DNA from: Ancylobacter vacuolatus
GTDB taxonomy: Bacteria > Pseudomonadota > Alphaproteobacteria > Rhizobiales > Xanthobacteraceae
Direction: 5' to 3'
DNA length: 64,000 nucleotides
Assembly (NCBI RefSeq): GCF_030813595.1
Contig: NZ_JAUSUH010000010.1
Location: 1 to 64,000 of the forward strand
Part shown: positions 1 through 64,000 of the stretch, in pieces
Position numbering within the stretch: position 1 is the first letter of the stretch
Layout of the letters: every line of letters begins with the position of its first letter
The notes under the pieces: generated by a model
Database searches by the model: none
The model's input: the letters and a program-made list of their open reading frames with translations, nothing else
What the model was told of the DNA's origin: nothing
Translations under genes and position numbers: made by a program

Positions 1-2625
1 CTCACCGGCACGGCGGGCCTGGAGAAGACCGATTACGGCACGCTGATCCTCTCCGGCAGCAACACCTATGAGGGCGGCACCACCGTCTCCGCCGGTACCT
101 TGCAGGTCGGCGCCGACGCCGCGCTCGGCGACGCCTCGGGCGGGCTGACGCTGGCCGGCGGCACGCTGGCCACCAGCGCGAGCTTCACCTCCGACCGCGA
201 CGTCACCCTCACCGGCGCCGGCACCTTCAGCACCGCGACCGACACCAGCCTGGCGCTGAGCGGCGTCGTCTCCGGCACGGGCAGCCTCACCAAGTCAGGC
301 GCCGGCACGCTGATCCTCTCCGGCAGCAACACCTATCAGGGCGGCACCACGATCTCCGCCGGCACGCTGCAGGTCGGCGATGGCGGCACTACCGGCTCGA
401 TCCTCGGCACGGTGACCAACAATGCCGCGCTGGTCTTCGATCTCTCCGCCGACACCAGCTTCGCCGGGGCGATCTCCGGCACCGGCACGGTGGCGCAGAG
501 GGGCACGGGCACGCTGACCCTCACCGGCGCCAACAGCTATTCCGGCGGCACGGCCATCGGCTCGGGCACGCTGCGGGTGCTGGCGGCCCAGGCGATGGGC
601 ACAGGCGGGCTCACCATCGAGCGCGGCGCGACGCTGCGCGCCAGCGACAGCTTCACCTTCGCGGGCGGCGTGGTGCTGTCGACGGCGGTCACCTCGCCCA
701 CGGACGCGGCGATCGAGGTGGATGCCAGCAAGACGCTGACGCTCTCCGGCGTGATATCTGGCGGCGGCGACCTGGAGAAGACCGGCGCCGGCACGCTGAT
801 CCTGGCCGGCAACAACAGCTTCACCGGCACCACCACCATTACGGCGGGCACGCTGCAGATCGGCAATGGCGGCACCACCGGCATGATCAGCGGCGACATC
901 GTCAACAACGCCAATCTGGTGTTCAACCGCTCGGATAGCTACACCATCAGCGGGGCGATCACCGGCGACGGCACGCTGACCCTGAGCGGCGGCGGCACGG
1001 CCGTGTTCGCCTCCTCCTATTCCGGCACGGTGGAGCTCACGAACGCCACGACCGTGCTGGCCCTCGACTCCACCACCGAGGCGGATTTCGTGGTCGGCAG
1101 CGGCGGCGTGCTCGGCGGAACCGGGACGGTCGGCTCCCTGACGATGAACGCGGGCGGCACCGTGGCGCCGGGCTATTCCCCGGGCACGCTCACCGTCAAC
1201 GGTCCGGTCGCGTTCAACACCGGCGCGATCTATTCGGTCGACGTGACGCCGCAGGGCGGGCACGACCTGATCGTCGCCTCCGGCAATGTCACGCTCTCCT
1301 CGGGGGCGAGCGTCAAGGTGGTGGCGACGGCGGGCACCTATGACCGCCAGAGCACGCTCACCATCCTGACCACGTCAGGCACCGTGACCGGCACATTCGG
1401 CACGGTCAGCTCGAACTTCGCCTTCCTGCGGCCGACGCTGACCTACGACCTGCACAATGTCTACCTCGACCTCATCTATACCGGCGCCGAGTTCGTCGCC
1501 TATGCCCATACGCCGAACCAGGCGGAAGTCGCCGTGGCGGCGCAGGCGCTGGGCGAAGGCAATGCCGTGTTCGAGGCGATCACCATGCTGCCGGAAGGGG
1601 CCGTGGCGCCGGCGTACAACCAGCTCACCGGCGAGATCTACCCCTCGATAAACACCGTCATCCAGCAGGAGAGCGTCTATCTGCGCGACGCGGTCGGCGC
1701 CCGGCTGCGGCAGGCGGATCTGGGCGCGGGCACCAGCGCCCTCTCCTATGCCGCGAAGGCGGCCGGCCCGGCGACGGCGGCGCTCAGCCGCGAACTCGCT
1801 CCCACCCTGTGGGCGCAGGGCTATGGTGCCTGGGGCGATGCCTTCGGCAATGGCAATGCCGCAACCATCTCCTCCTCGATCGGCGGCTTTCTCGGCGGTG
1901 TCGACGCGGCCATCGCCGACAATGTGCGCGCCGGCCTGGTGGCGGGCTACAGCCGCTCGACCTTCGATGTCGATGGCCGCTCCTCCTCCGGCTCGATGGA
2001 CAATGTCGATCTCGGCGTCTATCTCGGCGCCCAGTTCGGCGCGCTCGGCCTGCGCGGCGGCGCCTCCTATAGCTGGCACGACATCGATGTGGAGCGCACC
2101 GTCGCCTTCCCCGGCTTCGCCGAGCAGGAAAGCGCGAGCTACAGGGTCGGCACCACGCAGATCTTCGGCGAAGCCGGCTACCGCATGGCGTTTGCCGGCT
2201 ATGAGCTGGAGCCGTTCGCGGGTCTCGCCTATGTGAGCGTCGCCGGCGGCTCGGCCAGCGAGAGCTGGCTCGGGGCGGCAGGCCTCGCGGTCGATGTGGC
2301 CGGGCAGGACACGTTCTACTCCACGCTGGGCGCGCGGGTGGCGACCTCCTTCGAGCTGGGCGGCCGGACGCTGACGCCGAGCGCGACGCTCGGCTGGCAG
2401 CACGCCTTCGGCGACACCGACTCGACCGCGACCATGCGGTTCCTGACCGGCACCACGCCCTTCGAGATCCAGGGCGTGCCGATCGCGGAAGACACGCTGA
2501 TCGTCGGCGCCGGTCTCGCCTATGGCCTGTCGGACACCGTCACCCTTCAGGTGAACTATGCCGGCCAGATTGCGGCGGAGGCGAGCCAGAACGCCTTCTC
2601 CGCCCAATTCTCGCTGAGGTTCTGA
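1..2625 (+). CDS. Autotransporter with PATR-type passenger repeats (5'-truncated)
   Basis: The reading frame is open from the first base, so the N-terminus and signal peptide lie outside the window; 874 residues are visible. The passenger holds at least four autotransporter-associated beta-strand repeats (about nt 40-108, 292-400, 499-580 and 778-900) of the type G-x-G-T-L-x-L-x-G-x-N-x-Y-x-G-G-T, followed by a VAPGYSPGTL-type segment near nt 1166 that usually marks the end of such a passenger. From about visible residue 600 (nt 1800) the sequence becomes a C-terminal autotransporter beta-barrel of about 275 residues, with alternating aromatic and small residues and a terminal Phe (FSLRF). 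It should sit in the outer membrane with its passenger at the surface. Family assignment is firm; ligand and role are unknown. Confidence 0.9.
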   Translation, partial: LTGTAGLEKTDYGTLILSGSNTYEGGTTVSAGTLQVGADAALGDASGGLTLAGGTLATSASFTSDRDVTLTGAGTFSTATDTSLALSGVVSGTGSLTKSGAGTLILSGSNTYQGGTTISAGTLQVGDGGTTGSILGTVTNNAALVFDLSADTSFAGAISGTGTVAQRGTGTLTLTGANSYSGGTAIGSGTLRVLAAQAMGTGGLTIERGATLRASDSFTFAGGVVLSTAVTSPTDAAIEVDASKTLTLSGVISGGGDLEKTGAGTLILAGNNSFTGTTTITAGTLQIGNGGTTGMISGDIVNNANLVFNRSDSYTISGAITGDGTLTLSGGGTAVFASSYSGTVELTNATTVLALDSTTEADFVVGSGGVLGGTGTVGSLTMNAGGTVAPGYSPGTLTVNGPVAFNTGAIYSVDVTPQGGHDLIVASGNVTLSSGASVKVVATAGTYDRQSTLTILTTSGTVTGTFGTVSSNFAFLRPTLTYDLHNVYLDLIYTGAEFVAYAHTPNQAEVAVAAQALGEGNAVFEAITMLPEGAVAPAYNQLTGEIYPSINTVIQQESVYLRDAVGARLRQADLGAGTSALSYAAKAAGPATAALSRELAPTLWAQGYGAWGDAFGNGNAATISSSIGGFLGGVDAAIADNVRAGLVAGYSRSTFDVDGRSSSGSMDNVDLGVYLGAQFGALGLRGGASYSWHDIDVERTVAFPGFAEQESASYRVGTTQIFGEAGYRMAFAGYELEPFAGLAYVSVAGGSASESWLGAAGLAVDVAGQDTFYSTLGARVATSFELGGRTLTPSATLGWQHAFGDTDSTATMRFLTGTTPFEIQGVPIAEDTLIVGAGLAYGLSDTVTLQVNYAGQIAAEASQNAFSAQFSLRF

Positions 2626-2778
2626 CAGCATGCGCCGGACAAGCCGCGTGCAGAGCCCTGGCGCCGCCCCCTTTCCGTCACACGCGTTCGGCGCCATCCT
2701 GCCGCCCGCGCCCCAGCGAGCGCGGCGGGGGCCGGTGCCCACGCTCTCCCTCCCTCGCCTTCACGAAAGAACAGACAT

Positions 2779-3390
2779 ATGCATGCGAGCTTGAACTTTG
2801 TCGGCGCCGCCCTTCTGGCCGGCGTCCTTGTCGGCGGCCCCGCGCAGGCTCAGACCCCGACCGCCACGGCCCCGGTCACGCAGCCCGTGCAGCCCCGCCC
2901 GGCGGCTCCGGCCGCCGTACGCCCGGCACCGGCGGCGGCCGCCGCGGATCCCTCGCAGCCGGCAGAAACCACCGCCACCTATCAGGACTGGCAGATGCGG
3001 TGCGTCACCCCGGCCGACCAGCCCCGCGCCTGTGAAGTCATCCAGAAACTCCAGGTCCAGGGTCAGGGGCTTGTGGCCACCATCGCCGTCGGCCGCGCCG
3101 ACCCGAAATCGCCGATGCTCATCGTCATCCAGGTGCCGCAGGGCGTGTGGCTGCCGAGCGGCATCACGCTGAAGGTCGGTGCGAACGGCAAGCCGCTGCC
3201 GCTCGAATATAAGCGCTGCGCCCAGGTCTGCGTCGCCGAGGCGACCCTCGACGCCGCCACCGTGCAGAGCATGAAGACCGCCGCCGAGGCCGGCAGCTTC
3301 ATCTTCCAGGACGGTGCGCAGCGGGATGTGGCGCTGCCGGTGTCGTTCAAGGGCTTCGCTCCCGCGCTCGACGCCAGCCTCAAGCCCTGA
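2779..3390 (+). CDS. IalB (invasion-associated locus B) family periplasmic protein
   Basis: 203 residues. A signal peptide runs to about residue 24 (cleavage after AQA). A low-complexity Pro/Ala segment (about 26-60) links it to an IalB-type domain beginning at TATYQDWQMRC. Four cysteines (in MRC, RACEV and KRCAQVC) could form two disulfides. The family is named after the Bartonella IalB protein, but it is widespread in free-living Rhizobiales, where its role is not settled. The gene follows the autotransporter by about 150 bases on the same strand and precedes the SapC-family gene. Whether these three cell-envelope genes act together is inference. Confidence 0.85.
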   Translation: MHASLNFVGAALLAGVLVGGPAQAQTPTATAPVTQPVQPRPAAPAAVRPAPAAAAADPSQPAETTATYQDWQMRCVTPADQPRACEVIQKLQVQGQGLVATIAVGRADPKSPMLIVIQVPQGVWLPSGITLKVGANGKPLPLEYKRCAQVCVAEATLDAATVQSMKTAAEAGSFIFQDGAQRDVALPVSFKGFAPALDASLKP

Positions 3391-3452
3391 TCCACGCACG
3401 CGCCACCGCCCTCCAGGTGGCGCGCGGCTCCCTCTCGACGAAAGCATCCTCC

Positions 3453-4211
3453 ATGTCGGCCGGCACTTCCGCTCCCGCCCCGGGGCTTCCCCTTTTCTTC
3501 AGCGCGCCCACGCTGCTGCGCTTTCCCGATCACCGCCTGATCGGCCTGCGCGACGGCGTCGACTATGGCTTCGCCCGGGCGGCAGCGGCGATTCCGCTGG
3601 TGACCAGCGAGTTCGTCCACGCCCAGCGCAGCTACCCCCTCGTCTTCTCGATCGATGAGGGCGCCGCGCCGCTGGCTGTCACCGGGCTCACCGCCGGAGA
3701 GAACCTGTTCGTGCGGCAGGACGGCGGCTGGACCGCCGGCGACTATGTGCCGAGCTATGTCCGCCGCTACCCCTTCATCGGCATGACGCCCGGCGAGGGC
3801 GAGGCGCTCCTGCTCGGGCTCGACCTCTCCGCCGCCCAGGTGAGCACCGACGTGGCCCGCGACAGTGCCCGCGCGCTGTTCGAGGAAGACGGCAGCGCCA
3901 CCGACACCGCCAAGGCCGCCATCGCCTTCTGCGAGGCCTATGCGCTCGAGCATGAGCGCTCGCGCGAATTCGGCGCGGCGCTCGAAGCCGAGAATCTGCT
4001 GGTCGCCCGCGAGGCGCGGGTCACCCTGCCGGATGGCAGCGAGAAACTGATCCAGGGTTTCCGCTTGGTCGACGAGGCCGCCTTCCGCGCCCTTTCCGGC
4101 ACGACGCTGGAGACGTTCCACAGCCATGGCTGGAGCGACCTCATCGTCCTCCACCTCGCCTCGCAGCATGCCTGGCGCGCCCTCGTCGGCCGCGCCTTCC
4201 CGGCGGCCTAG
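3453..4211 (+). CDS. SapC family protein
   Basis: 252 residues from ATG 3453. An in-frame ATG exists at 3417, but its extra 12 residues look non-conserved, so I chose the later one. The body matches the SapC family (PF07277 type): an N-terminal FPDHRLIGLRDGVDYGFA segment, ITSEF-like and YPLVFS motifs, then the central SYVRRYPFIGMTPGEGE block. SapC was named from Campylobacter S-layer work, but in Proteobacteria the biochemical role is unknown. There is no signal peptide or membrane segment, so it is probably cytosolic. It follows the IalB gene by about 60 bases. The family call is firm, function is not. Confidence 0.82.
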   Translation: MSAGTSAPAPGLPLFFSAPTLLRFPDHRLIGLRDGVDYGFARAAAAIPLVTSEFVHAQRSYPLVFSIDEGAAPLAVTGLTAGENLFVRQDGGWTAGDYVPSYVRRYPFIGMTPGEGEALLLGLDLSAAQVSTDVARDSARALFEEDGSATDTAKAAIAFCEAYALEHERSREFGAALEAENLLVAREARVTLPDGSEKLIQGFRLVDEAAFRALSGTTLETFHSHGWSDLIVLHLASQHAWRALVGRAFPAA

Positions 4212-4655
4212 CGCGTCTTCGGCACATGGGCGGCGCAGTCCGCGCGCCGTCTTCGCGCCCCACCTTGGCGCCCCGCTCTGGCGCCGCGTCTTGGCGCCCC
4301 GCCCTGGCGCCGCGCCGTCCGCCAAAGCCGCTGCCGAACGAGGGGCGGCAGAGATGGCGCCCCTCGCTCCCGCCAACGCCTCACACGCCGAAGGCCTGAA
4401 TGCGGGCGCCATTCCTGTCCCACCCATGCCCGTGCACGCGGCGCCTCGGGACTTCTGCGAGGCAGCGGACCCAGGAGTCCTCGCGCCGGCACGCGAGCGT
4501 TGCCCGGTCCGATTGAACCGATCGGCTCCCGCTCGAAATCCGCGACTGAGCTTATCCGTTCCGCCTGCATCGAAAGCTGGTCGGCGCGGGCTCTATGCTC
4601 TTGCTTTCATCTATTTTCTTCACGCGGGCCCGTGCCCGCTTCGAGCGAAGATGCT
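4212..4655. other. Intergenic region without a gene (444 bp)
   Basis: No frame here has coding character. The stretch lies between the SapC gene and the convergent channel gene. It holds a 26-bp tandem duplication (4264-4315) and ends in a dispersed palindromic repeat (4590-4659). The rest is GC-rich sequence in which I see no promoter or RNA. Confidence 0.6.
4264..4315. repeat. 26-bp tandem duplication
   Basis: Two adjacent 26-bp units (4264-4289 and 4290-4315) begin CTTGGCGCCCCG and differ at two positions, both T to C. Each unit holds two GGCGCC palindromes, so slippage during replication is a simple explanation. Confidence 0.8.
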
Positions 4656-4659
4656 CTAG
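4590..4659 (-). repeat. Dispersed Rhizobiales-type intergenic repeat, copy 1
   Basis: Read on the minus strand, this starts with CTAGAGCAT, continues CTTCGCTCGAAGCGGG and then CGCGTGAAGAAAAT, and ends near a second TAGAGC. The copy after ackA (21058-21126) shows the same order of blocks: TAGAGAATTTTCGAGCGAAG, CGCGTGAAGAAAATG, CTAGAGC. The TAG at its edge is also the stop codon of the channel gene (4656-4658). Confidence 0.7.
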
Positions 4660-5912
4660 GTCCCTTGCGCCGGCGGCGTGGCCAATTCGTCATCGGCGAT
4701 ATCGGCGCTGCGCTTCACCGCATGCGGGCCTTCCTCGTCCTTGGCCTGAGCGCGGATGCGCCTGCCGATTTCCGGATGACGCCGGATCACATCCGCCAGC
4801 GCGTCCGCCTCGAGCATCAGCAGCATGCAGCGCGTGCGCGCCCGCGCATTCGCGGCGCGCCGGGCGGAATGGAGCAGCGCCATCTCGCCGAAGAACTGCC
4901 CCTCGCCCAGCAGATGCACCCCGTCATCGAAGTCCAGTTCCACCTCGCCCGAGGCGATGAAATACATCGAGCGCGCCACCTCGCCGCGGCGGGCGATCAC
5001 CTCGCCGGGCTGCGCGGTATGGGCGGAGAGCATCTTGTGGATCTCGCCGATGCCGGCCGCATCGAGATCGGCGAAAAGCGGCACCCGCGCCACCATTCCC
5101 CAGGTGATGACGAAGTCGCGCCGCTTGATCACATCGACGAAGGAGGTGGCGATGATGCCCACCGGCAGCGCGATCATCACGATGCCGGTCACCATGGTGA
5201 GGCTGGCGATGATCCGGCCCGGCACAGTGAGGGGGTAGACATCGCCATAGCCGACGGTCGTCACCGTCGCCATCGCCCACCACATCGCCGCCGGTATCGA
5301 GCCGAGCTGCTCAGGCTGGACATGCCCTTCCGCGACATACATGGCCGAGGCGGCGATCAGCACCGCGGCGGAAAGCAACCAGAAGCACGCCATCAGCGAC
5401 TGGCTCTCGCGGTGCAGCACTTCGAGCAGCGACTGCATGCCCGGCGAATAACGCACCAGCTTGATGAAGCGCAGCAGGCGGAAAATCGCCAGGGTCACGA
5501 GGTTGACCCCGAACAGCGCCGAAACCACGAAGGGAAGCCAGGCGATCAGATCGACGATCGCCACAGCGGTGCGCGCATAGCGCAGCCGCGCCTGCAGCGG
5601 CGAGTAGCCGCGATAGCGCGGATTTTCCGGCGCCACCCAGATGCGCAGGGCGTATTCGCCCGCAAAAACGAGCAGCGACAGCCGCTCAAAGGCGAGGAAG
5701 GCGACATAGTCGCGCAGAAACAGGCTCGGCACCGTCTCCAGCACCGCAACGATGACGTTGAGCACGATCAGGACGATCAGGCCGACCTCGACCCGATGCG
5801 CCGTGCGATCATGCGCCGCGTCCCGCTCCAAGATCTCGTAGCAACGCCGGCGCCGCGCCCGCCAGCCGGACGCGGTGAACCAACTGCCCTCGCGCCTGTG
5901 CGCCGTCATCAA
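4656..5912 (-). CDS. Cyclic-nucleotide-gated potassium channel (MlotiK1-like)
   Basis: 418 residues. It has six predicted membrane segments in the voltage-sensor-like plus pore arrangement. The S4-like helix FRLLRFIKLVR is at 144-154, and the K+ selectivity filter TVGYGD at 219-224. After S6 the cytosolic part begins almost directly with a cyclic-nucleotide-binding domain (about 273-388), which contains FGEMALL and a later Arg-rich stretch at the phosphate-binding cassette. There is no long C-linker, as in the Mesorhizobium MlotiK1 channel. It would conduct K+ across the inner membrane under cAMP control. It lies 28 bases downstream of alaS on the same strand and may be co-transcribed. Its TAG stop falls in a dispersed repeat. 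Confidence 0.92.
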   Translation of the reverse strand: MMTAHRREGSWFTASGWRARRRRCYEILERDAAHDRTAHRVEVGLIVLIVLNVIVAVLETVPSLFLRDYVAFLAFERLSLLVFAGEYALRIWVAPENPRYRGYSPLQARLRYARTAVAIVDLIAWLPFVVSALFGVNLVTLAIFRLLRFIKLVRYSPGMQSLLEVLHRESQSLMACFWLLSAAVLIAASAMYVAEGHVQPEQLGSIPAAMWWAMATVTTVGYGDVYPLTVPGRIIASLTMVTGIVMIALPVGIIATSFVDVIKRRDFVITWGMVARVPLFADLDAAGIGEIHKMLSAHTAQPGEVIARRGEVARSMYFIASGEVELDFDDGVHLLGEGQFFGEMALLHSARRAANARARTRCMLLMLEADALADVIRRHPEIGRRIRAQAKDEEGPHAVKRSADIADDELATPPAQGT

Positions 5913-5940
5913 CGGCCACTCCCCCGCCCGCTTGGGGCGA

Positions 5941-8592
5941 TCAGCCTGCCAGCGCGCTCTCGATGGCTGCCAGCGCCTCGCCGGCGCGCGCGCCGTCGGG
6001 CCCGCCGGCCTGGGCGAGATCGGGCCGGCCGCCGCCGCCCTTGCCGCCGAGCACCTCGGCGCCGCGCCGCACCAGCGCCACCGCGTCGAAGCGCCCCGTC
6101 AGATCCTCGGTGACGCCGACCACAAGGCCGGCCCGGCCTTCTTCGGTAATGCCGACGATCGCCACCACGCCCGAGCCGATGCGCTTCTTGCCCTCGTCGA
6201 CCAGGCTTTTGAGGTCCTTGGGCTCGATGCCGGTGACCTCGCGCGCCAGCAGCTTCACGTCGCCCACGCTGCGCACCGGCTCCTCAGCGCCGGCACCGCC
6301 GCCCATGGCGAGCTTGCGCCGCGCCTCGCCGAGCTCGCGCTCAAGCTTGCGCCGCTCCTCGACCAGAAGGGCGATGCGTGCCTCCACCTCGCCGACCGGC
6401 GCCTTGAGCAGGCCAGCCGCGCCCTGAAGCGCCCGCCGGTCCGCCGTCAGCGCGTGGCGGGCGGCATCGCCCGTCATCGCTTCAAGCCGGCGCACGCCGG
6501 CGCCGACGGCGCTTTCGCCGACCAGGCTGATCAGGCCGATATCGCCGGTGCGCCCGACATGGGTGCCGCCGCACAGTTCGATCGAATAGGGCGCGCCATT
6601 GCCGGGATCGGTGCCCATGCTGACGACGCGCACCTCATCGCCATATTTCTCGCCGAACAGCGCCCGCGCACCCGAAGCGATGGCGTCATCCACCGCCATT
6701 AGCCGGGTAACCACCGGCTCGTTGCGCAGCACGATGCGATTGGCCATGTCCTCGACCTGCCGCAGCTCGGCCTCCTCCACCGGCTTGGGGTGGGAGAAGT
6801 CGAAGCGCAGGCGGTCGGCGGCCACCAGCGAACCCTTCTGCGCGACATGATCGCCCAGCACGCGGCGGAGCGCCTCGTGCAGCAGATGGGTTGCCGAGTG
6901 ATTGGCGCGGATCGCCTCGCGGCGCTCGGCATCGACGGCCAGCGCCAGCGCGCTGCCGACCTTGAGGGTGCCGCTCTCGACCTCGACCTCATGGGCAAAG
7001 ATGTCGCCGAGCTTCTTCTGGGTGCCGATGACGCGGGCCCGCAGGCCGTCCTCGCCGGTCAGCACCCCGGCATCGCCGGCCTGGCCACCGGATTCGCCGT
7101 AGAACGGCGTCTGGTTCAGCACCACCAGCCCGGTGGCGCCGGCGGGAAGTTCCGCCATCCGCCGGCCATCCGACACCAGCGCCGTGACCGTGCCCTCGGC
7201 GCTCAACGTGTCGTAGCCGAGGAACTCGGTCGCCCCCGCATCCTCGCGTACCGAAAACCAGACCGCATCCGTCGCGGCCTCACCCGAACCGGACCAGGAG
7301 GCGCGCGCCTCGGCCCGCTGCCGCTCCATCGCGGTGTTGAAGGCCGCGACATCGACGCCGACGCCGCGCGACCGCAGCGCATCCTCGGTCAGGTCGAGCG
7401 GGAAGCCGAACGTGTCATAGAGCTTGAAGGCGGTCTCGCCGGAGAACTTGGCTCCGGCACCAAGGCCCTCGCTCTCGGTCTCGAGAATGGACAGGCCGCG
7501 CTCCAGCGTCTTGCGGAAGCGGGTTTCCTCCAGCCGCAGCGTCTCCGCCACCAGCGTCTCGGCGCGCACGATTTCCGGGAAGGCCCGGCCCATTTCGCGC
7601 ACCAGCACCGGCACAAGCCGGTGCATCAGCGGGTCGCGGGCACCGAGCAGCTGGGCATGGCGCATCGCCCGGCGCATGATCCGGCGCAGCACATAGCCGC
7701 GCCCTTCATTCGAGGGCAGCACGCCGTCGGACACCAGGAAGGTGGCGGCGCGCAGATGATCGGCGATCACCCGGTGGCTCGCCTTCTGCGGGCCATTGGC
7801 GGGCACGTCGGTGAGTTCCTCCACGGCGCCGGTCAGCGCCCGCATGAGGTCGATCTCGTAATTGTCGTGCGTGCCCTGCAGCACGGCGGAAATGCGCTCC
7901 AGCCCCATGCCGGTGTCGATGGAGGGGCGCGGCAGGCGCACCCGTTCGCCACCGGGCAGCTGCTCGAACTGCATGAAGACGAGATTCCAGATCTCGATGA
8001 AGCGGTCGCCATCGGCATCGGGCGAGCCGGGCGGGCCGCCGGCGATGTGCGGACCATGGTCGAAGAAGATCTCCGAGCACGGGCCGCACGGACCGGTGTC
8101 GCCCATCTGCCAGAAATTGTCAGAGGTGGCGATGCGGATGATGCGGGAATCGGGCAGGCCGGCAATGCGCTTCCACAACCCGAACGCCTCGTCATCCTCA
8201 TGGTAGACGGTGACGAGCAGCTTCTCGACCGGAAGCTCGAATTCGCGGGTGATCAGGTTCCACGCGAACTCGATGGCATTCTCCTTGAAATAGTCGCCAA
8301 AGGAGAAATTGCCGAGCATCTCGAAGAAAGTGTGGTGACGGGCGGTGTAGCCGACATTGTCGAGGTCGTTGTGCTTGCCGCCGGCCCGCACACATTTCTG
8401 GGAGGTGACGGCCCGCGCATAGGGCCGCTTCTCGATGCCGGTGAAGACGTTCTTGAACTGCACCATGCCGGCATTGGTGAACATCAATGTCGGGTCGTTG
8501 CGCGGCACGAGCGGGGAGGAATCGACCACCTGATGCCCGTTGCGGGCAAAATAGTCGAGGAAGGTCGCGCGAATCTCGTTAACGCCGCTCAT
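5941..8592 (-). CDS. alaS: Alanyl-tRNA synthetase
   Basis: 883 residues from ATG 8592, the usual length for the family. The open frame continues upstream, but conserved sequence begins at [15 protein letters not shown]. The class II catalytic core is N-terminal: the first motif covers [19 protein letters not shown], followed by [19 protein letters not shown]. The editing domain carries the zinc-binding [10 protein letters not shown] and CGGTHVG motifs (HxxxH and CxxxH). A coiled-coil-like segment and a C-Ala domain close the protein. It charges tRNA-Ala in the cytosol and clears mischarged Ser and Gly. It sits next to recA, a common alphaproteobacterial order. Confidence 0.97.
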
Positions 8593-8935
8593 GAACCCGG
8601 GTCCGCCGATGCCAGATACCGGCGCCGCAGAAGCGCCGTCCCGCACCATCGGGCGCGGGCGCAACGGTTCTAACGACGCATCAACACCTTGTCCAGAAAG
8701 CAGAAGGGCGCCGTCCCCCGCCCCGCGGCCTGCCGGCCGGCAAACACTGTCGCCTAGGGCTGACGGCACTGCGGCGCGGCAAGGCAAGTGGCAATGCTTG
8801 ACGGCAAAGCCCGCCGGCGCGCCCGACACCGCTACGAGGAGTAGCGGCGTCATCAAGCGCGATTGGGCCAAACGCGGCACGCGCACCCCGGGTGGCATGT
8901 CCCCTAGCGCGGAGCCGCCGGCCCCGCCGCCGGGA
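8593..8935. other. Intergenic region between recA and alaS (343 bp)
   Basis: No gene is apparent. This should hold the end of the recA transcript and the promoter of alaS, both on the minus strand. I cannot point to a convincing terminator; the GC-rich inverted stretch near 8905-8930 could form a hairpin but has no T-tract. Confidence 0.5.
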
Positions 8936-10015
<1,080 letters not shown>

Positions 10016-10092
10016 TGCCGGGCTCCGGGCTGTACGCAAGGGAAAAGGGTGATGGCTCAAGGACTGCGGCGAACGTACTCGTTTTGTTCGCT

Positions 10093-10107
10093 GTTCGCAA
10101 TATGTTC
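10093..10107 (-). promoter_or_regulatory. LexA (SOS) box upstream of recA
   Basis: The plus strand shows GTTC-N7-GTTC exactly, which is the direct-repeat LexA operator known from Rhizobiales and other alphaproteobacteria. It sits 78 bases before the recA start and is the only such site I see between recA and the cupin gene. Confidence 0.8.
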
Positions 10108-10142
10108 TCTCGACGTTTGCCGCCGAAAGCGAGCAATGGCGC

Positions 10143-10625
10143 TCACGCCGTCTCCCCTTCCGCCGCCCGCACCGGCGGCCCGAGAAATTCCACCTGCCAT
10201 TTCGCCCCGAAAGCGTTCAGCGCGGCGGTGTCGGGCAGGCCGTCATGCATCACCCCGGCGAGTTCGGTGAAGAAGGCTACTGCGTCGAGCGCCGGGGCCA
10301 TGAGGATGTATTGGCGGGCCGGCGCGTCGGTCACGTTGACGAAGCCATGCGCCGCGCCGCCGGGAATGCTCACCACGTCGCCCGCATCGGCGAAGAAGCG
10401 CCGGCCGTCGACCTCGTAGAGATAACGCCCTTCAAGCACGCGAAAAATCTCCGCCTCGCGGTGGCGGTGGCGCGGGGGGCCGGCGCCGGGGGCGTTGATG
10501 GTCTCGATGAAGCAGAACTCGCCGCCGCTCATCGCCGGCGGCAGGCGGACGAACAGGTCGAGCCCGATGGCCGGGATCTTGATCGGCGGCTCGTCGCCGC
10601 GCGAATACAGGAAGGACACGCTCAT
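10143..10625 (-). CDS. Cupin-domain protein
   Basis: 160 residues with one cupin barrel. Motif 1 is [18 protein letters not shown], with two His and a Glu suited to binding a metal. Motif 2 is [16 protein letters not shown], with a third His. There is no signal peptide. It starts 18 bases after the FAD-monooxygenase gene ends on the same strand, so the two probably form an operon. Single-domain cupins next to flavin monooxygenases are often dioxygenases or small-molecule binders of an aromatic or polyketide-like pathway, but nothing here fixes the substrate. Confidence 0.8.
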
Positions 10626-10643
10626 TCGATCTCCCCCTCAGGA

Positions 10644-12125
10644 TCAGGCCGGGCCAAGCCGGTGGAGATAAGCGACGATCGGCTCCCATTCCCCTTCCGC
10701 CACCGCCAGGGCGAGATAGCCGTCCGGCCGGATCAGCTGGATGCCGCCGGCCACCTCGTGCGGCCGCACCGCCGGGTCGACCAGCGCGGCGGGCAGATCG
10801 CCGGGCGGCGGCCCCACCTCGGGCCCGGTGCGCAGGGTGAAGCGGGGCGTGTCGCCGGCACCATAGGGCGGCTCGCCCTCGGCCGGCAGCACGCGGTCGC
10901 CGGCGCGCGGGCCGGCTCCCCAGGAGATGCCGTTGAGCGGGCTGTCGCGGTAATGGATCGCGGTCTCGGTCAGTTCACCTTCCAGCGCGTGCTGCACCGG
11001 CGCCAGCCCGAGCATGACGTGCATCACCGCGTTACGAATGTGGCGGGCCACCGGGTTCTGCAGCGTCGCCATCCGGGTCAGCCGGCCGGAAGTGGCGATC
11101 ACCTCAGCTCCCACCGCCCGGCGCTCGGGGTCGTAGCTGCCCAGCAGCGCCGGCGCGGTGGCGAGGCCGCGCAGCACCAGCGCCAGCTTCCAGGCGAGGT
11201 TCACCGCATCCTGCATGCCGGTGTTCATGCCCTGTCCGCCGGCCGGGCTGTGGACATGGGCGGCATCGCCGGCGAGGAAGACGCGACCGACCCGGTAATT
11301 CTCCACCTGCCGCTCATTGATGCGGAACGAGGTCGACCACAGCGTGTCGTGCAGGGTGATGCCGCCCGGCCCGCGCCGGTCCAGCAGCGCTTGGAAGCCG
11401 GCCATGTCGGGCGGCGGCGGCGGTGCATCAGTGGTGGACGGCCCGAGGCCGACAATGAGGCGCGTGCGGTCGGGCGCCAGCGGAAACAGCACCGCCGGGC
11501 CTTCCGCGTGCAGGCAGGTGGCGAACTCGTTCACCGGGAAGGGCATGCCGGAAAGGTGAAAATCGCCCTGCGCCCAGTCGCTGCCGAGCGTATCGCCGTC
11601 GAAGGAAAGACTCAGATGATGGCGCACCGGGCTGTGGGCGCCGTCGCAGGCCACCAGCGCGGCATAGCGCGCGGTCTCCTCGCTCCCGTCCGCATGGCGC
11701 AGCGTGGCGGTGACGGTCTCGCCCTCCTGGGTGAAATCGGCGAGCGAGATGCCGAGCTCCGGCTGGATCCCGCGCCTCTCCAGATGCGCCAGCAGGACCC
11801 GCTCGGTCTCGCTTTGCGGCAGCATCAGCACGAAGGGATAAGGGGTTTCGATCTCGCCGAGCGGAACGCGGGCCAAGGGCTGGCCATCGGCCAGAATGTT
11901 GGCGGCCGTCACCTTGTTGCCGAGCCCGACCAGCTCGGCGGAAAGCCCGTCGCCGGCGCGCTCCAGCAACTCCAGCGTGCGCGGCCAGATCGCCACGGCG
12001 CGCGAGGTGGTCGCCCGCTCGGTCATGGCGTCGACAATGCGTACCGGCACCTGGTAGCGCGCCAGTTCGAGCGCCATCGCCAGCCCGACCGGGCCGGCCC
12101 CGACGATGAGAACGGGCTCGATCAT
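10644..12125 (-). CDS. FAD-dependent aromatic-type monooxygenase (PheA/TfdB/PobA group)
   Basis: 493 residues from ATG 12125, where MIEPVLIVGAGPVG starts the dinucleotide-binding fold (GAGPVG near residue 9). Further signatures of the class A flavoprotein hydroxylases are present: the DG motif (CDGAHSPVRHHL) and the GD motif (GDAAHVHSPAGGQGMNTG), which contacts the FAD ribityl chain. A thioredoxin-like C-terminal domain, as in phenol hydroxylases, appears shortened. It should hydroxylate an aromatic or related ring using NAD(P)H and O2. It is paired with a cupin gene downstream. The substrate is unknown. Confidence 0.88.
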   Translation of the reverse strand: MIEPVLIVGAGPVGLAMALELARYQVPVRIVDAMTERATTSRAVAIWPRTLELLERAGDGLSAELVGLGNKVTAANILADGQPLARVPLGEIETPYPFVLMLPQSETERVLLAHLERRGIQPELGISLADFTQEGETVTATLRHADGSEETARYAALVACDGAHSPVRHHLSLSFDGDTLGSDWAQGDFHLSGMPFPVNEFATCLHAEGPAVLFPLAPDRTRLIVGLGPSTTDAPPPPPDMAGFQALLDRRGPGGITLHDTLWSTSFRINERQVENYRVGRVFLAGDAAHVHSPAGGQGMNTGMQDAVNLAWKLALVLRGLATAPALLGSYDPERRAVGAEVIATSGRLTRMATLQNPVARHIRNAVMHVMLGLAPVQHALEGELTETAIHYRDSPLNGISWGAGPRAGDRVLPAEGEPPYGAGDTPRFTLRTGPEVGPPPGDLPAALVDPAVRPHEVAGGIQLIRPDGYLALAVAEGEWEPIVAYLHRLGPA

Positions 12126-12263
12126 GCGCTTGCCCCCAGGCCGGACGGCGCTGCGCGCGCCCACCCGGTCAAACGTAAAGGCCCGCTGCGCGTGGCGCAA
12201 CGGGCCTTTGAAGGACGCGCCTGCCCGCCGGCGAGCGGCGGAAAGGGACGGATCGGGCGGGGA

Positions 12264-14601
<2,338 letters not shown>

Positions 14602-15540
14602 ATGATAAGCATCTCCATGCGGCATCTGCGCTATTTCGAGGCGCTCGCTCATCACCGGCATTTCGGCCGGGCCGCCGAAGCCTGTTCGATTTCCCAGCCC
14701 GCTTTGTCGCTCCAGATCAAGGAGCTGGAGGAGATCCTCGGCGCGCCGCTGGTCGAGCGCGGCATGCGGCAGATCCGGCTCACCCGGCTCGGCGAGGAAT
14801 TCGCCACGCGGGCGCGCGGCATTTTGCAGGCGGTCGATGAGCTGGAGGACCTCGCCCGCGCGTCGCACAGCCCGCTCGCGGGCCGGCTGCGCATCGGCGT
14901 CATTCCCACCGTCGCCCCCTATCTGCTGCCCGCCGTGATGCAGCGCCTGGGCGAACGCTTCCCCGAACTCGACCTGCGGCCCCGCGAAGCGGTGACGCAG
15001 CGGCTGGTCGACGACCTGGTCGAGGGTCGGCTCGATGCCGCCATCGTCGCCCTGCCGGTTTCCGAGCCCTCGCTGACCGAGCATGCCCTGTTCGAGGAGG
15101 AGTTCGTCCTGGTGCGTCCGTTGCACGAGGCGGCGCTGCCGGTGCCCAATCCCGAGACGCTGCGCACGATGCGGCTGCTGCTGCTGCAGGAAGGCCACTG
15201 CTTCCGCGAACAGGCGCTGTCCTTCTGCAACCTCTCGCTGCCCCTGTCGCGCGACCTGATGGAGGGCAGCTCGCTGACCACGCTGGTGCAGATGGTCGGC
15301 GCCGGCATCGGCGTCACGCTCATCCCGCAAATGGCGGTGGCCATCGAAACCCGCTCCGCCGCCGTCTCGGTGGCGCGGTTGGCGGCGCCGCGCCCCTCGC
15401 GCACCATCGGCATGGTCTGGCGCCGGACCAACCCGCTCGCCGGCTCCTTCGAGCAGATGGCGATCATCGTGGGCACGGTGGGGCTTGCGGGCGCCGTGGC
15501 CGGCGCCAGCGCTGTTCCGCCCGATTGGCACCTCAGCTAG
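14602..15540 (+). CDS. oxyR: Peroxide-sensing LysR-type regulator OxyR
   Basis: 312 residues from ATG 14602; ATG 14617 (MRHLRYFEALA) is an equally plausible start and neither has a clear ribosome-binding site. An N-terminal LysR winged helix runs about 5-65 (HFGRAAEACSISQPALS). The effector domain carries LLLLQEGHCFREQALSFC, whose two Cys eight residues apart correspond to the redox pair Cys199/Cys208 of E. coli OxyR, within the same GHC...FC context. That pair separates OxyR from ordinary LysR proteins. Divergent katG is the obvious target. Confidence 0.93.
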   Translation: MISISMRHLRYFEALAHHRHFGRAAEACSISQPALSLQIKELEEILGAPLVERGMRQIRLTRLGEEFATRARGILQAVDELEDLARASHSPLAGRLRIGVIPTVAPYLLPAVMQRLGERFPELDLRPREAVTQRLVDDLVEGRLDAAIVALPVSEPSLTEHALFEEEFVLVRPLHEAALPVPNPETLRTMRLLLLQEGHCFREQALSFCNLSLPLSRDLMEGSSLTTLVQMVGAGIGVTLIPQMAVAIETRSAAVSVARLAAPRPSRTIGMVWRRTNPLAGSFEQMAIIVGTVGLAGAVAGASAVPPDWHLS

Positions 15541-15586
15541 AAGAGAACGCATGGCGGCCCGCGCCGCCACCTGCCGGAGAGCCTCC

Positions 15587-17077
15587 ATGTCCGCCTATGC
15601 CTCCCTCACCGTCCAATTCGGCCGCATCAGCGCGATGTCGAACGCCATCGGCATCCTGCAATGGGACAGTGACACCATGATGCCGAAGGGCGCCGCCGCC
15701 AGCCGGGCGGAAAGCCTCGCTCTGCTGCGGGTGATGCAGCACGAGATGGCGGTCGACCCGCGCCTCAGCGACTGGCTGGAGGCGGCGGGCGGCGACGGCA
15801 CGCTCGGGACGTGGGAGCAGGCCAATCTGCGCGAGATGCGCCGCGTCTTCACCGCGCAGACCGCCCTGCCCGCCGATCTCGTCGAGGCCTCCAGCAAGGC
15901 GATATCCACCTGCGAGATGGCGTGGCGGCAGGCGCGCGCCGATTCGGACTTTCCCGCGCTGCTGCCTTACCTTGCCGAGGTGCTGCGCCTGCAGCGCGAG
16001 GCCGGCGCCGCCAAGGGCGAGAAGCTCGGCCTCTCCCCCTATGACGCGCTGCTGAACGATTATGAGCCGGGCGGCCGCTCGGAAAAGATCGACGCGCTGT
16101 TTGACGACCTCGCCGCCTTCCTGCCAGGCTTCACGCAAGAGGCGCTGGCGGTGCAGGCCCGCCGGCCCACGCCCGCCCCGCTTGCCGGCCCCTTCGCCAT
16201 CGAGGCCCAGCGCGGGCTCGGCCAGCGGATGATGACCGCGCTCGGCTATGATTTCGACCGCGGGCGGCTCGATGTTTCCACCCACCCCTTCTGCGGCGGC
16301 GCCGACCATGATGTGCGCATCACCACCCGCTATGACGAGGCCGATTTTTCCAAGGCGTTGATGGGCGTGATCCATGAGACCGGCCACGCGCTCTATGAGC
16401 AGGGCCGCCCTGCCGCCTTCATGAGCCAGCCCGTGGGGCAGGCGCGCGGCATGGTGCTGCATGAGAGCCAGTCGCTGCTGATGGAGATGCAGGCCTGCCG
16501 CTCGCCTGAATTCCTCGGCTTCGCCGCGCCGCTGATGCGGGAAGCGTTCGGCGCTTCCGGCCCGGACTGGGAGGCGGAAGCGCTCTGGCGGCGCTATACC
16601 CGTGTCGAGCGCGGCTTCATCCGCGTCGATGCCGACGAGGTCACCTATCCCGCCCATGTCATCCTGCGCTATCGGCTGGAAAAGGCGCTGATCGCCGACG
16701 CGATGCCGCTGGCCGAACTGCCGGCCGCCTGGAATGCCGGCATGCAGGAACTGCTCGGCACCGTGCCGCCGAATGACCGGCTCGGCTGCCTGCAGGACAT
16801 TCACTGGCCGAGCGGTGGCTGGGGCTATTTCCCCACTTATACGCTCGGCGCCATCGCCGCCGCCCAGCTGTTCGACGCCGCCTGCCGGGCTGAGCCGGAC
16901 GCACTGCCCGGCATCGCGCGCGGCGATTTCGCCCCGCTGGTCTCCTGGCTGCGCACCCATGTGCATGGGCAGGGCGCGCTGCTCGACACCGACGAGCTGC
17001 TCACCCGCGCCACCGGCCGCCCGCTCGATGCCAGCGTGTTCAAGGCCCATCTCGCCCGGCGCTATCTCGCCAGCTAA
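15587..17077 (+). CDS. Metallocarboxypeptidase, M32 family
   Basis: 496 residues from ATG 15587, the start that fits the family N-terminus (MSAYASL...); the frame is open further upstream, into the 3' end of oxyR. The zinc site is clear: VIHETGHALYEQG holds the HExGH motif, and VLHESQSLLMEM gives the HES(Q) motif with the third ligand region. DIHWPSGGWGYFPTYTLG near the C-terminus is also typical of M32. The enzyme removes C-terminal residues from peptides in the cytosol. It follows oxyR by 46 bases but need not be co-regulated. Confidence 0.93.
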   Translation: MSAYASLTVQFGRISAMSNAIGILQWDSDTMMPKGAAASRAESLALLRVMQHEMAVDPRLSDWLEAAGGDGTLGTWEQANLREMRRVFTAQTALPADLVEASSKAISTCEMAWRQARADSDFPALLPYLAEVLRLQREAGAAKGEKLGLSPYDALLNDYEPGGRSEKIDALFDDLAAFLPGFTQEALAVQARRPTPAPLAGPFAIEAQRGLGQRMMTALGYDFDRGRLDVSTHPFCGGADHDVRITTRYDEADFSKALMGVIHETGHALYEQGRPAAFMSQPVGQARGMVLHESQSLLMEMQACRSPEFLGFAAPLMREAFGASGPDWEAEALWRRYTRVERGFIRVDADEVTYPAHVILRYRLEKALIADAMPLAELPAAWNAGMQELLGTVPPNDRLGCLQDIHWPSGGWGYFPTYTLGAIAAAQLFDAACRAEPDALPGIARGDFAPLVSWLRTHVHGQGALLDTDELLTRATGRPLDASVFKAHLARRYLAS

Positions 17078-17092
17078 GGTCGTACCGGCGCC

Positions 17093-18175
17093 TCAGGCGG
17101 CGGAGAAGCGATACACCGAGACATGCCGGTAGGTTTCGCCGGGGTCGAGCCGGGCGGAGGGATAATCCGCCCGGTTCGGCGCGTCGGGCCAGGTCTGCGG
17201 CTCCAGGCAGAAGCCATCGGACTGGCGGTAGAGCCGGCCCTGTTTGCCCAGCGCCGTGCCGTCGAGGAAATTGCCGGAATAGAATTGCAGCCCCGGCTGG
17301 TCGGTCAGAAGCTCCATCACCCGGCCGGAGCCGGGGTGCTCGACCCGGGCGGCGAGGCGCGGCGCCGGCGCGGCCCGCGCGTCGAGGCAGTAATTATGGT
17401 CATAGCCGCGCCCGCGCTGCAGCTGCGTGTGGCCCTCGCGGATGCGGGCGCCGATCGGGCGCGGTGTGCAGAAATCGAACGGCGTGCCCTGCACATGTTC
17501 GGGCCGCCCCAGCGGAATCGCAGCTGCATCAACGGGCAGATAGTCATCGGCATGGATGGTCAGGAGATGGTCGAGCACGTCGCCGCCCGCCTGCACCCCG
17601 CCAAGGTTGAAATAGCCGTGATGGGTGAGGTTGACGAGCGTCGGCGCGTCCGTCGTCGCCTCGAAGGCGATGGTCAGCTCGCACGCCCCGCTCAGCGTGT
17701 AGGTCACGCTCGCGTCCAGCGTGCCGGGAAAGCCCTGGTCGCCCTCCGGGCTGATGAGGCTGAGCCGCAGCGAGGGCGCCTCCCCCTCGAACAGTTCGGC
17801 CAGCTTCCACACCCGCTTGTCGAAGCCCTGCGGCCCGCCATGCAAGGCGTGGTCGCCATCATTGGCGGGCACGCGATACCCCACCCCGTCCAGCGCGAAA
17901 CGCCCGCCGGCGATGCGGTTGGCATAGCGCCCCACCGCCGCCCCGAAGAAGCGCGGCTCGTCGAGATAGGCCCCCGGCGCGTCATGGCCGAGCACGATGT
18001 CGGCCAGCCGGCCGTTCCGGTCGGGCACGTGCAGCGCCTGCACGATGGCGCCGAGATCGAGCACCGCGACCTCGAATCCGGCCTCGCCGAGAAGGCGGAA
18101 ACGCTGGATTTCGGTTCCATCCGGCAGGGTGCCGAAAGGCTCGCGCCGGATGCGGGCGCCCACAGGCTGGTTCAT
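17093..18175 (-). CDS. galM: Aldose 1-epimerase (galactose mutarotase)
   Basis: 360 residues. Family signatures are the RYANRIAGGRF segment, NDGDHALHGG with the first active-site His, and LTHHGYFNLGG with the second. The catalytic Glu region lies in the C-terminal third (DQPGLQFYSGNFLDG). The enzyme interconverts alpha and beta anomers of aldoses such as galactose. The gene converges on the carboxypeptidase gene, with only 15 bases between stops. No galactose genes are adjacent, so this looks like a housekeeping copy. The preferred sugar cannot be read from sequence. Confidence 0.92.
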   Translation of the reverse strand: MNQPVGARIRREPFGTLPDGTEIQRFRLLGEAGFEVAVLDLGAIVQALHVPDRNGRLADIVLGHDAPGAYLDEPRFFGAAVGRYANRIAGGRFALDGVGYRVPANDGDHALHGGPQGFDKRVWKLAELFEGEAPSLRLSLISPEGDQGFPGTLDASVTYTLSGACELTIAFEATTDAPTLVNLTHHGYFNLGGVQAGGDVLDHLLTIHADDYLPVDAAAIPLGRPEHVQGTPFDFCTPRPIGARIREGHTQLQRGRGYDHNYCLDARAAPAPRLAARVEHPGSGRVMELLTDQPGLQFYSGNFLDGTALGKQGRLYRQSDGFCLEPQTWPDAPNRADYPSARLDPGETYRHVSVYRFSAA

Positions 18176-18348
18176 GCTCGCTACTCAGGAAATTCCGGGC
18201 GTGCCCGGCTCGGCCTTCGACGCGCCCATTGTCCTCCGGTCCCGCCGCGATTGCCAGCCCCCGGCGCGCGCCATCCGCCCCCGCATTGACGGGCCGGGCG
18301 CCGCCGGGGGAAGGTCCGTAACCGCTACGCCCATCAGGAGACGACACC

Positions 18349-18741
18349 TTGGCGCAGTTCCACATGATCGCCGGCGCCCCGACGCCGGTCGCCCCGTTCA
18401 GCCATGCGGTGGAGGCCGATGGCTGGGTGTTCATCACCGGCCAGATGCCGACCTGGCCGGACGATGATTCCCGCCCGCTGCCGGAGGGGGTCGAGGCGCA
18501 GACGCGCCGCGTGATGGACAATCTCATCCTGGTGCTCGGCGGCATCGGGCTGGATCTGTCGCATGTGCTGCAGGCGCGGGTGTACCTCACCGATTTCAAG
18601 GGCGACTATCCCGCGATGAACGCGGCCTACGCCTCCTATTTCCCCGGCGATCGCCGCCCGGCCCGCACCTGCGTCGGCGTTACCGGCCTCGCCCGCGACG
18701 CGCTGGTGGAAATCGACCTGGTGGCCCGCCGCCCCGGCTGA
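18349..18741 (+). CDS. RidA/YjgF family protein
   Basis: 130 residues from a TTG start at 18349, chosen because CAGGAG lies eight bases before it; the next in-frame ATG is five codons in. The fold is the small trimeric YjgF/RidA type: APFSHAVEADGWVFITGQ at the N-terminus, then RRVMDNLILVLGGIG, and RPARTCVGV containing the conserved Arg that binds the carboxylate of imines. RidA members hydrolyse reactive enamine/imine intermediates, but subfamilies differ, so this could be a pathway-specific deaminase. It is followed by pta-ackA after about 160 bases. Confidence 0.88.
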   Translation: MAQFHMIAGAPTPVAPFSHAVEADGWVFITGQMPTWPDDDSRPLPEGVEAQTRRVMDNLILVLGGIGLDLSHVLQARVYLTDFKGDYPAMNAAYASYFPGDRRPARTCVGVTGLARDALVEIDLVARRPG

Positions 18742-18899
18742 GCGCCCCCTCACCCCCAAGCGTTTGCGTCAGATCATGGACGCTGGCGCCGGGGGCCGGT
18801 CTGTGTCGTCCTGTCGTCAGCGGTCGCGACGACAGTGGCAAGCGACGACACGGACAAGCGACGCGATCGGCACGGCGCCGGCGCAATGGAGGCGAAGAC

Positions 18900-19868
18900 A
18901 TGGACACGGCCACACGGCCCGGCACCGTCCCCCCCATCGACCATGGCAATTACGAGCGTCTGGTCGCCCGTGCCGGCGAGGTGGAAACACAGGTGACCGC
19001 CATCGCCCATCCCTGCGATGCCTCCTCGCTGCGTGGCGCGCTTGATGCCGCCACGGCCGGCTTCATCCTCCCCATCCTCGTCGGCCCCACCGCCCGCATC
19101 CGGGCGGTGGCGCAAGCCGAGGGGCTGGACCTTGCCGGCATCGAGATGATCGACACCCCGCACAGCGCCGCCTCGGCGGCACGGGCGGTGGAACTGGTGC
19201 GCGAGGGGCGCGCGAGCCTGTTGATGAAGGGCAGCCTGCACAGCGACGAACTGCTCGCCGCCGTCACCGCCCGCGACACCGGCCTGCGCACGGGCCGGCG
19301 CATCAGCCATGTCTTCGTCATGGACGTGCCGCTCTATGCCGAGCCGCTGTTCATCACCGATGCGGCGGTGAACATCTTTCCCGACCTCGATGCCAAGCGC
19401 GACATCGTGCAGAACGCCATCGACCTGCATGTCGGGCTCGGCCTCGGGCGCCCGCGCGTCGCCATCCTCTCGGCGGTGGAAACCGTCACCACCGCGATCC
19501 CCAGCACCATCGAGGCCGCCGCTTTGTGCAAGATGGCCGATCGCGGCCAGATCACCGGCGGCGATCTCGACGGGCCGCTGGCGCTCGACAACGCCATCTC
19601 GCCAGAAGCGGCGCGGATCAAGGGCATCGTCTCCCCCGTCGCCGGCCGGGCGCAGATCCTCGTCGTGCCGGACCTTGAAGCAGGTAACATGCTGGCGAAG
19701 AACCTCACCTTCATGGCTGGCGCCGACGCCGCCGGTCTCGTACTCGGCGCGCGGGTGCCGATCATATTGACCAGCCGCGCCGACACGCTGAAGACCCGCC
19801 TCGCCTCCTGCGCGGTGGCGGTGCTCTATGCGCAGGCGCGGCTGCGCCAGCCGGGACTGGGAGGTTGA
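18900..19868 (+). CDS. pta: Phosphate acetyl/butyryltransferase
   Basis: 322 residues, a single phosphotransacetylase catalytic domain without the long N-terminal regions of E. coli Pta. Typical segments are LPILVGPTARI, ASLLMKGSLHSDELL, the VAILSAVETV motif, and DGPLALDNAISPEAA. The enzyme swaps CoA for phosphate on an acyl group. The next gene, four bases downstream, is an acetate kinase, so the pair should convert acetyl-CoA to acetate and ATP or run in reverse to activate acetate. This short form resembles the phosphate butyryltransferase-like group, so acyl-chain preference is open. Confidence 0.88.
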   Translation: MDTATRPGTVPPIDHGNYERLVARAGEVETQVTAIAHPCDASSLRGALDAATAGFILPILVGPTARIRAVAQAEGLDLAGIEMIDTPHSAASAARAVELVREGRASLLMKGSLHSDELLAAVTARDTGLRTGRRISHVFVMDVPLYAEPLFITDAAVNIFPDLDAKRDIVQNAIDLHVGLGLGRPRVAILSAVETVTTAIPSTIEAAALCKMADRGQITGGDLDGPLALDNAISPEAARIKGIVSPVAGRAQILVVPDLEAGNMLAKNLTFMAGADAAGLVLGARVPIILTSRADTLKTRLASCAVAVLYAQARLRQPGLGG

Positions 19869-19872
19869 TCGG

Positions 19873-21060
19873 GTGAACGAGGCCATCTTCGTCGTCAATG
19901 CCGGCTCGTCCAGCATCAAGTTCAAGCTCTACCGCGTGGTCGGCCGCGACGTCGCCCTCATCCTCGGCGGCGCGCTGGATGGCATCGGCACGCGCCCGCG
20001 CCTGCAGGCGAAGGACGAGGCCGGCACCGTGCTGGTCGATCGCCGCTTCGCGCCGGAGGAGATCGCCAGCGCCCCGCAGGCTCAGCACGCCATCAGCGAA
20101 TGGGTATTGCCGCATCTGGACGATGTCGAGCTGATCGGCGTCGGCCATCGCGTGGTGCATGGCGGGCCGCATTACTCCCACCCGGAGCGGGTGACGGATG
20201 AGGTGCTGCGCACGCTGGAGAGCTTCATCCCGCTGGCGCCGCTGCACCAGCTGACCAATCTGGACCCGATCCGCGTCATCGCCGAGCGCCGGCCGGACCT
20301 GCCGCAGGTCGCCTGCTTCGACACCGCCTTCCACCGCGGCCACCCTGACATCGCCGACCGCTTCGCCCTGCCGGAAGAGCTCTATGAGGCCGGGGTGCGC
20401 CGCTATGGCTTCCACGGCCTGTCTTATGAGTATGTCTCCGGCGCCCTGCGCGAACTGGCGCCGGAACTGGCGCGCGGGCGCGTCGTCATCTGCCATCTCG
20501 GCTCCGGCGCCTCGGCCTGCGGCATTCTCGACGGGCGGAGCCAGGAATCCACCATGGGCTTCACCGCGCTGGACGGCCTGCCGATGGGCACACGCTGCGG
20601 GTCGCTTGATCCCGGCGTGGTGCTGCACCTCATCGAGCAGAAGGGCATGAGCGCGGCCGAGGTCGGCCACATGCTCTATCACGACAGCGGGCTGAAGGGG
20701 CTGTCCGGCCTCTCCAGCGACATGCGCGAATTGCTGGCGAGCGAGGCGCCCGCCGCCGCGCTGGCGGTGGATTATTTCACCCTGCACGTCGCGCAGGCGG
20801 TGGCGCAGCTGGCCGTCACGCTGGGCGGGCTGGAGGCGCTGGTGTTCACCGCCGGCATTGGCGAGCACGCGCCCGAGATCCGCGCCCGCATCTGCGCCCG
20901 GCTCGGCCTGCTCGGCGTCGCCCTCGACGCGGCGGCCAATGAGGCGGGCGAGACCTGGATCGACGCTGACGGACCCGGCCCGCACGTGCTTGTTATCCCC
21001 ACCGACGAGGAACGGATGATCGCTTTGCACACGCTGCGCCTGCTGCGCCCGGCGGCTTAG
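19873..21060 (+). CDS. ackA: Acetate kinase
   Basis: 395 residues from GTG 19873, four bases after pta stops; upstream codons are not conserved. The ASKHA-fold signatures are complete: NAGSSSIKFKLY at the N-terminus, GHRVVHGG, RYGFHGLSYEYV, HLGSGASACGI and FTAGIGEHAPEIR. It phosphorylates acetate with ATP or makes ATP from acetyl phosphate. Together with pta it forms a two-gene operon. Its TAG stop forms the first bases of a dispersed palindromic repeat. Confidence 0.95.
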   Translation: MNEAIFVVNAGSSSIKFKLYRVVGRDVALILGGALDGIGTRPRLQAKDEAGTVLVDRRFAPEEIASAPQAQHAISEWVLPHLDDVELIGVGHRVVHGGPHYSHPERVTDEVLRTLESFIPLAPLHQLTNLDPIRVIAERRPDLPQVACFDTAFHRGHPDIADRFALPEELYEAGVRRYGFHGLSYEYVSGALRELAPELARGRVVICHLGSGASACGILDGRSQESTMGFTALDGLPMGTRCGSLDPGVVLHLIEQKGMSAAEVGHMLYHDSGLKGLSGLSSDMRELLASEAPAAALAVDYFTLHVAQAVAQLAVTLGGLEALVFTAGIGEHAPEIRARICARLGLLGVALDAAANEAGETWIDADGPGPHVLVIPTDEERMIALHTLRLLRPAA

Positions 21061-21126
21061 AGAATTTTCGAGCGAAGTGGTTCCGGTTCGCGTGAAGAAA
21101 ATGCGTAAAAACAAAAACCTAGAGCA
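21058..21126 (+). repeat. Dispersed Rhizobiales-type intergenic repeat, copy 2
   Basis: This starts with the TAG of ackA and shows TTTTCGAGCGAAG, CGCGTGAAGAAAATG and CTAGAGCAC in the same order as the inverted copy at 4590-4659. It leads straight into a strong hairpin (21122-21159), so the two may be one composite element. Confidence 0.7.
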
Positions 21127-21159
21127 CATCCGGTGAACCGGCTTTCACCGGATGTGCTC
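21122..21159. terminator. Perfect 15-bp hairpin between convergent ackA and ATP12 genes
   Basis: GAGCACATCCGGTGA pairs perfectly with its inverted copy across an 8-base loop. It lies 61 bases after the ackA stop and 11 bases after the convergent ATP12 gene's stop. There is no T-tract, so it may act as an RNA 3'-end stabiliser or be part of the repeat rather than a classical terminator. Confidence 0.55.
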
Positions 21160-21170
21160 AAAGCGGCGCC

Positions 21171-21935
21171 TCAGCCCTCCAGCAGGGCGTAGGCCCGCGC
21201 CGCCGCCTCGAAGTCGCGAAAGCGCGTGGCGCGGCGCACCAGCGCCTCGGCATCGGTGCCCCAGAGCTGTTCCTGCACCTCTTCATCGGCATGGGCGGCG
21301 CGCCACGCCTCTTCCGGGGAGAGGCGGCCATGCGCCACGGCGAGCGCGAGAAGCGCCGAGCCGCTCAGGGTCGTCATCAGGTTCAGCGCCGCCAGCCGCA
21401 GCGGATCGTCCGGCAGCGCGGCGGCCAGAAGCTCCAGCGTGCGCGGCGGCTGGGCGACATGCACCACGCCCTCGCTCAGTATGAAGGTGGCGCCGAAGCG
21501 CTCGCGCGCCCAGGCAAGCAGCGGGTCCCACAGCTCCGTGTGCAGCGCCACCAGCGCCGCCGGCGTGTCGACCCGGTAGCAGAGCAGGTCGCTGCCGGCA
21601 TAGCGCACGATCTCGGCGCCCACCTCCTCCATCGCCGAAGCGACGCCATCGATGGCGGAATTGGCCAGCCGGGTCATCGGCATGGTCACGGGGTCGATGG
21701 ATTCGCCCTGCGCCTGCCATTCCTGCGCCAGCGCCTCCGCCAAAGGCGCGCTCGCCACCGCGACGAGGTTGCGCCCCGGGGTGCGCACCGGACGCCCGTC
21801 CAGCTCGATGCGGAACAGCCCGCCCTCCGTCGCCGCCGCGCGCGCCTCTTTGTAGAAGCGCTTGGGCAGCGGCGTGCGCTCGGTGAAGCCGGGCCGCGCG
21901 GGGGGCTGAGGGGCGTCGGGGGTCTTCTCGTTCAC
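21171..21935 (-). CDS. ATP12-type F1-ATPase assembly chaperone
   Basis: 254 residues of the ATP12 family (PF07542 type), with PLPKRFYKEA, the FRIELDGRPVRTPGRN block, a LAQEWQAQGESIDPVTMPMTRLAN motif region, and YAGSDLLCYR. ATP12 binds the alpha subunit of F1 during ATP synthase assembly; it is found in mitochondria and alphaproteobacteria, which supports the taxonomic placement. Its ATG overlaps the stop of the upstream HAD gene by four bases (21932-21935), so the two are translationally coupled. Confidence 0.92.
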   Translation of the reverse strand: MNEKTPDAPQPPARPGFTERTPLPKRFYKEARAAATEGGLFRIELDGRPVRTPGRNLVAVASAPLAEALAQEWQAQGESIDPVTMPMTRLANSAIDGVASAMEEVGAEIVRYAGSDLLCYRVDTPAALVALHTELWDPLLAWARERFGATFILSEGVVHVAQPPRTLELLAAALPDDPLRLAALNLMTTLSGSALLALAVAHGRLSPEEAWRAAHADEEVQEQLWGTDAEALVRRATRFRDFEAAARAYALLEG

Positions 21936-22603
21936 GCCACCGTCTCCCAGAGAGTGTCGATCGCCCGCAGCAGCTCGTCGGCATCGCCGACCAGCCCTTG
22001 CGCGCCGGATTGCCGCAACAGCTCCGGCGCGTGATAGCCCCAGCTGACGCCGATGGCGCGGGCGCCGGCGGCGCGGGCCATCACCATGTCGAAGCTGGTG
22101 TCGCCGATCAGCACCGTGTCCAGCGCCGCCACGCCCGTCGCCGCCATCGCCTGGTGCACCATGGCCGGGTGCGGCTTGGAGGGGGCATCATCGGCCGTCT
22201 GGATGGTGACGAAGCGCCCTTCCAGCCCATGATGGCCGAGCACCGCCGCAACCCCGCGCTGCGACTTGCCGGTGGCGATGCCGAGCAGCAGGTCGTCGCG
22301 AGCCGACAGCGTGTCGATCAGCCCGCGCATGCCGGGAAACATCGGCTCGCTGAAATCCGGCTCGGTGCGCAATTCGCGGAAGGCCTCGCGGTAGAGATCG
22401 GCCAGCCGCGCGGCGGGAAAGCGCGGGTCGTCCTCGCCGAGCTTCTGCATCGCCTCGACCAGCGAGAGGCCGACAATGCCCAGCACCGCCTCGCGCGGCG
22501 GCAGGGGAAGTTCGGCGCGGGCGAAGGCGCGGCCCATGGCGGCGACGATGACGTGCTGGCTGTCCACCAGCGTGCCGTCGCAATCGAACAGAACCAGTTT
22601 CAT
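21932..22603 (-). CDS. HAD-superfamily phosphatase (phosphoglycolate-phosphatase-like)
   Basis: 223 residues from ATG 22603 (MKLVLFDCDGTLVDS), where the catalytic motif I DCDGT begins. The helical cap follows, then motif II (LLGIATGK), the SKPHPAM Lys region, and motif IV (IGDTSFDMVMARAAG). It belongs to the subclass IA group with Gph and pyrophosphatase PpaX. The substrate is not identifiable. Coupling to the ATP12 gene is common in Rhizobiales and is probably positional rather than functional. Confidence 0.88.
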   Translation of the reverse strand: MKLVLFDCDGTLVDSQHVIVAAMGRAFARAELPLPPREAVLGIVGLSLVEAMQKLGEDDPRFPAARLADLYREAFRELRTEPDFSEPMFPGMRGLIDTLSARDDLLLGIATGKSQRGVAAVLGHHGLEGRFVTIQTADDAPSKPHPAMVHQAMAATGVAALDTVLIGDTSFDMVMARAAGARAIGVSWGYHAPELLRQSGAQGLVGDADELLRAIDTLWETVA

Positions 22604-22784
22604 CGGCACACCCTGGCGCGGCGGAAGGCGCGCGGCGCGCGGGAGGGCACGGCGGCGCGGGAGAGCCGTCGAAGTCGAGGATGCGGCCGGCGATGTCAAC
22701 CCCGGCGGCCGCAGGCGCCCCCGACAACGCGAACCGCGCGCCGCAGGGGTGCGGCGCGCGGCACGGTCGGTCGGGTGCGGCGGA

Positions 22785-24485
22785 TCAGGCCGCGCGCAGG
22801 CTGCGCACGAGTTCCGCCACCTGCTGCTTGAGATCGCCGGCCTGATGCGCCAGCGAACCGGAGAGCGAGGTCAGCTGGGCGGAGGCCGCGCCGGTCATTT
22901 CGGCCGCACGGCCGACCCCGACGATGTTCTCGCTCACCAGCCCCGTGCCGGTCGCGGCCTGGTTGGTGTTGACCGCGATCTCCTGGGTGGCGGCGCTCTG
23001 CTCCTCCACCGAACCGGCGATCATCGTCGTCGCGTCGCGGATCTGCGCGATGGTGGCGACGATGTGCTCGATCGAGCCCACGGTGCGCCCGGTCGCCTGC
23101 TGGATATCGGCGACCTTGAGACCGATCTCCTTGGTGGCGCCGGCGGTCTGCTCGGCGAGCTGCTTGACCTCCTGCGCGACCACCGCGAAGCCCCGGCCCG
23201 CGTCGCCCGCGCGCGCCGCCTCGATGGTGGCGTTGAGCGCGAGCAGGTTGGTCTGGGCGGCAATGTCGGTGATCAGGTTGACGACTTCGCCGATCTTGCT
23301 GGCCGCGTCGGAGAGTTCGCGGATCTCGTCGGCGGTGCGGTTCACCGCATCCGCCCCGGTCACCGCCCGCGCGGCGGCGCCGCTGACCTGAATGCCGATC
23401 TCGCGGATCGAGGACGTCATCTCCTCCGTCGCGGCCGCCACGGTCTGCACGCTGCCCGAGGCATTGGAGGCGGCACTGCCCACCGCCGCCGCCTGCCGGG
23501 AGGTTTCCTCGGCGCTGGCGGCAAGATTGCGCGCCGCCTCGGAGACTTCGCCGGAAGAGTTGGCCAGCGCATTGGAGAGAGCGCCCATCTTCGATTCGAA
23601 CTCATCGGCGATGGCATGGCGCTGGGCGGTCACCCGCTCGGCACCGCGAATCTCCGACAGCCGGGCCTCCTCGCGAGCCTTCTCGGCTTCGACAAGCGCG
23701 GCGCGCAGCACGTCGGCCGAACGGGCCATGCCGCCGATCTCGTCCTTGCGCTCGGTGCCGTCCACCGTGACGGCGAGCACGCCCTGGGCGAGGTTGTCGA
23801 AGACCGCCCGCAGACGCTCCAGCGGCGCCACGATGCCGTAGCGGGTCGCCAGGAAGGCGAGGAGGAACACCAGCACAAGGCCGCCAGCCATCAGGCCATA
23901 GACCATCGTCACGGTGGAATCGGCGGCGTCACGCAGCGTGTCGGCAAGCGCGGCGATGTCGGCGGTGCGGGTGTTCACCTCTTTCGAAATTTCAGTAACC
24001 ACCGCATTGGAGAGCGGCATGCAGCGCGCATTCCACTCCGCCACCGTCTTGGTGTTTTCCGCGGCCGAGGTCGAGGCATTGGCACGGGCGACGATATCGC
24101 CGCACTGCGCGCCGACGAAGTTATCGAAATTCCCCACCAGCTGCTTCACCTGGTCAGCGATTTCGGGGTCGGCCGTGACGACCTCCGCCATGCGGTCGTG
24201 AAAGCCCGCCACGGCGTCCTTCTGCACCTTGATGGCGGCCTGGTTCGACTCATCGTCCAGCGACGACAGCGACTCGTAGACACCCTGGTTGAAATTGACG
24301 ACGAAGCGGTTCGCCCGCGCCATCAGGACGGTCGCCTTGGCCGGTCCCAGCAGGGCGGCGCGGTATTCCGAGCTGATCTCCTGCATTTTCATGCCAGCGA
24401 GAAGGATACCGCCGGCCGAGAACACGGCAAGCAGCAGCAGCAGGGCAGAGATTTTGCCGATTAGCGGCATATTCTTGAATGACAT
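22785..24485 (-). CDS. Methyl-accepting chemotaxis protein
   Basis: 566 residues from ATG 24485; the open frame upstream runs through a tRNA gene and is not coding. A first membrane helix at about 10-31 is followed by a 160-residue periplasmic four-helix-type sensor domain, a second membrane helix at 192-214 and a HAMP linker (215-270). The signalling domain has the highly conserved hairpin tip ([20 protein letters not shown], then [20 protein letters not shown]). It lacks the C-terminal CheR/CheB pentapeptide. The ligand is unknown; no chemotaxis genes are nearby. Confidence 0.93.
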
Positions 24486-24655
24486 GGGTGCTCCACGGAC
24501 TGGCCAACATGCCCCGGTGAGAACCCGCCCATGCGTGGTCGCTTCGGAGACATGACGGCGCACCATGGAATGGCGGCCTTGCGCGAAGCTGTTCGGATCT
24601 TTCGCACGAAGATCAGGCGTACCGCCGGCGCCGCGCAGGGCCGGCCTTCGGATGA

Positions 24656-24731
24656 TGGTGGGCGGTGACGGGCTCGAACCGCCGACCCTCTCGGTGTAAA
24701 CGAGATGCTCTACCAACTGAGCTAACCGCCC
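24656..24731 (-). tRNA. tRNA-Val (anticodon TAC)
   Basis: On the minus strand this reads GGGCGGT at the 5' end, with a matching acceptor ACCGCCC, discriminator A and an encoded CCA. The anticodon loop is TTTACAC, giving TAC, and the T loop is GTTCGAGC. All four stems pair. Length is 76 including CCA. Confidence 0.97.
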
Positions 24732-24738
24732 GACCTGT

Positions 24739-24936
24739 TCAGGCCGACAACCGTGCCGCGTCTGTGTCATCAGGCGGTGTCCGGCAAAGGACGCCGGCCC
24801 GCTTTTCCAGAGCCTCGCGACGTGCCGCCATATAAAGCGGCTCGGCGGCAGCGTAAACCTCTGTGATCGAATATCCCGGCCGGTAAGGATCGGGGAACGC
24901 CGCCACCCGCCCCGGCGACACCGCGCGCGGCCGCAT
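24739..24936 (-). CDS. Possible small protein downstream of the uxaA gene
   Basis: This open frame would encode 65 residues. It starts 14 bases after the UxaA stop codon and ends just before tRNA-Val. The middle ([19 protein letters not shown] then [13 protein letters not shown]) reads like a real helical peptide, but I recognise no family, see no strong ribosome-binding site, and GC-rich DNA often holds such frames by chance. Confidence 0.3.
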
Positions 24937-24950
24937 CCGGTTCGCGGCGG

Positions 24951-26474
24951 TCACATCACCGCGCCGATCTGCCAGGGCACGAACTCGTTGCGGCCATAGC
25001 CCAGCAACTCCGACTTGGAGCGCCGGCCGGAGGCGATGTCGAGCACCAGCTGGAAAATCTCCCGGCCCTTCTCCTCGATGCTCACGCCGTCGAGCACATC
25101 GCCGCAATTCAGGTCCATGTCCTCTTCCATCCGGGCGAACAGCTCGGAATTGGTGGCGAGCTTGATCGAGGGCGTCGGCTTGCAGCCATAGGCCGAGCCG
25201 CGCCCGGTGGTGAAGCACAGCATGTTCGCCCCGCCCGCCACCTGCCCGGTGGCGGCGACGGGATCATAACCGGGCGTGTCCATGTAGACGAAGCCGCGGC
25301 GGTCGATGCGCTCGGCGTAGCGATAGACCCCGCGCAGCGTCGAGGTGCCGCCCTTGGCGACCGCGCCGAGCGACTTCTCCAATATGGTGGTCAGTCCGCC
25401 CGCCTTGTTGCCCGGCGAGGGATTATTGTTGAGCTCGCCCCCCGAACGGGCGGCATAGTCGGTCCACCACTCGATGAGATCGACGATCCGGCGCCCCACC
25501 GCCTCGCTCTCGGCGCGGCGGGTGAGCAGGTGCTCGGCGCCGAAAATCTCCGGCGTTTCCGACAGGATGGCCGTGCCGCCCTGGCGGACGAGCAGGTCCA
25601 CCGCCGCCCCCAGCGCCGGGTTGGCGGTGAGGCCGGAATAGCCGTCCGAGCCTCCGCACTGCAGCGCCAGCACGAGTTCGCTCGCCGGCACGCTCTCGCG
25701 GGAGACGGCGTTGGCGGCGGGCAGCATGGCGCGGATCTTCTCTACCCCGGCCTCGATCGACTTGCGGGTGCCGCCGATGTCCTGGATCGTCAGGCTCTGG
25801 AAATGCGGGCCTTCGACCAGGCCGTATTCCCGCTTGAGGCGCGGGATCTGGAACACCTCGCAGCCGAGGCCGATCAGCAGCACGGCGGCGAAATTGGGAT
25901 GGCTCGCATAGCCCCATTGGGTGCGGGCGAGAATGTCGAACTCCTCGCCCTTGGCGCCCATGCCGCAGCCCGTGCCATGGGTGAAGGCGACCACGCCGTC
26001 GACATTGGGGTAGTCGTCGAGCATGCCGGAGCGCGTCACCGCCTCGGCGATGAAATCGGCCACCGTCGCCGAGCAGTTCACCGAGGAGAGGATGCCGATA
26101 TAGTTGCGGGTGCCGACCCGCCCGTCGGCGCGGCGGAAGCCCTCGAAGCTGGCGGGCGCCTCGCCGGGCCGCAGCCCTTCCTGCGGCGTCGCCTCGGAGG
26201 CGAAGGCATAGTCGCGCTCGAAATCCTGCAGCCGCACATTGTGTTCATGCACCCAGTCGCCGGGGGCGATGTCGCTGGCGGCGAAGCCGATCACCTGGCC
26301 GAATTTGCGGATCGCCTCGCCGGCGGCAATCGGGCGGGTGGCGATCTTGTGCCCCTTCGGCACATGGCGCGTCGCCACGACCCCCTCGGCGAGGGCCGTG
26401 CCGGTGGGCAGGCTGTCGAGGGCGACAAGGATGTTGTCGGTGGCGTTGAGACGCAGCGTGCGCGGTGTGGTCAT
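24951..26474 (-). CDS. uxaA: Altronate dehydratase (UxaA family)
   Basis: 507 residues, with both parts of the family: an N-terminal SAF-like domain (about 5-75, with LAEGVVATRHVPKGHKIA) and the C-terminal dehydratase domain starting near GRVGTRNYIGILSSVNCSAT. HGTGCGMG and LQCGGSDGYSG carry the conserved Cys residues likely to bind iron. UxaA dehydrates D-altronate to 2-keto-3-deoxy-D-gluconate; GarD-type relatives act on galactarate. Because a tagaturonate reductase and a KDG kinase lie at the other end of the island, altronate is the best fit. Divergence from the transport operon puts it under the adjacent GntR regulator, by inference. Confidence 0.85.
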   Translation of the reverse strand: MTTPRTLRLNATDNILVALDSLPTGTALAEGVVATRHVPKGHKIATRPIAAGEAIRKFGQVIGFAASDIAPGDWVHEHNVRLQDFERDYAFASEATPQEGLRPGEAPASFEGFRRADGRVGTRNYIGILSSVNCSATVADFIAEAVTRSGMLDDYPNVDGVVAFTHGTGCGMGAKGEEFDILARTQWGYASHPNFAAVLLIGLGCEVFQIPRLKREYGLVEGPHFQSLTIQDIGGTRKSIEAGVEKIRAMLPAANAVSRESVPASELVLALQCGGSDGYSGLTANPALGAAVDLLVRQGGTAILSETPEIFGAEHLLTRRAESEAVGRRIVDLIEWWTDYAARSGGELNNNPSPGNKAGGLTTILEKSLGAVAKGGTSTLRGVYRYAERIDRRGFVYMDTPGYDPVAATGQVAGGANMLCFTTGRGSAYGCKPTPSIKLATNSELFARMEEDMDLNCGDVLDGVSIEEKGREIFQLVLDIASGRRSKSELLGYGRNEFVPWQIGAVM

Positions 26475-26616
26475 CGGGTCCGAACCTCAAGCCCGCCGCC
26501 CGGCGCACGCCACGCCTGGGCGAAGGCGGGCCGACGGCGAATGTCTTTTATGTATAAACGACAGCGCAAGGCGGGCGCTGTCAATCTGCTTCTTGCCGAC
26601 CGGAGGCCCGCGCGCC

Positions 26617-27312
26617 TCAGCGCGGCTCGCTCTCGATCCAGCGGCGCTTCGATTCTTCGAGATGGGCATGCATCCGCATCTGGGCGAGCGGCACGTCGCG
26701 CGCCTCCAGCGCCGCGAGAATGGCCTCATGCTCGGCCAGCGCATGGCGCCAGGTGGCCGGCGTGTCGAAGCGCGCGCGGAACTGCGACGAGATCGGGCTG
26801 TGGCGTTCGTCAAACAGCTCGCCCACCAGCCGGACGATCACGCTGTTGCCGGACTGCGCGGCGATGGCGAGGTGGAACTGCCGGTCATGCCCCAGCGGCT
26901 TGCGCCCCTCCTCGATATCGGCCCGCATCGCCTCCAGCGTCATCCGCAGCCCCCGCAGCGTCGCCGGCGTGAAGCGCGCGCCGGCCAGGCCAATCACCGC
27001 CGCCTCCACCGTCGCCCGCGCTTCCATCAGCTCCACCGCGCTCTCGCCCGTCGCCGCCTGCGAGAGCGTGCGCCGCTCGACGGCGGCGGCGACATAGATG
27101 CCGGACCCCATGCGGATCTCGACCGTGCCGTCGATTTCGAGCGCGATCAGCGCCTCGCGCAGGGAGGGGCGCGACACGCCCAGCTGCTGCGCCAGGTCAC
27201 GCTCCGCCGGCAGGCGGCTGCCCACCTCGAAATGGCCTTTCTGGATCAAGCCGCGAATCTGATCGGCGACCTGCTGGTAAAGCCGCCGCTCCGAGGTCCG
27301 ATTGATGTTCAT
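26617..27312 (-). CDS. GntR/FadR-subfamily transcriptional regulator
   Basis: 231 residues. The winged helix (about 8-75) contains the classic LPAERDLAQQLGVSRPSLRE helix-turn-helix and a GSGIYV wing. The FCD effector domain follows (about 90-215), with D..H and later His residues expected to bind a metal and a sugar-acid ligand. The gene is divergent from the ABC transporter operon and probably represses it and itself. Two similar candidate operators, TTGGC-N3-ACCA, lie in the gap. The inducer is probably an acid from the fucose/galactonate pathways, by inference. Confidence 0.9.
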   Translation of the reverse strand: MNINRTSERRLYQQVADQIRGLIQKGHFEVGSRLPAERDLAQQLGVSRPSLREALIALEIDGTVEIRMGSGIYVAAAVERRTLSQAATGESAVELMEARATVEAAVIGLAGARFTPATLRGLRMTLEAMRADIEEGRKPLGHDRQFHLAIAAQSGNSVIVRLVGELFDERHSPISSQFRARFDTPATWRHALAEHEAILAALEARDVPLAQMRMHAHLEESKRRWIESEPR

Positions 27313-27328
27313 CCGTCACACTCTTGAT

Positions 27329-27447
27329 TTGGCCTTACCATATCCCGGATACGCCTTTCGGCCAAGGGCATTCATCTTATTGGAAAATAGCGATATTTCT
27401 TCAGGTTGTACGATTTGACGCTTCAATCTGAAAAATTGGCTTGACCA
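27329..27447. promoter_or_regulatory. Two candidate GntR operators (TTGGC-N3-ACCA)
   Basis: TTGGCCTTACCA (27329-27340) and TTGGCTTGACCA (27436-27447) share nine of twelve bases and resemble the TTGGTATACCAA-like sites bound by UxuR/ExuR and other FadR-group proteins. They flank an AT-rich stretch (27375-27420) that probably holds both divergent promoters. Confidence 0.45.
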
Positions 27448-27545
27448 CTTTGAACGGAATGGCACCATAAAGACAGGTAGCAACCAACGGACAATGAGAT
27501 CCGCACAGCGGACGCATGTCGCCTCAGGCGGCCGGGAGGAATGCC

Positions 27546-29111
27546 ATGCCGAGCGGCGTGATCGCCGACGGTCGGATCGACGCGCCGCCCATACGGGCGG
27601 CGGGCGAGACGCTGCTGTCGCTGGAGAATATCTGCAAGGAATTCCCGGGCGTTAAGGCGCTGCAGGGGGTCCACTTCAATCTGCGGCGCGGCGAGGTGCA
27701 TGCGGTCTGCGGCGAGAACGGCGCCGGCAAGTCGACCCTGATGAAGATCATCAGCGGCGTCTACGCCCCGACCTCGGGACGCCTCGTCTACAAGGGCCAG
27801 CCCTGCAGCTTCGCCTCGCCGCTGGAAGCGGAAGCGGTCGGCATCGCCATCATCCACCAGGAACTCAACCTCATCCCCCACCTCTCGGTGGCAGAGAACA
27901 TCTATCTTGCCCGCGAGCCCCGGCGCGGCTTCTTCGTCGACCGCAAGGCGCTACGGGCGAACGCCAAGGCCTGCCTCGACCGGCTCGGCGTGGCCATCGA
28001 TCCCGACCGGCTGGTGCGCGAACTCTCGGTCGCGCAATGCCAGATGGTGGAAATCGCCAAGGCGCTGTCGCTCGACGCGCAGGTGCTCATCATGGACGAG
28101 CCCACCTCCTCGCTCACCGAGCAGGAGACGCGCCTGCTGTTCAAGGTCATCCACGATCTGCGGGCCTCGGGCGTCGGCATCGTCTACATCTCGCACCGTC
28201 TCGACGAGATGGCGGAGATCGTCGACCGCGTCACCGTGCTGCGCGACGGGCGCTACATCGCCACCGACGATTTCGCCGCCACCAGCGTCGACGCCATCGT
28301 CGCCCGCATGGTCGGCCGCTCGCTGGAGGAGAAATTCCCCGAGCGCCGCGCCCGCCCGACCACCGACGTCATCCTCTCGGCGCGTGGCCTGACCCGCCAC
28401 CGCGTGTTCCAGGACATCGACTTCGATCTCTATCGCGGTGAAATCCTCGGCTTTGCCGGGCTGATGGGGGCGGGACGCACCGAGGTGGCGCGCGCCATCT
28501 TCGGCGCCGACACGCTCGACGCCGGCACGGTCTCGCTGGAAGGGCGGGTGCTCGACATCCGCTCGCCGCGCGACGCCATCAAAGCCGGCCTCGCCTATCT
28601 CTCCGAGGACCGCAAGGCGCAGGGCCTCGCCGTCAAGATGCCGGTCGACGCCAACATGACGCTGGCGAACATGGAGGCGGTGTCGAACCGCTTCGGCGTG
28701 ATCGACTTCACCCGGCATGCAGAGGTCGCGAAGGAATATATCGACCTGCTCAGCATCAAGACCCCCTCCCCCGACCAGCCGGTGCGCCTGCTGTCGGGCG
28801 GCAACCAGCAGAAGATCATCATCGGCAAATGGCTGTTCCGCCAGTCGCGAGTGCTGATCTTCGACGAGCCGACGCGCGGCATCGATGTCGGCGCCAAGTT
28901 CGCGATCTACCAGATCATGGACGAACTGGCGGCGAAGGGGATCGGGGTCATCCTCATCAGCTCCGAGTTGCCGGAAATACTGGGAATGACCGACCGGGTC
29001 GCCGTGTTCCACCACGGCCGCATCGCCGGCGTGCTGGAAACCGCCGCCACCTCCCAGGAGGAAATCATGCACTTCGCGTCCGGTTACGGACGACCGGCCG
29101 GCCGCGGCTGA
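27546..29111 (+). CDS. Sugar ABC transporter, ATP-binding protein (RbsA/MglA type)
   Basis: 521 residues from ATG 27546, preceded by GGGAGGA five bases earlier; an ATG 30 bases upstream lacks such a site. It has two nucleotide-binding domains in one chain. The first has Walker A GENGAGKST, a signature region LSVAQCQMVEIAKAL and Walker B MDEPTSSL. The second has a degenerate Walker A (GLMGAGRTE) but an intact LSGGNQQK signature and DEPTRGID, as in RbsA and MglA. It energises import with the permease and binding protein immediately downstream, and opens the ten-gene sugar operon. Confidence 0.95.
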   Translation: MPSGVIADGRIDAPPIRAAGETLLSLENICKEFPGVKALQGVHFNLRRGEVHAVCGENGAGKSTLMKIISGVYAPTSGRLVYKGQPCSFASPLEAEAVGIAIIHQELNLIPHLSVAENIYLAREPRRGFFVDRKALRANAKACLDRLGVAIDPDRLVRELSVAQCQMVEIAKALSLDAQVLIMDEPTSSLTEQETRLLFKVIHDLRASGVGIVYISHRLDEMAEIVDRVTVLRDGRYIATDDFAATSVDAIVARMVGRSLEEKFPERRARPTTDVILSARGLTRHRVFQDIDFDLYRGEILGFAGLMGAGRTEVARAIFGADTLDAGTVSLEGRVLDIRSPRDAIKAGLAYLSEDRKAQGLAVKMPVDANMTLANMEAVSNRFGVIDFTRHAEVAKEYIDLLSIKTPSPDQPVRLLSGGNQQKIIIGKWLFRQSRVLIFDEPTRGIDVGAKFAIYQIMDELAAKGIGVILISSELPEILGMTDRVAVFHHGRIAGVLETAATSQEEIMHFASGYGRPAGRG

Positions 29112-29122
29112 CGGAGCAGGGA

Positions 29123-30154
29123 ATGACGATGACCGTGACCACCCCACCCGCGCCCGCCCGTGGCGGCCTGACCGACCGGCAGAAGGACATCGTCCAGAAA
29201 TTCGCCGCGCTGGGCAGCCTTCTCGTGCTGATCGTGGTGTTTTCGCTGAGCAGCGGCGCCTTCTTCACCGTCAATAACGGCATGACCATCGCCCTGCAGG
29301 TGACCTCCATCGCCCTGCTCGGCATCGGCGCGACCTGCGTCATCATCACCGGCGGCATCGATCTCTCGGTCGGCTCGGTGCTGGCGCTCTCGGGCGTCAT
29401 CGCCGCACTGGCGGTGAAGGAACTCGGCATGCCGGTGCCCTTCGCGATGATGTTCGGCATCCTCACCGGCGCCTTCTGTGGCCTCGTCAACGGCATACTC
29501 GTCACCCGCCTGCGGCTGCCGCCCTTCATCGCCACGCTCGGCATGATGCTGATCGCGCGCGGCGTGGCGCTGCAGATCACCGGGGCCCGGGCGATCTCGG
29601 GGCTGGGCGAATCCTTCGGCGTGCTCGGCAATGGCGCGTTGTTCCGCGTCGTCACCATTGCCGATGACGGCTTTCCCACCGTGGTCTTCCCCGGCATCCC
29701 CTACCCGGTGATCCTGATGGCGGTGATCGCCGTCGCCGTCTCGCTGATGCTCAACCGCTCGGTGCTCGGCCGGCACATCTATGCGGTGGGCTCCAACAGC
29801 GAGGCCGCGCGCCTGTCGGGCGTCGATGTCGCCGGCGTCACCCGCTTCACCTATGTGCTCTCCGGCGCGCTCGCCGGCCTCACCGGCTGCGTGCTGATGT
29901 CCCGCCTCGTCACCGCCCAGCCCAATGAGGGCGTGATGTACGAGCTCGACGCCATCGCCAGCGCCGTCATCGGCGGCACGTCGCTGATCGGCGGCGTGGG
30001 CACCATTTCCGGCACCTTCATCGGCTCGTTCGTGATCGGCATCCTGCGCAACGGGCTGAACATGAACGGCGTCTCCGCCTTCACCCAGCAGATCATCATC
30101 GGCCTGGTGATCCTGCTCACGGTGTGGATCGACCAGCTGCGCAATCGAAAATAA
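29123..30154 (+). CDS. Sugar ABC transporter permease (RbsC type)
   Basis: 343 residues from ATG 29123, eleven bases after the ATPase gene. It is a hydrophobic protein with about eight to ten membrane helices. The family motif GGIDLSVGSVLALSG is near residue 80, and the EAA-like loop with GSNSEAARLSGVDV is near 230. It forms the inner-membrane channel, presumably as a homodimer, with the neighbouring ATPase. Confidence 0.94.
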   Translation: MTMTVTTPPAPARGGLTDRQKDIVQKFAALGSLLVLIVVFSLSSGAFFTVNNGMTIALQVTSIALLGIGATCVIITGGIDLSVGSVLALSGVIAALAVKELGMPVPFAMMFGILTGAFCGLVNGILVTRLRLPPFIATLGMMLIARGVALQITGARAISGLGESFGVLGNGALFRVVTIADDGFPTVVFPGIPYPVILMAVIAVAVSLMLNRSVLGRHIYAVGSNSEAARLSGVDVAGVTRFTYVLSGALAGLTGCVLMSRLVTAQPNEGVMYELDAIASAVIGGTSLIGGVGTISGTFIGSFVIGILRNGLNMNGVSAFTQQIIIGLVILLTVWIDQLRNRK

Positions 30155-30195
30155 GCCGGCGACCGCGAGGCGGCGCCATCTACCAGGAGGAAACC

Positions 30196-31149
30196 ATGAA
30201 GAAAATCGTCACAGCCCTGCTCGCCTCTGCGGTTCTGTTCGGCGGCGTCGCCGCCCAGTCCACCGCGCAGGCCGGCGAAATCGCCGTCATCGTCAAGACC
30301 GTCAACTCCACCTTCTGGCAGAATGTGCAGAAGGGCGCCGACGCCGCGCTCAAGCAGGCGGGCGGCGGCAACACGCTGACCTTCCAGGGCCCGGCCTCGG
30401 AATCCGCCATCGCCGACGAGGTGAACATGGTGGAGAACGCCGTCAATCGCGGCGTCGCCGGCATTGTGCTCGCCCCGTCCGATCCGGACGCGCTGGTCCC
30501 CGCCGTCAAGAAGGCGTGGGAAGCCCGCATTCCGGTGGTCATCATCGACTCCCTGCTCGCGAAGGGTGCCGAGCAATATTACCAGTCCTACCTCGCCACC
30601 GATAACCGCAAGGCGGGCGAGCTGGCGGCGCAGGCGCTGATCGACAAGGTCGGCACCGAGGGCAAGATCGCCGTCATGTCCTATGTCGCCGGCGCCGGTT
30701 CCGAGATCGGCCGCGTGGGTGGCTTCACCGACTACATCAAGGCGCATTCCAAGCTGGAAATCGTCGGCCCGTTCTATTCGCAGTCGCAGATGGCGACGGC
30801 GCTGAACCAGACCACCGACGTGCTCGCCGCCAATCCCGACCTCAAGGGCATTTTCGGCGCCAATGAGCCGACCGCGATCGGCATGGCCCGCGCCATCAAG
30901 CAGGCCGGCAAGTCCGGCAAGATCGTCGCCGTCGGCTTCGACGGCAATCAGGACCTGCAGGAATTCGTCAAGGATGGCACGCTGGCCGCGATCATCGTGC
31001 AGGGCTCGTTCCAGATGGGCGAACTCGGCGTGCAGACCGTCTCCAAGCTGATCAAGAAGGAGAAGGTCGAGAAGTTCGTCGACACCGGCGCTGTGGTGGT
31101 GACCAAGGCCAATATCGACCAGCCGGAAGCCAAGAACGTCCTCTACTGA
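30196..31149 (+). CDS. Sugar ABC transporter, periplasmic binding protein (RbsB type)
   Basis: 317 residues from ATG 30196 with an AGGAGG ribosome-binding site. A signal peptide ends near AQA at 24-26. The mature protein is a type I periplasmic binding protein: IAVIVKTVNSTFWQNVQKGA, then GIVLAPSDPDALVPAVKKA, and NEPTAIGMARAIKQAG. It delivers a sugar to the permease. From the downstream enzymes I infer L-fucose and possibly L-galactose as ligands, but binding specificity cannot be read directly. Confidence 0.93.
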   Translation: MKKIVTALLASAVLFGGVAAQSTAQAGEIAVIVKTVNSTFWQNVQKGADAALKQAGGGNTLTFQGPASESAIADEVNMVENAVNRGVAGIVLAPSDPDALVPAVKKAWEARIPVVIIDSLLAKGAEQYYQSYLATDNRKAGELAAQALIDKVGTEGKIAVMSYVAGAGSEIGRVGGFTDYIKAHSKLEIVGPFYSQSQMATALNQTTDVLAANPDLKGIFGANEPTAIGMARAIKQAGKSGKIVAVGFDGNQDLQEFVKDGTLAAIIVQGSFQMGELGVQTVSKLIKKEKVEKFVDTGAVVVTKANIDQPEAKNVLY

Positions 31150-31223
31150 GCCCTTCCTCCCCGCCTCACGGGACGCGGATCCGTGCCGCGTCCCGCCTTT
31201 CCCCAGAACGGATCCGCATCATC

Positions 31224-32228
31224 ATGAAGGTCGGCGATCGGCGCATTCATGCCCGCAGCGGCGTGTCCCTGACAGGGATGGGCCTTGGCTGCGCGCAGAT
31301 GGGCAACCTCTACCGCGTCACCCCCTATGCCGAGGCCGCCGGCGCGTTTGAGGCCGCCTGGGACGCGGGCATCCGCACCTTCGACACCGCCCCCTTCTAT
31401 GGCTACACCCGCTCCGAACTGCGCCTCGGCACGATGCTGACCGAACGGCCGCGCGCGGACTACACCGTCTCCACCAAGGTCGGCCGGGTGATGACCCCGG
31501 ACCCGAGCGTCGGCGTGGAGGAGGACGGCTTCGCCGAGCCCCTGCCCTTCCGCCCGGTCTATGACTACACCCATGACGGCATAATGCGCTCCTTCGAGGC
31601 CAGCCAGTCCCGCCTCGGGATTCTCTCGCCCGACATTCTCTATGTGCACGACATCGGCCGCTTCACCCATGGCGCGCGCCACGCGCAGTACTGGGGCCAG
31701 CTCACCGAGGGCGGCGGCTTCCGCGCGCTGACCCGGCTGCGCGAGCAGGGCGCGATCAAGGCCTTCGGCCTCGGCGTCAACGAGTTCGAGGTCATCGCGG
31801 CGGCGATCGAGGTCGCCGATCTCGACATCTGCATGCTGGCCGGCCGCTACACGCTGCTGGAGCAGCAGAGCCTCGCCTTCATGGATTCCTGCGCGGCGCG
31901 CGGCATCGGCATCGTCGTCGCCGGCCCGTTCAATTCCGGCATTCTCGCCGGCAGCGCCAAGTTCAACTATGGCGACGCCCCGGCCGACATCGTCGCCCGC
32001 GTCGAGGCGCTGCGCGCGGCCTGCGCGGCGGAGGGAGTGAATCTCCAGACCGCCGCGCTGCACTTTCCCCTCGCCCACCCCGCCGCGCTCACCGTCGTCT
32101 CCGGCGCCCGCAACGCGGCGCAGGTGCGCGACAATGTCGAGCGGTTCGAGGCGGCGGTGCCCTCCGCCTTCTGGACCCGGCTGAAGGAGCGCGGCCTCAT
32201 CGCCGACAGCGCTCCGGTGCCAGGCTGA
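31224..32228 (+). CDS. Aldo/keto reductase, probable L-fucose (L-galactose) dehydrogenase
   Basis: 334 residues with a TIM-barrel aldo/keto reductase fold. FDTAPFYGYTRSELRLG carries the catalytic Asp and Tyr; STKVGR has the Lys; ILYVHDIGR has the His-equivalent. It belongs to the D-threo-aldose 1-dehydrogenase / pyridoxal dehydrogenase group, whose members oxidise L-fucose and L-galactose at C1 with NAD(P)+ to the lactone. The next gene is a lactonase, and the rest of the L-fucose route follows, which supports this role. Enzymes of this group commonly accept both sugars. Confidence 0.82.
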   Translation: MKVGDRRIHARSGVSLTGMGLGCAQMGNLYRVTPYAEAAGAFEAAWDAGIRTFDTAPFYGYTRSELRLGTMLTERPRADYTVSTKVGRVMTPDPSVGVEEDGFAEPLPFRPVYDYTHDGIMRSFEASQSRLGILSPDILYVHDIGRFTHGARHAQYWGQLTEGGGFRALTRLREQGAIKAFGLGVNEFEVIAAAIEVADLDICMLAGRYTLLEQQSLAFMDSCAARGIGIVVAGPFNSGILAGSAKFNYGDAPADIVARVEALRAACAAEGVNLQTAALHFPLAHPAALTVVSGARNAAQVRDNVERFEAAVPSAFWTRLKERGLIADSAPVPG

Positions 32229-32241
32229 GGGGGGAGCGGTC

Positions 32242-33081
32242 ATGCGTATCGACGCCCATCAGCATTTCTGGCGCATCGCCGACCGGGGCGGCCAGTGGCC
32301 CCCGCCCGATCTCGCGCCGATCTATCGTGACTTCGGCCCGGAGGATCTCGCGCCGCTGCTCGCCGCCGCCGGCATCGAGGGCACGGTCCTCGTCCAGACC
32401 ATGGAGCGCACGGCCGACACCGCCTATATGCTCGACCTCGCGGCGCGCCATCCCTTCATCAGGGCGGTGGTGGGCTGGACCGACATGAAGGCGCCCGATG
32501 CGGAAGGCGCCATTGCCCGGCTCGCCGCCCATCCCCGGCTGAAGGGCCTGCGCGCCATGCTGCAGGACATCGCCGCCGACGACTGGATCACGGATCCGGC
32601 GCTGGCGCCGGCGGTCGGCGCGATGGTCGCGCATGATCTCGCCTTCGACGCGCTGGTGCTGCCGCGCCATCTGCGCCCGCTCTTCGCCTTCGCCGCGCGC
32701 CATCCCGAGCTCAGAATCGTCATCGACCATGGCGCCAAGCCGCTGATCGGCGAGGGGCGGATCTCGCGCTGGCGGGCCGATCTCGCCGCCCTCGCGGCTC
32801 TGCCCAATGTCTGGTGCAAGCTGTCCGGCCTGCTCACCGAGGCCGACGGGCGCGGCCCGGCCGCGGTGCGCCCCTATGGCGAGACGCTGCTCGACCTGTT
32901 CGGCCCCGCGCGGCTGATCTTCGGCAGCGACTGGCCGGTGCTGCGCCTCGCCGGCGACTATGCCGGCTGGCTCGCGCTGTGCCGCGACATCGTGCCGGCC
33001 GACCACCACGACGCCGTGTTCGGCGCCAATGCGGCCCGCTTCTACCGCCTGGACGGCGACACTCTCGCCGCCGCGAACTGA
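32242..33081 (+). CDS. Amidohydrolase-family lactonase, probable L-fuconolactonase
   Basis: 279 residues. The N-terminal MRIDAHQHFWRI motif is the metal-site HxH of amidohydrolase-superfamily lactonases (COG3618). VIDHGAKPLI and the C-terminal FGSDWPVLRLAG motif with the catalytic Asp are also in place. L-fuconolactonases of this group open L-fucono-1,4/1,5-lactone to L-fuconate and have been reported to act on L-galactono-lactone as well. It sits directly after the dehydrogenase that would make its substrate. Confidence 0.85.
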   Translation: MRIDAHQHFWRIADRGGQWPPPDLAPIYRDFGPEDLAPLLAAAGIEGTVLVQTMERTADTAYMLDLAARHPFIRAVVGWTDMKAPDAEGAIARLAAHPRLKGLRAMLQDIAADDWITDPALAPAVGAMVAHDLAFDALVLPRHLRPLFAFAARHPELRIVIDHGAKPLIGEGRISRWRADLAALAALPNVWCKLSGLLTEADGRGPAAVRPYGETLLDLFGPARLIFGSDWPVLRLAGDYAGWLALCRDIVPADHHDAVFGANAARFYRLDGDTLAAAN

Positions 33082-33090
33082 GAGACGACC

Positions 33091-34101
33091 ATGCTGACGA
33101 TCATCTGCGACGCGCCCGGCAAGCTGTCGGCCATCGAACGCGAGAAACCGGTGCGCGGCGAGGGCGAGGTCCTTCTCCGGCTGCGCCGCATCGGCGTCTG
33201 CGGTACCGACCTGCACATCTTCGCCGGCAAGCAGCCCTATCTCTCCTATCCCCGCGTGATGGGGCATGAACTGGCCGCGACGGTGGAGGAAGCGCCCATT
33301 GGCAGCCGGCTGGCGCCCGGCGATGTCGTCTCGGTCATTCCCTACATCTCCTGCGGCCAGTGCAGCGCCTGCCGCAAGGGAAAGACCAATTGCTGCCGCA
33401 ACCTCGGCGTGCTCGGCGTGCACCGCGACGGCGGCATGGCCGAGTTCATCTGCCTGCCGGAACCCTTCGTGCTGAAGGCCGAAGGTCTCAGCCTCGACCA
33501 GGCGGCGATGGTGGAATTCCTCGCCATCGGCGCCCATGCGGTGGCGCGGGCGGGCACCGGCCCGGGCGACAGCGTGCTGATCGCCGGCGCCGGGCCGATC
33601 GGCGCCGCCGTCGCCCTCTTCGCCCGCAGCGCCGGGGCAAAGGTCACGCTCATCGACGGGCGCGAGGACCGGCTGGCCTTCGCCCGGGCCCATCTCGGCG
33701 TCGCGGCGACCGTCCTGCTCGGGCCGGGCGATGCGGAGGAACTCGCACGGCTCACCGATGGCGACTTCTTCGACGCGGTGTTCGACGCCACCGGCAGCCC
33801 CAAGGCGATCGAGCGCGGCTTCGGCTTCGTCGGCCATGGCGGCACCTATGTGCTGGTGTCGATCGTCGCCAGCGACATCACCTTCTCCGATCCGGAATTC
33901 CACAAGCGCGAGACCTCGCTGCTCGGCAGCCGCAACGCGACGGTGGCCGACTTCGAGCGGGTGATGGCGGCGATCCGCGCCGGCGAGGTGCCGGACGCGC
34001 TCATCACCCATCGCCTGCGCCTGTCCGAGGTGCCGGAAAAATTCGCCACCCTCGCCGAACCCAGCGCGGGCGTGGTCAAGGCACTGATCGAAGTGGCGTG
34101 A
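33091..34101 (+). CDS. Zinc alcohol dehydrogenase, probable L-galactonate 5-dehydrogenase (LgoD-like)
   Basis: 336 residues, a medium-chain dehydrogenase. Catalytic zinc ligands are Cys37, His59 and Glu60; structural zinc Cys88, Cys91, Cys94 and Cys101/102 lie in SCGQCSACRKGKTNCC. The NAD-binding motif is GAGPIG at 166-171. Several stretches closely match E. coli YjjN/LgoD, notably VCGTDLH, LGVHRDGG and SDPEFHKRETSLLGSRNAT. LgoD oxidises L-galactonate to D-tagaturonate. That product has no place in the L-fucose route, but tagaturonate reductase and altronate dehydratase genes lie in the same island. Confidence 0.78.
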   Translation: MLTIICDAPGKLSAIEREKPVRGEGEVLLRLRRIGVCGTDLHIFAGKQPYLSYPRVMGHELAATVEEAPIGSRLAPGDVVSVIPYISCGQCSACRKGKTNCCRNLGVLGVHRDGGMAEFICLPEPFVLKAEGLSLDQAAMVEFLAIGAHAVARAGTGPGDSVLIAGAGPIGAAVALFARSAGAKVTLIDGREDRLAFARAHLGVAATVLLGPGDAEELARLTDGDFFDAVFDATGSPKAIERGFGFVGHGGTYVLVSIVASDITFSDPEFHKRETSLLGSRNATVADFERVMAAIRAGEVPDALITHRLRLSEVPEKFATLAEPSAGVVKALIEVA

Positions 34102-34130
34102 GCGGGAGGGCGCGTGAGCGGGAGGACAGC

Positions 34131-34460
34131 ATGCAACGCATGGGAATGATGATCGGCCTCGAGCCGCATAGTGTGGAACGCTACAGGGAACTGCACGCGG
34201 CGGTGTGGCCGCAGGTGCTGGCGCTGCTCACCGCCAGCAACATCCGCAACTACACCATCTTCCTGCGTGAGCCTGAGAACATCCTGTTCGGCACCTGGGA
34301 ATATCACGGCAGCGATTTCGCCGCCGACATGGCGAAGATCGCCGCGGATCCGACGAATCAGGAATGGTGGAGCCTGACCATCCCCTGCCAGCGCCCGCTC
34401 GCCACCCGCAAGGAGGGCGAATGGTGGGCGTCGATGGAAGAAGTGTTCCACCTCGACTGA
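34131..34460 (+). CDS. L-rhamnose mutarotase-family protein (L-fucose mutarotase role)
   Basis: 109 residues from ATG 34131 with GGGAGGA upstream. The family (RhaM/YiiL, COG3254) is recognised from LEPHSVERYRELHAAVWP, the NIRNYTIFLREP strand, the MAKIAADPTNQEWW motif and the final Trp-Glu-Val-Phe-His segment. These small dimers interconvert pyranose anomers of 6-deoxy-sugars; in non-phosphorylating L-fucose clusters such a gene is used for L-fucose. It would speed supply of the right anomer to the dehydrogenase. Confidence 0.88.
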   Translation: MQRMGMMIGLEPHSVERYRELHAAVWPQVLALLTASNIRNYTIFLREPENILFGTWEYHGSDFAADMAKIAADPTNQEWWSLTIPCQRPLATRKEGEWWASMEEVFHLD

Positions 34461-34484
34461 ACCATCAGCAAAGGAAAACTGGCC

Positions 34485-35216
34485 ATGGCCACTCTTGAGG
34501 GCAGGACCGTCCTCGTCACCGCGAGCGCGCAGGGCATCGGCCGCGCCAGCGCGCTCGGCTTTCTCGCCGCCGGCGCGCGGGTCATTGCCACCGACATCAA
34601 CGCGGCGCTGCTGGCGGAACTGCCGCCCTCACCGCTTCTCACCACCGCCCGGCTGGACGTGCTTGATGAGGCCGCCGTCGCCGATTTCATCGCCGGCATC
34701 GGCCCGGTGGACGTGCTGTTCAACTGCGCCGGTGTGGTGCATCCCGGCAGCATTCTCGACATGAAGGAGGGCGATCTCGATTTCGCGTTCGATCTCAACG
34801 TGAAGTCGATGGTGCGCACCATCCGTGCCGTCCTGCCCGGCATGATCGCCCGGCGCGACGGCGCCATCATCAACATGTCGTCGGTGGCGTCCTCGCTGAA
34901 GGGCGTGCCGAACCGCTTCGCCTACAGCGTCACCAAGGCGGCGGTGATCGGGCTCACCAAGTCGGTGGCGGCCGATTATGTCGGCCACAACATACGCTGC
35001 AACGCCATCTGCCCCGGCACGGTGGAAAGCCCCTCGCTGCAGGACCGGCTGCGGGCGCAGGGGGACTATGAGGCGGCGCGCGCGGCCTTCATCGCCCGCC
35101 AGCCGATCGGGCGCATCGGCACGCCGGAGGAAATCGCCGATCTCGCCGTGCATCTGGCCGGCGCCACCTACACCACCGGCCAGGCCTTCGCCATTGATGG
35201 CGGCTGGTCGCTCTGA
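34485..35216 (+). CDS. SDR oxidoreductase, probable 2-keto-3-deoxy-L-fuconate dehydrogenase
   Basis: 243 residues, classical short-chain dehydrogenase. The cofactor motif reads TASAQGIG (12-19) instead of TGxxxGIG, which is usual for this subgroup (TAAGQGIG in relatives). NCAG is at 80-83, the catalytic Ser at 132-133, and Tyr147/Lys151 in YSVTK. These enzymes oxidise C4 of 2-keto-3-deoxy-L-fuconate to give 2,4-diketo-3-deoxy-L-fuconate with NAD+. The next gene encodes the hydrolase for that product. Confidence 0.86.
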   Translation: MATLEGRTVLVTASAQGIGRASALGFLAAGARVIATDINAALLAELPPSPLLTTARLDVLDEAAVADFIAGIGPVDVLFNCAGVVHPGSILDMKEGDLDFAFDLNVKSMVRTIRAVLPGMIARRDGAIINMSSVASSLKGVPNRFAYSVTKAAVIGLTKSVAADYVGHNIRCNAICPGTVESPSLQDRLRAQGDYEAARAAFIARQPIGRIGTPEEIADLAVHLAGATYTTGQAFAIDGGWSL

Positions 35217-35237
35217 TCCGCATGTGAGGACGACAGA

Positions 35238-36083
35238 ATGAAACTGGTACGCCACGGCCTTGCCGGCCGGGAAAAGCCCGGCCTGATCGACGCGCAGGGC
35301 CGCATCCGCGATCTCTCCGCCCATCTCGCGGACATTGCCGGCGCCGCGCTGGCGCCCGCCGTGCTGGCCGATCTCGCCGCGCTCGACCCGGCGACGCTGC
35401 CTCTGGTCGCGGAGGGAACCCGCCTCGGCCCCTGCGTGAGCGGAACCGGCAAGTTCGTCTGCATCGGCCTCAATTTCTCCGACCATGCCGCCGAATCCGG
35501 CATGGCGGTGCCGCCCGAGCCGGTGGTGTTCATGAAGGCGACCTCGGCGATCTCAGGCCCGCATGACGATGTGCCGATCCCGCGCGGCGCCAGCAAGACC
35601 GACTGGGAGGTGGAGCTGGCCATCATCATCGGCCGGACGGCGAAATATGTCAGCGAAGCCGACGCGCTCGATTATGTCGCCGGCTACTGCATCTGCAACG
35701 ACGTGTCGGAACGTGAATTTCAGCTGGAGCGCGCCGGCCAGTGGACCAAGGGCAAATCCTGCGACGGCTTCGGCCCGATCGGCCCGTGGCTGGTGACGCG
35801 GGACGAGATTCCCGATCCGCAGAACCTCGCCATGTGGCTGACGGTGAATGGCGAGACGCTGCAGAACGGCTCGACCCGGACCATGGTGTTCGGCGCCGCC
35901 TATCTCGTCTCCTATCTCAGCCAGTTCATGAGCCTCCACCCCGGCGACATCATCTCAACGGGAACCCCGCCCGGCGTCGGCCTCGGCTTCAAGCCGCCAC
36001 GCTACCTCAAGGCCGGCGACGTCGTCGAACTCGGCATTGAGGGGCTGGGCACGCAGAGGCAGATTTTCGTTTCCGACATCTGA
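35238..36083 (+). CDS. FAH-family hydrolase, probable 2,4-diketo-3-deoxy-L-fuconate hydrolase
   Basis: 281 residues of the fumarylacetoacetate hydrolase family. FVCIGLNFSDHAAESG begins the catalytic domain; the metal ligands lie in DWEVELAIIIGR (EVE) and in CNDVSEREFQ with its Asp. KGKSCDGFGPIGPW and ISTGTPPGVGLGFKPP are characteristic. In the last step of the non-phosphorylating L-fucose route this enzyme would cleave the diketo acid to pyruvate and L-lactate. Genes of this type are often labelled ureidoglycolate lyase, which the context here argues against. Confidence 0.86.
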   Translation: MKLVRHGLAGREKPGLIDAQGRIRDLSAHLADIAGAALAPAVLADLAALDPATLPLVAEGTRLGPCVSGTGKFVCIGLNFSDHAAESGMAVPPEPVVFMKATSAISGPHDDVPIPRGASKTDWEVELAIIIGRTAKYVSEADALDYVAGYCICNDVSEREFQLERAGQWTKGKSCDGFGPIGPWLVTRDEIPDPQNLAMWLTVNGETLQNGSTRTMVFGAAYLVSYLSQFMSLHPGDIISTGTPPGVGLGFKPPRYLKAGDVVELGIEGLGTQRQIFVSDI

Positions 36084-36110
36084 TCGCGGCTCCGCGCCGG
36101 GAGGCCTACC

Positions 36111-37409
36111 ATGGTGAAGATCACCGATATGCGGGTCATCGACCTGCGCTTTCCCACCTCGCACGCGCTCGACGGATCGGACGCGATGAACCCCGATCCC
36201 GACTATTCGGCCGCCTATGTCATCCTCGACACCGACGAGCCGGCGCTGAAGGGGCACGGGCTCACCTTCACCATCGGGCGCGGCAACGACATCTGCTGCA
36301 TGGCGATCCTCGCCATGCGCCACCTCGTGGTCGGCACGGATCTCGACGTGGTGCGCGCCGCCCCCGGCGCCTTCTGGCGGCACCTCACCAGCGACAGCCA
36401 GCTGCGCTGGATCGGCCCGGAAAAGGGCGCGATGCACCTCGCCACCGGCGCGGTGGTCAACGCCTTCTGGGACCTTCTCGCCAAGCAGGCCGGCAAGCCG
36501 GTCTGGCGCCTCGTCGCCGATCTCCCCCCCGAGGCGATCGCCGACATCGTCGACTACCGCTACCTCACCGACGTGCTCGACCGCGACGACGCGCTCGCCA
36601 TCCTGCGCCGGGCCGAGGCCGGCAAGGCCGAGCGCATCGCCCTCCTCGAGCGCGAGGGCTATGCCTGCTACACCACCTCGGCCGGCTGGCTCGGCTATGA
36701 CGACGCCAAGCTGCGGCGCCTCTGCCAGGAGGCGATCGAGGCCGGCTTCAACCATGTGAAGATGAAGGTCGGGCGCGATCTCGACGACGACATCCGCCGC
36801 CTCACCATCGCCCGCGAGGTGATCGGGCCGGACCGCTATCTGATGATCGACGCCAACCAGGTGTGGGAGGTCGGCCAGGCGATCGACTGGGTGCGCGCGC
36901 TCGCCTTCGCCAAGCCCTTCTTCATCGAGGAACCGACCAGCCCCGACGACATCGCCGGGCACCGCAAGATCCGCGCGGCCATCGCGCCGGTGAAGGTGGC
37001 GACCGGCGAGATGTGCCAGAACCGCATCATGTTCAAGCAGTTCATCGCCGAGGGCGCGATCGATGTGGTGCAGATCGATTCCTGCCGCATGGGCGGGCTG
37101 AACGAGGTGCTGGCGGTGCTGCTGGTGGCGGCGAAATACGGCCTGCCGGTCTGGCCGCATGCCGGCGGCGTCGGCCTGTGCGAATATGTGCAGCATCTGT
37201 CGATGATCGACTATGTCGCCGTCTCCGGCACCAAGGACGGCCGGGTGATCGAATATGTCGACCATCTGCACGAGCATTTCCTCGACCCGTGCGTGATCGA
37301 GAATGCCGCCTACATGCCGCCCCGCCAGCCGGGATTCTCCATCGAAATGAAGCCGGAAACGCTTTCCGCCTTCGCTTATGTGTCGGCGGAAACCCGGCCG
37401 GCCGCCTGA
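36111..37409 (+). CDS. L-fuconate dehydratase
   Basis: 432 residues, enolase superfamily. The active site lines up with Xanthomonas L-fuconate dehydratase, shifted by one residue: Lys217 and Lys219 in KMK, metal ligands Asp247, Glu273 and Glu300, and His350 in the WPHAGG motif. Lys219 and His350 would be the acid/base pair. The N-terminal RFPTSHALDGSDAMNPDPDY segment is also typical. The enzyme removes water from L-fuconate to give 2-keto-3-deoxy-L-fuconate and closes the ten-gene operon. Confidence 0.94.
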   Translation: MVKITDMRVIDLRFPTSHALDGSDAMNPDPDYSAAYVILDTDEPALKGHGLTFTIGRGNDICCMAILAMRHLVVGTDLDVVRAAPGAFWRHLTSDSQLRWIGPEKGAMHLATGAVVNAFWDLLAKQAGKPVWRLVADLPPEAIADIVDYRYLTDVLDRDDALAILRRAEAGKAERIALLEREGYACYTTSAGWLGYDDAKLRRLCQEAIEAGFNHVKMKVGRDLDDDIRRLTIAREVIGPDRYLMIDANQVWEVGQAIDWVRALAFAKPFFIEEPTSPDDIAGHRKIRAAIAPVKVATGEMCQNRIMFKQFIAEGAIDVVQIDSCRMGGLNEVLAVLLVAAKYGLPVWPHAGGVGLCEYVQHLSMIDYVAVSGTKDGRVIEYVDHLHEHFLDPCVIENAAYMPPRQPGFSIEMKPETLSAFAYVSAETRPAA

Positions 37410-37459
37410 GCGCGGGCCGATAGGACACGGGCGGCGCGCAGGCGGCGCCCGTGTGTGCC

Positions 37460-38587
37460 TCAGCCGGCCGCGTGGCGGGCGAGGATGTCCGCGAGCACAG
37501 GCGTCGCCGGCGCGCCGGGCTGGCCGGCGATCCACTGAACAAACGCGCCGATGCGGCGCTCGATCTTCACGCCATGGTTCTGCGCGATGTCGGCGATGCG
37601 GTGGTCGAGGAACGGGTTGCGGAAGCGGTCGAGCGTGACGCCGACATAGGCGCGGGCTTCATCCGCCATGCCGCGCGCGCAAAAACCCGGCACCACCTCC
37701 CCGGCATAGAGCGTCGCGAGCCGGGCGGAGACGGCGGCATCGGCGAGGATTTCCCGCACGGTCTCGCCGGCCGGGCGCCCCTCCTCCGCCCAGATCTCGG
37801 CCAGCACGGTGTGGCCGAGATTGAGAATATGCAGCTTCAGCCGCTCGAACGGTTCGAGGTTGTCGGTCAGCACCACGCTGGGGTGGGTGAAGGGCAGTTC
37901 CAGCCCCGGCCGGCGCTCGATCGCCCACAGCGCATAGGGCTCGGCAACGGCCCCGACCGGCTCGATCGGCTCGGAGACGATGCGATCGACCAGCGTATTG
38001 GCGAAGATCACCGAGCGGTCGATCCAGCCGGCGAAGGCCGGCGGCGCCCCGCTTGCAGTCGCGAGCCGGCCCACCTCGGCCGCCAGCACCTCGCCATTGC
38101 GGTTGATCAGCTCGCAGGGCAGCACGGTCAGCGGGCCGCCGCCGGCGCTCCAGCGATGGTGCAGCAGCGCGGTGAGCTTGGCCGGAAAGGAGGCCGGCAC
38201 CCCGCCGGCGAGCAGCGCGGGCGTTGCCTCCTCCGGCGCCACCCGATAGCCGGAATCGCCCATATTGGAGATCACCAGCCGGGCCTCGCCCGCGAACAGC
38301 GCCTTGATCGCCGCCCAGTCGGCCACCGCCGACAGGCCCCGGTCGACCGAGCGCACCTGCACCTCGCGCTCGCACGGCGTGCCGTCGACGATGCCGCGAA
38401 GGCGCACGGGAAAGCCTTCCGGCCGGCCGAACGCCGCGACCCGGCCGGCACGGTCGCCCGAGCCGGAGGCCTGCACGATGGCGATCGGCCCGATATCCTG
38501 CCCCGCCTCGCGCGCCTCATGCACGAAGAGATCGGCATGGGCCTGCAGGAACCGGCTGGTGCCGAACTGGATGATACGAACGCTCAC
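37460..38587 (-). CDS. uxaB: Mannitol-dehydrogenase-family reductase, probable tagaturonate reductase
   Basis: 375 residues. It has an N-terminal Rossmann start (IIQFGTSRFLQAHADLFV). The polyol-dehydrogenase active-site segment KLHILNLGHTVLAE has the Lys, Asn and His of the K-x-x-x-x-N-x-x-H signature, and PCELINRNGEVL matches the UxaB/UxuB style. It is shorter than E. coli UxaB (about 480). The likely reaction is NADH-dependent reduction of D-tagaturonate to D-altronate, since an altronate dehydratase is encoded at the other end of the island. Fructuronate or another ketonic acid is a possible alternative. It is transcribed against the operon and divergent from the double-HTH GntR gene. Confidence 0.78.
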   Translation of the reverse strand: MSVRIIQFGTSRFLQAHADLFVHEAREAGQDIGPIAIVQASGSGDRAGRVAAFGRPEGFPVRLRGIVDGTPCEREVQVRSVDRGLSAVADWAAIKALFAGEARLVISNMGDSGYRVAPEEATPALLAGGVPASFPAKLTALLHHRWSAGGGPLTVLPCELINRNGEVLAAEVGRLATASGAPPAFAGWIDRSVIFANTLVDRIVSEPIEPVGAVAEPYALWAIERRPGLELPFTHPSVVLTDNLEPFERLKLHILNLGHTVLAEIWAEEGRPAGETVREILADAAVSARLATLYAGEVVPGFCARGMADEARAYVGVTLDRFRNPFLDHRIADIAQNHGVKIERRIGAFVQWIAGQPGAPATPVLADILARHAAG

Positions 38588-38639
38588 GCCGTCTGAATCC
38601 CTTGTGCGAACAACTTACTGGAAGAATTGCGGCCACAGC

Positions 38640-38654
38640 TGTCCACGCTGGACA
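38640..38654. promoter_or_regulatory. Palindromic candidate operator TGTCCA-CGC-TGGACA
   Basis: This perfect 6-3-6 palindrome lies in the 145-bp gap between divergent uxaB and the second GntR gene, 53 bases from the uxaB start and next to an AT-rich stretch (38665-38690). Position and symmetry suggest the operator of the divergent regulator. Confidence 0.55.
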
Positions 38655-38732
38655 CAGGCTGTCAATGTGTTTTTAATACAGAAAGAACAGGCCGCCCGCT
38701 CACCCGGGGGTGCAGAGGCGGGGCGGGGCATC

Positions 38733-39656
38733 ATGAAAGGCAATGCCGTCTTCAAGAGCGGCTATAATCGCTGCCTCCAGCGCCTCGGTGCCCTGTCACC
38801 CGGCGCCGCCCTGCCCTCGGAGAGCGACCTCGCCCACGCGCTGGAGGTCAGCCGCACCACGGTCCGCGCGATACTGGCGGCGCTGCAGGAGCGCGGCATC
38901 ACCGAGCGCCGGGACGGGCAGCGCCGGCTCGCCCGCGCCCCGACACCGGCCGATCACTTTCCCGACGCGCAGACCCTGTCGGCGGGCGCGACGTTCGAGC
39001 GCCGCTTCATGGAATGGATCCTCACGGGCGATCTCAGTCCCGGCCAGTTGCTGAACGCGGCCGAGCTGGCGCGCCAGTTCGGCACCTCGACCACCACCAT
39101 CCGCGAATGTCTCGCCCGCTTCCAGCATTTCGGCCTGCTGGAACGCCGGCCGAACAGCTCCTGGCTGTTCGGCGGCGTCACCGGCGACTTCGTGCGGGAA
39201 ATGTACGAGGTGCGGGAAATGTTCGAGCTGCGGGCCACGCGCAGCTTGCTGGAACTGCCCGACAGCGCGCCCGCCTGGCGCGAATTGGCGGCGATCGAGC
39301 AGGAGCACCGCGACATCCTCGCCCATCTCGACCGGGACCATGCGCTGTTTCCCCAGCTCGACGAGCGCCTGCACCGCATCATTCATGAGACCACGCGCAA
39401 CCGCTTCGTGCTGGACTTCTACACCGTCGTCGCGACCTTGTTTCACCACACCTATCGCTGGAACCGTGACGACGCCAAGCCGCGCAGCGCCACCGCGCTG
39501 GTGGAGCATCTCGACTATATCGCCGCGCTGCGCAGCCGCGACCCGCGCGCCATCGACGCCAGCTGCCGGAAGCATCTGCGCACCGCGTGCGCCACGCTCA
39601 TCCGCTCGCTGGAAGCCCGCGCGACCACCCCCTCATGTGCCGGAGCCGTAGTGTGA
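38733..39656 (+). CDS. GntR-type regulator with two tandem winged-helix domains
   Basis: 307 residues from ATG 38733. The first winged helix (about 10-66) contains ALPSESDLAHALEVSRTTVR; a second (about 85-148) contains LLNAAELARQFGTSTTTIRE. An FCD-like helical domain follows (about 155-290), with possible metal ligands Asp210, His214/218, His259 and His281. Most FadR-group proteins have one DNA-binding domain. The gene overlaps kdgK by four bases (GTGA) and is divergent from uxaB, so it probably controls the altronate/KDG half of the island. Confidence 0.85.
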   Translation: MKGNAVFKSGYNRCLQRLGALSPGAALPSESDLAHALEVSRTTVRAILAALQERGITERRDGQRRLARAPTPADHFPDAQTLSAGATFERRFMEWILTGDLSPGQLLNAAELARQFGTSTTTIRECLARFQHFGLLERRPNSSWLFGGVTGDFVREMYEVREMFELRATRSLLELPDSAPAWRELAAIEQEHRDILAHLDRDHALFPQLDERLHRIIHETTRNRFVLDFYTVVATLFHHTYRWNRDDAKPRSATALVEHLDYIAALRSRDPRAIDASCRKHLRTACATLIRSLEARATTPSCAGAVV

Positions 39657-40588
39657 CCAGGATATTTGCCAGCATCGGCGAATGCATGATCGAGATGTCC
39701 CTCACTGCCGAGGGGCTCTATCGACGCGGCTTCGCCGGCGACACGCTCAACACCGCCTGGGGTGTGCGCGGGCTCACCGATCCGGCGCGGGTCGGCGTGC
39801 GTTATGTGACGCGGGTCGGCGCGGACGCCTCGTCGGGGGAAATGGTGCGCTTCATCGCCGATGCGGGCATCGACACCGGCCATATCGGGCGCGAGCCCGA
39901 CCGTCCGGTCGGCCTCTACATGATCGCCCTGCAGAACGGCGAGCGCTCCTTCTCCTATTGGCGCGACACGTCGGCGGCGCGGCGGCTCGCCGCCGACGCG
40001 GACGTGCTGCAGCAGGCGCTCGCGGATGCGGACAGCATCTATTTTTCCGGCATCACTTTGGCGATTCTCTCCCCGCCGCATCGCCAGACGCTGCTGGACC
40101 AGCTGGCCGAAGCGCGCGCCCGGGGAGCGATGATCGCGTTCGACGCCAATATCCGGCTCAATCTGTGGCCGGATCGCGCCGCCGCCCGCGCCGCGCTCGA
40201 TGCGGGCTATCGCGTCGCGACCCTCGCCCTGCCGACCTTCCCCGACGAGGCTGACCTGTTCGGCGACACCTCGCCGGAAGCGACCGCGCGCCGGCTGACC
40301 GGCTGTGGTGCCGAGGAGATCGTGGTCAAGAACGGCGCCGATCCCTGCACCCTGCTGGTGGGCGAGCGGATCGAGACCATCGCGCCCGTCGCCGTCGTGG
40401 ACCCGCTGGATACCACCGGCGCGGGCGACAGCTTCAATGCCGGCTACATCGCCGCGCGCCTCGACGGCGCGGCGCCCGCCGACGCCGCCCGCTTCGCCCA
40501 TCGCGTGGCCGCGCGGGTGATCGGCCGTCGCGGGGCGCTCATCGACATGGCGGAGCTGCGCGCTGGCACTGGCTCGGGGCTGACATAG
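39653..40588 (+). CDS. kdgK: 2-keto-3-deoxygluconate kinase (PfkB family)
   Basis: 311 residues from GTG 39653, overlapping the upstream regulator's stop. Ribokinase-like fold: SIGECMIEMSL at the N-terminus, GFAGDTLNTAW for sugar binding, RYVTRVGADASSGEM, and the C-terminal DTTGAGDSFNAGY with the catalytic Asp and anion hole. GECMIEM and the AGDTLNTA pattern favour KDG kinase over ribokinase or fructokinase. It would phosphorylate 2-keto-3-deoxy-D-gluconate, made by altronate dehydratase, to KDPG. No KDPG aldolase is seen in the window. Confidence 0.86.
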   Translation: MTRIFASIGECMIEMSLTAEGLYRRGFAGDTLNTAWGVRGLTDPARVGVRYVTRVGADASSGEMVRFIADAGIDTGHIGREPDRPVGLYMIALQNGERSFSYWRDTSAARRLAADADVLQQALADADSIYFSGITLAILSPPHRQTLLDQLAEARARGAMIAFDANIRLNLWPDRAAARAALDAGYRVATLALPTFPDEADLFGDTSPEATARRLTGCGAEEIVVKNGADPCTLLVGERIETIAPVAVVDPLDTTGAGDSFNAGYIAARLDGAAPADAARFAHRVAARVIGRRGALIDMAELRAGTGSGLT

Positions 40589-41160
40589 GCCGCCCGCACG
40601 AGAGCGGCGCCACGGCCGGCGACCGGGGCCGGCACGAAGGATCGGGCAAGCATCAGTGCGCGCAAGAGGGCCGCCGAGGCGCCCTCAGCGGCCCCGTGGC
40701 GCCGTGCGGCGCCGGTCGGCAGCGGAGCTTCCTCGGGAAGGCCCCTGGCGCTCCCGGGCGTGTTCTGGGTCGATCCGGCGCAAAGGAGAGGCCGAACCAG
40801 CCGCGCTCACCGCGCGGATGGCGTTCATCGCCGGGTTTTGCGTCCCGACAGACAGCGGCAAGCGCGGGCGGCAGGCAGGATGTTCTGTGTGGGGAGGGCT
40901 TCATGCCGCGCGGGCCGCAGCGCCGCAGGGCGGGCGCCGGCCTGTTTTCGGCGGCGACAGCACCGAGGCGGCGGGCGCGAGGGGATATGAAGCAGCGGCG
41001 CATCTGCCGCCGCGAAACCACGCGACGCCCCCGCCGGCGTGCATGGCTTCTCTTGGCCAGGGCGCCGGTCCGCCGGTAACGCTACCGGCGAACCTGCCCT
41101 GATGGCACCGCGCCGCACCCCGCGCCTTCCGGCACGGGGGGCGCGGCCCCAGCGTCAGGA
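40589..41160. other. Intergenic region between kdgK and hupB (572 bp)
   Basis: This is the longest gene-free stretch. It is very GC-rich, with open frames on both strands that lack conserved features or ribosome-binding sites. I see no tRNA, clear terminator or repeat. It separates the sugar island from the core protease block. Confidence 0.55.
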
Positions 41161-41439
41161 TCAACCGTTGACGGTTTCCTTCAGGCCCTTGCCGGGCGTG
41201 AACTTCGGGGCCTTGGAGGCCTCGATCTTGACCGGGTTGCCGGTGCGCGGGTTGCGGCCCTCGCGCGCGGCGCGGGTCACGACGGAGAAGCTGCCGAAGC
41301 CGATCAGCTTGACTTCTTCGCCGGCCTTCAGCGAGGCGGCAATAGCGTCGAAGGTCGCGTCGACCGCGGCCGCAGCAGCGGCCTTCGTCAGCTTGGCCTG
41401 CTCGGCCACGGCGGCGACGAGTTCGTTCTTCGTGGTCAT
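41161..41439 (-). CDS. hupB: HU-type DNA-binding protein
   Basis: 92 residues from ATG 41439 (MTTKNELVAAVAEQ); a start 48 bases upstream is not conserved. The HU/IHF fold is complete: GFGSFSVVTRAAREGRNPRT with the DNA-contacting arm (RNPRTGNPVKI) and the C-terminal FTPGKGLKE. It bends and compacts DNA as a dimer. Its place downstream of lon matches the usual proteobacterial order. Confidence 0.95.
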   Translation of the reverse strand: MTTKNELVAAVAEQAKLTKAAAAAAVDATFDAIAASLKAGEEVKLIGFGSFSVVTRAAREGRNPRTGNPVKIEASKAPKFTPGKGLKETVNG

Positions 41440-41995
41440 TTGACCGGTCCTTCCCTTGATTGCACAAGAATCGTCGATCGCATGCACCGACGACGGGCGG
41501 GCACACTTTCCCCAAAATGCGGCGATTGCAAGCGCCCCCGGCTAGAAACCCGCACAAATACACGACTTCAGAGGGTTTGGGTGTATTTTGATACCGCATT
41601 TTGTGACAATGCGGCCCGCCCGCAATTTAGGCGGATGCGACCCTTTCTTCCTCCGCGCCGGGCGCCCCTCCGGACGGGAGCGCCGCCCGGAGGGGCGGAA
41701 GCGCCCGATCGGAGAGAAACCGCCCCGCCCGCCCCGCGCCGGAGCCCTCTCTTCGCGCGAAAAGCCCCGTCCTGTCAGCCCGGAAAGCTGCCCGCGGGCG
41801 GTGCGCGGCCACGCCCCCGACATGCAAAAACGGCGGCGCCCGCGCGGGCACCGCCGTTCCTGTTCGTGTCCTGAAACGCCCGCTGGAGCCTGATCCGATC
41901 AGGTTGAACCAACCTGATCGGTGAATCAGTCTCTCAATTATTGATAGAGAACGTTTTACCGGTCTGATTGCGATGCAATCAGACCGGAACGTGCT
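41440..41995. other. Intergenic region between hupB and lon (556 bp)
   Basis: No gene is visible. The hupB promoter must lie in the part near 41450-41620, where the sequence becomes AT-richer (41545-41620). The part next to lon holds two perfect hairpins joined by an AT-rich spacer, part of a dispersed palindromic repeat. Confidence 0.55.
41895..41921. repeat. Hairpin: 12-bp perfect stem, 3-base loop
   Basis: CCGATCAGGTTG is followed by AAC and its exact inverted copy. It lies about 75 bases beyond the lon stop codon. With the next hairpin it frames an AT-rich spacer (41928-41958). Confidence 0.8.

Positions 41996-41998
<3 letters not shown>
41959..41998. repeat. Hairpin with 13-bp perfect stem ending at the lon stop codon
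   Basis: CCGGTCTGATTGC, loop GAT, then the exact inverted copy (41959-41987), followed by AACGTGCTCTAG. On the minus strand the element begins TAGAGCACGTT, and this TAG is the lon stop (41996-41998). The TAGAGCA edge is shared with the repeats at 4659 and 21058. It may also act as a transcript end for lon. Confidence 0.75.
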
Positions 41999-44434
<2,436 letters not shown>

Positions 44435-44469
44435 GGCTCTTTCCTTTCTGTTGGCGGCAGGCGACGTGT

Positions 44470-44491
44470 CCCGACGACAGGCGTCGTCGGG
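44470..44491. other. Perfect 9-bp hairpin in the presumed lon leader
   Basis: CCCGACGAC, loop AGGC, and exact inverted copy (plus-strand reading) lie 36 bases upstream of the lon start. It does not cover the ribosome-binding site. It may sit in the leader RNA or act as a roadblock between clpX and lon; I cannot tell which. Confidence 0.5.
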
Positions 44492-44686
44492 CGGCACCGT
44501 GCCGCAATGCGGCCGGAACGCGAACGTTGATCTCTGTGCGGGGGCTGCGTTAGGCGCGCTGGGCACGTCGATGCGGTCGAGGACCGGGGGTTGAGGCTCA
44601 GATGGCGATGCCCCCGCCCCCCGTCAAGGGAGCGGGCCGCGTCGCTGGCCGGGCGTGGCTGCCCGGCCCTGCCCACCGCCGGTTCC

Positions 44687-45958
44687 TCAGGCACTCGCGC
44701 CCGCATCGCCGGCTGCGCGGTCCGCATAGATGTAGAGCGGACGCGCATTCTGATCGACGACCTCTTTGCTGATGACGACCTCCTCCACCCCTTCCAGGCC
44801 GGGCAGGTCGAACATCGTGTCGAGCAGGATGCCTTCCATGATCGAGCGCAGGCCGCGCGCGCCGGTCTTGCGCTCGATCGCCTTGCGGGCGATGGCGCCC
44901 AGCGCTTCCTCATGGATGGTCAGCTCGACATTCTCCATCTCGAACAGGCGCTGATACTGCTTCACCAGCGCGTTCTTCGGCTCGGAGAGGATCTTCTTCA
45001 GCGCCGCCTCGTCGAGATCGCCCAGCGTGGCGATGACGGGAAGACGGCCGATGAATTCCGGGATCAGCCCGTATTTCAGCAGGTCTTCCGGCTCGACCTC
45101 GCGGAACACCTCGCCCGGCTTGCGGTCCTCGGGGGCGGAGACGACGGCGCCGAAGCCGATCGAGGTGCCCTTGCCGCGCGAGGAGATGATCTTGTCGAGG
45201 CCGGCGAAGGCGCCGCCGCAGATGAACAGGATGTTGGTCGTGTCCACCTGCAGGAATTCCTGCTGGGGATGCTTGCGCCCGCCCTGCGGCGGCACGGAGG
45301 CGACGGTGCCTTCCATGATCTTCAGCAGCGCCTGCTGCACGCCCTCGCCCGAGACGTCGCGGGTGATCGAGGGGTTGTCGGACTTGCGGCTGATCTTGTC
45401 GATCTCGTCGATATAGACGATGCCGCGCTGCGCCCGCTCGACATTGTAGTCGGCCGACTGCAGCAGCTTGAGGATGATGTTCTCGACATCCTCGCCGACA
45501 TAGCCCGCCTCGGTCAGCGTGGTCGCGTCCGCCATGGTGAAGGGCACGTCGAGGATGCGGGCGAGCGTCTGCGCGAGCAGCGTCTTGCCCGAGCCGGTCG
45601 GCCCGATCAGCATGATGTTGGACTTGGCCAGCTCGACGTCGCCGGCGTGCTTGGTCGCGTGGTTCAGGCGCTTGTAGTGGTTATGCACCGCCACCGAGAG
45701 GACGCGCTTGGCATGGAACTGGCCGATCACATAATCGTCCAGGACCTTGCAGATTTCCTTCGGGGTCGGGATGCCGTCGCGCGACTTCACCAGCGAGGAT
45801 TTGTTCTCCTCGCGGATGATGTCCATGCACAGCTCGACGCATTCATCGCAGATGAACACGGTGGGTCCCGCAATGAGTTTGCGGACCTCGTGCTGGCTCT
45901 TGCCGCAGAACGAGCAGTAAAGAGTATTCTTGCTGTCGCCGCCGCCAACCTTGCTCAT
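44687..45958 (-). CDS. clpX: ClpX, ATPase subunit of ClpXP
   Basis: 423 residues from ATG 45958. The zinc-binding domain is N-terminal, with two Cys pairs in YCSFCGKSQ and [10 protein letters not shown]. The AAA+ core follows: Walker A GPTGSGKT, Walker B VYIDEIDK, the [20 protein letters not shown] pore-loop region, and the IGF loop that docks to ClpP (near TSIGFGA). ClpX unfolds tagged proteins and feeds them to ClpP. It is downstream of clpP on the same strand, with a 376-bp gap that probably holds its own promoter. Confidence 0.97.
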
Positions 45959-46334
45959 GCGTCTCTCCGTCCGCTCGGCAGTCCAGGCATCGCCCGGAAC
46001 CGCCCCAGTCCCGCGGCCGCCGCGGGCCTCCAAGGGGGGAGAAACGCGACGGCTCGAAAACGCCGTCAAAAGGAAGCGACTTAAGGGTCCTTGTTCAGTG
46101 CCACAGCCAAGCACGCTAGCAGCGACACGATCAAGCGGGCAATCGAACCATCCCCGACTTCGCGGATGGGCGCTGGCCTCGTCGTACCCCCGTCACACCT
46201 CCGGGCGACACTTCATTCTGAAGTCATGCAAGCGCGATACCGCGAAGCATGCAAGCCCGCGCTTCATTTCGGCGCGGGCTTCCTTGTCAATATAGGAAGC
46301 CAAACCGGCCTCCGAAACACGGCGCAAACGCCCG
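45959..46334. other. Intergenic region between clpP and clpX (376 bp) with a clpP 3' hairpin
   Basis: No gene is apparent. Next to the clpP stop lie two overlapping inverted repeats: an 8-bp GC stem (46255-46262 with 46272-46279) and a 7-bp GGCTTCC stem (46277-46283 with 46295-46301). These are mutually exclusive and could form the clpP transcript end. The remaining part should hold a clpX promoter that I cannot pinpoint. Confidence 0.55.
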
Positions 46335-46967
46335 TCAGGGCTTCGCCGGAGCCTCTTCCGGGCGTTTGTCGATCACTTTGTCGATAAGCCCAAAGGACTT
46401 GGCGACCTCGGCGGTCATGAAGTTGTCGCGCTCCAGCGCGTCCTCCACCGCCTTGATGTCCTGGCCCGTGTGCTTCACGTAGATCTCATTGAGCCGCTGC
46501 TTGAGGCTCATGATCTCCTTGGCGTGCAGCATGATGTCCGTCACCTGCCCCTGGAAGCCGCCCGAGGGCTGGTGCACCATGATTCGCGCATTGGGCAGGG
46601 CGAAGCGCATATCCTTCTCGCCGGCGGTCAGCAGCAGCGAGCCCATCGAGGCCGCCTGGCCGATGCACAGCGTCGACACCGCCGGCTTGATGAACTGCAT
46701 GGTGTCGTAGATCGCCAGCCCCGATGTCACCACCCCGCCCGGGGAGTTGATGTACATCGAGATTTCCTTCTTCGGATTCTCCGCCTCGAGGAACAGCAGC
46801 TGGGCGACCATGAGGGTCGCCATGCCGTCCTCGACCGGGCCGGTCAGGAAAATGATGCGCTCCTTCAGGAGCCGGGAATAAATGTCGTAGGAACGCTCGC
46901 CCCGGTTGGTCTGTTCGACCACCATCGGGACCAGGTAGTTGTTCAAGGTATCAATCGGGTCACGCAT
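46335..46967 (-). CDS. clpP: ClpP protease subunit
   Basis: 210 residues from ATG 46967 ([20 protein letters not shown]), preceded by GAGGATC. The catalytic triad is Ser in [11 protein letters not shown], His in MVHQPSGG, and an Asp near [32 protein letters not shown] is the typical strand/turn. It forms the tetradecameric proteolytic chamber used by ClpX (encoded next) and ClpA. It sits between tig and clpX. Confidence 0.97.
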
Positions 46968-47119
46968 ATTTCGATCCTCGGCGGTACGGCGCGCCTGCGC
47001 CGCCCGCGAATCCAACCACCCTACACTAAAGGGAAAGCGCGTCCCTACCAGCCCGCCGGCGATGAAGTGGCGGACAGCGGAGCCGCACGTGGTGCACGAC
47101 TCCGCGAGTTCCGTCGGCC

Positions 47120-48475
47120 TCAGGCCGCCTTGGTGTCCTCGTCCTCGGCGTAGAGTTCCTCGCGCGAGACGGGGACTTCATTGACCGTGGCGAGTTCGAG
47201 CAGATAGTCGACGACCTTCTCCTCGAAAATCGGCGCGCGCAGGCTGGCCAGCGCCTGGGCGTTCTTGCGGTAGAACTCCCACACCTGCTGCTCCTGCCCG
47301 GGGAACTGGCGGGCACGCTCGACGACGGCGCGGGTCACTTCGTCGTCCGTCACCTGAATGTTGTTCTTCTCGCCGATTTCCGCAAGGACCAGGCCAAGGC
47401 GCACGCGGCGCTCGGCGATCTTCTGGTAGTCGGCGCGGGCGGCTTCCTCGGTGGTGTCCTCGTCGGCGAAGGTCTTGTTCTGGGTGGCCATCTCGGACGT
47501 CACCGAGCCCCAGATGCCGTCGAATTCCTGCTGGGCCAGCGTCGGGGGCACGTCGAACTGGTGCAGCCCGTCCAGCGCATCGAGCAGGCGGCGCTTGGCC
47601 TTGTTGCGGCTCTGCGCGTTGTGCTCCTGGGCGATGCGGGTCTTCACCTGCTCCTTGAGCGCCTCAAGGCTGTCCATGCCGAGCGTCTTGGCGAACTCGT
47701 CGCCCATTTCCATCTCGGTCGGCGATTCGATCATCTTCGCCGTCACCTCGAACGCGGCCGCCTTGCCGGCCAGATGCGCCGCCTGATAGGCCTCGGGGAA
47801 GGTCACGTTGACGGTGCGGGTCTCGTCTTCCTTGATGCCGACGAGCTGCTCCTCGAAGCCGGGGATGAAGCTGTTGGAGCCGAGCACCAGCGGCACGTCC
47901 TCGCCCGAACCGCCCTCGAACACTTCGCCGTCGATCGAGCCGACGAAGGACAGGGTGACGCGGTCGCCATTCTCGGCGGTGCCGTCGGGCTTGGCGGCAT
48001 AGGGGCGGTTGGCGTCGGCGATCCGCTTGACGGTCTCCTCGACCTCCTCGTCGGACACGGCCAGCACCGGCTTGTCGAGGCTGATGCTCTTGAAGTCGCC
48101 GAGCGTGATCGCCGGCAGCACTTCGAGGTTCACGGTGAAGGACAGGTCGGCCTTGCCCTCGATCACCTCGTTGACCGCCGCCTCGTCCTGCGGCAGCTCG
48201 ACCTTGGGCTGCATCGCGAGCTTGAAGCCGTTATCCTCGATGATCTTGGTGTTGGCCTCGTTCACCGCCTGGTCGATCACCTCGGCCAGCACTGACTTGC
48301 CGTACATGCGCTTGAGATGGGCGACCGGCACCTTGCCGGGGCGGAAGCCGTTGAGGCGGACCTTGTCCTTGAGCTCGCTGAGGCGCGCATTGGCCTTAGC
48401 GTCAAGTTCGGCGGCCGGCAGCACCACGCGATATTCGCGCTTGAGACCTTCGGCGAGGAGTTCGGTGACCTGCAT
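47120..48475 (-). CDS. tig: Trigger factor (ribosome-bound chaperone, PPIase)
   Basis: 451 residues from ATG 48475 ([17 protein letters not shown]). The ribosome-binding signature is [21 protein letters not shown], whose GFRxGKxP motif contacts protein L23. A FKBP-like PPIase domain follows ([32 protein letters not shown]), then a long helical C-terminal chaperone domain. It guards nascent chains at the tunnel exit. The tig-clpP-clpX-lon order is conserved widely. Confidence 0.96.
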
Positions 48476-48605
48476 TTTCAATCGGCCTTCGTCTTGTTTG
48501 CCGCTTGCGCGAGCTCTCGAATGTCTGTGTGCGTGGCCGCGTGAACGCCGTTGGCCCCGCTCGGTGCAAATGGGTCGGAAGGCGGCACCGGACAAGGGCA
48601 GGCAC

Positions 48606-48690
48606 TGGTGCGGGCGGAGGGACTCGAACCCCCACGACTCTCGCCACTGGAACCTAAATCCAGCGCGTCTACCAGTTCCGCCACGCCCGC
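48606..48690 (-). tRNA. tRNA-Leu (anticodon TAG)
   Basis: On the minus strand the acceptor GCGGGCG pairs with the 3' end, followed by discriminator A and an encoded CCA. The anticodon loop TTTAGGT gives TAG. A long variable arm, typical of Leu, precedes the T arm (GTTCGAGT). Length is 85 with CCA. Confidence 0.97.
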
Positions 48691-48836
48691 GGTTGCGCCT
48701 GTCGCCCGCCACATCGTCCGCGAGGGACGCGCATGGGCGCATGTGCGCGCACCCGAGAAGGTACCGCCAGCCGGGTGCGGGCTTATAACACGGTCATGAC
48801 GCTGCGCCAGCGCAAAATGCGCGCCCCCGCTCGCCG

Positions 48837-50336
48837 CTACACAGCCCCGAGAAAGCCGAACAGCCGGCGATAGACCGGGCGCAGCGCCTCGATCAGATCA
48901 TCGGCGACAAGGCCCGGCCCGGCCTCGCGCGCCGCCTCGCCATGCAGCCACACGCCAGCGCTGGCCGCCTCGAAGGGCGGCATGCCCTGCGCCAGCAGGC
49001 CGCCGACGATTCCCGCCAGCACATCGCCCGCCCCCGCGGTTGCGAGATAAGGCGGCGCGTTGGCGGCGATCGAGGCGCGCCCGTCCGGGCTCGCCACCAC
49101 CGTATCCGGCCCCTTGAGCAGCAGCGTCGCCCCGAGCCGGGCCGCCCCGGCGCGCGCCCGCTCCAGCCGCGAGGGCGCCTCCAGCACGTCCGGGCAGCCC
49201 TCGAACAGCCGGGCGAACTCGCCATCATGCGGGGTGGCGACCGCGGCCGGCGCGGCGTCGAGAGCGCGGGCGAGCGCATCCGCCTCGCCGGTGAAGGAGG
49301 TGAGGAGATCGGCGTCGATCACCAGCCGCCGGTCGCGACAGGCCGCCAGCCGCTCGCGTGCCCCCGGCCCGACGCCGAGGCCGGGGCCGAGCACCACGGT
49401 CGTCAGCCGGGCATCGGCCAGCAGATGCGCCAGCCCGGCGGCATCCTCCACCGGCCGCACCATGACGGCGGAGAGATTGGCCGCGTGGATCGCCAGCGCC
49501 TCAACCGGGCAGGCCACCGTCACCAGCCCCGCCCCGGCCCGCAGCGCGGCGCGGGCGGCGAGCCGCGTCGCCCCGGTCGCCTGCGCCGGGCCGGAGACGG
49601 CGACGAGATGGCCACGGGCATATTTATGCCCCTCCACCGCCGGCACCGGGAATTGCCCCGCCCACAGGTCAGGCACATTCTCGAAAGCGCGGGGAGCGAT
49701 CACATCAAGCGCTTCGGGCAGGATGCCGATATCGGCCACGGTCCGTTCGCCCGCGTGCAGCCGGCCCGGCAACAGCACATGGCCGGGCTTGGGCCGGAAG
49801 AAGGTGACGCTCCAGCGCGCCTTTATCGCCGCCCCGCGCACCGCCCCGGTAGCGCCGTCGATGCCGGAGGGCAGGTCGACCGCCAGCACCGGCAAGCCGG
49901 AGGCCATCACCGCCGCGTTCACCCGCTCCACCAGCGCCCGCGCCGCGCCGTCGAGATCGCGCGCCAGCCCGGCGCCGAACAGCGCGTCGATGACGAGATC
50001 GACCCGCTCTAGCGCCGCGCCCTCCGCCGGTTCGACCGGCCCGGTCCATCGCGCCGCCATCAGCGCCGCATCGCCGCGCAGCGCGGCGCGCTCCCCGAGC
50101 AGCGCGAGGCGCACCCGATAGCCGGAAGCGGCCAAAAGACGCGCCGCGACGAATCCGTCGCCGCCATTATTGCCCGGCCCGCACAGCACCAGCACCCACC
50201 CGCCGGCCAGCGTCACCCGCGCCGCGAGGCGGGCGACCGCCTCTCCCGCCCTTTCCATGAGCAGGGCACCGGGCACGCCGGCGGCGATGGTGAAGGCGTC
50301 GGCGCGCGCCATCTCGGTGGGGGTGAGAAGCTCCAT
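48837..50336 (-). CDS. nnr: Bifunctional NAD(P)H-hydrate epimerase / ADP-dependent dehydratase
   Basis: 499 residues from ATG 50336 (MELLTPTEMARAD). The N-terminal YjeF domain (about 1-210), with CGPGNNGGDGFVAARLL, epimerises damaged NAD(P)HX. The C-terminal ribokinase-like domain (about 220-499), with GHLVAVSGPAQATGATRLAA, VLGPGLG and the AGAGDVLAGIVGGLLAQG active-site loop, dehydrates the S form back to NAD(P)H using ADP. Together they repair hydrated nicotinamide cofactors. It is divergent from glnB, a neighbourhood often seen in alphaproteobacteria. Confidence 0.95.
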   Translation of the reverse strand: MELLTPTEMARADAFTIAAGVPGALLMERAGEAVARLAARVTLAGGWVLVLCGPGNNGGDGFVAARLLAASGYRVRLALLGERAALRGDAALMAARWTGPVEPAEGAALERVDLVIDALFGAGLARDLDGAARALVERVNAAVMASGLPVLAVDLPSGIDGATGAVRGAAIKARWSVTFFRPKPGHVLLPGRLHAGERTVADIGILPEALDVIAPRAFENVPDLWAGQFPVPAVEGHKYARGHLVAVSGPAQATGATRLAARAALRAGAGLVTVACPVEALAIHAANLSAVMVRPVEDAAGLAHLLADARLTTVVLGPGLGVGPGARERLAACRDRRLVIDADLLTSFTGEADALARALDAAPAAVATPHDGEFARLFEGCPDVLEAPSRLERARAGAARLGATLLLKGPDTVVASPDGRASIAANAPPYLATAGAGDVLAGIVGGLLAQGMPPFEAASAGVWLHGEAAREAGPGLVADDLIEALRPVYRRLFGFLGAV

Positions 50337-51026
<690 letters not shown>

Positions 51027-51056
51027 GAGCCAGCGTAGTATGGTCGCGCATATGAG

Positions 51057-51085
51057 CGCGCCGCATCCTGATAGGGTGCGGCGCG
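51057..51085. other. Strong hairpin between glnB and glnA
   Basis: CGCGCCGCATCC and GGGTGCGGCGCG pair over 12 bp with one G-T, around the loop TGATA. There is no T-tract. In a glnB-glnA operon such a structure could attenuate or stabilise part of the message and set the ratio of the two products. Confidence 0.55.
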
Positions 51086-51158
51086 TATCGTCGTTGACCA
51101 TCCGCTTGGGACCAGCTGCCCCTCAAAAATCGGCAGTATCAGAAGAGGTACGAACAAT

Positions 51159-52568
51159 ATGACGACGGCCAAGGATGTACTGAAGCTAATAAAGGACAAC
51201 GACGTTAAATACGTCGACCTGCGCTTCACCGATCCCCGCGGCAAGTGGCAGCATGTGACCTTCGACATCTCGATGGTCGACGAAGATTTCTTCGCCGAAG
51301 GTCAGGCTTTCGATGGTTCCTCCATTGCGGGCTGGAAGGCCATCAACGAATCGGACATGCACCTGCAGCCCGATCTCGATTCCGTCAGCATCGACCCGTT
51401 CTTCGCCGAGACCACCATGGTCGTGGTCTGCGACGTGCTGGAGCCGACCACGGGCGAGCCCTATGGCCGCGACCCGCGCGGCATTTCCAAGAAGGCCGAG
51501 GCCTATCTGAAGTCCACCGGCATCGGCGACACCATCTATATCGGGCCGGAAGCCGAGTTCTTCATCTTCGACGATGTGCGCTTCACCGCCGATCCCTACA
51601 ACACCGGCTTCAAGCTTGATTCGGTCGAACTGCCCACCAATGGCGGCACCGAATATGAAGGCGGCAATCTCGGCCACCGCGTTCGCACCAAGGGCGGCTA
51701 TTTCCCGGTCCCGCCGGTCGACAGCTGCCAGGACCTGCGCGGCGAGATGCTTGCCGCCATGGCGCGCATGGGCGCCAAGGTCGAGAAGCACCACCACGAA
51801 GTCGCCTCCGCCCAGCATGAGCTGGGGCTGAAGTTCGACACGCTGGTGACGATGGCCGACCAGCTGCAGATCTATAAGTACTGCATCCACCAGGTCGCCA
51901 ACGTCTATGGCAAGACGGCCACCTTCATGCCGAAGCCGATCTTCGGCGACAACGGCTCGGGCATGCATGTGCACCAGTCGATCTGGAAGGACGGCAAGCC
52001 GCTGTTCGCCGGCAACAAATATGCCGACCTCAGCCAGGAATGCCTGTGGTACATCGGCGGCATCATCAAGCACGCCAAGGCGCTGAACGCCTTCACCAAC
52101 CCGCTGACCAACTCCTACAAGCGGCTGGTTCCCGGCTATGAGGCGCCCGTGCTGCTCGCCTATTCCGCGCGCAACCGCTCGGCCTCCTGCCGCATCCCCT
52201 ACACCACCTCGCCCAAGGCCAAGCGCGTCGAAACCCGCTTCCCGGACCCGGGCGCGAACCCCTACCTCGCCTTCGCCGCGCTGCTGATGGCCGGCCTCGA
52301 CGGCATTCTGAACAAGATCGATCCCGGTCCGGCCATGGACAAGGACCTGTACGATCTGCCGCCGAAGGAGCTGAAGAAGATCCCGACCGTCTGCGGCTCG
52401 CTGCGTGAGGCGCTGTCCTCGCTCGACAAGGACCGCGACTTCCTCAAGAAGGGCGGCGTGTTCGAGGACGACTTCATCAACGCCTATATCGAGCTGAAGA
52501 TGGTCGAGGTGATGCGGTACGAGATGACCCCGCACCCGGTCGAGTTCGAGATGTACTATTCGGTCTGA
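51159..52568 (+). CDS. glnA: Glutamine synthetase type I
   Basis: 469 residues. Signatures are [10 protein letters not shown] near residue 51, the metal/Glu site [11 protein letters not shown], the ATP-site region [16 protein letters not shown], and the adenylylation tyrosine at position 398 in [10 protein letters not shown]. It makes glutamine from glutamate, ammonia and ATP as a dodecamer, and would be inactivated by GlnE under nitrogen excess, as signalled by the P-II protein encoded upstream. A textbook terminator follows. Confidence 0.97.
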
Positions 52569-52594
52569 CCGGCACGCCGGCCGACCAACGGAAA

Positions 52595-52620
52595 GGGGCG
52601 CCGCGAGGCGCCCCTTTTTT
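52595..52620 (+). terminator. Rho-independent terminator of glnA
   Basis: GGGGCGCC, loop GCGA, GGCGCCCC, then six T. It starts 27 bases after the glnA stop. Confidence 0.93.
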
Positions 52621-52626
52621 GTGCCG

Positions 52627-52651
52627 GCCGGCATGTCTGTGCCATGCCGGC
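52627..52651. other. 9-bp hairpin between the two terminators
   Basis: GCCGGCATG and CATGCCGGC pair perfectly around a 7-base loop. It sits between the glnA and rpsI terminators and may just back them up. Confidence 0.5.
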
Positions 52652-52655
52652 AAAC

Positions 52656-52685
52656 AAAAAGGGCGGGTCCAAGGACCCGCCCTTT
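52656..52685 (-). terminator. Terminator of rplM-rpsI (could work in both directions)
   Basis: GGGCGGGTCC, loop AA, GGACCCGCCC (52661-52682). On the minus strand the stem is followed by TTTTTG, and the plus strand by TTT, so it mainly ends the ribosomal operon and could also stop transcripts from glnA. Confidence 0.9.
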
Positions 52686-52707
52686 CGTAGGGAATGCGAG
52701 GCGCCGA

Positions 52708-53184
52708 TCAGCGCTTCGAGAACTGGAAGCTGCGGCGGGCCTTGGCCTTGCCGTACTTCTTACGCTCGACGACGCGCGAATCGCGGGTCAGGAAGCCGCC
52801 CTTCTTCAGCGGGCCGCGCAGCTCGGGCTCGTAATAGGTGAGCGCGCGCGAAATGCCGTGACGCAGCGCGCCGGCCTGGCCGGAAAGGCCGCCGCCGGAG
52901 ACGGTGCACACCACGTCATACTGGCCGGTACGGGCCGCCGTGGTGAAGGGCTGCTGGATGATGAGGCGCAGCACGGGACGGGCGAAATACACCTCGATCT
53001 CGCGCTCATTGACCAGGATCTTGCCGGTGCCGGGGCGGATCCACACGCGGGCGACCGCGTTCTTGCGCTTGCCGGTGGCGTAGGAGCGGCCCTGGCGGTC
53101 CAGCTTCTGGACATGCTTGGGGGCCTCGGGTGCCTGGGACTTGAGGGCTTCGAGCCCGTCGAGCGACTGGATGAGCTCAGCCAT
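52708..53184 (-). CDS. rpsI: 30S ribosomal protein S9 (uS9)
   Basis: 158 residues, with a 30-residue N-terminal extension rich in Ala/Gln before the conserved [14 protein letters not shown] block. The C-terminal [17 protein letters not shown] tail reaches the P-site tRNA in the 30S subunit. The longer N-terminus is normal in alphaproteobacteria. It is two bases downstream of rplM and surely co-transcribed. Confidence 0.97.
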
Positions 53185-53186
53185 GA

Positions 53187-53648
53187 TCAGTTCCCCACAT
53201 TCTTGCGGTTGAGCGCGGCGACGTCGAGCGTCTCCGGCTGCTGGGCTTCATGCGGATGGGTGGCACCCTTGTAGACGCGCAGATTGCCCATCAGCTTGCG
53301 GCCGAGCGGGCCGCGGGCCAGCATGCGCTCAACGGCCTTCTCGACAATGCGCTCGGGGAAACGACCTTCGAGGATGAACTTGGCCGTCCGCTCCTTGATG
53401 CCGCCGGGGAAACCGGTGTGGTGGTAATAGACCTTGTCGTCGCGCTTGCGGCCGGTCAGCACCACCTTGTCGGCATTGATGACGACGATGTTGTCGCCGC
53501 AATCGACATGCGGGGTGTAGATCGGCTTGTGCTTGCCCTTGAGGCGGGTGGCGATGATGGTCGCGAGACGGCCGACCACAAGGCCGGACGCGTCGATCAC
53601 GACCCATTTCTTCTGAATATCGGCGGGTTTTGCCGAAAACGTCTTCAT
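53187..53648 (-). CDS. rplM: 50S ribosomal protein L13 (uL13)
   Basis: 153 residues from ATG 53648 ([19 protein letters not shown]), the start conserved in the family; the longer frame upstream covers the promoter. The [20 protein letters not shown] and [19 protein letters not shown] blocks are diagnostic. L13 is an early-assembling 50S protein. It heads the rplM-rpsI operon. Confidence 0.97.
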
Positions 53649-53700
53649 GGGAAAATCCATATGCAAGGGCGCGGAATGCCCGCACCTCTCTCGTGGCGGG

Positions 53701-53729
53701 TTTCTAGACGAGCCCACGCGCAACGTCAA
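53701..53729 (-). promoter_or_regulatory. Sigma-70-type promoter of rplM-rpsI
   Basis: On the minus strand, TTGACG (-35) and TAGAAA (-10) are separated by exactly 17 bases. The -10 box ends about 53 bases before the rplM start codon. Confidence 0.7.
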
Positions 53730-53938
53730 TGTCGTCATACGCCGAATTCACGTTACTAATCAAAGGGTTGCAATTTAGGTATTTTAATACCCCGCGCTAA
53801 CCCCTTGATTTCGGGCTCCCGGCACCCGCGAAGGGCCGTGCGCGCACCCACGCACCACTCCTGCGAAAAAGCTCGCCTCGCTCGCCGCCCAGTCCCATAT
53901 GGCGGGACGCGCCCCGCCTCCAGCTCTCAGGTCCTGCG

Positions 53939-54379
53939 ATGAATCACGATTCCTATGACGACGCCTTCATCGCCGACTGGCTCGCCGGCGTGCGAACCAT
54001 CGCCGTGGTCGGCGCCAGCCCGAAGCCCGAGCGGCCCAGCCATGGCGTCGCGCTCTATCTCGCCCAGCGCGGCTATAAGGTGTTCGCGATCAATCCCGGC
54101 CAGGCCGGGCGCGCCATTGCCGGCCTGCCGACTTACGCCCATCTCGCCGATGTGCCCGAGCCGATCGACATGGTCGACGTGTTCCGCGCCCCCGAGCATC
54201 TCGAGTCCGTGGTTGGGGAAGCGCTGGCGCTCTCGCCGCGACCGAAGCTCATCTGGGGCCAGCTCGGCGTGCGCGACGATGCGGCGGCGGCGCGCGCCGA
54301 GGCGGGCGGCATCGCGGTGATCATGAACCGCTGCCCGGCGATCGAGATCCCCCGCCTGCGCCTTGCCCGGCCGGCCTGA
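53939..54379 (+). CDS. CoA-binding domain protein (YccU-like)
   Basis: 146 residues forming a lone CoA-binding Rossmann domain: IAVVGASPKPERPSHGVALYL at the N-terminus, GYKVFAINPG, and a C-terminal NRCPAIEIPRL. Such proteins bind CoA or a similar nucleotide, but their function is unknown. In alphaproteobacteria this gene is often found right before metY, as here, about 205 bases upstream. That suggests a link to sulfur amino acid metabolism, by inference. Confidence 0.88.
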   Translation: MNHDSYDDAFIADWLAGVRTIAVVGASPKPERPSHGVALYLAQRGYKVFAINPGQAGRAIAGLPTYAHLADVPEPIDMVDVFRAPEHLESVVGEALALSPRPKLIWGQLGVRDDAAAARAEAGGIAVIMNRCPAIEIPRLRLARPA

Positions 54380-54395
54380 GGGCGTGGCGGTTTTC

Positions 54396-54461
54396 GGCGA
54401 CGGTGCCGGCCAAGAGAGGCGGCAAACACGTGGCGGCCGGCGATATCAACAGGTCGCCTCT
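54396..54461 (+). other. Possible folded RNA or control element upstream of metY
   Basis: Two nested stems can form: GGCGAC (54396-54401) with GTCGCC (54453-54458), and GCCGGCC (54405-54411) with GGCCGGC (54435-54441). An alternative pairing, AGAGGCG (54415-54421) with CGCCTCT (54455-54461), competes with the first and would create a pseudoknot. A 12-base copy of TGCCGGCCAAGA recurs at 54515. An AT-rich stretch after it (54463-54500) might be the real promoter, in which case this part is not transcribed with metY. Confidence 0.3.
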
Positions 54462-54584
54462 GCTGTTTAATTCTTTCTCCAATCCTGTTGCGTTTTTTAG
54501 CGAAGACGCGACACTGCCGGCCAAGACGGCCGCAGCGTCCTGCGCCCTCGCGCGGATCGCCAGCCCGTCGACAGGAGAACGCCA

Positions 54585-55877
54585 ATGACCGACGCTGCCT
54601 CGCCCACTCCGGGCTTCGCCACCCTCGCCGTCCATGCCGGCGCCGCGCCCGACCCCACCACCAAGGCCCGCGCCACGCCGATCTACCAGACCACGTCCTT
54701 CGTGTTCGACGATGTCGACCACGCCGCCTCGCTGTTCGGGCTGAAGGCGTTCGGCAATATCTATACCCGCATCGGCAACCCGACCAATGCGGTGCTGGAA
54801 GAGCGCGTGGCGGCGCTGGAAGGCGGCACCGCCGCCCTCGCCGTGGCCTCCGGCCATGCCGCGCAGCTGCTCGCCTTCCAGACCCTGCTGACCCCCGGCG
54901 ACGAGTTCATCGCCGCGCGCAAGCTCTATGGCGGGTCGATCAACCAGTTCAACCACGCCTTCAAGAGCTTCGGCTGGAACGTGGTGTGGGCGGATTCGGA
55001 CGATGTCGCCTCCTTCGAGCGCGCCATCTCGCCGCGCACCAAGGCCATCTTCATCGAATCGATCGCCAATCCCGGCGGCATCGTCACCGATATCGCCGCC
55101 ATATCAAAGATCGCCAAGCGCGCCGGCGTGCCGCTGATCGTCGACAACACGCTGGCCACCCCCTATCTCATCCGCCCCTTCGAGCACGGCGCCGACATCA
55201 TCATCCATTCGGCCACCAAGTTTCTCGGCGGCCATGGCAATTCCATTGGCGGTGTGCTGGTCGATGGCGGCTCGTTCGGCTGGATGCGCGAGGGCCGCTA
55301 CCCCTTCCTGTCGCAGCCGCGGCCGGAATATGAGGGCATCGTCATTGGCGAGGCCTTCGGCAATTTCGCCTTCGCCATCGCCGCCCGCGTGCTGGGCCTG
55401 CGCGATCTCGGCCCGGCGCTGTCGCCGTTCAACGCCTTCCTGCTGCTCACCGGTATTGAGACCCTGCCGCTGCGCATCCAGCGCCATTGCGACAACGCGC
55501 TGGCGGTGGCCAAGCATCTCGCCGACCACCCCAAAGTGTCCTGGGTCAGCTATCCCGGCCTGCCGGGCGACCGCTATTACAACCTCGCCCAGCAATACAC
55601 GCCGAAGGGCGCCGGCGCGGTGTTCACCTTCGGGCTCAAGGGCGGTTTCGAGGCCGGCGTCGCGCTGGTGTCGGGGGTGAAGCTGTTCTCGCACCTCGCC
55701 AATATCGGCGACACCCGCTCGCTCATCATCCACCCCGCCTCCACCACCCATCGCCAGCTCGCCGACGAGCAGAAGGTTCTGGCCGGTGCGGGCCCGGATG
55801 TGGTGCGGCTTTCGGTGGGAATCGAGGACGTGGCCGACATCATCGCCGATCTCGATCAGGCGTTGGCGGGCGCCTGA
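54585..55877 (+). CDS. metY: O-acetylhomoserine sulfhydrylase (MetY type)
   Basis: 430 residues, Cys/Met-metabolism PLP family. The PLP lysine is in HSATKFLGGHGN. Other family marks are YQTTSFVFDDVDHAASLF, YTRIGNPTNAVLEERVA, SGHAAQLLAFQTLL, and SIANPGGIVTDI. The length and the internal insert between SGHAA and the PLP Lys fit O-acetylhomoserine aminocarboxypropyltransferase rather than cystathionine synthases/lyases. It makes homocysteine directly from O-acetylhomoserine and sulfide. The start has AGGAG upstream. Confidence 0.92.
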   Translation: MTDAASPTPGFATLAVHAGAAPDPTTKARATPIYQTTSFVFDDVDHAASLFGLKAFGNIYTRIGNPTNAVLEERVAALEGGTAALAVASGHAAQLLAFQTLLTPGDEFIAARKLYGGSINQFNHAFKSFGWNVVWADSDDVASFERAISPRTKAIFIESIANPGGIVTDIAAISKIAKRAGVPLIVDNTLATPYLIRPFEHGADIIIHSATKFLGGHGNSIGGVLVDGGSFGWMREGRYPFLSQPRPEYEGIVIGEAFGNFAFAIAARVLGLRDLGPALSPFNAFLLLTGIETLPLRIQRHCDNALAVAKHLADHPKVSWVSYPGLPGDRYYNLAQQYTPKGAGAVFTFGLKGGFEAGVALVSGVKLFSHLANIGDTRSLIIHPASTTHRQLADEQKVLAGAGPDVVRLSVGIEDVADIIADLDQALAGA

Positions 55878-56082
55878 TTCACGCCATGCTTTCGCCAGCC
55901 TTGCAGATCGTGAACGAATTGTGAGCGTGTCATGCGCGGCCCGCAGGGCTGGGATGCGGTATATTTCCTACCAAATGAGCAGGGTGTCAAATATATAGGC
56001 ATCGGAATGATTAACGGACGTGCAGCTGCCGGGGATGCCCGGAGGCCGCGATCCGGTTAACCGACAACCGATGGAGACTGAC

Positions 56083-56244
56083 ATGCTGCTTTGGGGCCTC
56101 GTTGCCAAGCAGATCCGCCGCTACCAGGCGTATCGCCGCACTCTGATCGAGCTCTCCCAGCTCGACGACCGTACCCTCGCCGACATCAACGTGTCGCGTG
56201 GCGAAATCACCAGCGTTGCCCGTCGCGCCGCCGCTGCGGCGTGA
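56083..56244 (+). CDS. DUF1127 (YjiS-like) small protein
   Basis: 53 residues from ATG 56083, chosen because GGAGA lies five bases before; ATG 56071 is an alternative. The Arg-rich helix (KQIRRYQAYRRTLIELSQL) and DDRTLADINVSRGEI are the DUF1127 signature. Proteins of this family are small and basic; in Agrobacterium they affect RNA turnover and phosphate/carbon metabolism. It is an isolated gene with its own terminator. Confidence 0.9.
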   Translation: MLLWGLVAKQIRRYQAYRRTLIELSQLDDRTLADINVSRGEITSVARRAAAAA

Positions 56245-56270
56245 TGCGGCCTTGAGGCTGGACGAACGCG

Positions 56271-56303
56271 CCTCACTGCACTGATCGTCCACCTCACTGC
56301 ACT
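56271..56303. repeat. 12-base direct repeat before the DUF1127 terminator
   Basis: CCTCACTGCACT occurs at 56271-56282 and 56292-56303. The 21-base period continues with weaker similarity into the terminator, so this looks like an imperfect tandem duplication. Confidence 0.7.
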
Positions 56304-56310
56304 CATTGTA

Positions 56311-56343
56311 CGGCCCCGGAATTTTCCGGGGCCGTTCTTTTTT
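56311..56343 (+). terminator. Rho-independent terminator after the DUF1127 gene
   Basis: CGGCCCCGGAA, loop TT, and exact inverted copy (56311-56334), followed by TTCTTTTTT. It also insulates the trmFO promoter. Confidence 0.93.
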
Positions 56344-56394
56344 GCCCCCGTTCCGTGCTAAGCCGCGCACGGATGTGTTGAGCAGCGGCAGGAT

Positions 56395-57828
56395 ATGAGC
56401 ATCACCGAAAAGCGCCCGGTTCACATTGTCGGCGGCGGCCTCGCCGGCTGCGAAGCCGCCTGGCAGCTCGCCCGGCGCGGTAGTGCGGTGGTGCTGCACG
56501 AGATGCGCCCGACGCGCTCCACCGACGCCCACAAGACCGACAGCCTGGCCGAGCTTGTGTGCTCTAACTCCTTCAGATCAGACGATTCTTCCAATAATGC
56601 CGTCGGCGTGCTGCATGCCGAGATGCGCCGCCTCGGCTCGCTCATCATGGCCTGCGCCGACAGCCACCAGATCCCCGCCGGCGGGGCGCTGGCGGTGGAT
56701 CGCGAAGGCTTTGCCGAAGCCGTCACCGCCGCCATCACCGCCCATCCGCTGATTACGGTGGAGCGCGGCGAAGTCGCCGGCCTGCCGCCGGACGAGTGGG
56801 ACAGCGTCATCGTCGCCACCGGCCCCCTCACCTCCCCGGCGCTGGCCGAAGCCATCCGCGCCCGCGCGGACGAGCAGGCGCTGGCTTTCTTTGACGCGAT
56901 CGCGCCGATAATTCACTTTGATTCCATAGACATGGACGTGTGCTGGTTCCAGTCCCGCTACGACAAGATGGGACCCGGCGGCACCGGTGCCGACTATATC
57001 AACTGCCCGATGGACAAGGAGCAGTACGAGGCCTTCGTCGCCGCCCTGGTCGCCTCCGACACCGTCCCCTTCCGCGAATTCGAGGCCAACACGCCCTATT
57101 TCGACGGCTGCCTGCCGATCGAAGTGATGGCCGCGCGCGGCCCCGAGACGCTGCGCCACGGCCCGATGAAGCCGATGGGCTTGACCAACGCCCATAATCC
57201 GACCGTGAAGGCCTATGCCGTTGTCCAGCTGCGCCAGGACAACGCCTTGGGAACGCTCTACAATATGGTCGGCTTCCAGACCAAGACCCGCCATTCCGAA
57301 CAGGTGCGCCTGTTCCGCATGATCCCGGGGCTGGAGAAGGCTGAATTCGCCCGGTTGGGCGGACTGCACCGCAACACCTACCTCAATTCCCCCCGCCTTC
57401 TGGATGCCTCTCTGCGGCTCAAAGCCTTGCCGCGCCTGCGTTTTGCCGGCCAGATCACCGGCTGCGAGGGCTATGTCGAGAGCTCCGCCATGGGGCTGAT
57501 GGCCGGCCTGTTCGCCGCCGCCGAGCAACGCGGCGAAGCGCCCGCCCTGCCCCCGCCGACCACCGCCCATGGTGCCCTTCTCAACCACATCACCGGCGGT
57601 CATATCGAGACGGTGGAAGCGGGCCCGCGCTCCTTCCAGCCGATGAACATCAATTTCGGCCTGTTTCCGCCGCTCGACGCCAATCCCACCCGCGACACGG
57701 AAGGCAACCGCCTGCGCGGCGCGCAGAAAACTGTCGCCAAGAAGCAGGTGCTCGCCGCCCGCGCCCTCGCCGATCTCGACGCCTGGGCGAAGGCCAATGC
57801 CGACGAGCCGAACGAGGCAGCGGCGTGA
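56395..57828 (+). CDS. trmFO: Folate-dependent tRNA (uracil-54) methyltransferase TrmFO
   Basis: 477 residues. The FAD-binding motif [17 protein letters not shown] is N-terminal. Diagnostic TrmFO blocks include [14 protein letters not shown] with the catalytic Cys, [13 protein letters not shown], and the C-terminal [26 protein letters not shown] region. It puts the 5-methyl group on U54 of tRNA using methylenetetrahydrofolate and FAD. The last four bases (GTGA) overlap the start of a kinase-like gene, so the two are translationally coupled. Confidence 0.96.
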
Positions 57829-58898
57829 GTTTCACGGTCCCCGCCAAGGGCGGCGTGTTCGAGCTCGACACGGTGCTCAAGCGCGACACATTCTCCACTA
57901 TCGAGCGCGGCCTCTGGCACGACCCCGCCGGCAATGTCTTCCCCGCAGTGCGCCGCAACTATGCCGAGGTGAAATGGTGGGTGAAGCCACTCGCCCGTCA
58001 CTTCGCCGCCCGTGAGGCCCGCGCGCTGATCCGCGCCGAGGGCAGCGGCCACACGGTGCCGGTCTACGCCCTAGAGGAAGGCTATCTGGTGCGCGGCTTT
58101 GTCGACGGCATTCCGTTGCAGATCGCCCGACCGCGCGGCGACCTCGCCTATTTTGCCTCGGCCCGCAAGGGCTTGCGCGAAGTGCATCGCCGCAACATCG
58201 CCCATAACGACCTCGCCAAGCCGCAGAACTGGCTCTACGCCGCCGACGGGCGCGCCGTGCTGATGGACTTCCAGCTCGCCATGGTTTTTTCCCGGCGCAG
58301 CAAGGCGTTCCGGGTCGCGGCCTATGAGGACATCCGCCATTTCCTCAAGCAGAAGCGCAGCTACTGCCCGGAGGCGCTGACCGCGCGGGAGAAGAAGATT
58401 CTGGCCCGCAAGAGCCTGTTCACCCGCGTGTGGATGAAGACCGGCAAGAAGGTCTACAATTTCGTCACCCGCCGCCTGCTCAATTATCACGACACCGAAG
58501 GGCGCGGCCCGCGCGCCATGGAGCAGGGCCCGCGCATCGCCACCACGCTGGCGGAAGTGGCGGGCGTGCGCGCCGTGCATATCTGCGACTTCCCCACCGC
58601 CGGCCATTCCTTCGGCCTCTATGCCTTTGTCGAGGCAGAGGGTGTCACCGAGGAGGCGCTGCGCGCCCATCTCGCAGCCCGCCTGCCGGACCTGCTGCCG
58701 CCCGAGCATCTCCAGGTCGTTCCCGCCTTGCCACGCGACGCTACGGGCGCCGTGCGCGACGACCTCGTTCGTCTGGTCGCTCTCAATCAGCTCGACCAGC
58801 TCTCCCAGCTGCCGCGCGGGCCGCAGGAAGAAGCGACGCTGGCGGCCATCATCCGCGACCGCCGCAATCTCAGCGATCGGGTGCGCGGCGGAATCTAA
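57825..58898 (+). CDS. Atypical kinase-like domain fused to an adenylate-ligase-like C-terminal domain
   Basis: 357 residues from GTG 57825, overlapping the trmFO stop. Residues 1-200 resemble small eukaryote-like/RIO-type kinases: the catalytic loop HNDLAKPQN (127-135) and a DFG-like DFQLA (148-152) are clear, but I see no Gly-rich loop or standard VAIK lysine. Residues about 220-325 read like the C-terminal subdomain of ANL adenylate-forming enzymes: DTEGR, a [11 protein letters not shown] strand, [23 protein letters not shown], then [16 protein letters not shown]. The Lys expected after the last Gly is replaced by Ala309. It may bind a nucleotide or partner rather than ligate. Function is unknown. 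Confidence 0.7.
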
Positions 58899-59794
58899 TC
58901 CGCAGCCTGTGCCCGCAACTCCCGCACAAAGGCGTCGACCAGCGGCTGCTCGCCCTTCAGCCGTCTTGTGGCGGCGAAATGGGTGGTCTCGAAGCCATAG
59001 GCCTCTGGCTTCAGCACCCGCATCTGACCACGCGCCACCCAGTCCTCGCCGATATGGCGCGGGAGATATCCGATGAAGCGGCCGGACAGGATCATCATCA
59101 CCTGCGCCTCCATCTGCACGATGGCGCCGCTCGCGCGCGGGTGGTTGACACGGTAGAGGTCGTCGAGATGGCGATAGCGCCGCACCGAGAACAGCGCCTC
59201 CTCGATGCGGGCATGGGTGATGTCGGCGCCTGGCACATCGAACAGCCCATGGCCCCGCCCGCAATACAGTGCCTGCGCCTCTCGGTTCAGCGGGACATAG
59301 GTGATGCCGGGCACCTTTTGCGAGAAAGGCCCAACGACGAGGTCGCGCGCGCCGTCCATCAGCGCTCGCTCCAGCACAAGCGGCGTTCCGAGTTCCAGAT
59401 CGACGAACACCTCTGAGGCATAGGCCATGTAGCGCGACAGCGCGGTCTGCAGTCCGAGCTGCGGGTTGGTGACGACACCATCAACAATGCCGACCCGTAG
59501 CCGCCCTACCAGCCGCTGCTGATCACGGCCGATTCGGCCATGGAAGGCGTCGATGTCCTCGAACAGCCGCTTGGTGGCGGCGAGGGTCGATTCGCCGAAC
59601 GGCGTCAGCCGGAAACCCGCCCGTCCGCGCTCGCAAAGCTGCCCGCCGAGCTTGCGCTCCAGCGCCGCCAGATGGGTCGATAGAGTGGATTGCGACAGGT
59701 TCAGCGCGATCTGGGCGTCCTGGAAGCCGCCCTCCTGCGCCAGCACCACGAAAACCCGCAGCAGCCGCAGGTCGATATTGTCGAGACGGCGCAT
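58895..59794 (-). CDS. LysR-type transcriptional regulator
   Basis: 299 residues. The N-terminal winged helix is LLRVFVVLAQEGGFQDAQIALNLSQSTLSTHLA. The effector domain begins near GRLRVGIVDG. No diagnostic residues identify the ligand. Its stop overlaps that of the kinase-like gene on the other strand (58895-58898). It is divergent from the SDR/creatininase/ureohydrolase cluster and is the natural candidate regulator of that operon. Confidence 0.9.
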   Translation of the reverse strand: MRRLDNIDLRLLRVFVVLAQEGGFQDAQIALNLSQSTLSTHLAALERKLGGQLCERGRAGFRLTPFGESTLAATKRLFEDIDAFHGRIGRDQQRLVGRLRVGIVDGVVTNPQLGLQTALSRYMAYASEVFVDLELGTPLVLERALMDGARDLVVGPFSQKVPGITYVPLNREAQALYCGRGHGLFDVPGADITHARIEEALFSVRRYRHLDDLYRVNHPRASGAIVQMEAQVMMILSGRFIGYLPRHIGEDWVARGQMRVLKPEAYGFETTHFAATRRLKGEQPLVDAFVRELRAQAAD

Positions 59795-59840
59795 GCGGGC
59801 TCCCCATCCGTCCGGGCGGCGCGCCGGCCCCCGAAGCCGT

Positions 59841-59940
59841 CGTCATCCCGGCCGAGCGCAGCGAAAGTCGGGATCGCGTGACGCGGCCCCACCTCCGGCA
59901 GACGATCCCGGATCGGTTCTGCGGACCTTCCGGGATGACG
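59841..59940. repeat. Palindromic intergenic repeat (REP/MITE-like), 100 bp
   Basis: It is bounded by exact 11-bp inverted ends, CGTCATCCCGG and CCGGGATGACG, and holds inner inverted GATCCCG-like segments. It is typical of intergenic elements in Rhizobiales genomes. It lies in the gap between the LysR gene and the SDR genes, beside their promoters. Confidence 0.75.
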
Positions 59941-60097
59941 GCGGCACGCTCGGCTCACACCAGCCAAACTCACATCAACCTTTGCCGATGTATCTTTCCA
60001 TTAATTCCGATTTTTATTGAAGTGAAGATGCGCGAGCATGGACCGGTCGCAAGGAGCCCGCCGTGCCCGTCTTCCCCCGCCGCGTCCCGTCCCGCCC

Positions 60098-60856
60098 ATG
60101 ACACTCGACGGCCTTTCCGGGCGCACCGTGCTGGTTACGGGAGCCAGCCGTGGCATCGGCCTTGGCATAGCCCGCGCCTTCGCCGCTTCGGGCGCTGAGC
60201 TGCACATGCTCGCCGAGGATGAGGCGATCTTCGAGGCGGCCGAACGGCTTGGCGCGCGCGGCCACCGCGCCGACATCACCTCGGCCGGGGACGTGGCAAA
60301 GGTCGCCGAGGACCTCCCCCATCTCGACGTGCTGGTGAACAATGCCGGGCTGGAGCGCGTCACACCATTGGACGATGCGAGCGACGCGAACGAAGCGATC
60401 TTCCGCCGGGTGGTGGAAATCAATGTCGTCGGCACCTTCCTCATCACCCGCGCCCTGCTGCCCAGCCTCAGCCATGGCGGGCGCATCATCAACACCGCCT
60501 CGATCTGGTCGCGTGGCGCCGAATCACTGTTCGGCGCCTATGTCGCCTCCAAGCACGCGGTGATCGGCCTTACCAAGACCTGGGCGAAGGAACTCGGCCC
60601 GCGCGGCATCACCGTGAACGCCGTCTGCCCCGGCTGGGTGCGCACGGAGGCCTCGCTGCGCTCCCTGCACGCCATGGCTGAACGCACCGGAATCGCACCG
60701 GAATCTCTGCTGCAGGAGATCGTGGCGGCGCAGATTCTCCCCGGTTTCATGGACCCTGAGGATGTCGCGGGCACTTATCTCTTCCTCGCGTCCGACCTTG
60801 CCGGCAACATCACCGGCCAGAGTCTGGGCGTCGATCGAGGAGAATTTCCATGGTAG
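60098..60856 (+). CDS. Short-chain dehydrogenase/reductase
   Basis: 252 residues from ATG 60098 (MTLDGLSGRTVLVTGASRG); an upstream in-frame ATG at 60038 gives a Pro/Arg-rich, non-conserved extension. It has TGASRGIG, NNAG, ASIWSRGAE with the Ser, YVASK with Tyr and Lys, and PGWVRTEAS. It is a classical NAD(P)-dependent alcohol/ketone oxidoreductase of unknown substrate. It overlaps the next SDR gene by seven bases (60850-60856). Confidence 0.88.
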   Translation: MTLDGLSGRTVLVTGASRGIGLGIARAFAASGAELHMLAEDEAIFEAAERLGARGHRADITSAGDVAKVAEDLPHLDVLVNNAGLERVTPLDDASDANEAIFRRVVEINVVGTFLITRALLPSLSHGGRIINTASIWSRGAESLFGAYVASKHAVIGLTKTWAKELGPRGITVNAVCPGWVRTEASLRSLHAMAERTGIAPESLLQEIVAAQILPGFMDPEDVAGTYLFLASDLAGNITGQSLGVDRGEFPW

Positions 60857-61590
60857 CCCACCACAAAGACACCTCCCACAGGGACTTGCGCGTCATCGTC
60901 ACCGGCGCGGCCAGCGGCATCGGCCGGGCCAGCGCCGATGCACTCAGTGCCGCCGGCGCCAAGGTGATCGGCTTCGACCTTCATCCGCCACCGGACGAGA
61001 CGCACTGGCCGACCATCCTGGTCAATGTGGCCGACGAGGCCTCGGTCATCGGCGGCATGGAGGCGGCGGTCCGGGAAATGCGTGGCCTCGACGTCATCGT
61101 CAACTGCGCCGGCATCTGCGTGGAGACGCCGCTGGCGAGCTTTGACATCGCCGCTTTTGAACGCATGACAGCGGTGAATATGCGCGGGCCGATCCTGATG
61201 GCGCGCGAGGCCCTAAAGCGCTTCAGCGACGAGGGGCCGGTGCGCGGACGCATCATCAACATCGCCTCTGAGCTCGCCTATCTCGGCCGCGCCGGCTTCT
61301 CCGGTTATGCCGGCACCAAGGGCGCGGTGCTCACCCTCACCCGCTCCTGGGCACGCGAGCTGGGCCCGGACATCCTCGTCAACGCCATCGCACCGGGCCC
61401 GGTGGATACGCCCCTACTCGACTTCGACAATCTCAGCGACGAGCTGAAGCGGCTGGAGACGGGCAACCCGGCTGGCCGCGTCGGCCGGCCCGAGGAGGTC
61501 GCGCAGGCCGTGCTGTTCCTCGCGAGCCGCACCACCACCTTCATCACCGGCCAGTGCCTCAGCGTCGATGGCGGCGCGGCGATGCACTGA
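60850..61590 (+). CDS. Short-chain dehydrogenase/reductase (second of a pair)
   Basis: 246 residues, with TGAASGIG, NCAGI, the Ser region IINIASELAYL, and YAGTK. It is clearly homologous to the upstream SDR but not a recent duplicate. Two SDRs in tandem suggest two oxidation/reduction steps on a hydroxylated substrate, or a heteromeric enzyme. It is translationally coupled to the first SDR. Confidence 0.88.
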   Translation: MVAHHKDTSHRDLRVIVTGAASGIGRASADALSAAGAKVIGFDLHPPPDETHWPTILVNVADEASVIGGMEAAVREMRGLDVIVNCAGICVETPLASFDIAAFERMTAVNMRGPILMAREALKRFSDEGPVRGRIINIASELAYLGRAGFSGYAGTKGAVLTLTRSWARELGPDILVNAIAPGPVDTPLLDFDNLSDELKRLETGNPAGRVGRPEEVAQAVLFLASRTTTFITGQCLSVDGGAAMH

Positions 61591-61622
61591 ACCGATCAGC
61601 GATCAACACTCAGGGGGACCGG

Positions 61623-62399
61623 ATGGTCGACAGCGTGCGTCTCGACGAACTCAGCTGGCCGGAATTCGCGGCGAAAATCGCGGCCGGCGCGCCAGTGCTG
61701 CTGCCGCTCGGCTCCACCGAGCAGCACGGGCCGCATCTGCCGCTCAATGTCGACGTGGTGCTGCCCACCGGCGTGTGCGAGCGCATCGCCCGCGAGGTCG
61801 GCGGCCTCGTCGCCCCTACAGTGGCCTATGGCTGCAAGTCGATGCCGCGCTCGGGCGGCGGCGAGCAGTTCCCCGGCACGCTCAGCGTCGACGCCCATAC
61901 CTTCGCGCTGGTGCTGCGCGACGTGATCCGAAACCTCGCCCGGCAGGGCGTGCGCCGGCTGGTGGTGCTGAACGGCCATTACGAGAACCTGTGGCCCTCG
62001 GTCGAAGGCCTCGACCTCGCCCGCCGCGAGATCGCCCGCGACGGCATCACCGACTTCACCGTGATGCGGCTGGAATATTGGGACTTCGCCCAGCGGGCGA
62101 CGCTGGAGAGCATCTTTCCCGCGGGCTTCCCCGGCATCGAGCTGGAGCATGCCAGCCTGATGGAGACATCGCTGATGATGGTGCTGCGGCCGGATCTGGT
62201 CGAGATGGACAAGGTCCCGTCCGACGGACCCGCAACCTTCCCGCCCTATGATCGCTTCCCCGTGCCGGACGATTTCGGCCTGCCTCCCTCCGGGGTGCTG
62301 GCGGTCGCCACCGGCTCGACCGTGGAAAAGGGCGAGGCGCTGATGGCCGACTACGTCACCCACATCTCCGCCGCCATCCGCAAGGAATTCGGGCTGTAG
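61623..62399 (+). CDS. Creatininase-family amidohydrolase, close to creatinine amidohydrolase
   Basis: 258 residues. The metal ligands match Pseudomonas creatininase shifted by one residue: Glu33 and His35 in STEQHG, Asp44, His119 and Glu121 in NGHYEN, and Glu175/His176. KSMPRSGGG, QFPGTLSVDA and ATFPPYDRFPVP also closely parallel that enzyme. Trp153 is kept, but the flexible Trp174 is replaced by Ile172, so the substrate may not be creatinine itself. The start has GGGGGACC upstream. It sits between SDRs and two ureohydrolases, which suggests a guanidino compound. Confidence 0.86.
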   Translation: MVDSVRLDELSWPEFAAKIAAGAPVLLPLGSTEQHGPHLPLNVDVVLPTGVCERIAREVGGLVAPTVAYGCKSMPRSGGGEQFPGTLSVDAHTFALVLRDVIRNLARQGVRRLVVLNGHYENLWPSVEGLDLARREIARDGITDFTVMRLEYWDFAQRATLESIFPAGFPGIELEHASLMETSLMMVLRPDLVEMDKVPSDGPATFPPYDRFPVPDDFGLPPSGVLAVATGSTVEKGEALMADYVTHISAAIRKEFGL

Positions 62400-62405
62400 G
62401 CCTGC

Positions 62406-62559
62406 GTGTCCCGGCCCAGCGACGCCGCAGGCAGAGCGCCGCGCCGGGATCCATGGAAAAACCCCGAGGCTCCATTTTGCCTTGTCTTTGCCGCCCGCGG
62501 CGACGTCTTGCGCAGGGTCCCGGATCGGCGCCGCGCTACGCGCAGCTTGTCCGGGACAC
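62406..62559. repeat. Palindromic intergenic repeat (REP-like), 154 bp
   Basis: The ends are GTGTCCCGG and CCGGGACAC, with inner GCCGGGATCC and CCCGGATCGG segments resembling those in the 59841-59940 element. It lies inside the operon, between the creatininase and ureohydrolase genes. Confidence 0.65.
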
Positions 62560-62592
62560 AGGAAAACGGGGCAGCGCCCCAATGAGGCTGAT

Positions 62593-63549
62593 ATGACCAA
62601 CACCTTCGAGCCGCTCGATTCCGGCACCGTCCCCCGCTTTGCCGGGCTCCCCACCTTCATGCGGCTGCCGGTGGCCGAGCCCTCGCAGGTGGACATCGCC
62701 ATTATCGGCGTGCCGTTCGACCTCGGCACGACCAACCGCGCCGGCACCCGCCACGGACCGCGCGAACTGCGCAACCAGTCGAGCCTGATGCGGCGCGTGC
62801 ACCATGTCACCGGCCTGTCGCCCTATGACCGTGCCCGCGTCGCCGATTGCGGCGATGTCATCATCGATCCGTTCGACCTGATGCGCTCGCTCGACATCAT
62901 CGCCGCACATTATGAGGGCGTCCGCGCCGCCGGTGCCCTGCCGTTGACCGCCGGAGGCGACCATCTCATCAGCCTGCCGATCCTGCGCGGCCTCGCAAAG
63001 GACGGCCCCGTGGGCCTGATCCAGTTCGACGCCCATTCCGACACCTACGACACCTTTTTCAACGGAAGCCGCTACACCCACGGCACACCGTTCCGCCGCG
63101 CCATTGAGGAAGGGCTGGTCGACCCCAAGCGCTTCGTCCAGATTGGCCTGCGCGGCGCCATCTCCAACGCCAGCAATTACGATTATGCCCGCGACATGGG
63201 CGTGCGCATCATCTTCATTGAAGAATTCATGGCCCGCGGCATCGAGGACGTGATGGCGGAAGCCCGCGCCATCGTCGGCGCAGCCCCGACCTATGTCACC
63301 TTCGACATTGACGGCATCGATCCTTCGCAGGCACCGGGGACCGGCACGCCGGAAATCGGCGGCTTCTCCACCCGTGAAGCGCAGGCGATGGTGCGCCGGC
63401 TCGACGGACTGGACATCATCGGCGCCGACCTGGTCGAGGTCGCACCGCCCTTCGACCCCTCTGGCCTCACGGCCCTGACCGGGGCGACGATCATGTTCGA
63501 ACTGCTCTGCGTGCTCGCCGGCGTCGTTGCAAAGAAGGGGGCGCGCTGA
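62593..63549 (+). CDS. Ureohydrolase (agmatinase/arginase superfamily)
   Basis: 318 residues from ATG 62593. The binuclear metal site of the family is intact: GGDHLISLPI, DAHSDTYD, and SFDIDGID-type segment FDIDGIDPSQAPGTGTPE. FDLGTTNRAGTRHGPRELR is typical of agmatinase-like members. These enzymes hydrolyse guanidino groups to urea and an amine (agmatine, guanidinobutyrate, guanidinopropionate or guanidine). The exact substrate is not readable. Its TGA overlaps the ATG of the next ureohydrolase gene. Confidence 0.9.
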   Translation: MTNTFEPLDSGTVPRFAGLPTFMRLPVAEPSQVDIAIIGVPFDLGTTNRAGTRHGPRELRNQSSLMRRVHHVTGLSPYDRARVADCGDVIIDPFDLMRSLDIIAAHYEGVRAAGALPLTAGGDHLISLPILRGLAKDGPVGLIQFDAHSDTYDTFFNGSRYTHGTPFRRAIEEGLVDPKRFVQIGLRGAISNASNYDYARDMGVRIIFIEEFMARGIEDVMAEARAIVGAAPTYVTFDIDGIDPSQAPGTGTPEIGGFSTREAQAMVRRLDGLDIIGADLVEVAPPFDPSGLTALTGATIMFELLCVLAGVVAKKGAR

Positions 63550-64000
63550 TGGCTCATGGTTACGAGAGCGGCCGGCTCGATCTTCCGTTTGTCGGCATCT
63601 GCACGTTCGGCAAGTACCCGCTCCAGCTCGACTGGGACAAGATCGATGCCGATGTCGTTATCCTCGGCGCGCCGTTCGATCTCGGGACGCAATGGCGCTC
63701 GGGCGCGCGTTCCGGCCCGCGCGCCATCCGCGAGGCCTCGACTCTGTTCTCCTTCGGCCACGCCGGCGCTTATGATCACGAAGACGACGTGACCTATCTG
63801 GCGGCGGAGACCACCCGCATCGTCGATGTTGGCGACGCCGACATGATCCACACCGATACCGAAGGCAGCCACGCCAACATCGAATATGCCGTGCGCAAGA
63901 TCCTCGCGGCCGGTGCGCTGCCCGTGGTGTTGGGGGGCGATCATTCCGTCAACATTCCCTGCATCGAGGCGTTCTCGGAGCAGGAGCCGATCCATATCGT
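63549..64000 (+). CDS. Second ureohydrolase (agmatinase-like), 3'-truncated by window end
   Basis: 150 residues are visible from ATG 63549 (TGATG overlap with the preceding stop). DADVVILGAPFDLGTQWRSG, GPRAIREAS and VVLGGDHSVNIP, with the first metal-ligand His, mark the superfamily. The AYDHEDDVTYL segment separates it from its neighbour, so this is a distinct paralogue. Two adjacent, differing ureohydrolases suggest either a heteromer or two guanidino substrates. The metal-site Asp residues lie beyond the window. Confidence 0.88.
   Translation, partial: MAHGYESGRLDLPFVGICTFGKYPLQLDWDKIDADVVILGAPFDLGTQWRSGARSGPRAIREASTLFSFGHAGAYDHEDDVTYLAAETTRIVDVGDADMIHTDTEGSHANIEYAVRKILAAGALPVVLGGDHSVNIPCIEAFSEQEPIHI

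Follow-up and report, generated by a model that had tools for sequence, protein, structure and literature searches.

Loci that join genes for L-fucose and L-galactonate degradation were predicted in Halomonas in 2017, and the sections drawn on here describe such loci for the Halomonas strains HL-48 and HL-93, along with an L-galactonate locus in Chromohalobacter salexigens (PMC5507952). According to the same sections, co-regulation was suggested for the Halomonas loci and a TRAP importer for L-fuconate and L-galactonate was proposed; L-galactose goes unmentioned in the main text. L-galactose pathways of the type considered below are already published as well: in the parts of PMC12632266 used here, L-galactonate is the substrate of Lgo-type enzymes, and the next steps fall to a pair of tagaturonate reductase and altronate dehydratase. 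The lgu system of Luteolibacter LG18 is described there as a dual L-glucose/L-galactose pathway that is without an L-fucose arm, has its kinase and epimerase outside the lgu cluster and starts with LguA, which does not use L-fucose. For Phocaeicola (Bacteroides) vulgatus the same excerpts report BVU_0219/BVU_0222 as an L-galactose dehydrogenase followed by an L-galactonate dehydrogenase that yields D-tagaturonate, as proposed here, and describe no fucose arm. Non-phosphorylating L-fucose degradation in Xanthomonas, Herbaspirillum and Burkholderia uses a mutarotase, L-fucose dehydrogenase, lactonase, FucD, SDR and hydrolase, all shared with our locus, and the portions of PMC6336799 and PMC11199699 consulted describe no LgoD/UxaB/UxaA branch; an L-galactonate dehydratase route is mentioned instead for Acidovorax (PMC6336799, in part).

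The window analysed here, 64,000 nucleotides of Ancylobacter vacuolatus, resembles the Halomonas loci in that lgoD, uxaA and uxaB (uxaB or uxaF in Halomonas) are placed with the genes of the non-phosphorylating L-fucose route (sections of PMC5507952). What sets it apart is a single front end, the position of lgoD within the fucose operon, a pair of GntR regulators, the placement on an island and, instead of the proposed TRAP system, a single sugar ABC importer. Lgu, as far as the excerpts of PMC12632266 go, has the same enzymes as those predicted for the window and its genome, namely an AKR sugar dehydrogenase, L-galactonate 5-dehydrogenase, tagaturonate reductase, altronate dehydratase, KDG kinase and KDPG aldolase. 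L-galactonate catabolism in E. coli (LgoD, UxaB, UxaA, KdgK, Eda) equals the proposed branch, but uxaC and exuT adjoin uxaA there and UxaB has 483 residues as compared to 375 in the window. The separate parts and a similar L-fucose/L-galactonate pairing are already known elsewhere, and their co-location is in print for Halomonas.

An inserted block with genes for a probable L-fucose route

The initial annotation had spoken of an island, and this is borne out: three related genomes (L242 in G077, L243 in G398 and L244 in G403) have an empty site where 24733-41061 (approximate junctions), with all catabolic genes, lies here. In these, the HU gene adjoins the tRNA-Val gene that forms the left edge of the block here (24656-24731, minus strand; ARAGORN). 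The catabolic block is a single insertion of about 16.3 kb. No 18-mer repeat of the tRNA-Val was found within 24732-41200, no integrase was seen among the ORFs read from the ORF list of the window, and the GC content gives no mark of an island. The ORF positions reported earlier agreed with the ORF list.

Within 24951-40588 the predicted enzymes of the non-phosphorylating L-fucose route, FucD, SDR and FAH hydrolase, are clustered with those of the front end, and by gene content the route is complete as had been claimed. On the plus strand, the operon begins with the ATPase of a sugar ABC importer (27546-29111), which is conserved beside the permease (29123-30154, start near 29123 by reading of the sequence) and the periplasmic sugar-binding protein (30196-31149); homologues at least 60% identical to the latter occur in FucD-free clusters. 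There follow an aldo/keto reductase (31224-32228; PF00248), the proposed L-fucose/L-galactose 1-dehydrogenase, whose only solved match at 1e-20 is an L-galactose dehydrogenase (9w6y), and an amidohydrolase (32242-33081; NF052480, 4dlf), the proposed L-fucono/L-galactono-lactonase, for which the best NCBIfam model is L-fucono-1,5-lactonase (217 bits, cut-off 400). A mutarotase of the RhaM type (34131-34460; PF05336) precedes the SDR (34485-35216), a putative 2-keto-3-deoxy-L-fuconate 4-dehydrogenase whose top solved matches are 8xwk, 8y4j and 8y11 and human DHRS6. The FAH-type hydrolase (35238-36083; PF01557, NF053535), proposed to act on 2,4-diketo-3-deoxy-L-fuconate, reaches 422 bits on a 2,4-didehydro-3-deoxy-L-rhamnonate hydrolase model with a cut-off of 500. 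The top solved match of the L-fuconate dehydratase FucD (36111-37409), a member of the enolase superfamily, is an uncharacterised protein of that superfamily (4ip4, 711 bits), and solved L-fuconate dehydratases rank next (558 bits). Since most family calls in this block score below equivalog cut-offs, exact substrates are given as predictions.

A second set of genes and its recurrence

As noted earlier, the operon also holds a gene that the L-fucose route does not need, the LgoD-like Zn-dehydrogenase at 33091-34101 (plus strand), which may be an L-galactonate 5-dehydrogenase. It shares 41% identity with E. coli LgoD and 29% with RspB, and an RspB-like function was dismissed on this ground. The model NF007489 matches RspB (694 bits) rather than LgoD (206 bits) and thus offers no usable test of LgoD, and the tree calls for caution, as very long branches lead to the E. 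coli sequences. The zinc-type residues C37, H59, E60, C88, C91, C94 and C102 are invariant in 19 sequences. The short UxaB-like reductase (37460-38587, minus strand; NF002969), predicted to convert D-tagaturonate to D-altronate, scores 195 bits on the tagaturonate reductase model (cut-off 359) against 54 on that for fructuronate reductase, and has a K-x4-N-x2-H motif at residue 251 that is invariant in 20 sequences. That its 375 residues reflect a truncated or broken gene is ruled out; the short subfamily is common, with 33 of 397 genomes of the same order carrying it. The UxaA-like dehydratase (24951-26474, minus strand; PF20629, PF04295, PF08666), proposed to form KDG from D-altronate, belongs to the galactarate/altronate dehydratase family, is 36% identical to E. 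coli UxaA and scores below the cut-off of its best model; the PfkB-type KDG kinase (39653-40588, plus strand; PF00294) scores 269 bits on NF052444 (cut-off 400). A KDPG aldolase was looked for elsewhere in the genome and found at 181496-182068 of its contig C6 (G000:C6:181496-182068), with 242.5 bits on the eda model TIGR01182 (cut-off 156.05).

Neighbouring genes in other genomes were called by a codon-position heuristic and tblastn, by which small genes may be missed; plain longest-ORF calling is unreliable in GC-rich DNA and was replaced. The LgoD-type family adjoins a short UxaB in 23 of 33 same-order loci and in 75 of the 80 named ones, which are the top 80 among 587 relatives and thus biased toward near kin; among L-fuconate dehydratase loci, fetched from 40 of 60 other genomes with a match and in some cases ending at contig ends, this is so in 2 of 40. 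Clusters without fucD, sdr and fah in the fetched stretch are found repeatedly. L215 has LacI, alpha-L-fucosidase, lgoD, uxaB, akr, a FucU mutarotase and lactonase; L084 has ABC, lactonase, lgoD and uxaB; L207 has ABC, akr, lactonase, rhaM and uxaB; and eleven loci (L218-L228) have akr, ABC, lgoD, uxaA and uxaB. Five such loci of the same order pair the LgoD and UxaB types with akr. Front-end genes joined to LgoD/UxaB where fucose genes are missing would be what an L-galactose route needs, and the arrangement fits it. Moreover, the LgoD/UxaB/UxaA set is retained through rearrangement: in L152 gntR1-uxaB-uxaA is divergent from a fucose operon containing lgoD, and in A. crimeensis (L155, G403) the fucose operon is without lgoD and lies beside a separate uxaB/lgoD/uxaA module, whose lgoD is the sole match in that genome.

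Other observations count against two branches. An LgoD-type gene is absent nearby in 10 of the 33 same-order short-UxaB loci, and two genomes (G295, G361) have lgoD in the fucose operon yet no short UxaB at 1e-30. In these a UxuB-type reductase replaces it (the L108 protein scores 395 bits as fructuronate and 156 as tagaturonate reductase; L233 is the same), and no FAH gene was detected there. No GH29 gene was found in the genome of A. vacuolatus, which also has a second paralogue of UxaA (62%) next to a UxuB-type gene; both are counted on the same side.

Regulators and candidate operators

GntR1 (26617-27312, minus strand), a FadR-type regulator, is encoded upstream of uxaA, with the fucose operon running in the divergent direction; its NCBIfam matches are UxuR/LldR/ExuR-like, every one below cut-off. 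The GntR-operator-like motif TTGGCYTKACCA has exactly two sites in 5.02 Mb, 27329-27340 and 27436-27447 (plus strand), both in the divergent control region between gntR1-uxaA and the fucose operon; the reversed-pattern control has one. The motif was drawn by eye from aligned intergenic stretches including that of the window; it is therefore bound to occur there, and what tests it is how rare it is in the genome. It recurs at orthologous loci, with one further match (L112) away from any gntR1 locus. GntR1 probably acts on uxaA and on the lgoD-containing fucose operon from a single divergent region. GntR2 (38733-39656, plus strand, start near 38733 by reading of the sequence; PF00392, PF07729), also FadR-type, probably controls uxaB and kdgK. 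Between uxaB and gntR2 lies the palindrome TGTCCACGCTGGACA (38640-38654, plus strand), a weak candidate operator, as 8 of 100 shuffles contain one. No motif common to both intergenic regions was found, and that of GntR1 does not occur between uxaB and gntR2.

A proposed front end with two branches

The reading of the initial annotation, in which L-fucose and L-galactose share a front end and then part into two branches, fits best, because the extra genes recur elsewhere without fucose genes nearby, the dehydrogenase resembles LgoD more than RspB, UxaC is absent and there is one aldo/keto reductase; with the block taken as horizontally mobile, we put it at roughly two chances in three. The ABC importer would take up L-fucose and its 6-hydroxy analogue L-galactose, and mutarotase, aldo/keto reductase and lactonase would convert them to L-fuconate and L-galactonate. 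L-fuconate would then be degraded to pyruvate and L-lactate by FucD, SDR and FAH hydrolase. L-galactonate would be oxidised at C5 to D-tagaturonate by the LgoD-like enzyme, reduced to D-altronate by the short UxaB and dehydrated to KDG by UxaA, and KDG would be phosphorylated by KdgK and cleaved by the KDPG aldolase of the genome. A single aldo/keto reductase of this type is present in A. vacuolatus at E <= 1e-25 (and likewise one in G410), so both sugars would need to share it; LguA, a published L-galactose dehydrogenase, does not use L-fucose, and a shared first enzyme is thus not a given. That importer, mutarotase, dehydrogenase and lactonase are all promiscuous and single-copy, that the C6 hydroxyl alone decides the route at the aldonate, that GntR1 responds to an intermediate shared by the two arms and that the dual pathway moves as one block is, taken together, a tentative proposal to which we give slightly less than even odds.

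By sequence, L-galactonate as substrate of the branch is better supported than free L-galactose as food. Import of L-galactonate together with L-fuconate, as the sections of PMC5507952 propose for Halomonas with an aldonate TRAP importer at the joint L-fucose/L-fuconate/L-galactonate loci, would agree with the stand-alone uxaB/lgoD/uxaA modules of related Ancylobacter, which have no akr inside and come with an ABC importer of the amino-acid type (SBP_bac_3 binding protein) that could carry an acid. However, the importer in the window is of the sugar type only, and in FucD-free clusters of other bacteria lgoD/uxaB are found together with akr, lactonase and mutarotase, which makes imported L-galactonate unlikely as the substrate here. 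It is considerably less likely that the LgoD/UxaB/UxaA set serves a stereoisomer, be it L-gluconate/L-glucose, as in lgn of Paracoccus and lgu of Luteolibacter, or L-gulonate: the substrate of the L-fucose enzymes matches L-galactose and not L-glucose in its C2-C4 configuration, and UxaB favours tagaturonate over fructuronate reductase. What speaks for a stereoisomer is that the E. coli enzyme is reportedly a means to quantify both L-galactonate and L-gulonate, and that LguD takes L-gluconate and L-galactonate about equally (PMC12632266, in the part used).

The later enzymes of the galacturonate isomerase pathway are UxaA, UxaB and KdgK (PMC6353982, in part), and the uxa and kdgK genes could accordingly be assigned to D-galacturonate. 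The lack of uxaC, first noted for this locus, extends to the whole genome: the 100% complete genome has no UxaC match, nor do the 10 further genomes of Ancylobacter type that were searched (G077, G397-G405), while 7 of 14 control genomes were positive in the same search. The route via UxaC was rejected for this reason and, as it also leaves lgoD without explanation, the assignment is already nearly refuted. Mutual exclusion of UxaC and short UxaB was considered as further support; UxaC-family matches occur in 15 of 33 short-UxaB genomes and 129 of 364 others (p 0.26, not significant), so the two do not exclude each other and the argument was not used. Overlap between L-fuconate and L-galactonate is known for sugar-acid dehydratases in the accounts sampled, and FucD-type enzymes show it too. 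Still, that the fucose arm handles L-galactonate and the LgoD branch is marginal is hardly credible, as it leaves unexplained why lgoD, uxaB, uxaA and kdgK moved with the fucose genes in a joint block.

Few bacteria have described L-galactose catabolism. If two branches are indeed present, many genomes of Hyphomicrobiales and Acetobacteraceae whose annotation lists galacturonate genes or leaves a zinc dehydrogenase unexplained would be those of bacteria that use L-galactose or L-galactonate, and a function would be assigned to the short UxaB family. The locus would then be a clean example of two pathways with common enzymes until one hydroxyl group sets the branch.

Gene content and site of the cluster

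Fifteen genes run from 24951 to 40588, flanked by a tRNA-Val gene (24656-24731) and by the HU and Lon genes, as read from the ORFs of the window. A uxaA-like gene and gntR1 (26617-27312) point leftward at the first end; the rightward genes encode a sugar ABC importer, an aldo/keto reductase (Akr; 31224-32228), a lactonase, an LgoD-like Zn-dehydrogenase (33091-34101), a mutarotase, an SDR, an FAH hydrolase and L-fuconate dehydratase (FucD). A uxaB-like gene of the short type (37460-38587) lies leftward downstream of fucD in window order, and gntR2 (38733-39656) and kdgK, both rightward, end the run. Family searches back each name; since most scores fall under curated equivalog cut-offs, the substrates given here are predictions. 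Among named records (best 80 of 587 relatives), the nearest come from 'Xanthobacteraceae bacterium 501b', at 93% in UxaB, and from species of Ancylobacter.

The initial annotation regarded this region as an island, and indeed 24733-41061 is absent from the same site in three related genomes, in which the HU gene adjoins tRNA-Val at 0.27 to 0.6 kb: G077, G398 (with an Ancylobacter tetraedralis locus) and G403 (A. crimeensis). The empty site argues that this position acquired or lost the two branches together, as one block of genes. Related clusters are found at other sites in G398 and G403; in the G077 genome, searches with UxaB, FucD, the LgoD-like dehydrogenase and the reductase all came back empty.

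The absence of uxaC, noted before for the window, extends to the whole genome (100% complete), in which the UxaC family had no match; the same search was positive in 7 of 14 control genomes. A set of 20 related or comparison genomes includes 16 without UxaC, all 11 of Ancylobacter type among them. Because UxaC is missing from the complete genome, the extra genes are predicted not to serve galacturonate, and a galacturonate pathway of the uxa/kdgK genes is very unlikely. Across the order, UxaC matches occur independently of short UxaB (15/33 genomes versus 129/364 others, p 0.26), which confines the argument to this genome and keeps it from covering the family.

The LgoD-like dehydrogenase and its partners

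The dehydrogenase is 41% identical to LgoD of E. coli (250 bits) and 29% to RspB (139 bits), which upholds its earlier label, and its zinc-ligand positions are invariant among 19 homologues. With cut-offs set at 45% identity and 200 residues, an LgoD-type gene is close to short uxaB in 23/33 same-order loci and 75/80 named loci (best 80 of 587 relatives), missing in the other 10 and 5, and close to fucD in just 2 of 40 fetched FucD loci. By this distribution, the gene goes with UxaB and not with the fucose route. The LgoD-like genes of fucose operons (window, L149, L150, L152, L105, L108) form a single clade (support 100/99), whose sister, L084, belongs to a cluster that holds an ABC importer, a lactonase, lgoD and uxaB and, within the fetched stretch, no gene specific to fucose.

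Short uxaB stands without a nearby LgoD-type gene in L071, L073, L074, L076, L077, L078, L085, L089, L095 and L096; in L076 the start of the adjacent ORF resembles, by eye, FucU/RbsD mutarotases. Two Paracoccus loci (L210, L214) carry two adjacent tandem dehydrogenase/UxaB-type pairs, one window-like and one distant, possibly routes for two stereoisomers.

L-galactose or an aldonate as substrate

Clusters in which fucD, sdr and fah are missing (at our thresholds, in the fetched stretch) join LgoD and/or UxaB to front-end genes, and on this ground we propose that the second branch serves L-galactose rather than L-galactonate alone. A Rhodospirillales MAG (L215) combines LacI, a GH29 alpha-L-fucosidase, lgoD, uxaB, akr, a FucU-type mutarotase and lactonase; eleven loci of Rhizobiaceae and unclassified Rhizobiales (L218-L228) hold akr, importer, lgoD, uxaA and uxaB; and L082, L088, L090, L093 and L094 have akr together with both lgoD and uxaB. 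In Neorhizobium sp. SOG26, a plasmid (L207) carries importer, akr, lactonase, mutarotase and uxaB, and the chromosome (L233) fucD, sdr, lgoD, gntR1 and uxaA. This genome has a single Akr-type reductase, which is thus common to whatever the two parts degrade; that of A. vacuolatus also has one copy.

The substrate may instead be an aldonate, as several Ancylobacter have stand-alone uxaB/lgoD/uxaA modules without akr and with an amino-acid-type importer; against L-galactose with a shared dehydrogenase, the published LguA is inactive on L-fucose (excerpts of PMC12632266). Such modules, as in L155:11122-16661, recur in comparable loci of Ancylobacter, Xanthobacter, Methylobacterium and Roseomonas; the importer checked, that of L155, is of the SBP_bac_3 type, uncommon for a sugar-acid cluster.

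Some results fit the proposed scheme less neatly. In genomes G295 and G361 lgoD is part of the fucose operon and UxaA has a homologue (55-56%), but short UxaB had no match at 1e-30. A UxuB-type reductase faces their fucD and may substitute for UxaB or have another task; a reductase of this type adjoins fucD in UxaB's place in L105, L108 and L233. No FAH gene was detected in these three clusters, including beside the UxuB-type reductases of G295/G361. A. vacuolatus itself has a second UxaA paralogue (62%; contig C7, 150460-151962; L234:9458-13392) next to genes for a regulator of GntR type and a reductase of UxuB type (472 bits to fructuronate versus 182 to tagaturonate reductase), which suggests another sugar-acid pathway of like style.

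Probable control of the two arms and relation to published pathways

Operator-like TTGGCCTTACCA and TTGGCTTGACCA lie between gntR1 and the importer, and the pattern TTGGCYTKACCA has exactly two sites in the 5.02-Mb genome, both in this region. Among 242 loci scanned, nine genomes carry it at their gntR1 loci (G000, that of A. vacuolatus, G045, G295, G361, G397, G398, G400, G403, G410); an extra exact copy lies at L112:2392, in a locus without gntR1. In L152, uxaB and uxaA adjoin gntR1, divergent from an lgoD-containing fucose operon. The exclusive sites and this arrangement make joint control of both arms likely. The window's uxaB and kdgK stand apart, beside gntR2, and only a weak palindrome was found there.

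PMC5507952 (2017) predicts loci in Halomonas that unite L-fucose and L-galactonate genes; L-galactose goes unmentioned in its main text. PMC12632266 (2025) establishes a route for L-galactose whose later enzymes match those proposed here, and cites a further one in Phocaeicola vulgatus. No L-fucose/L-galactose pair that shares its importer and its initial three enzymes within a single mobile block turned up in the literature searched.
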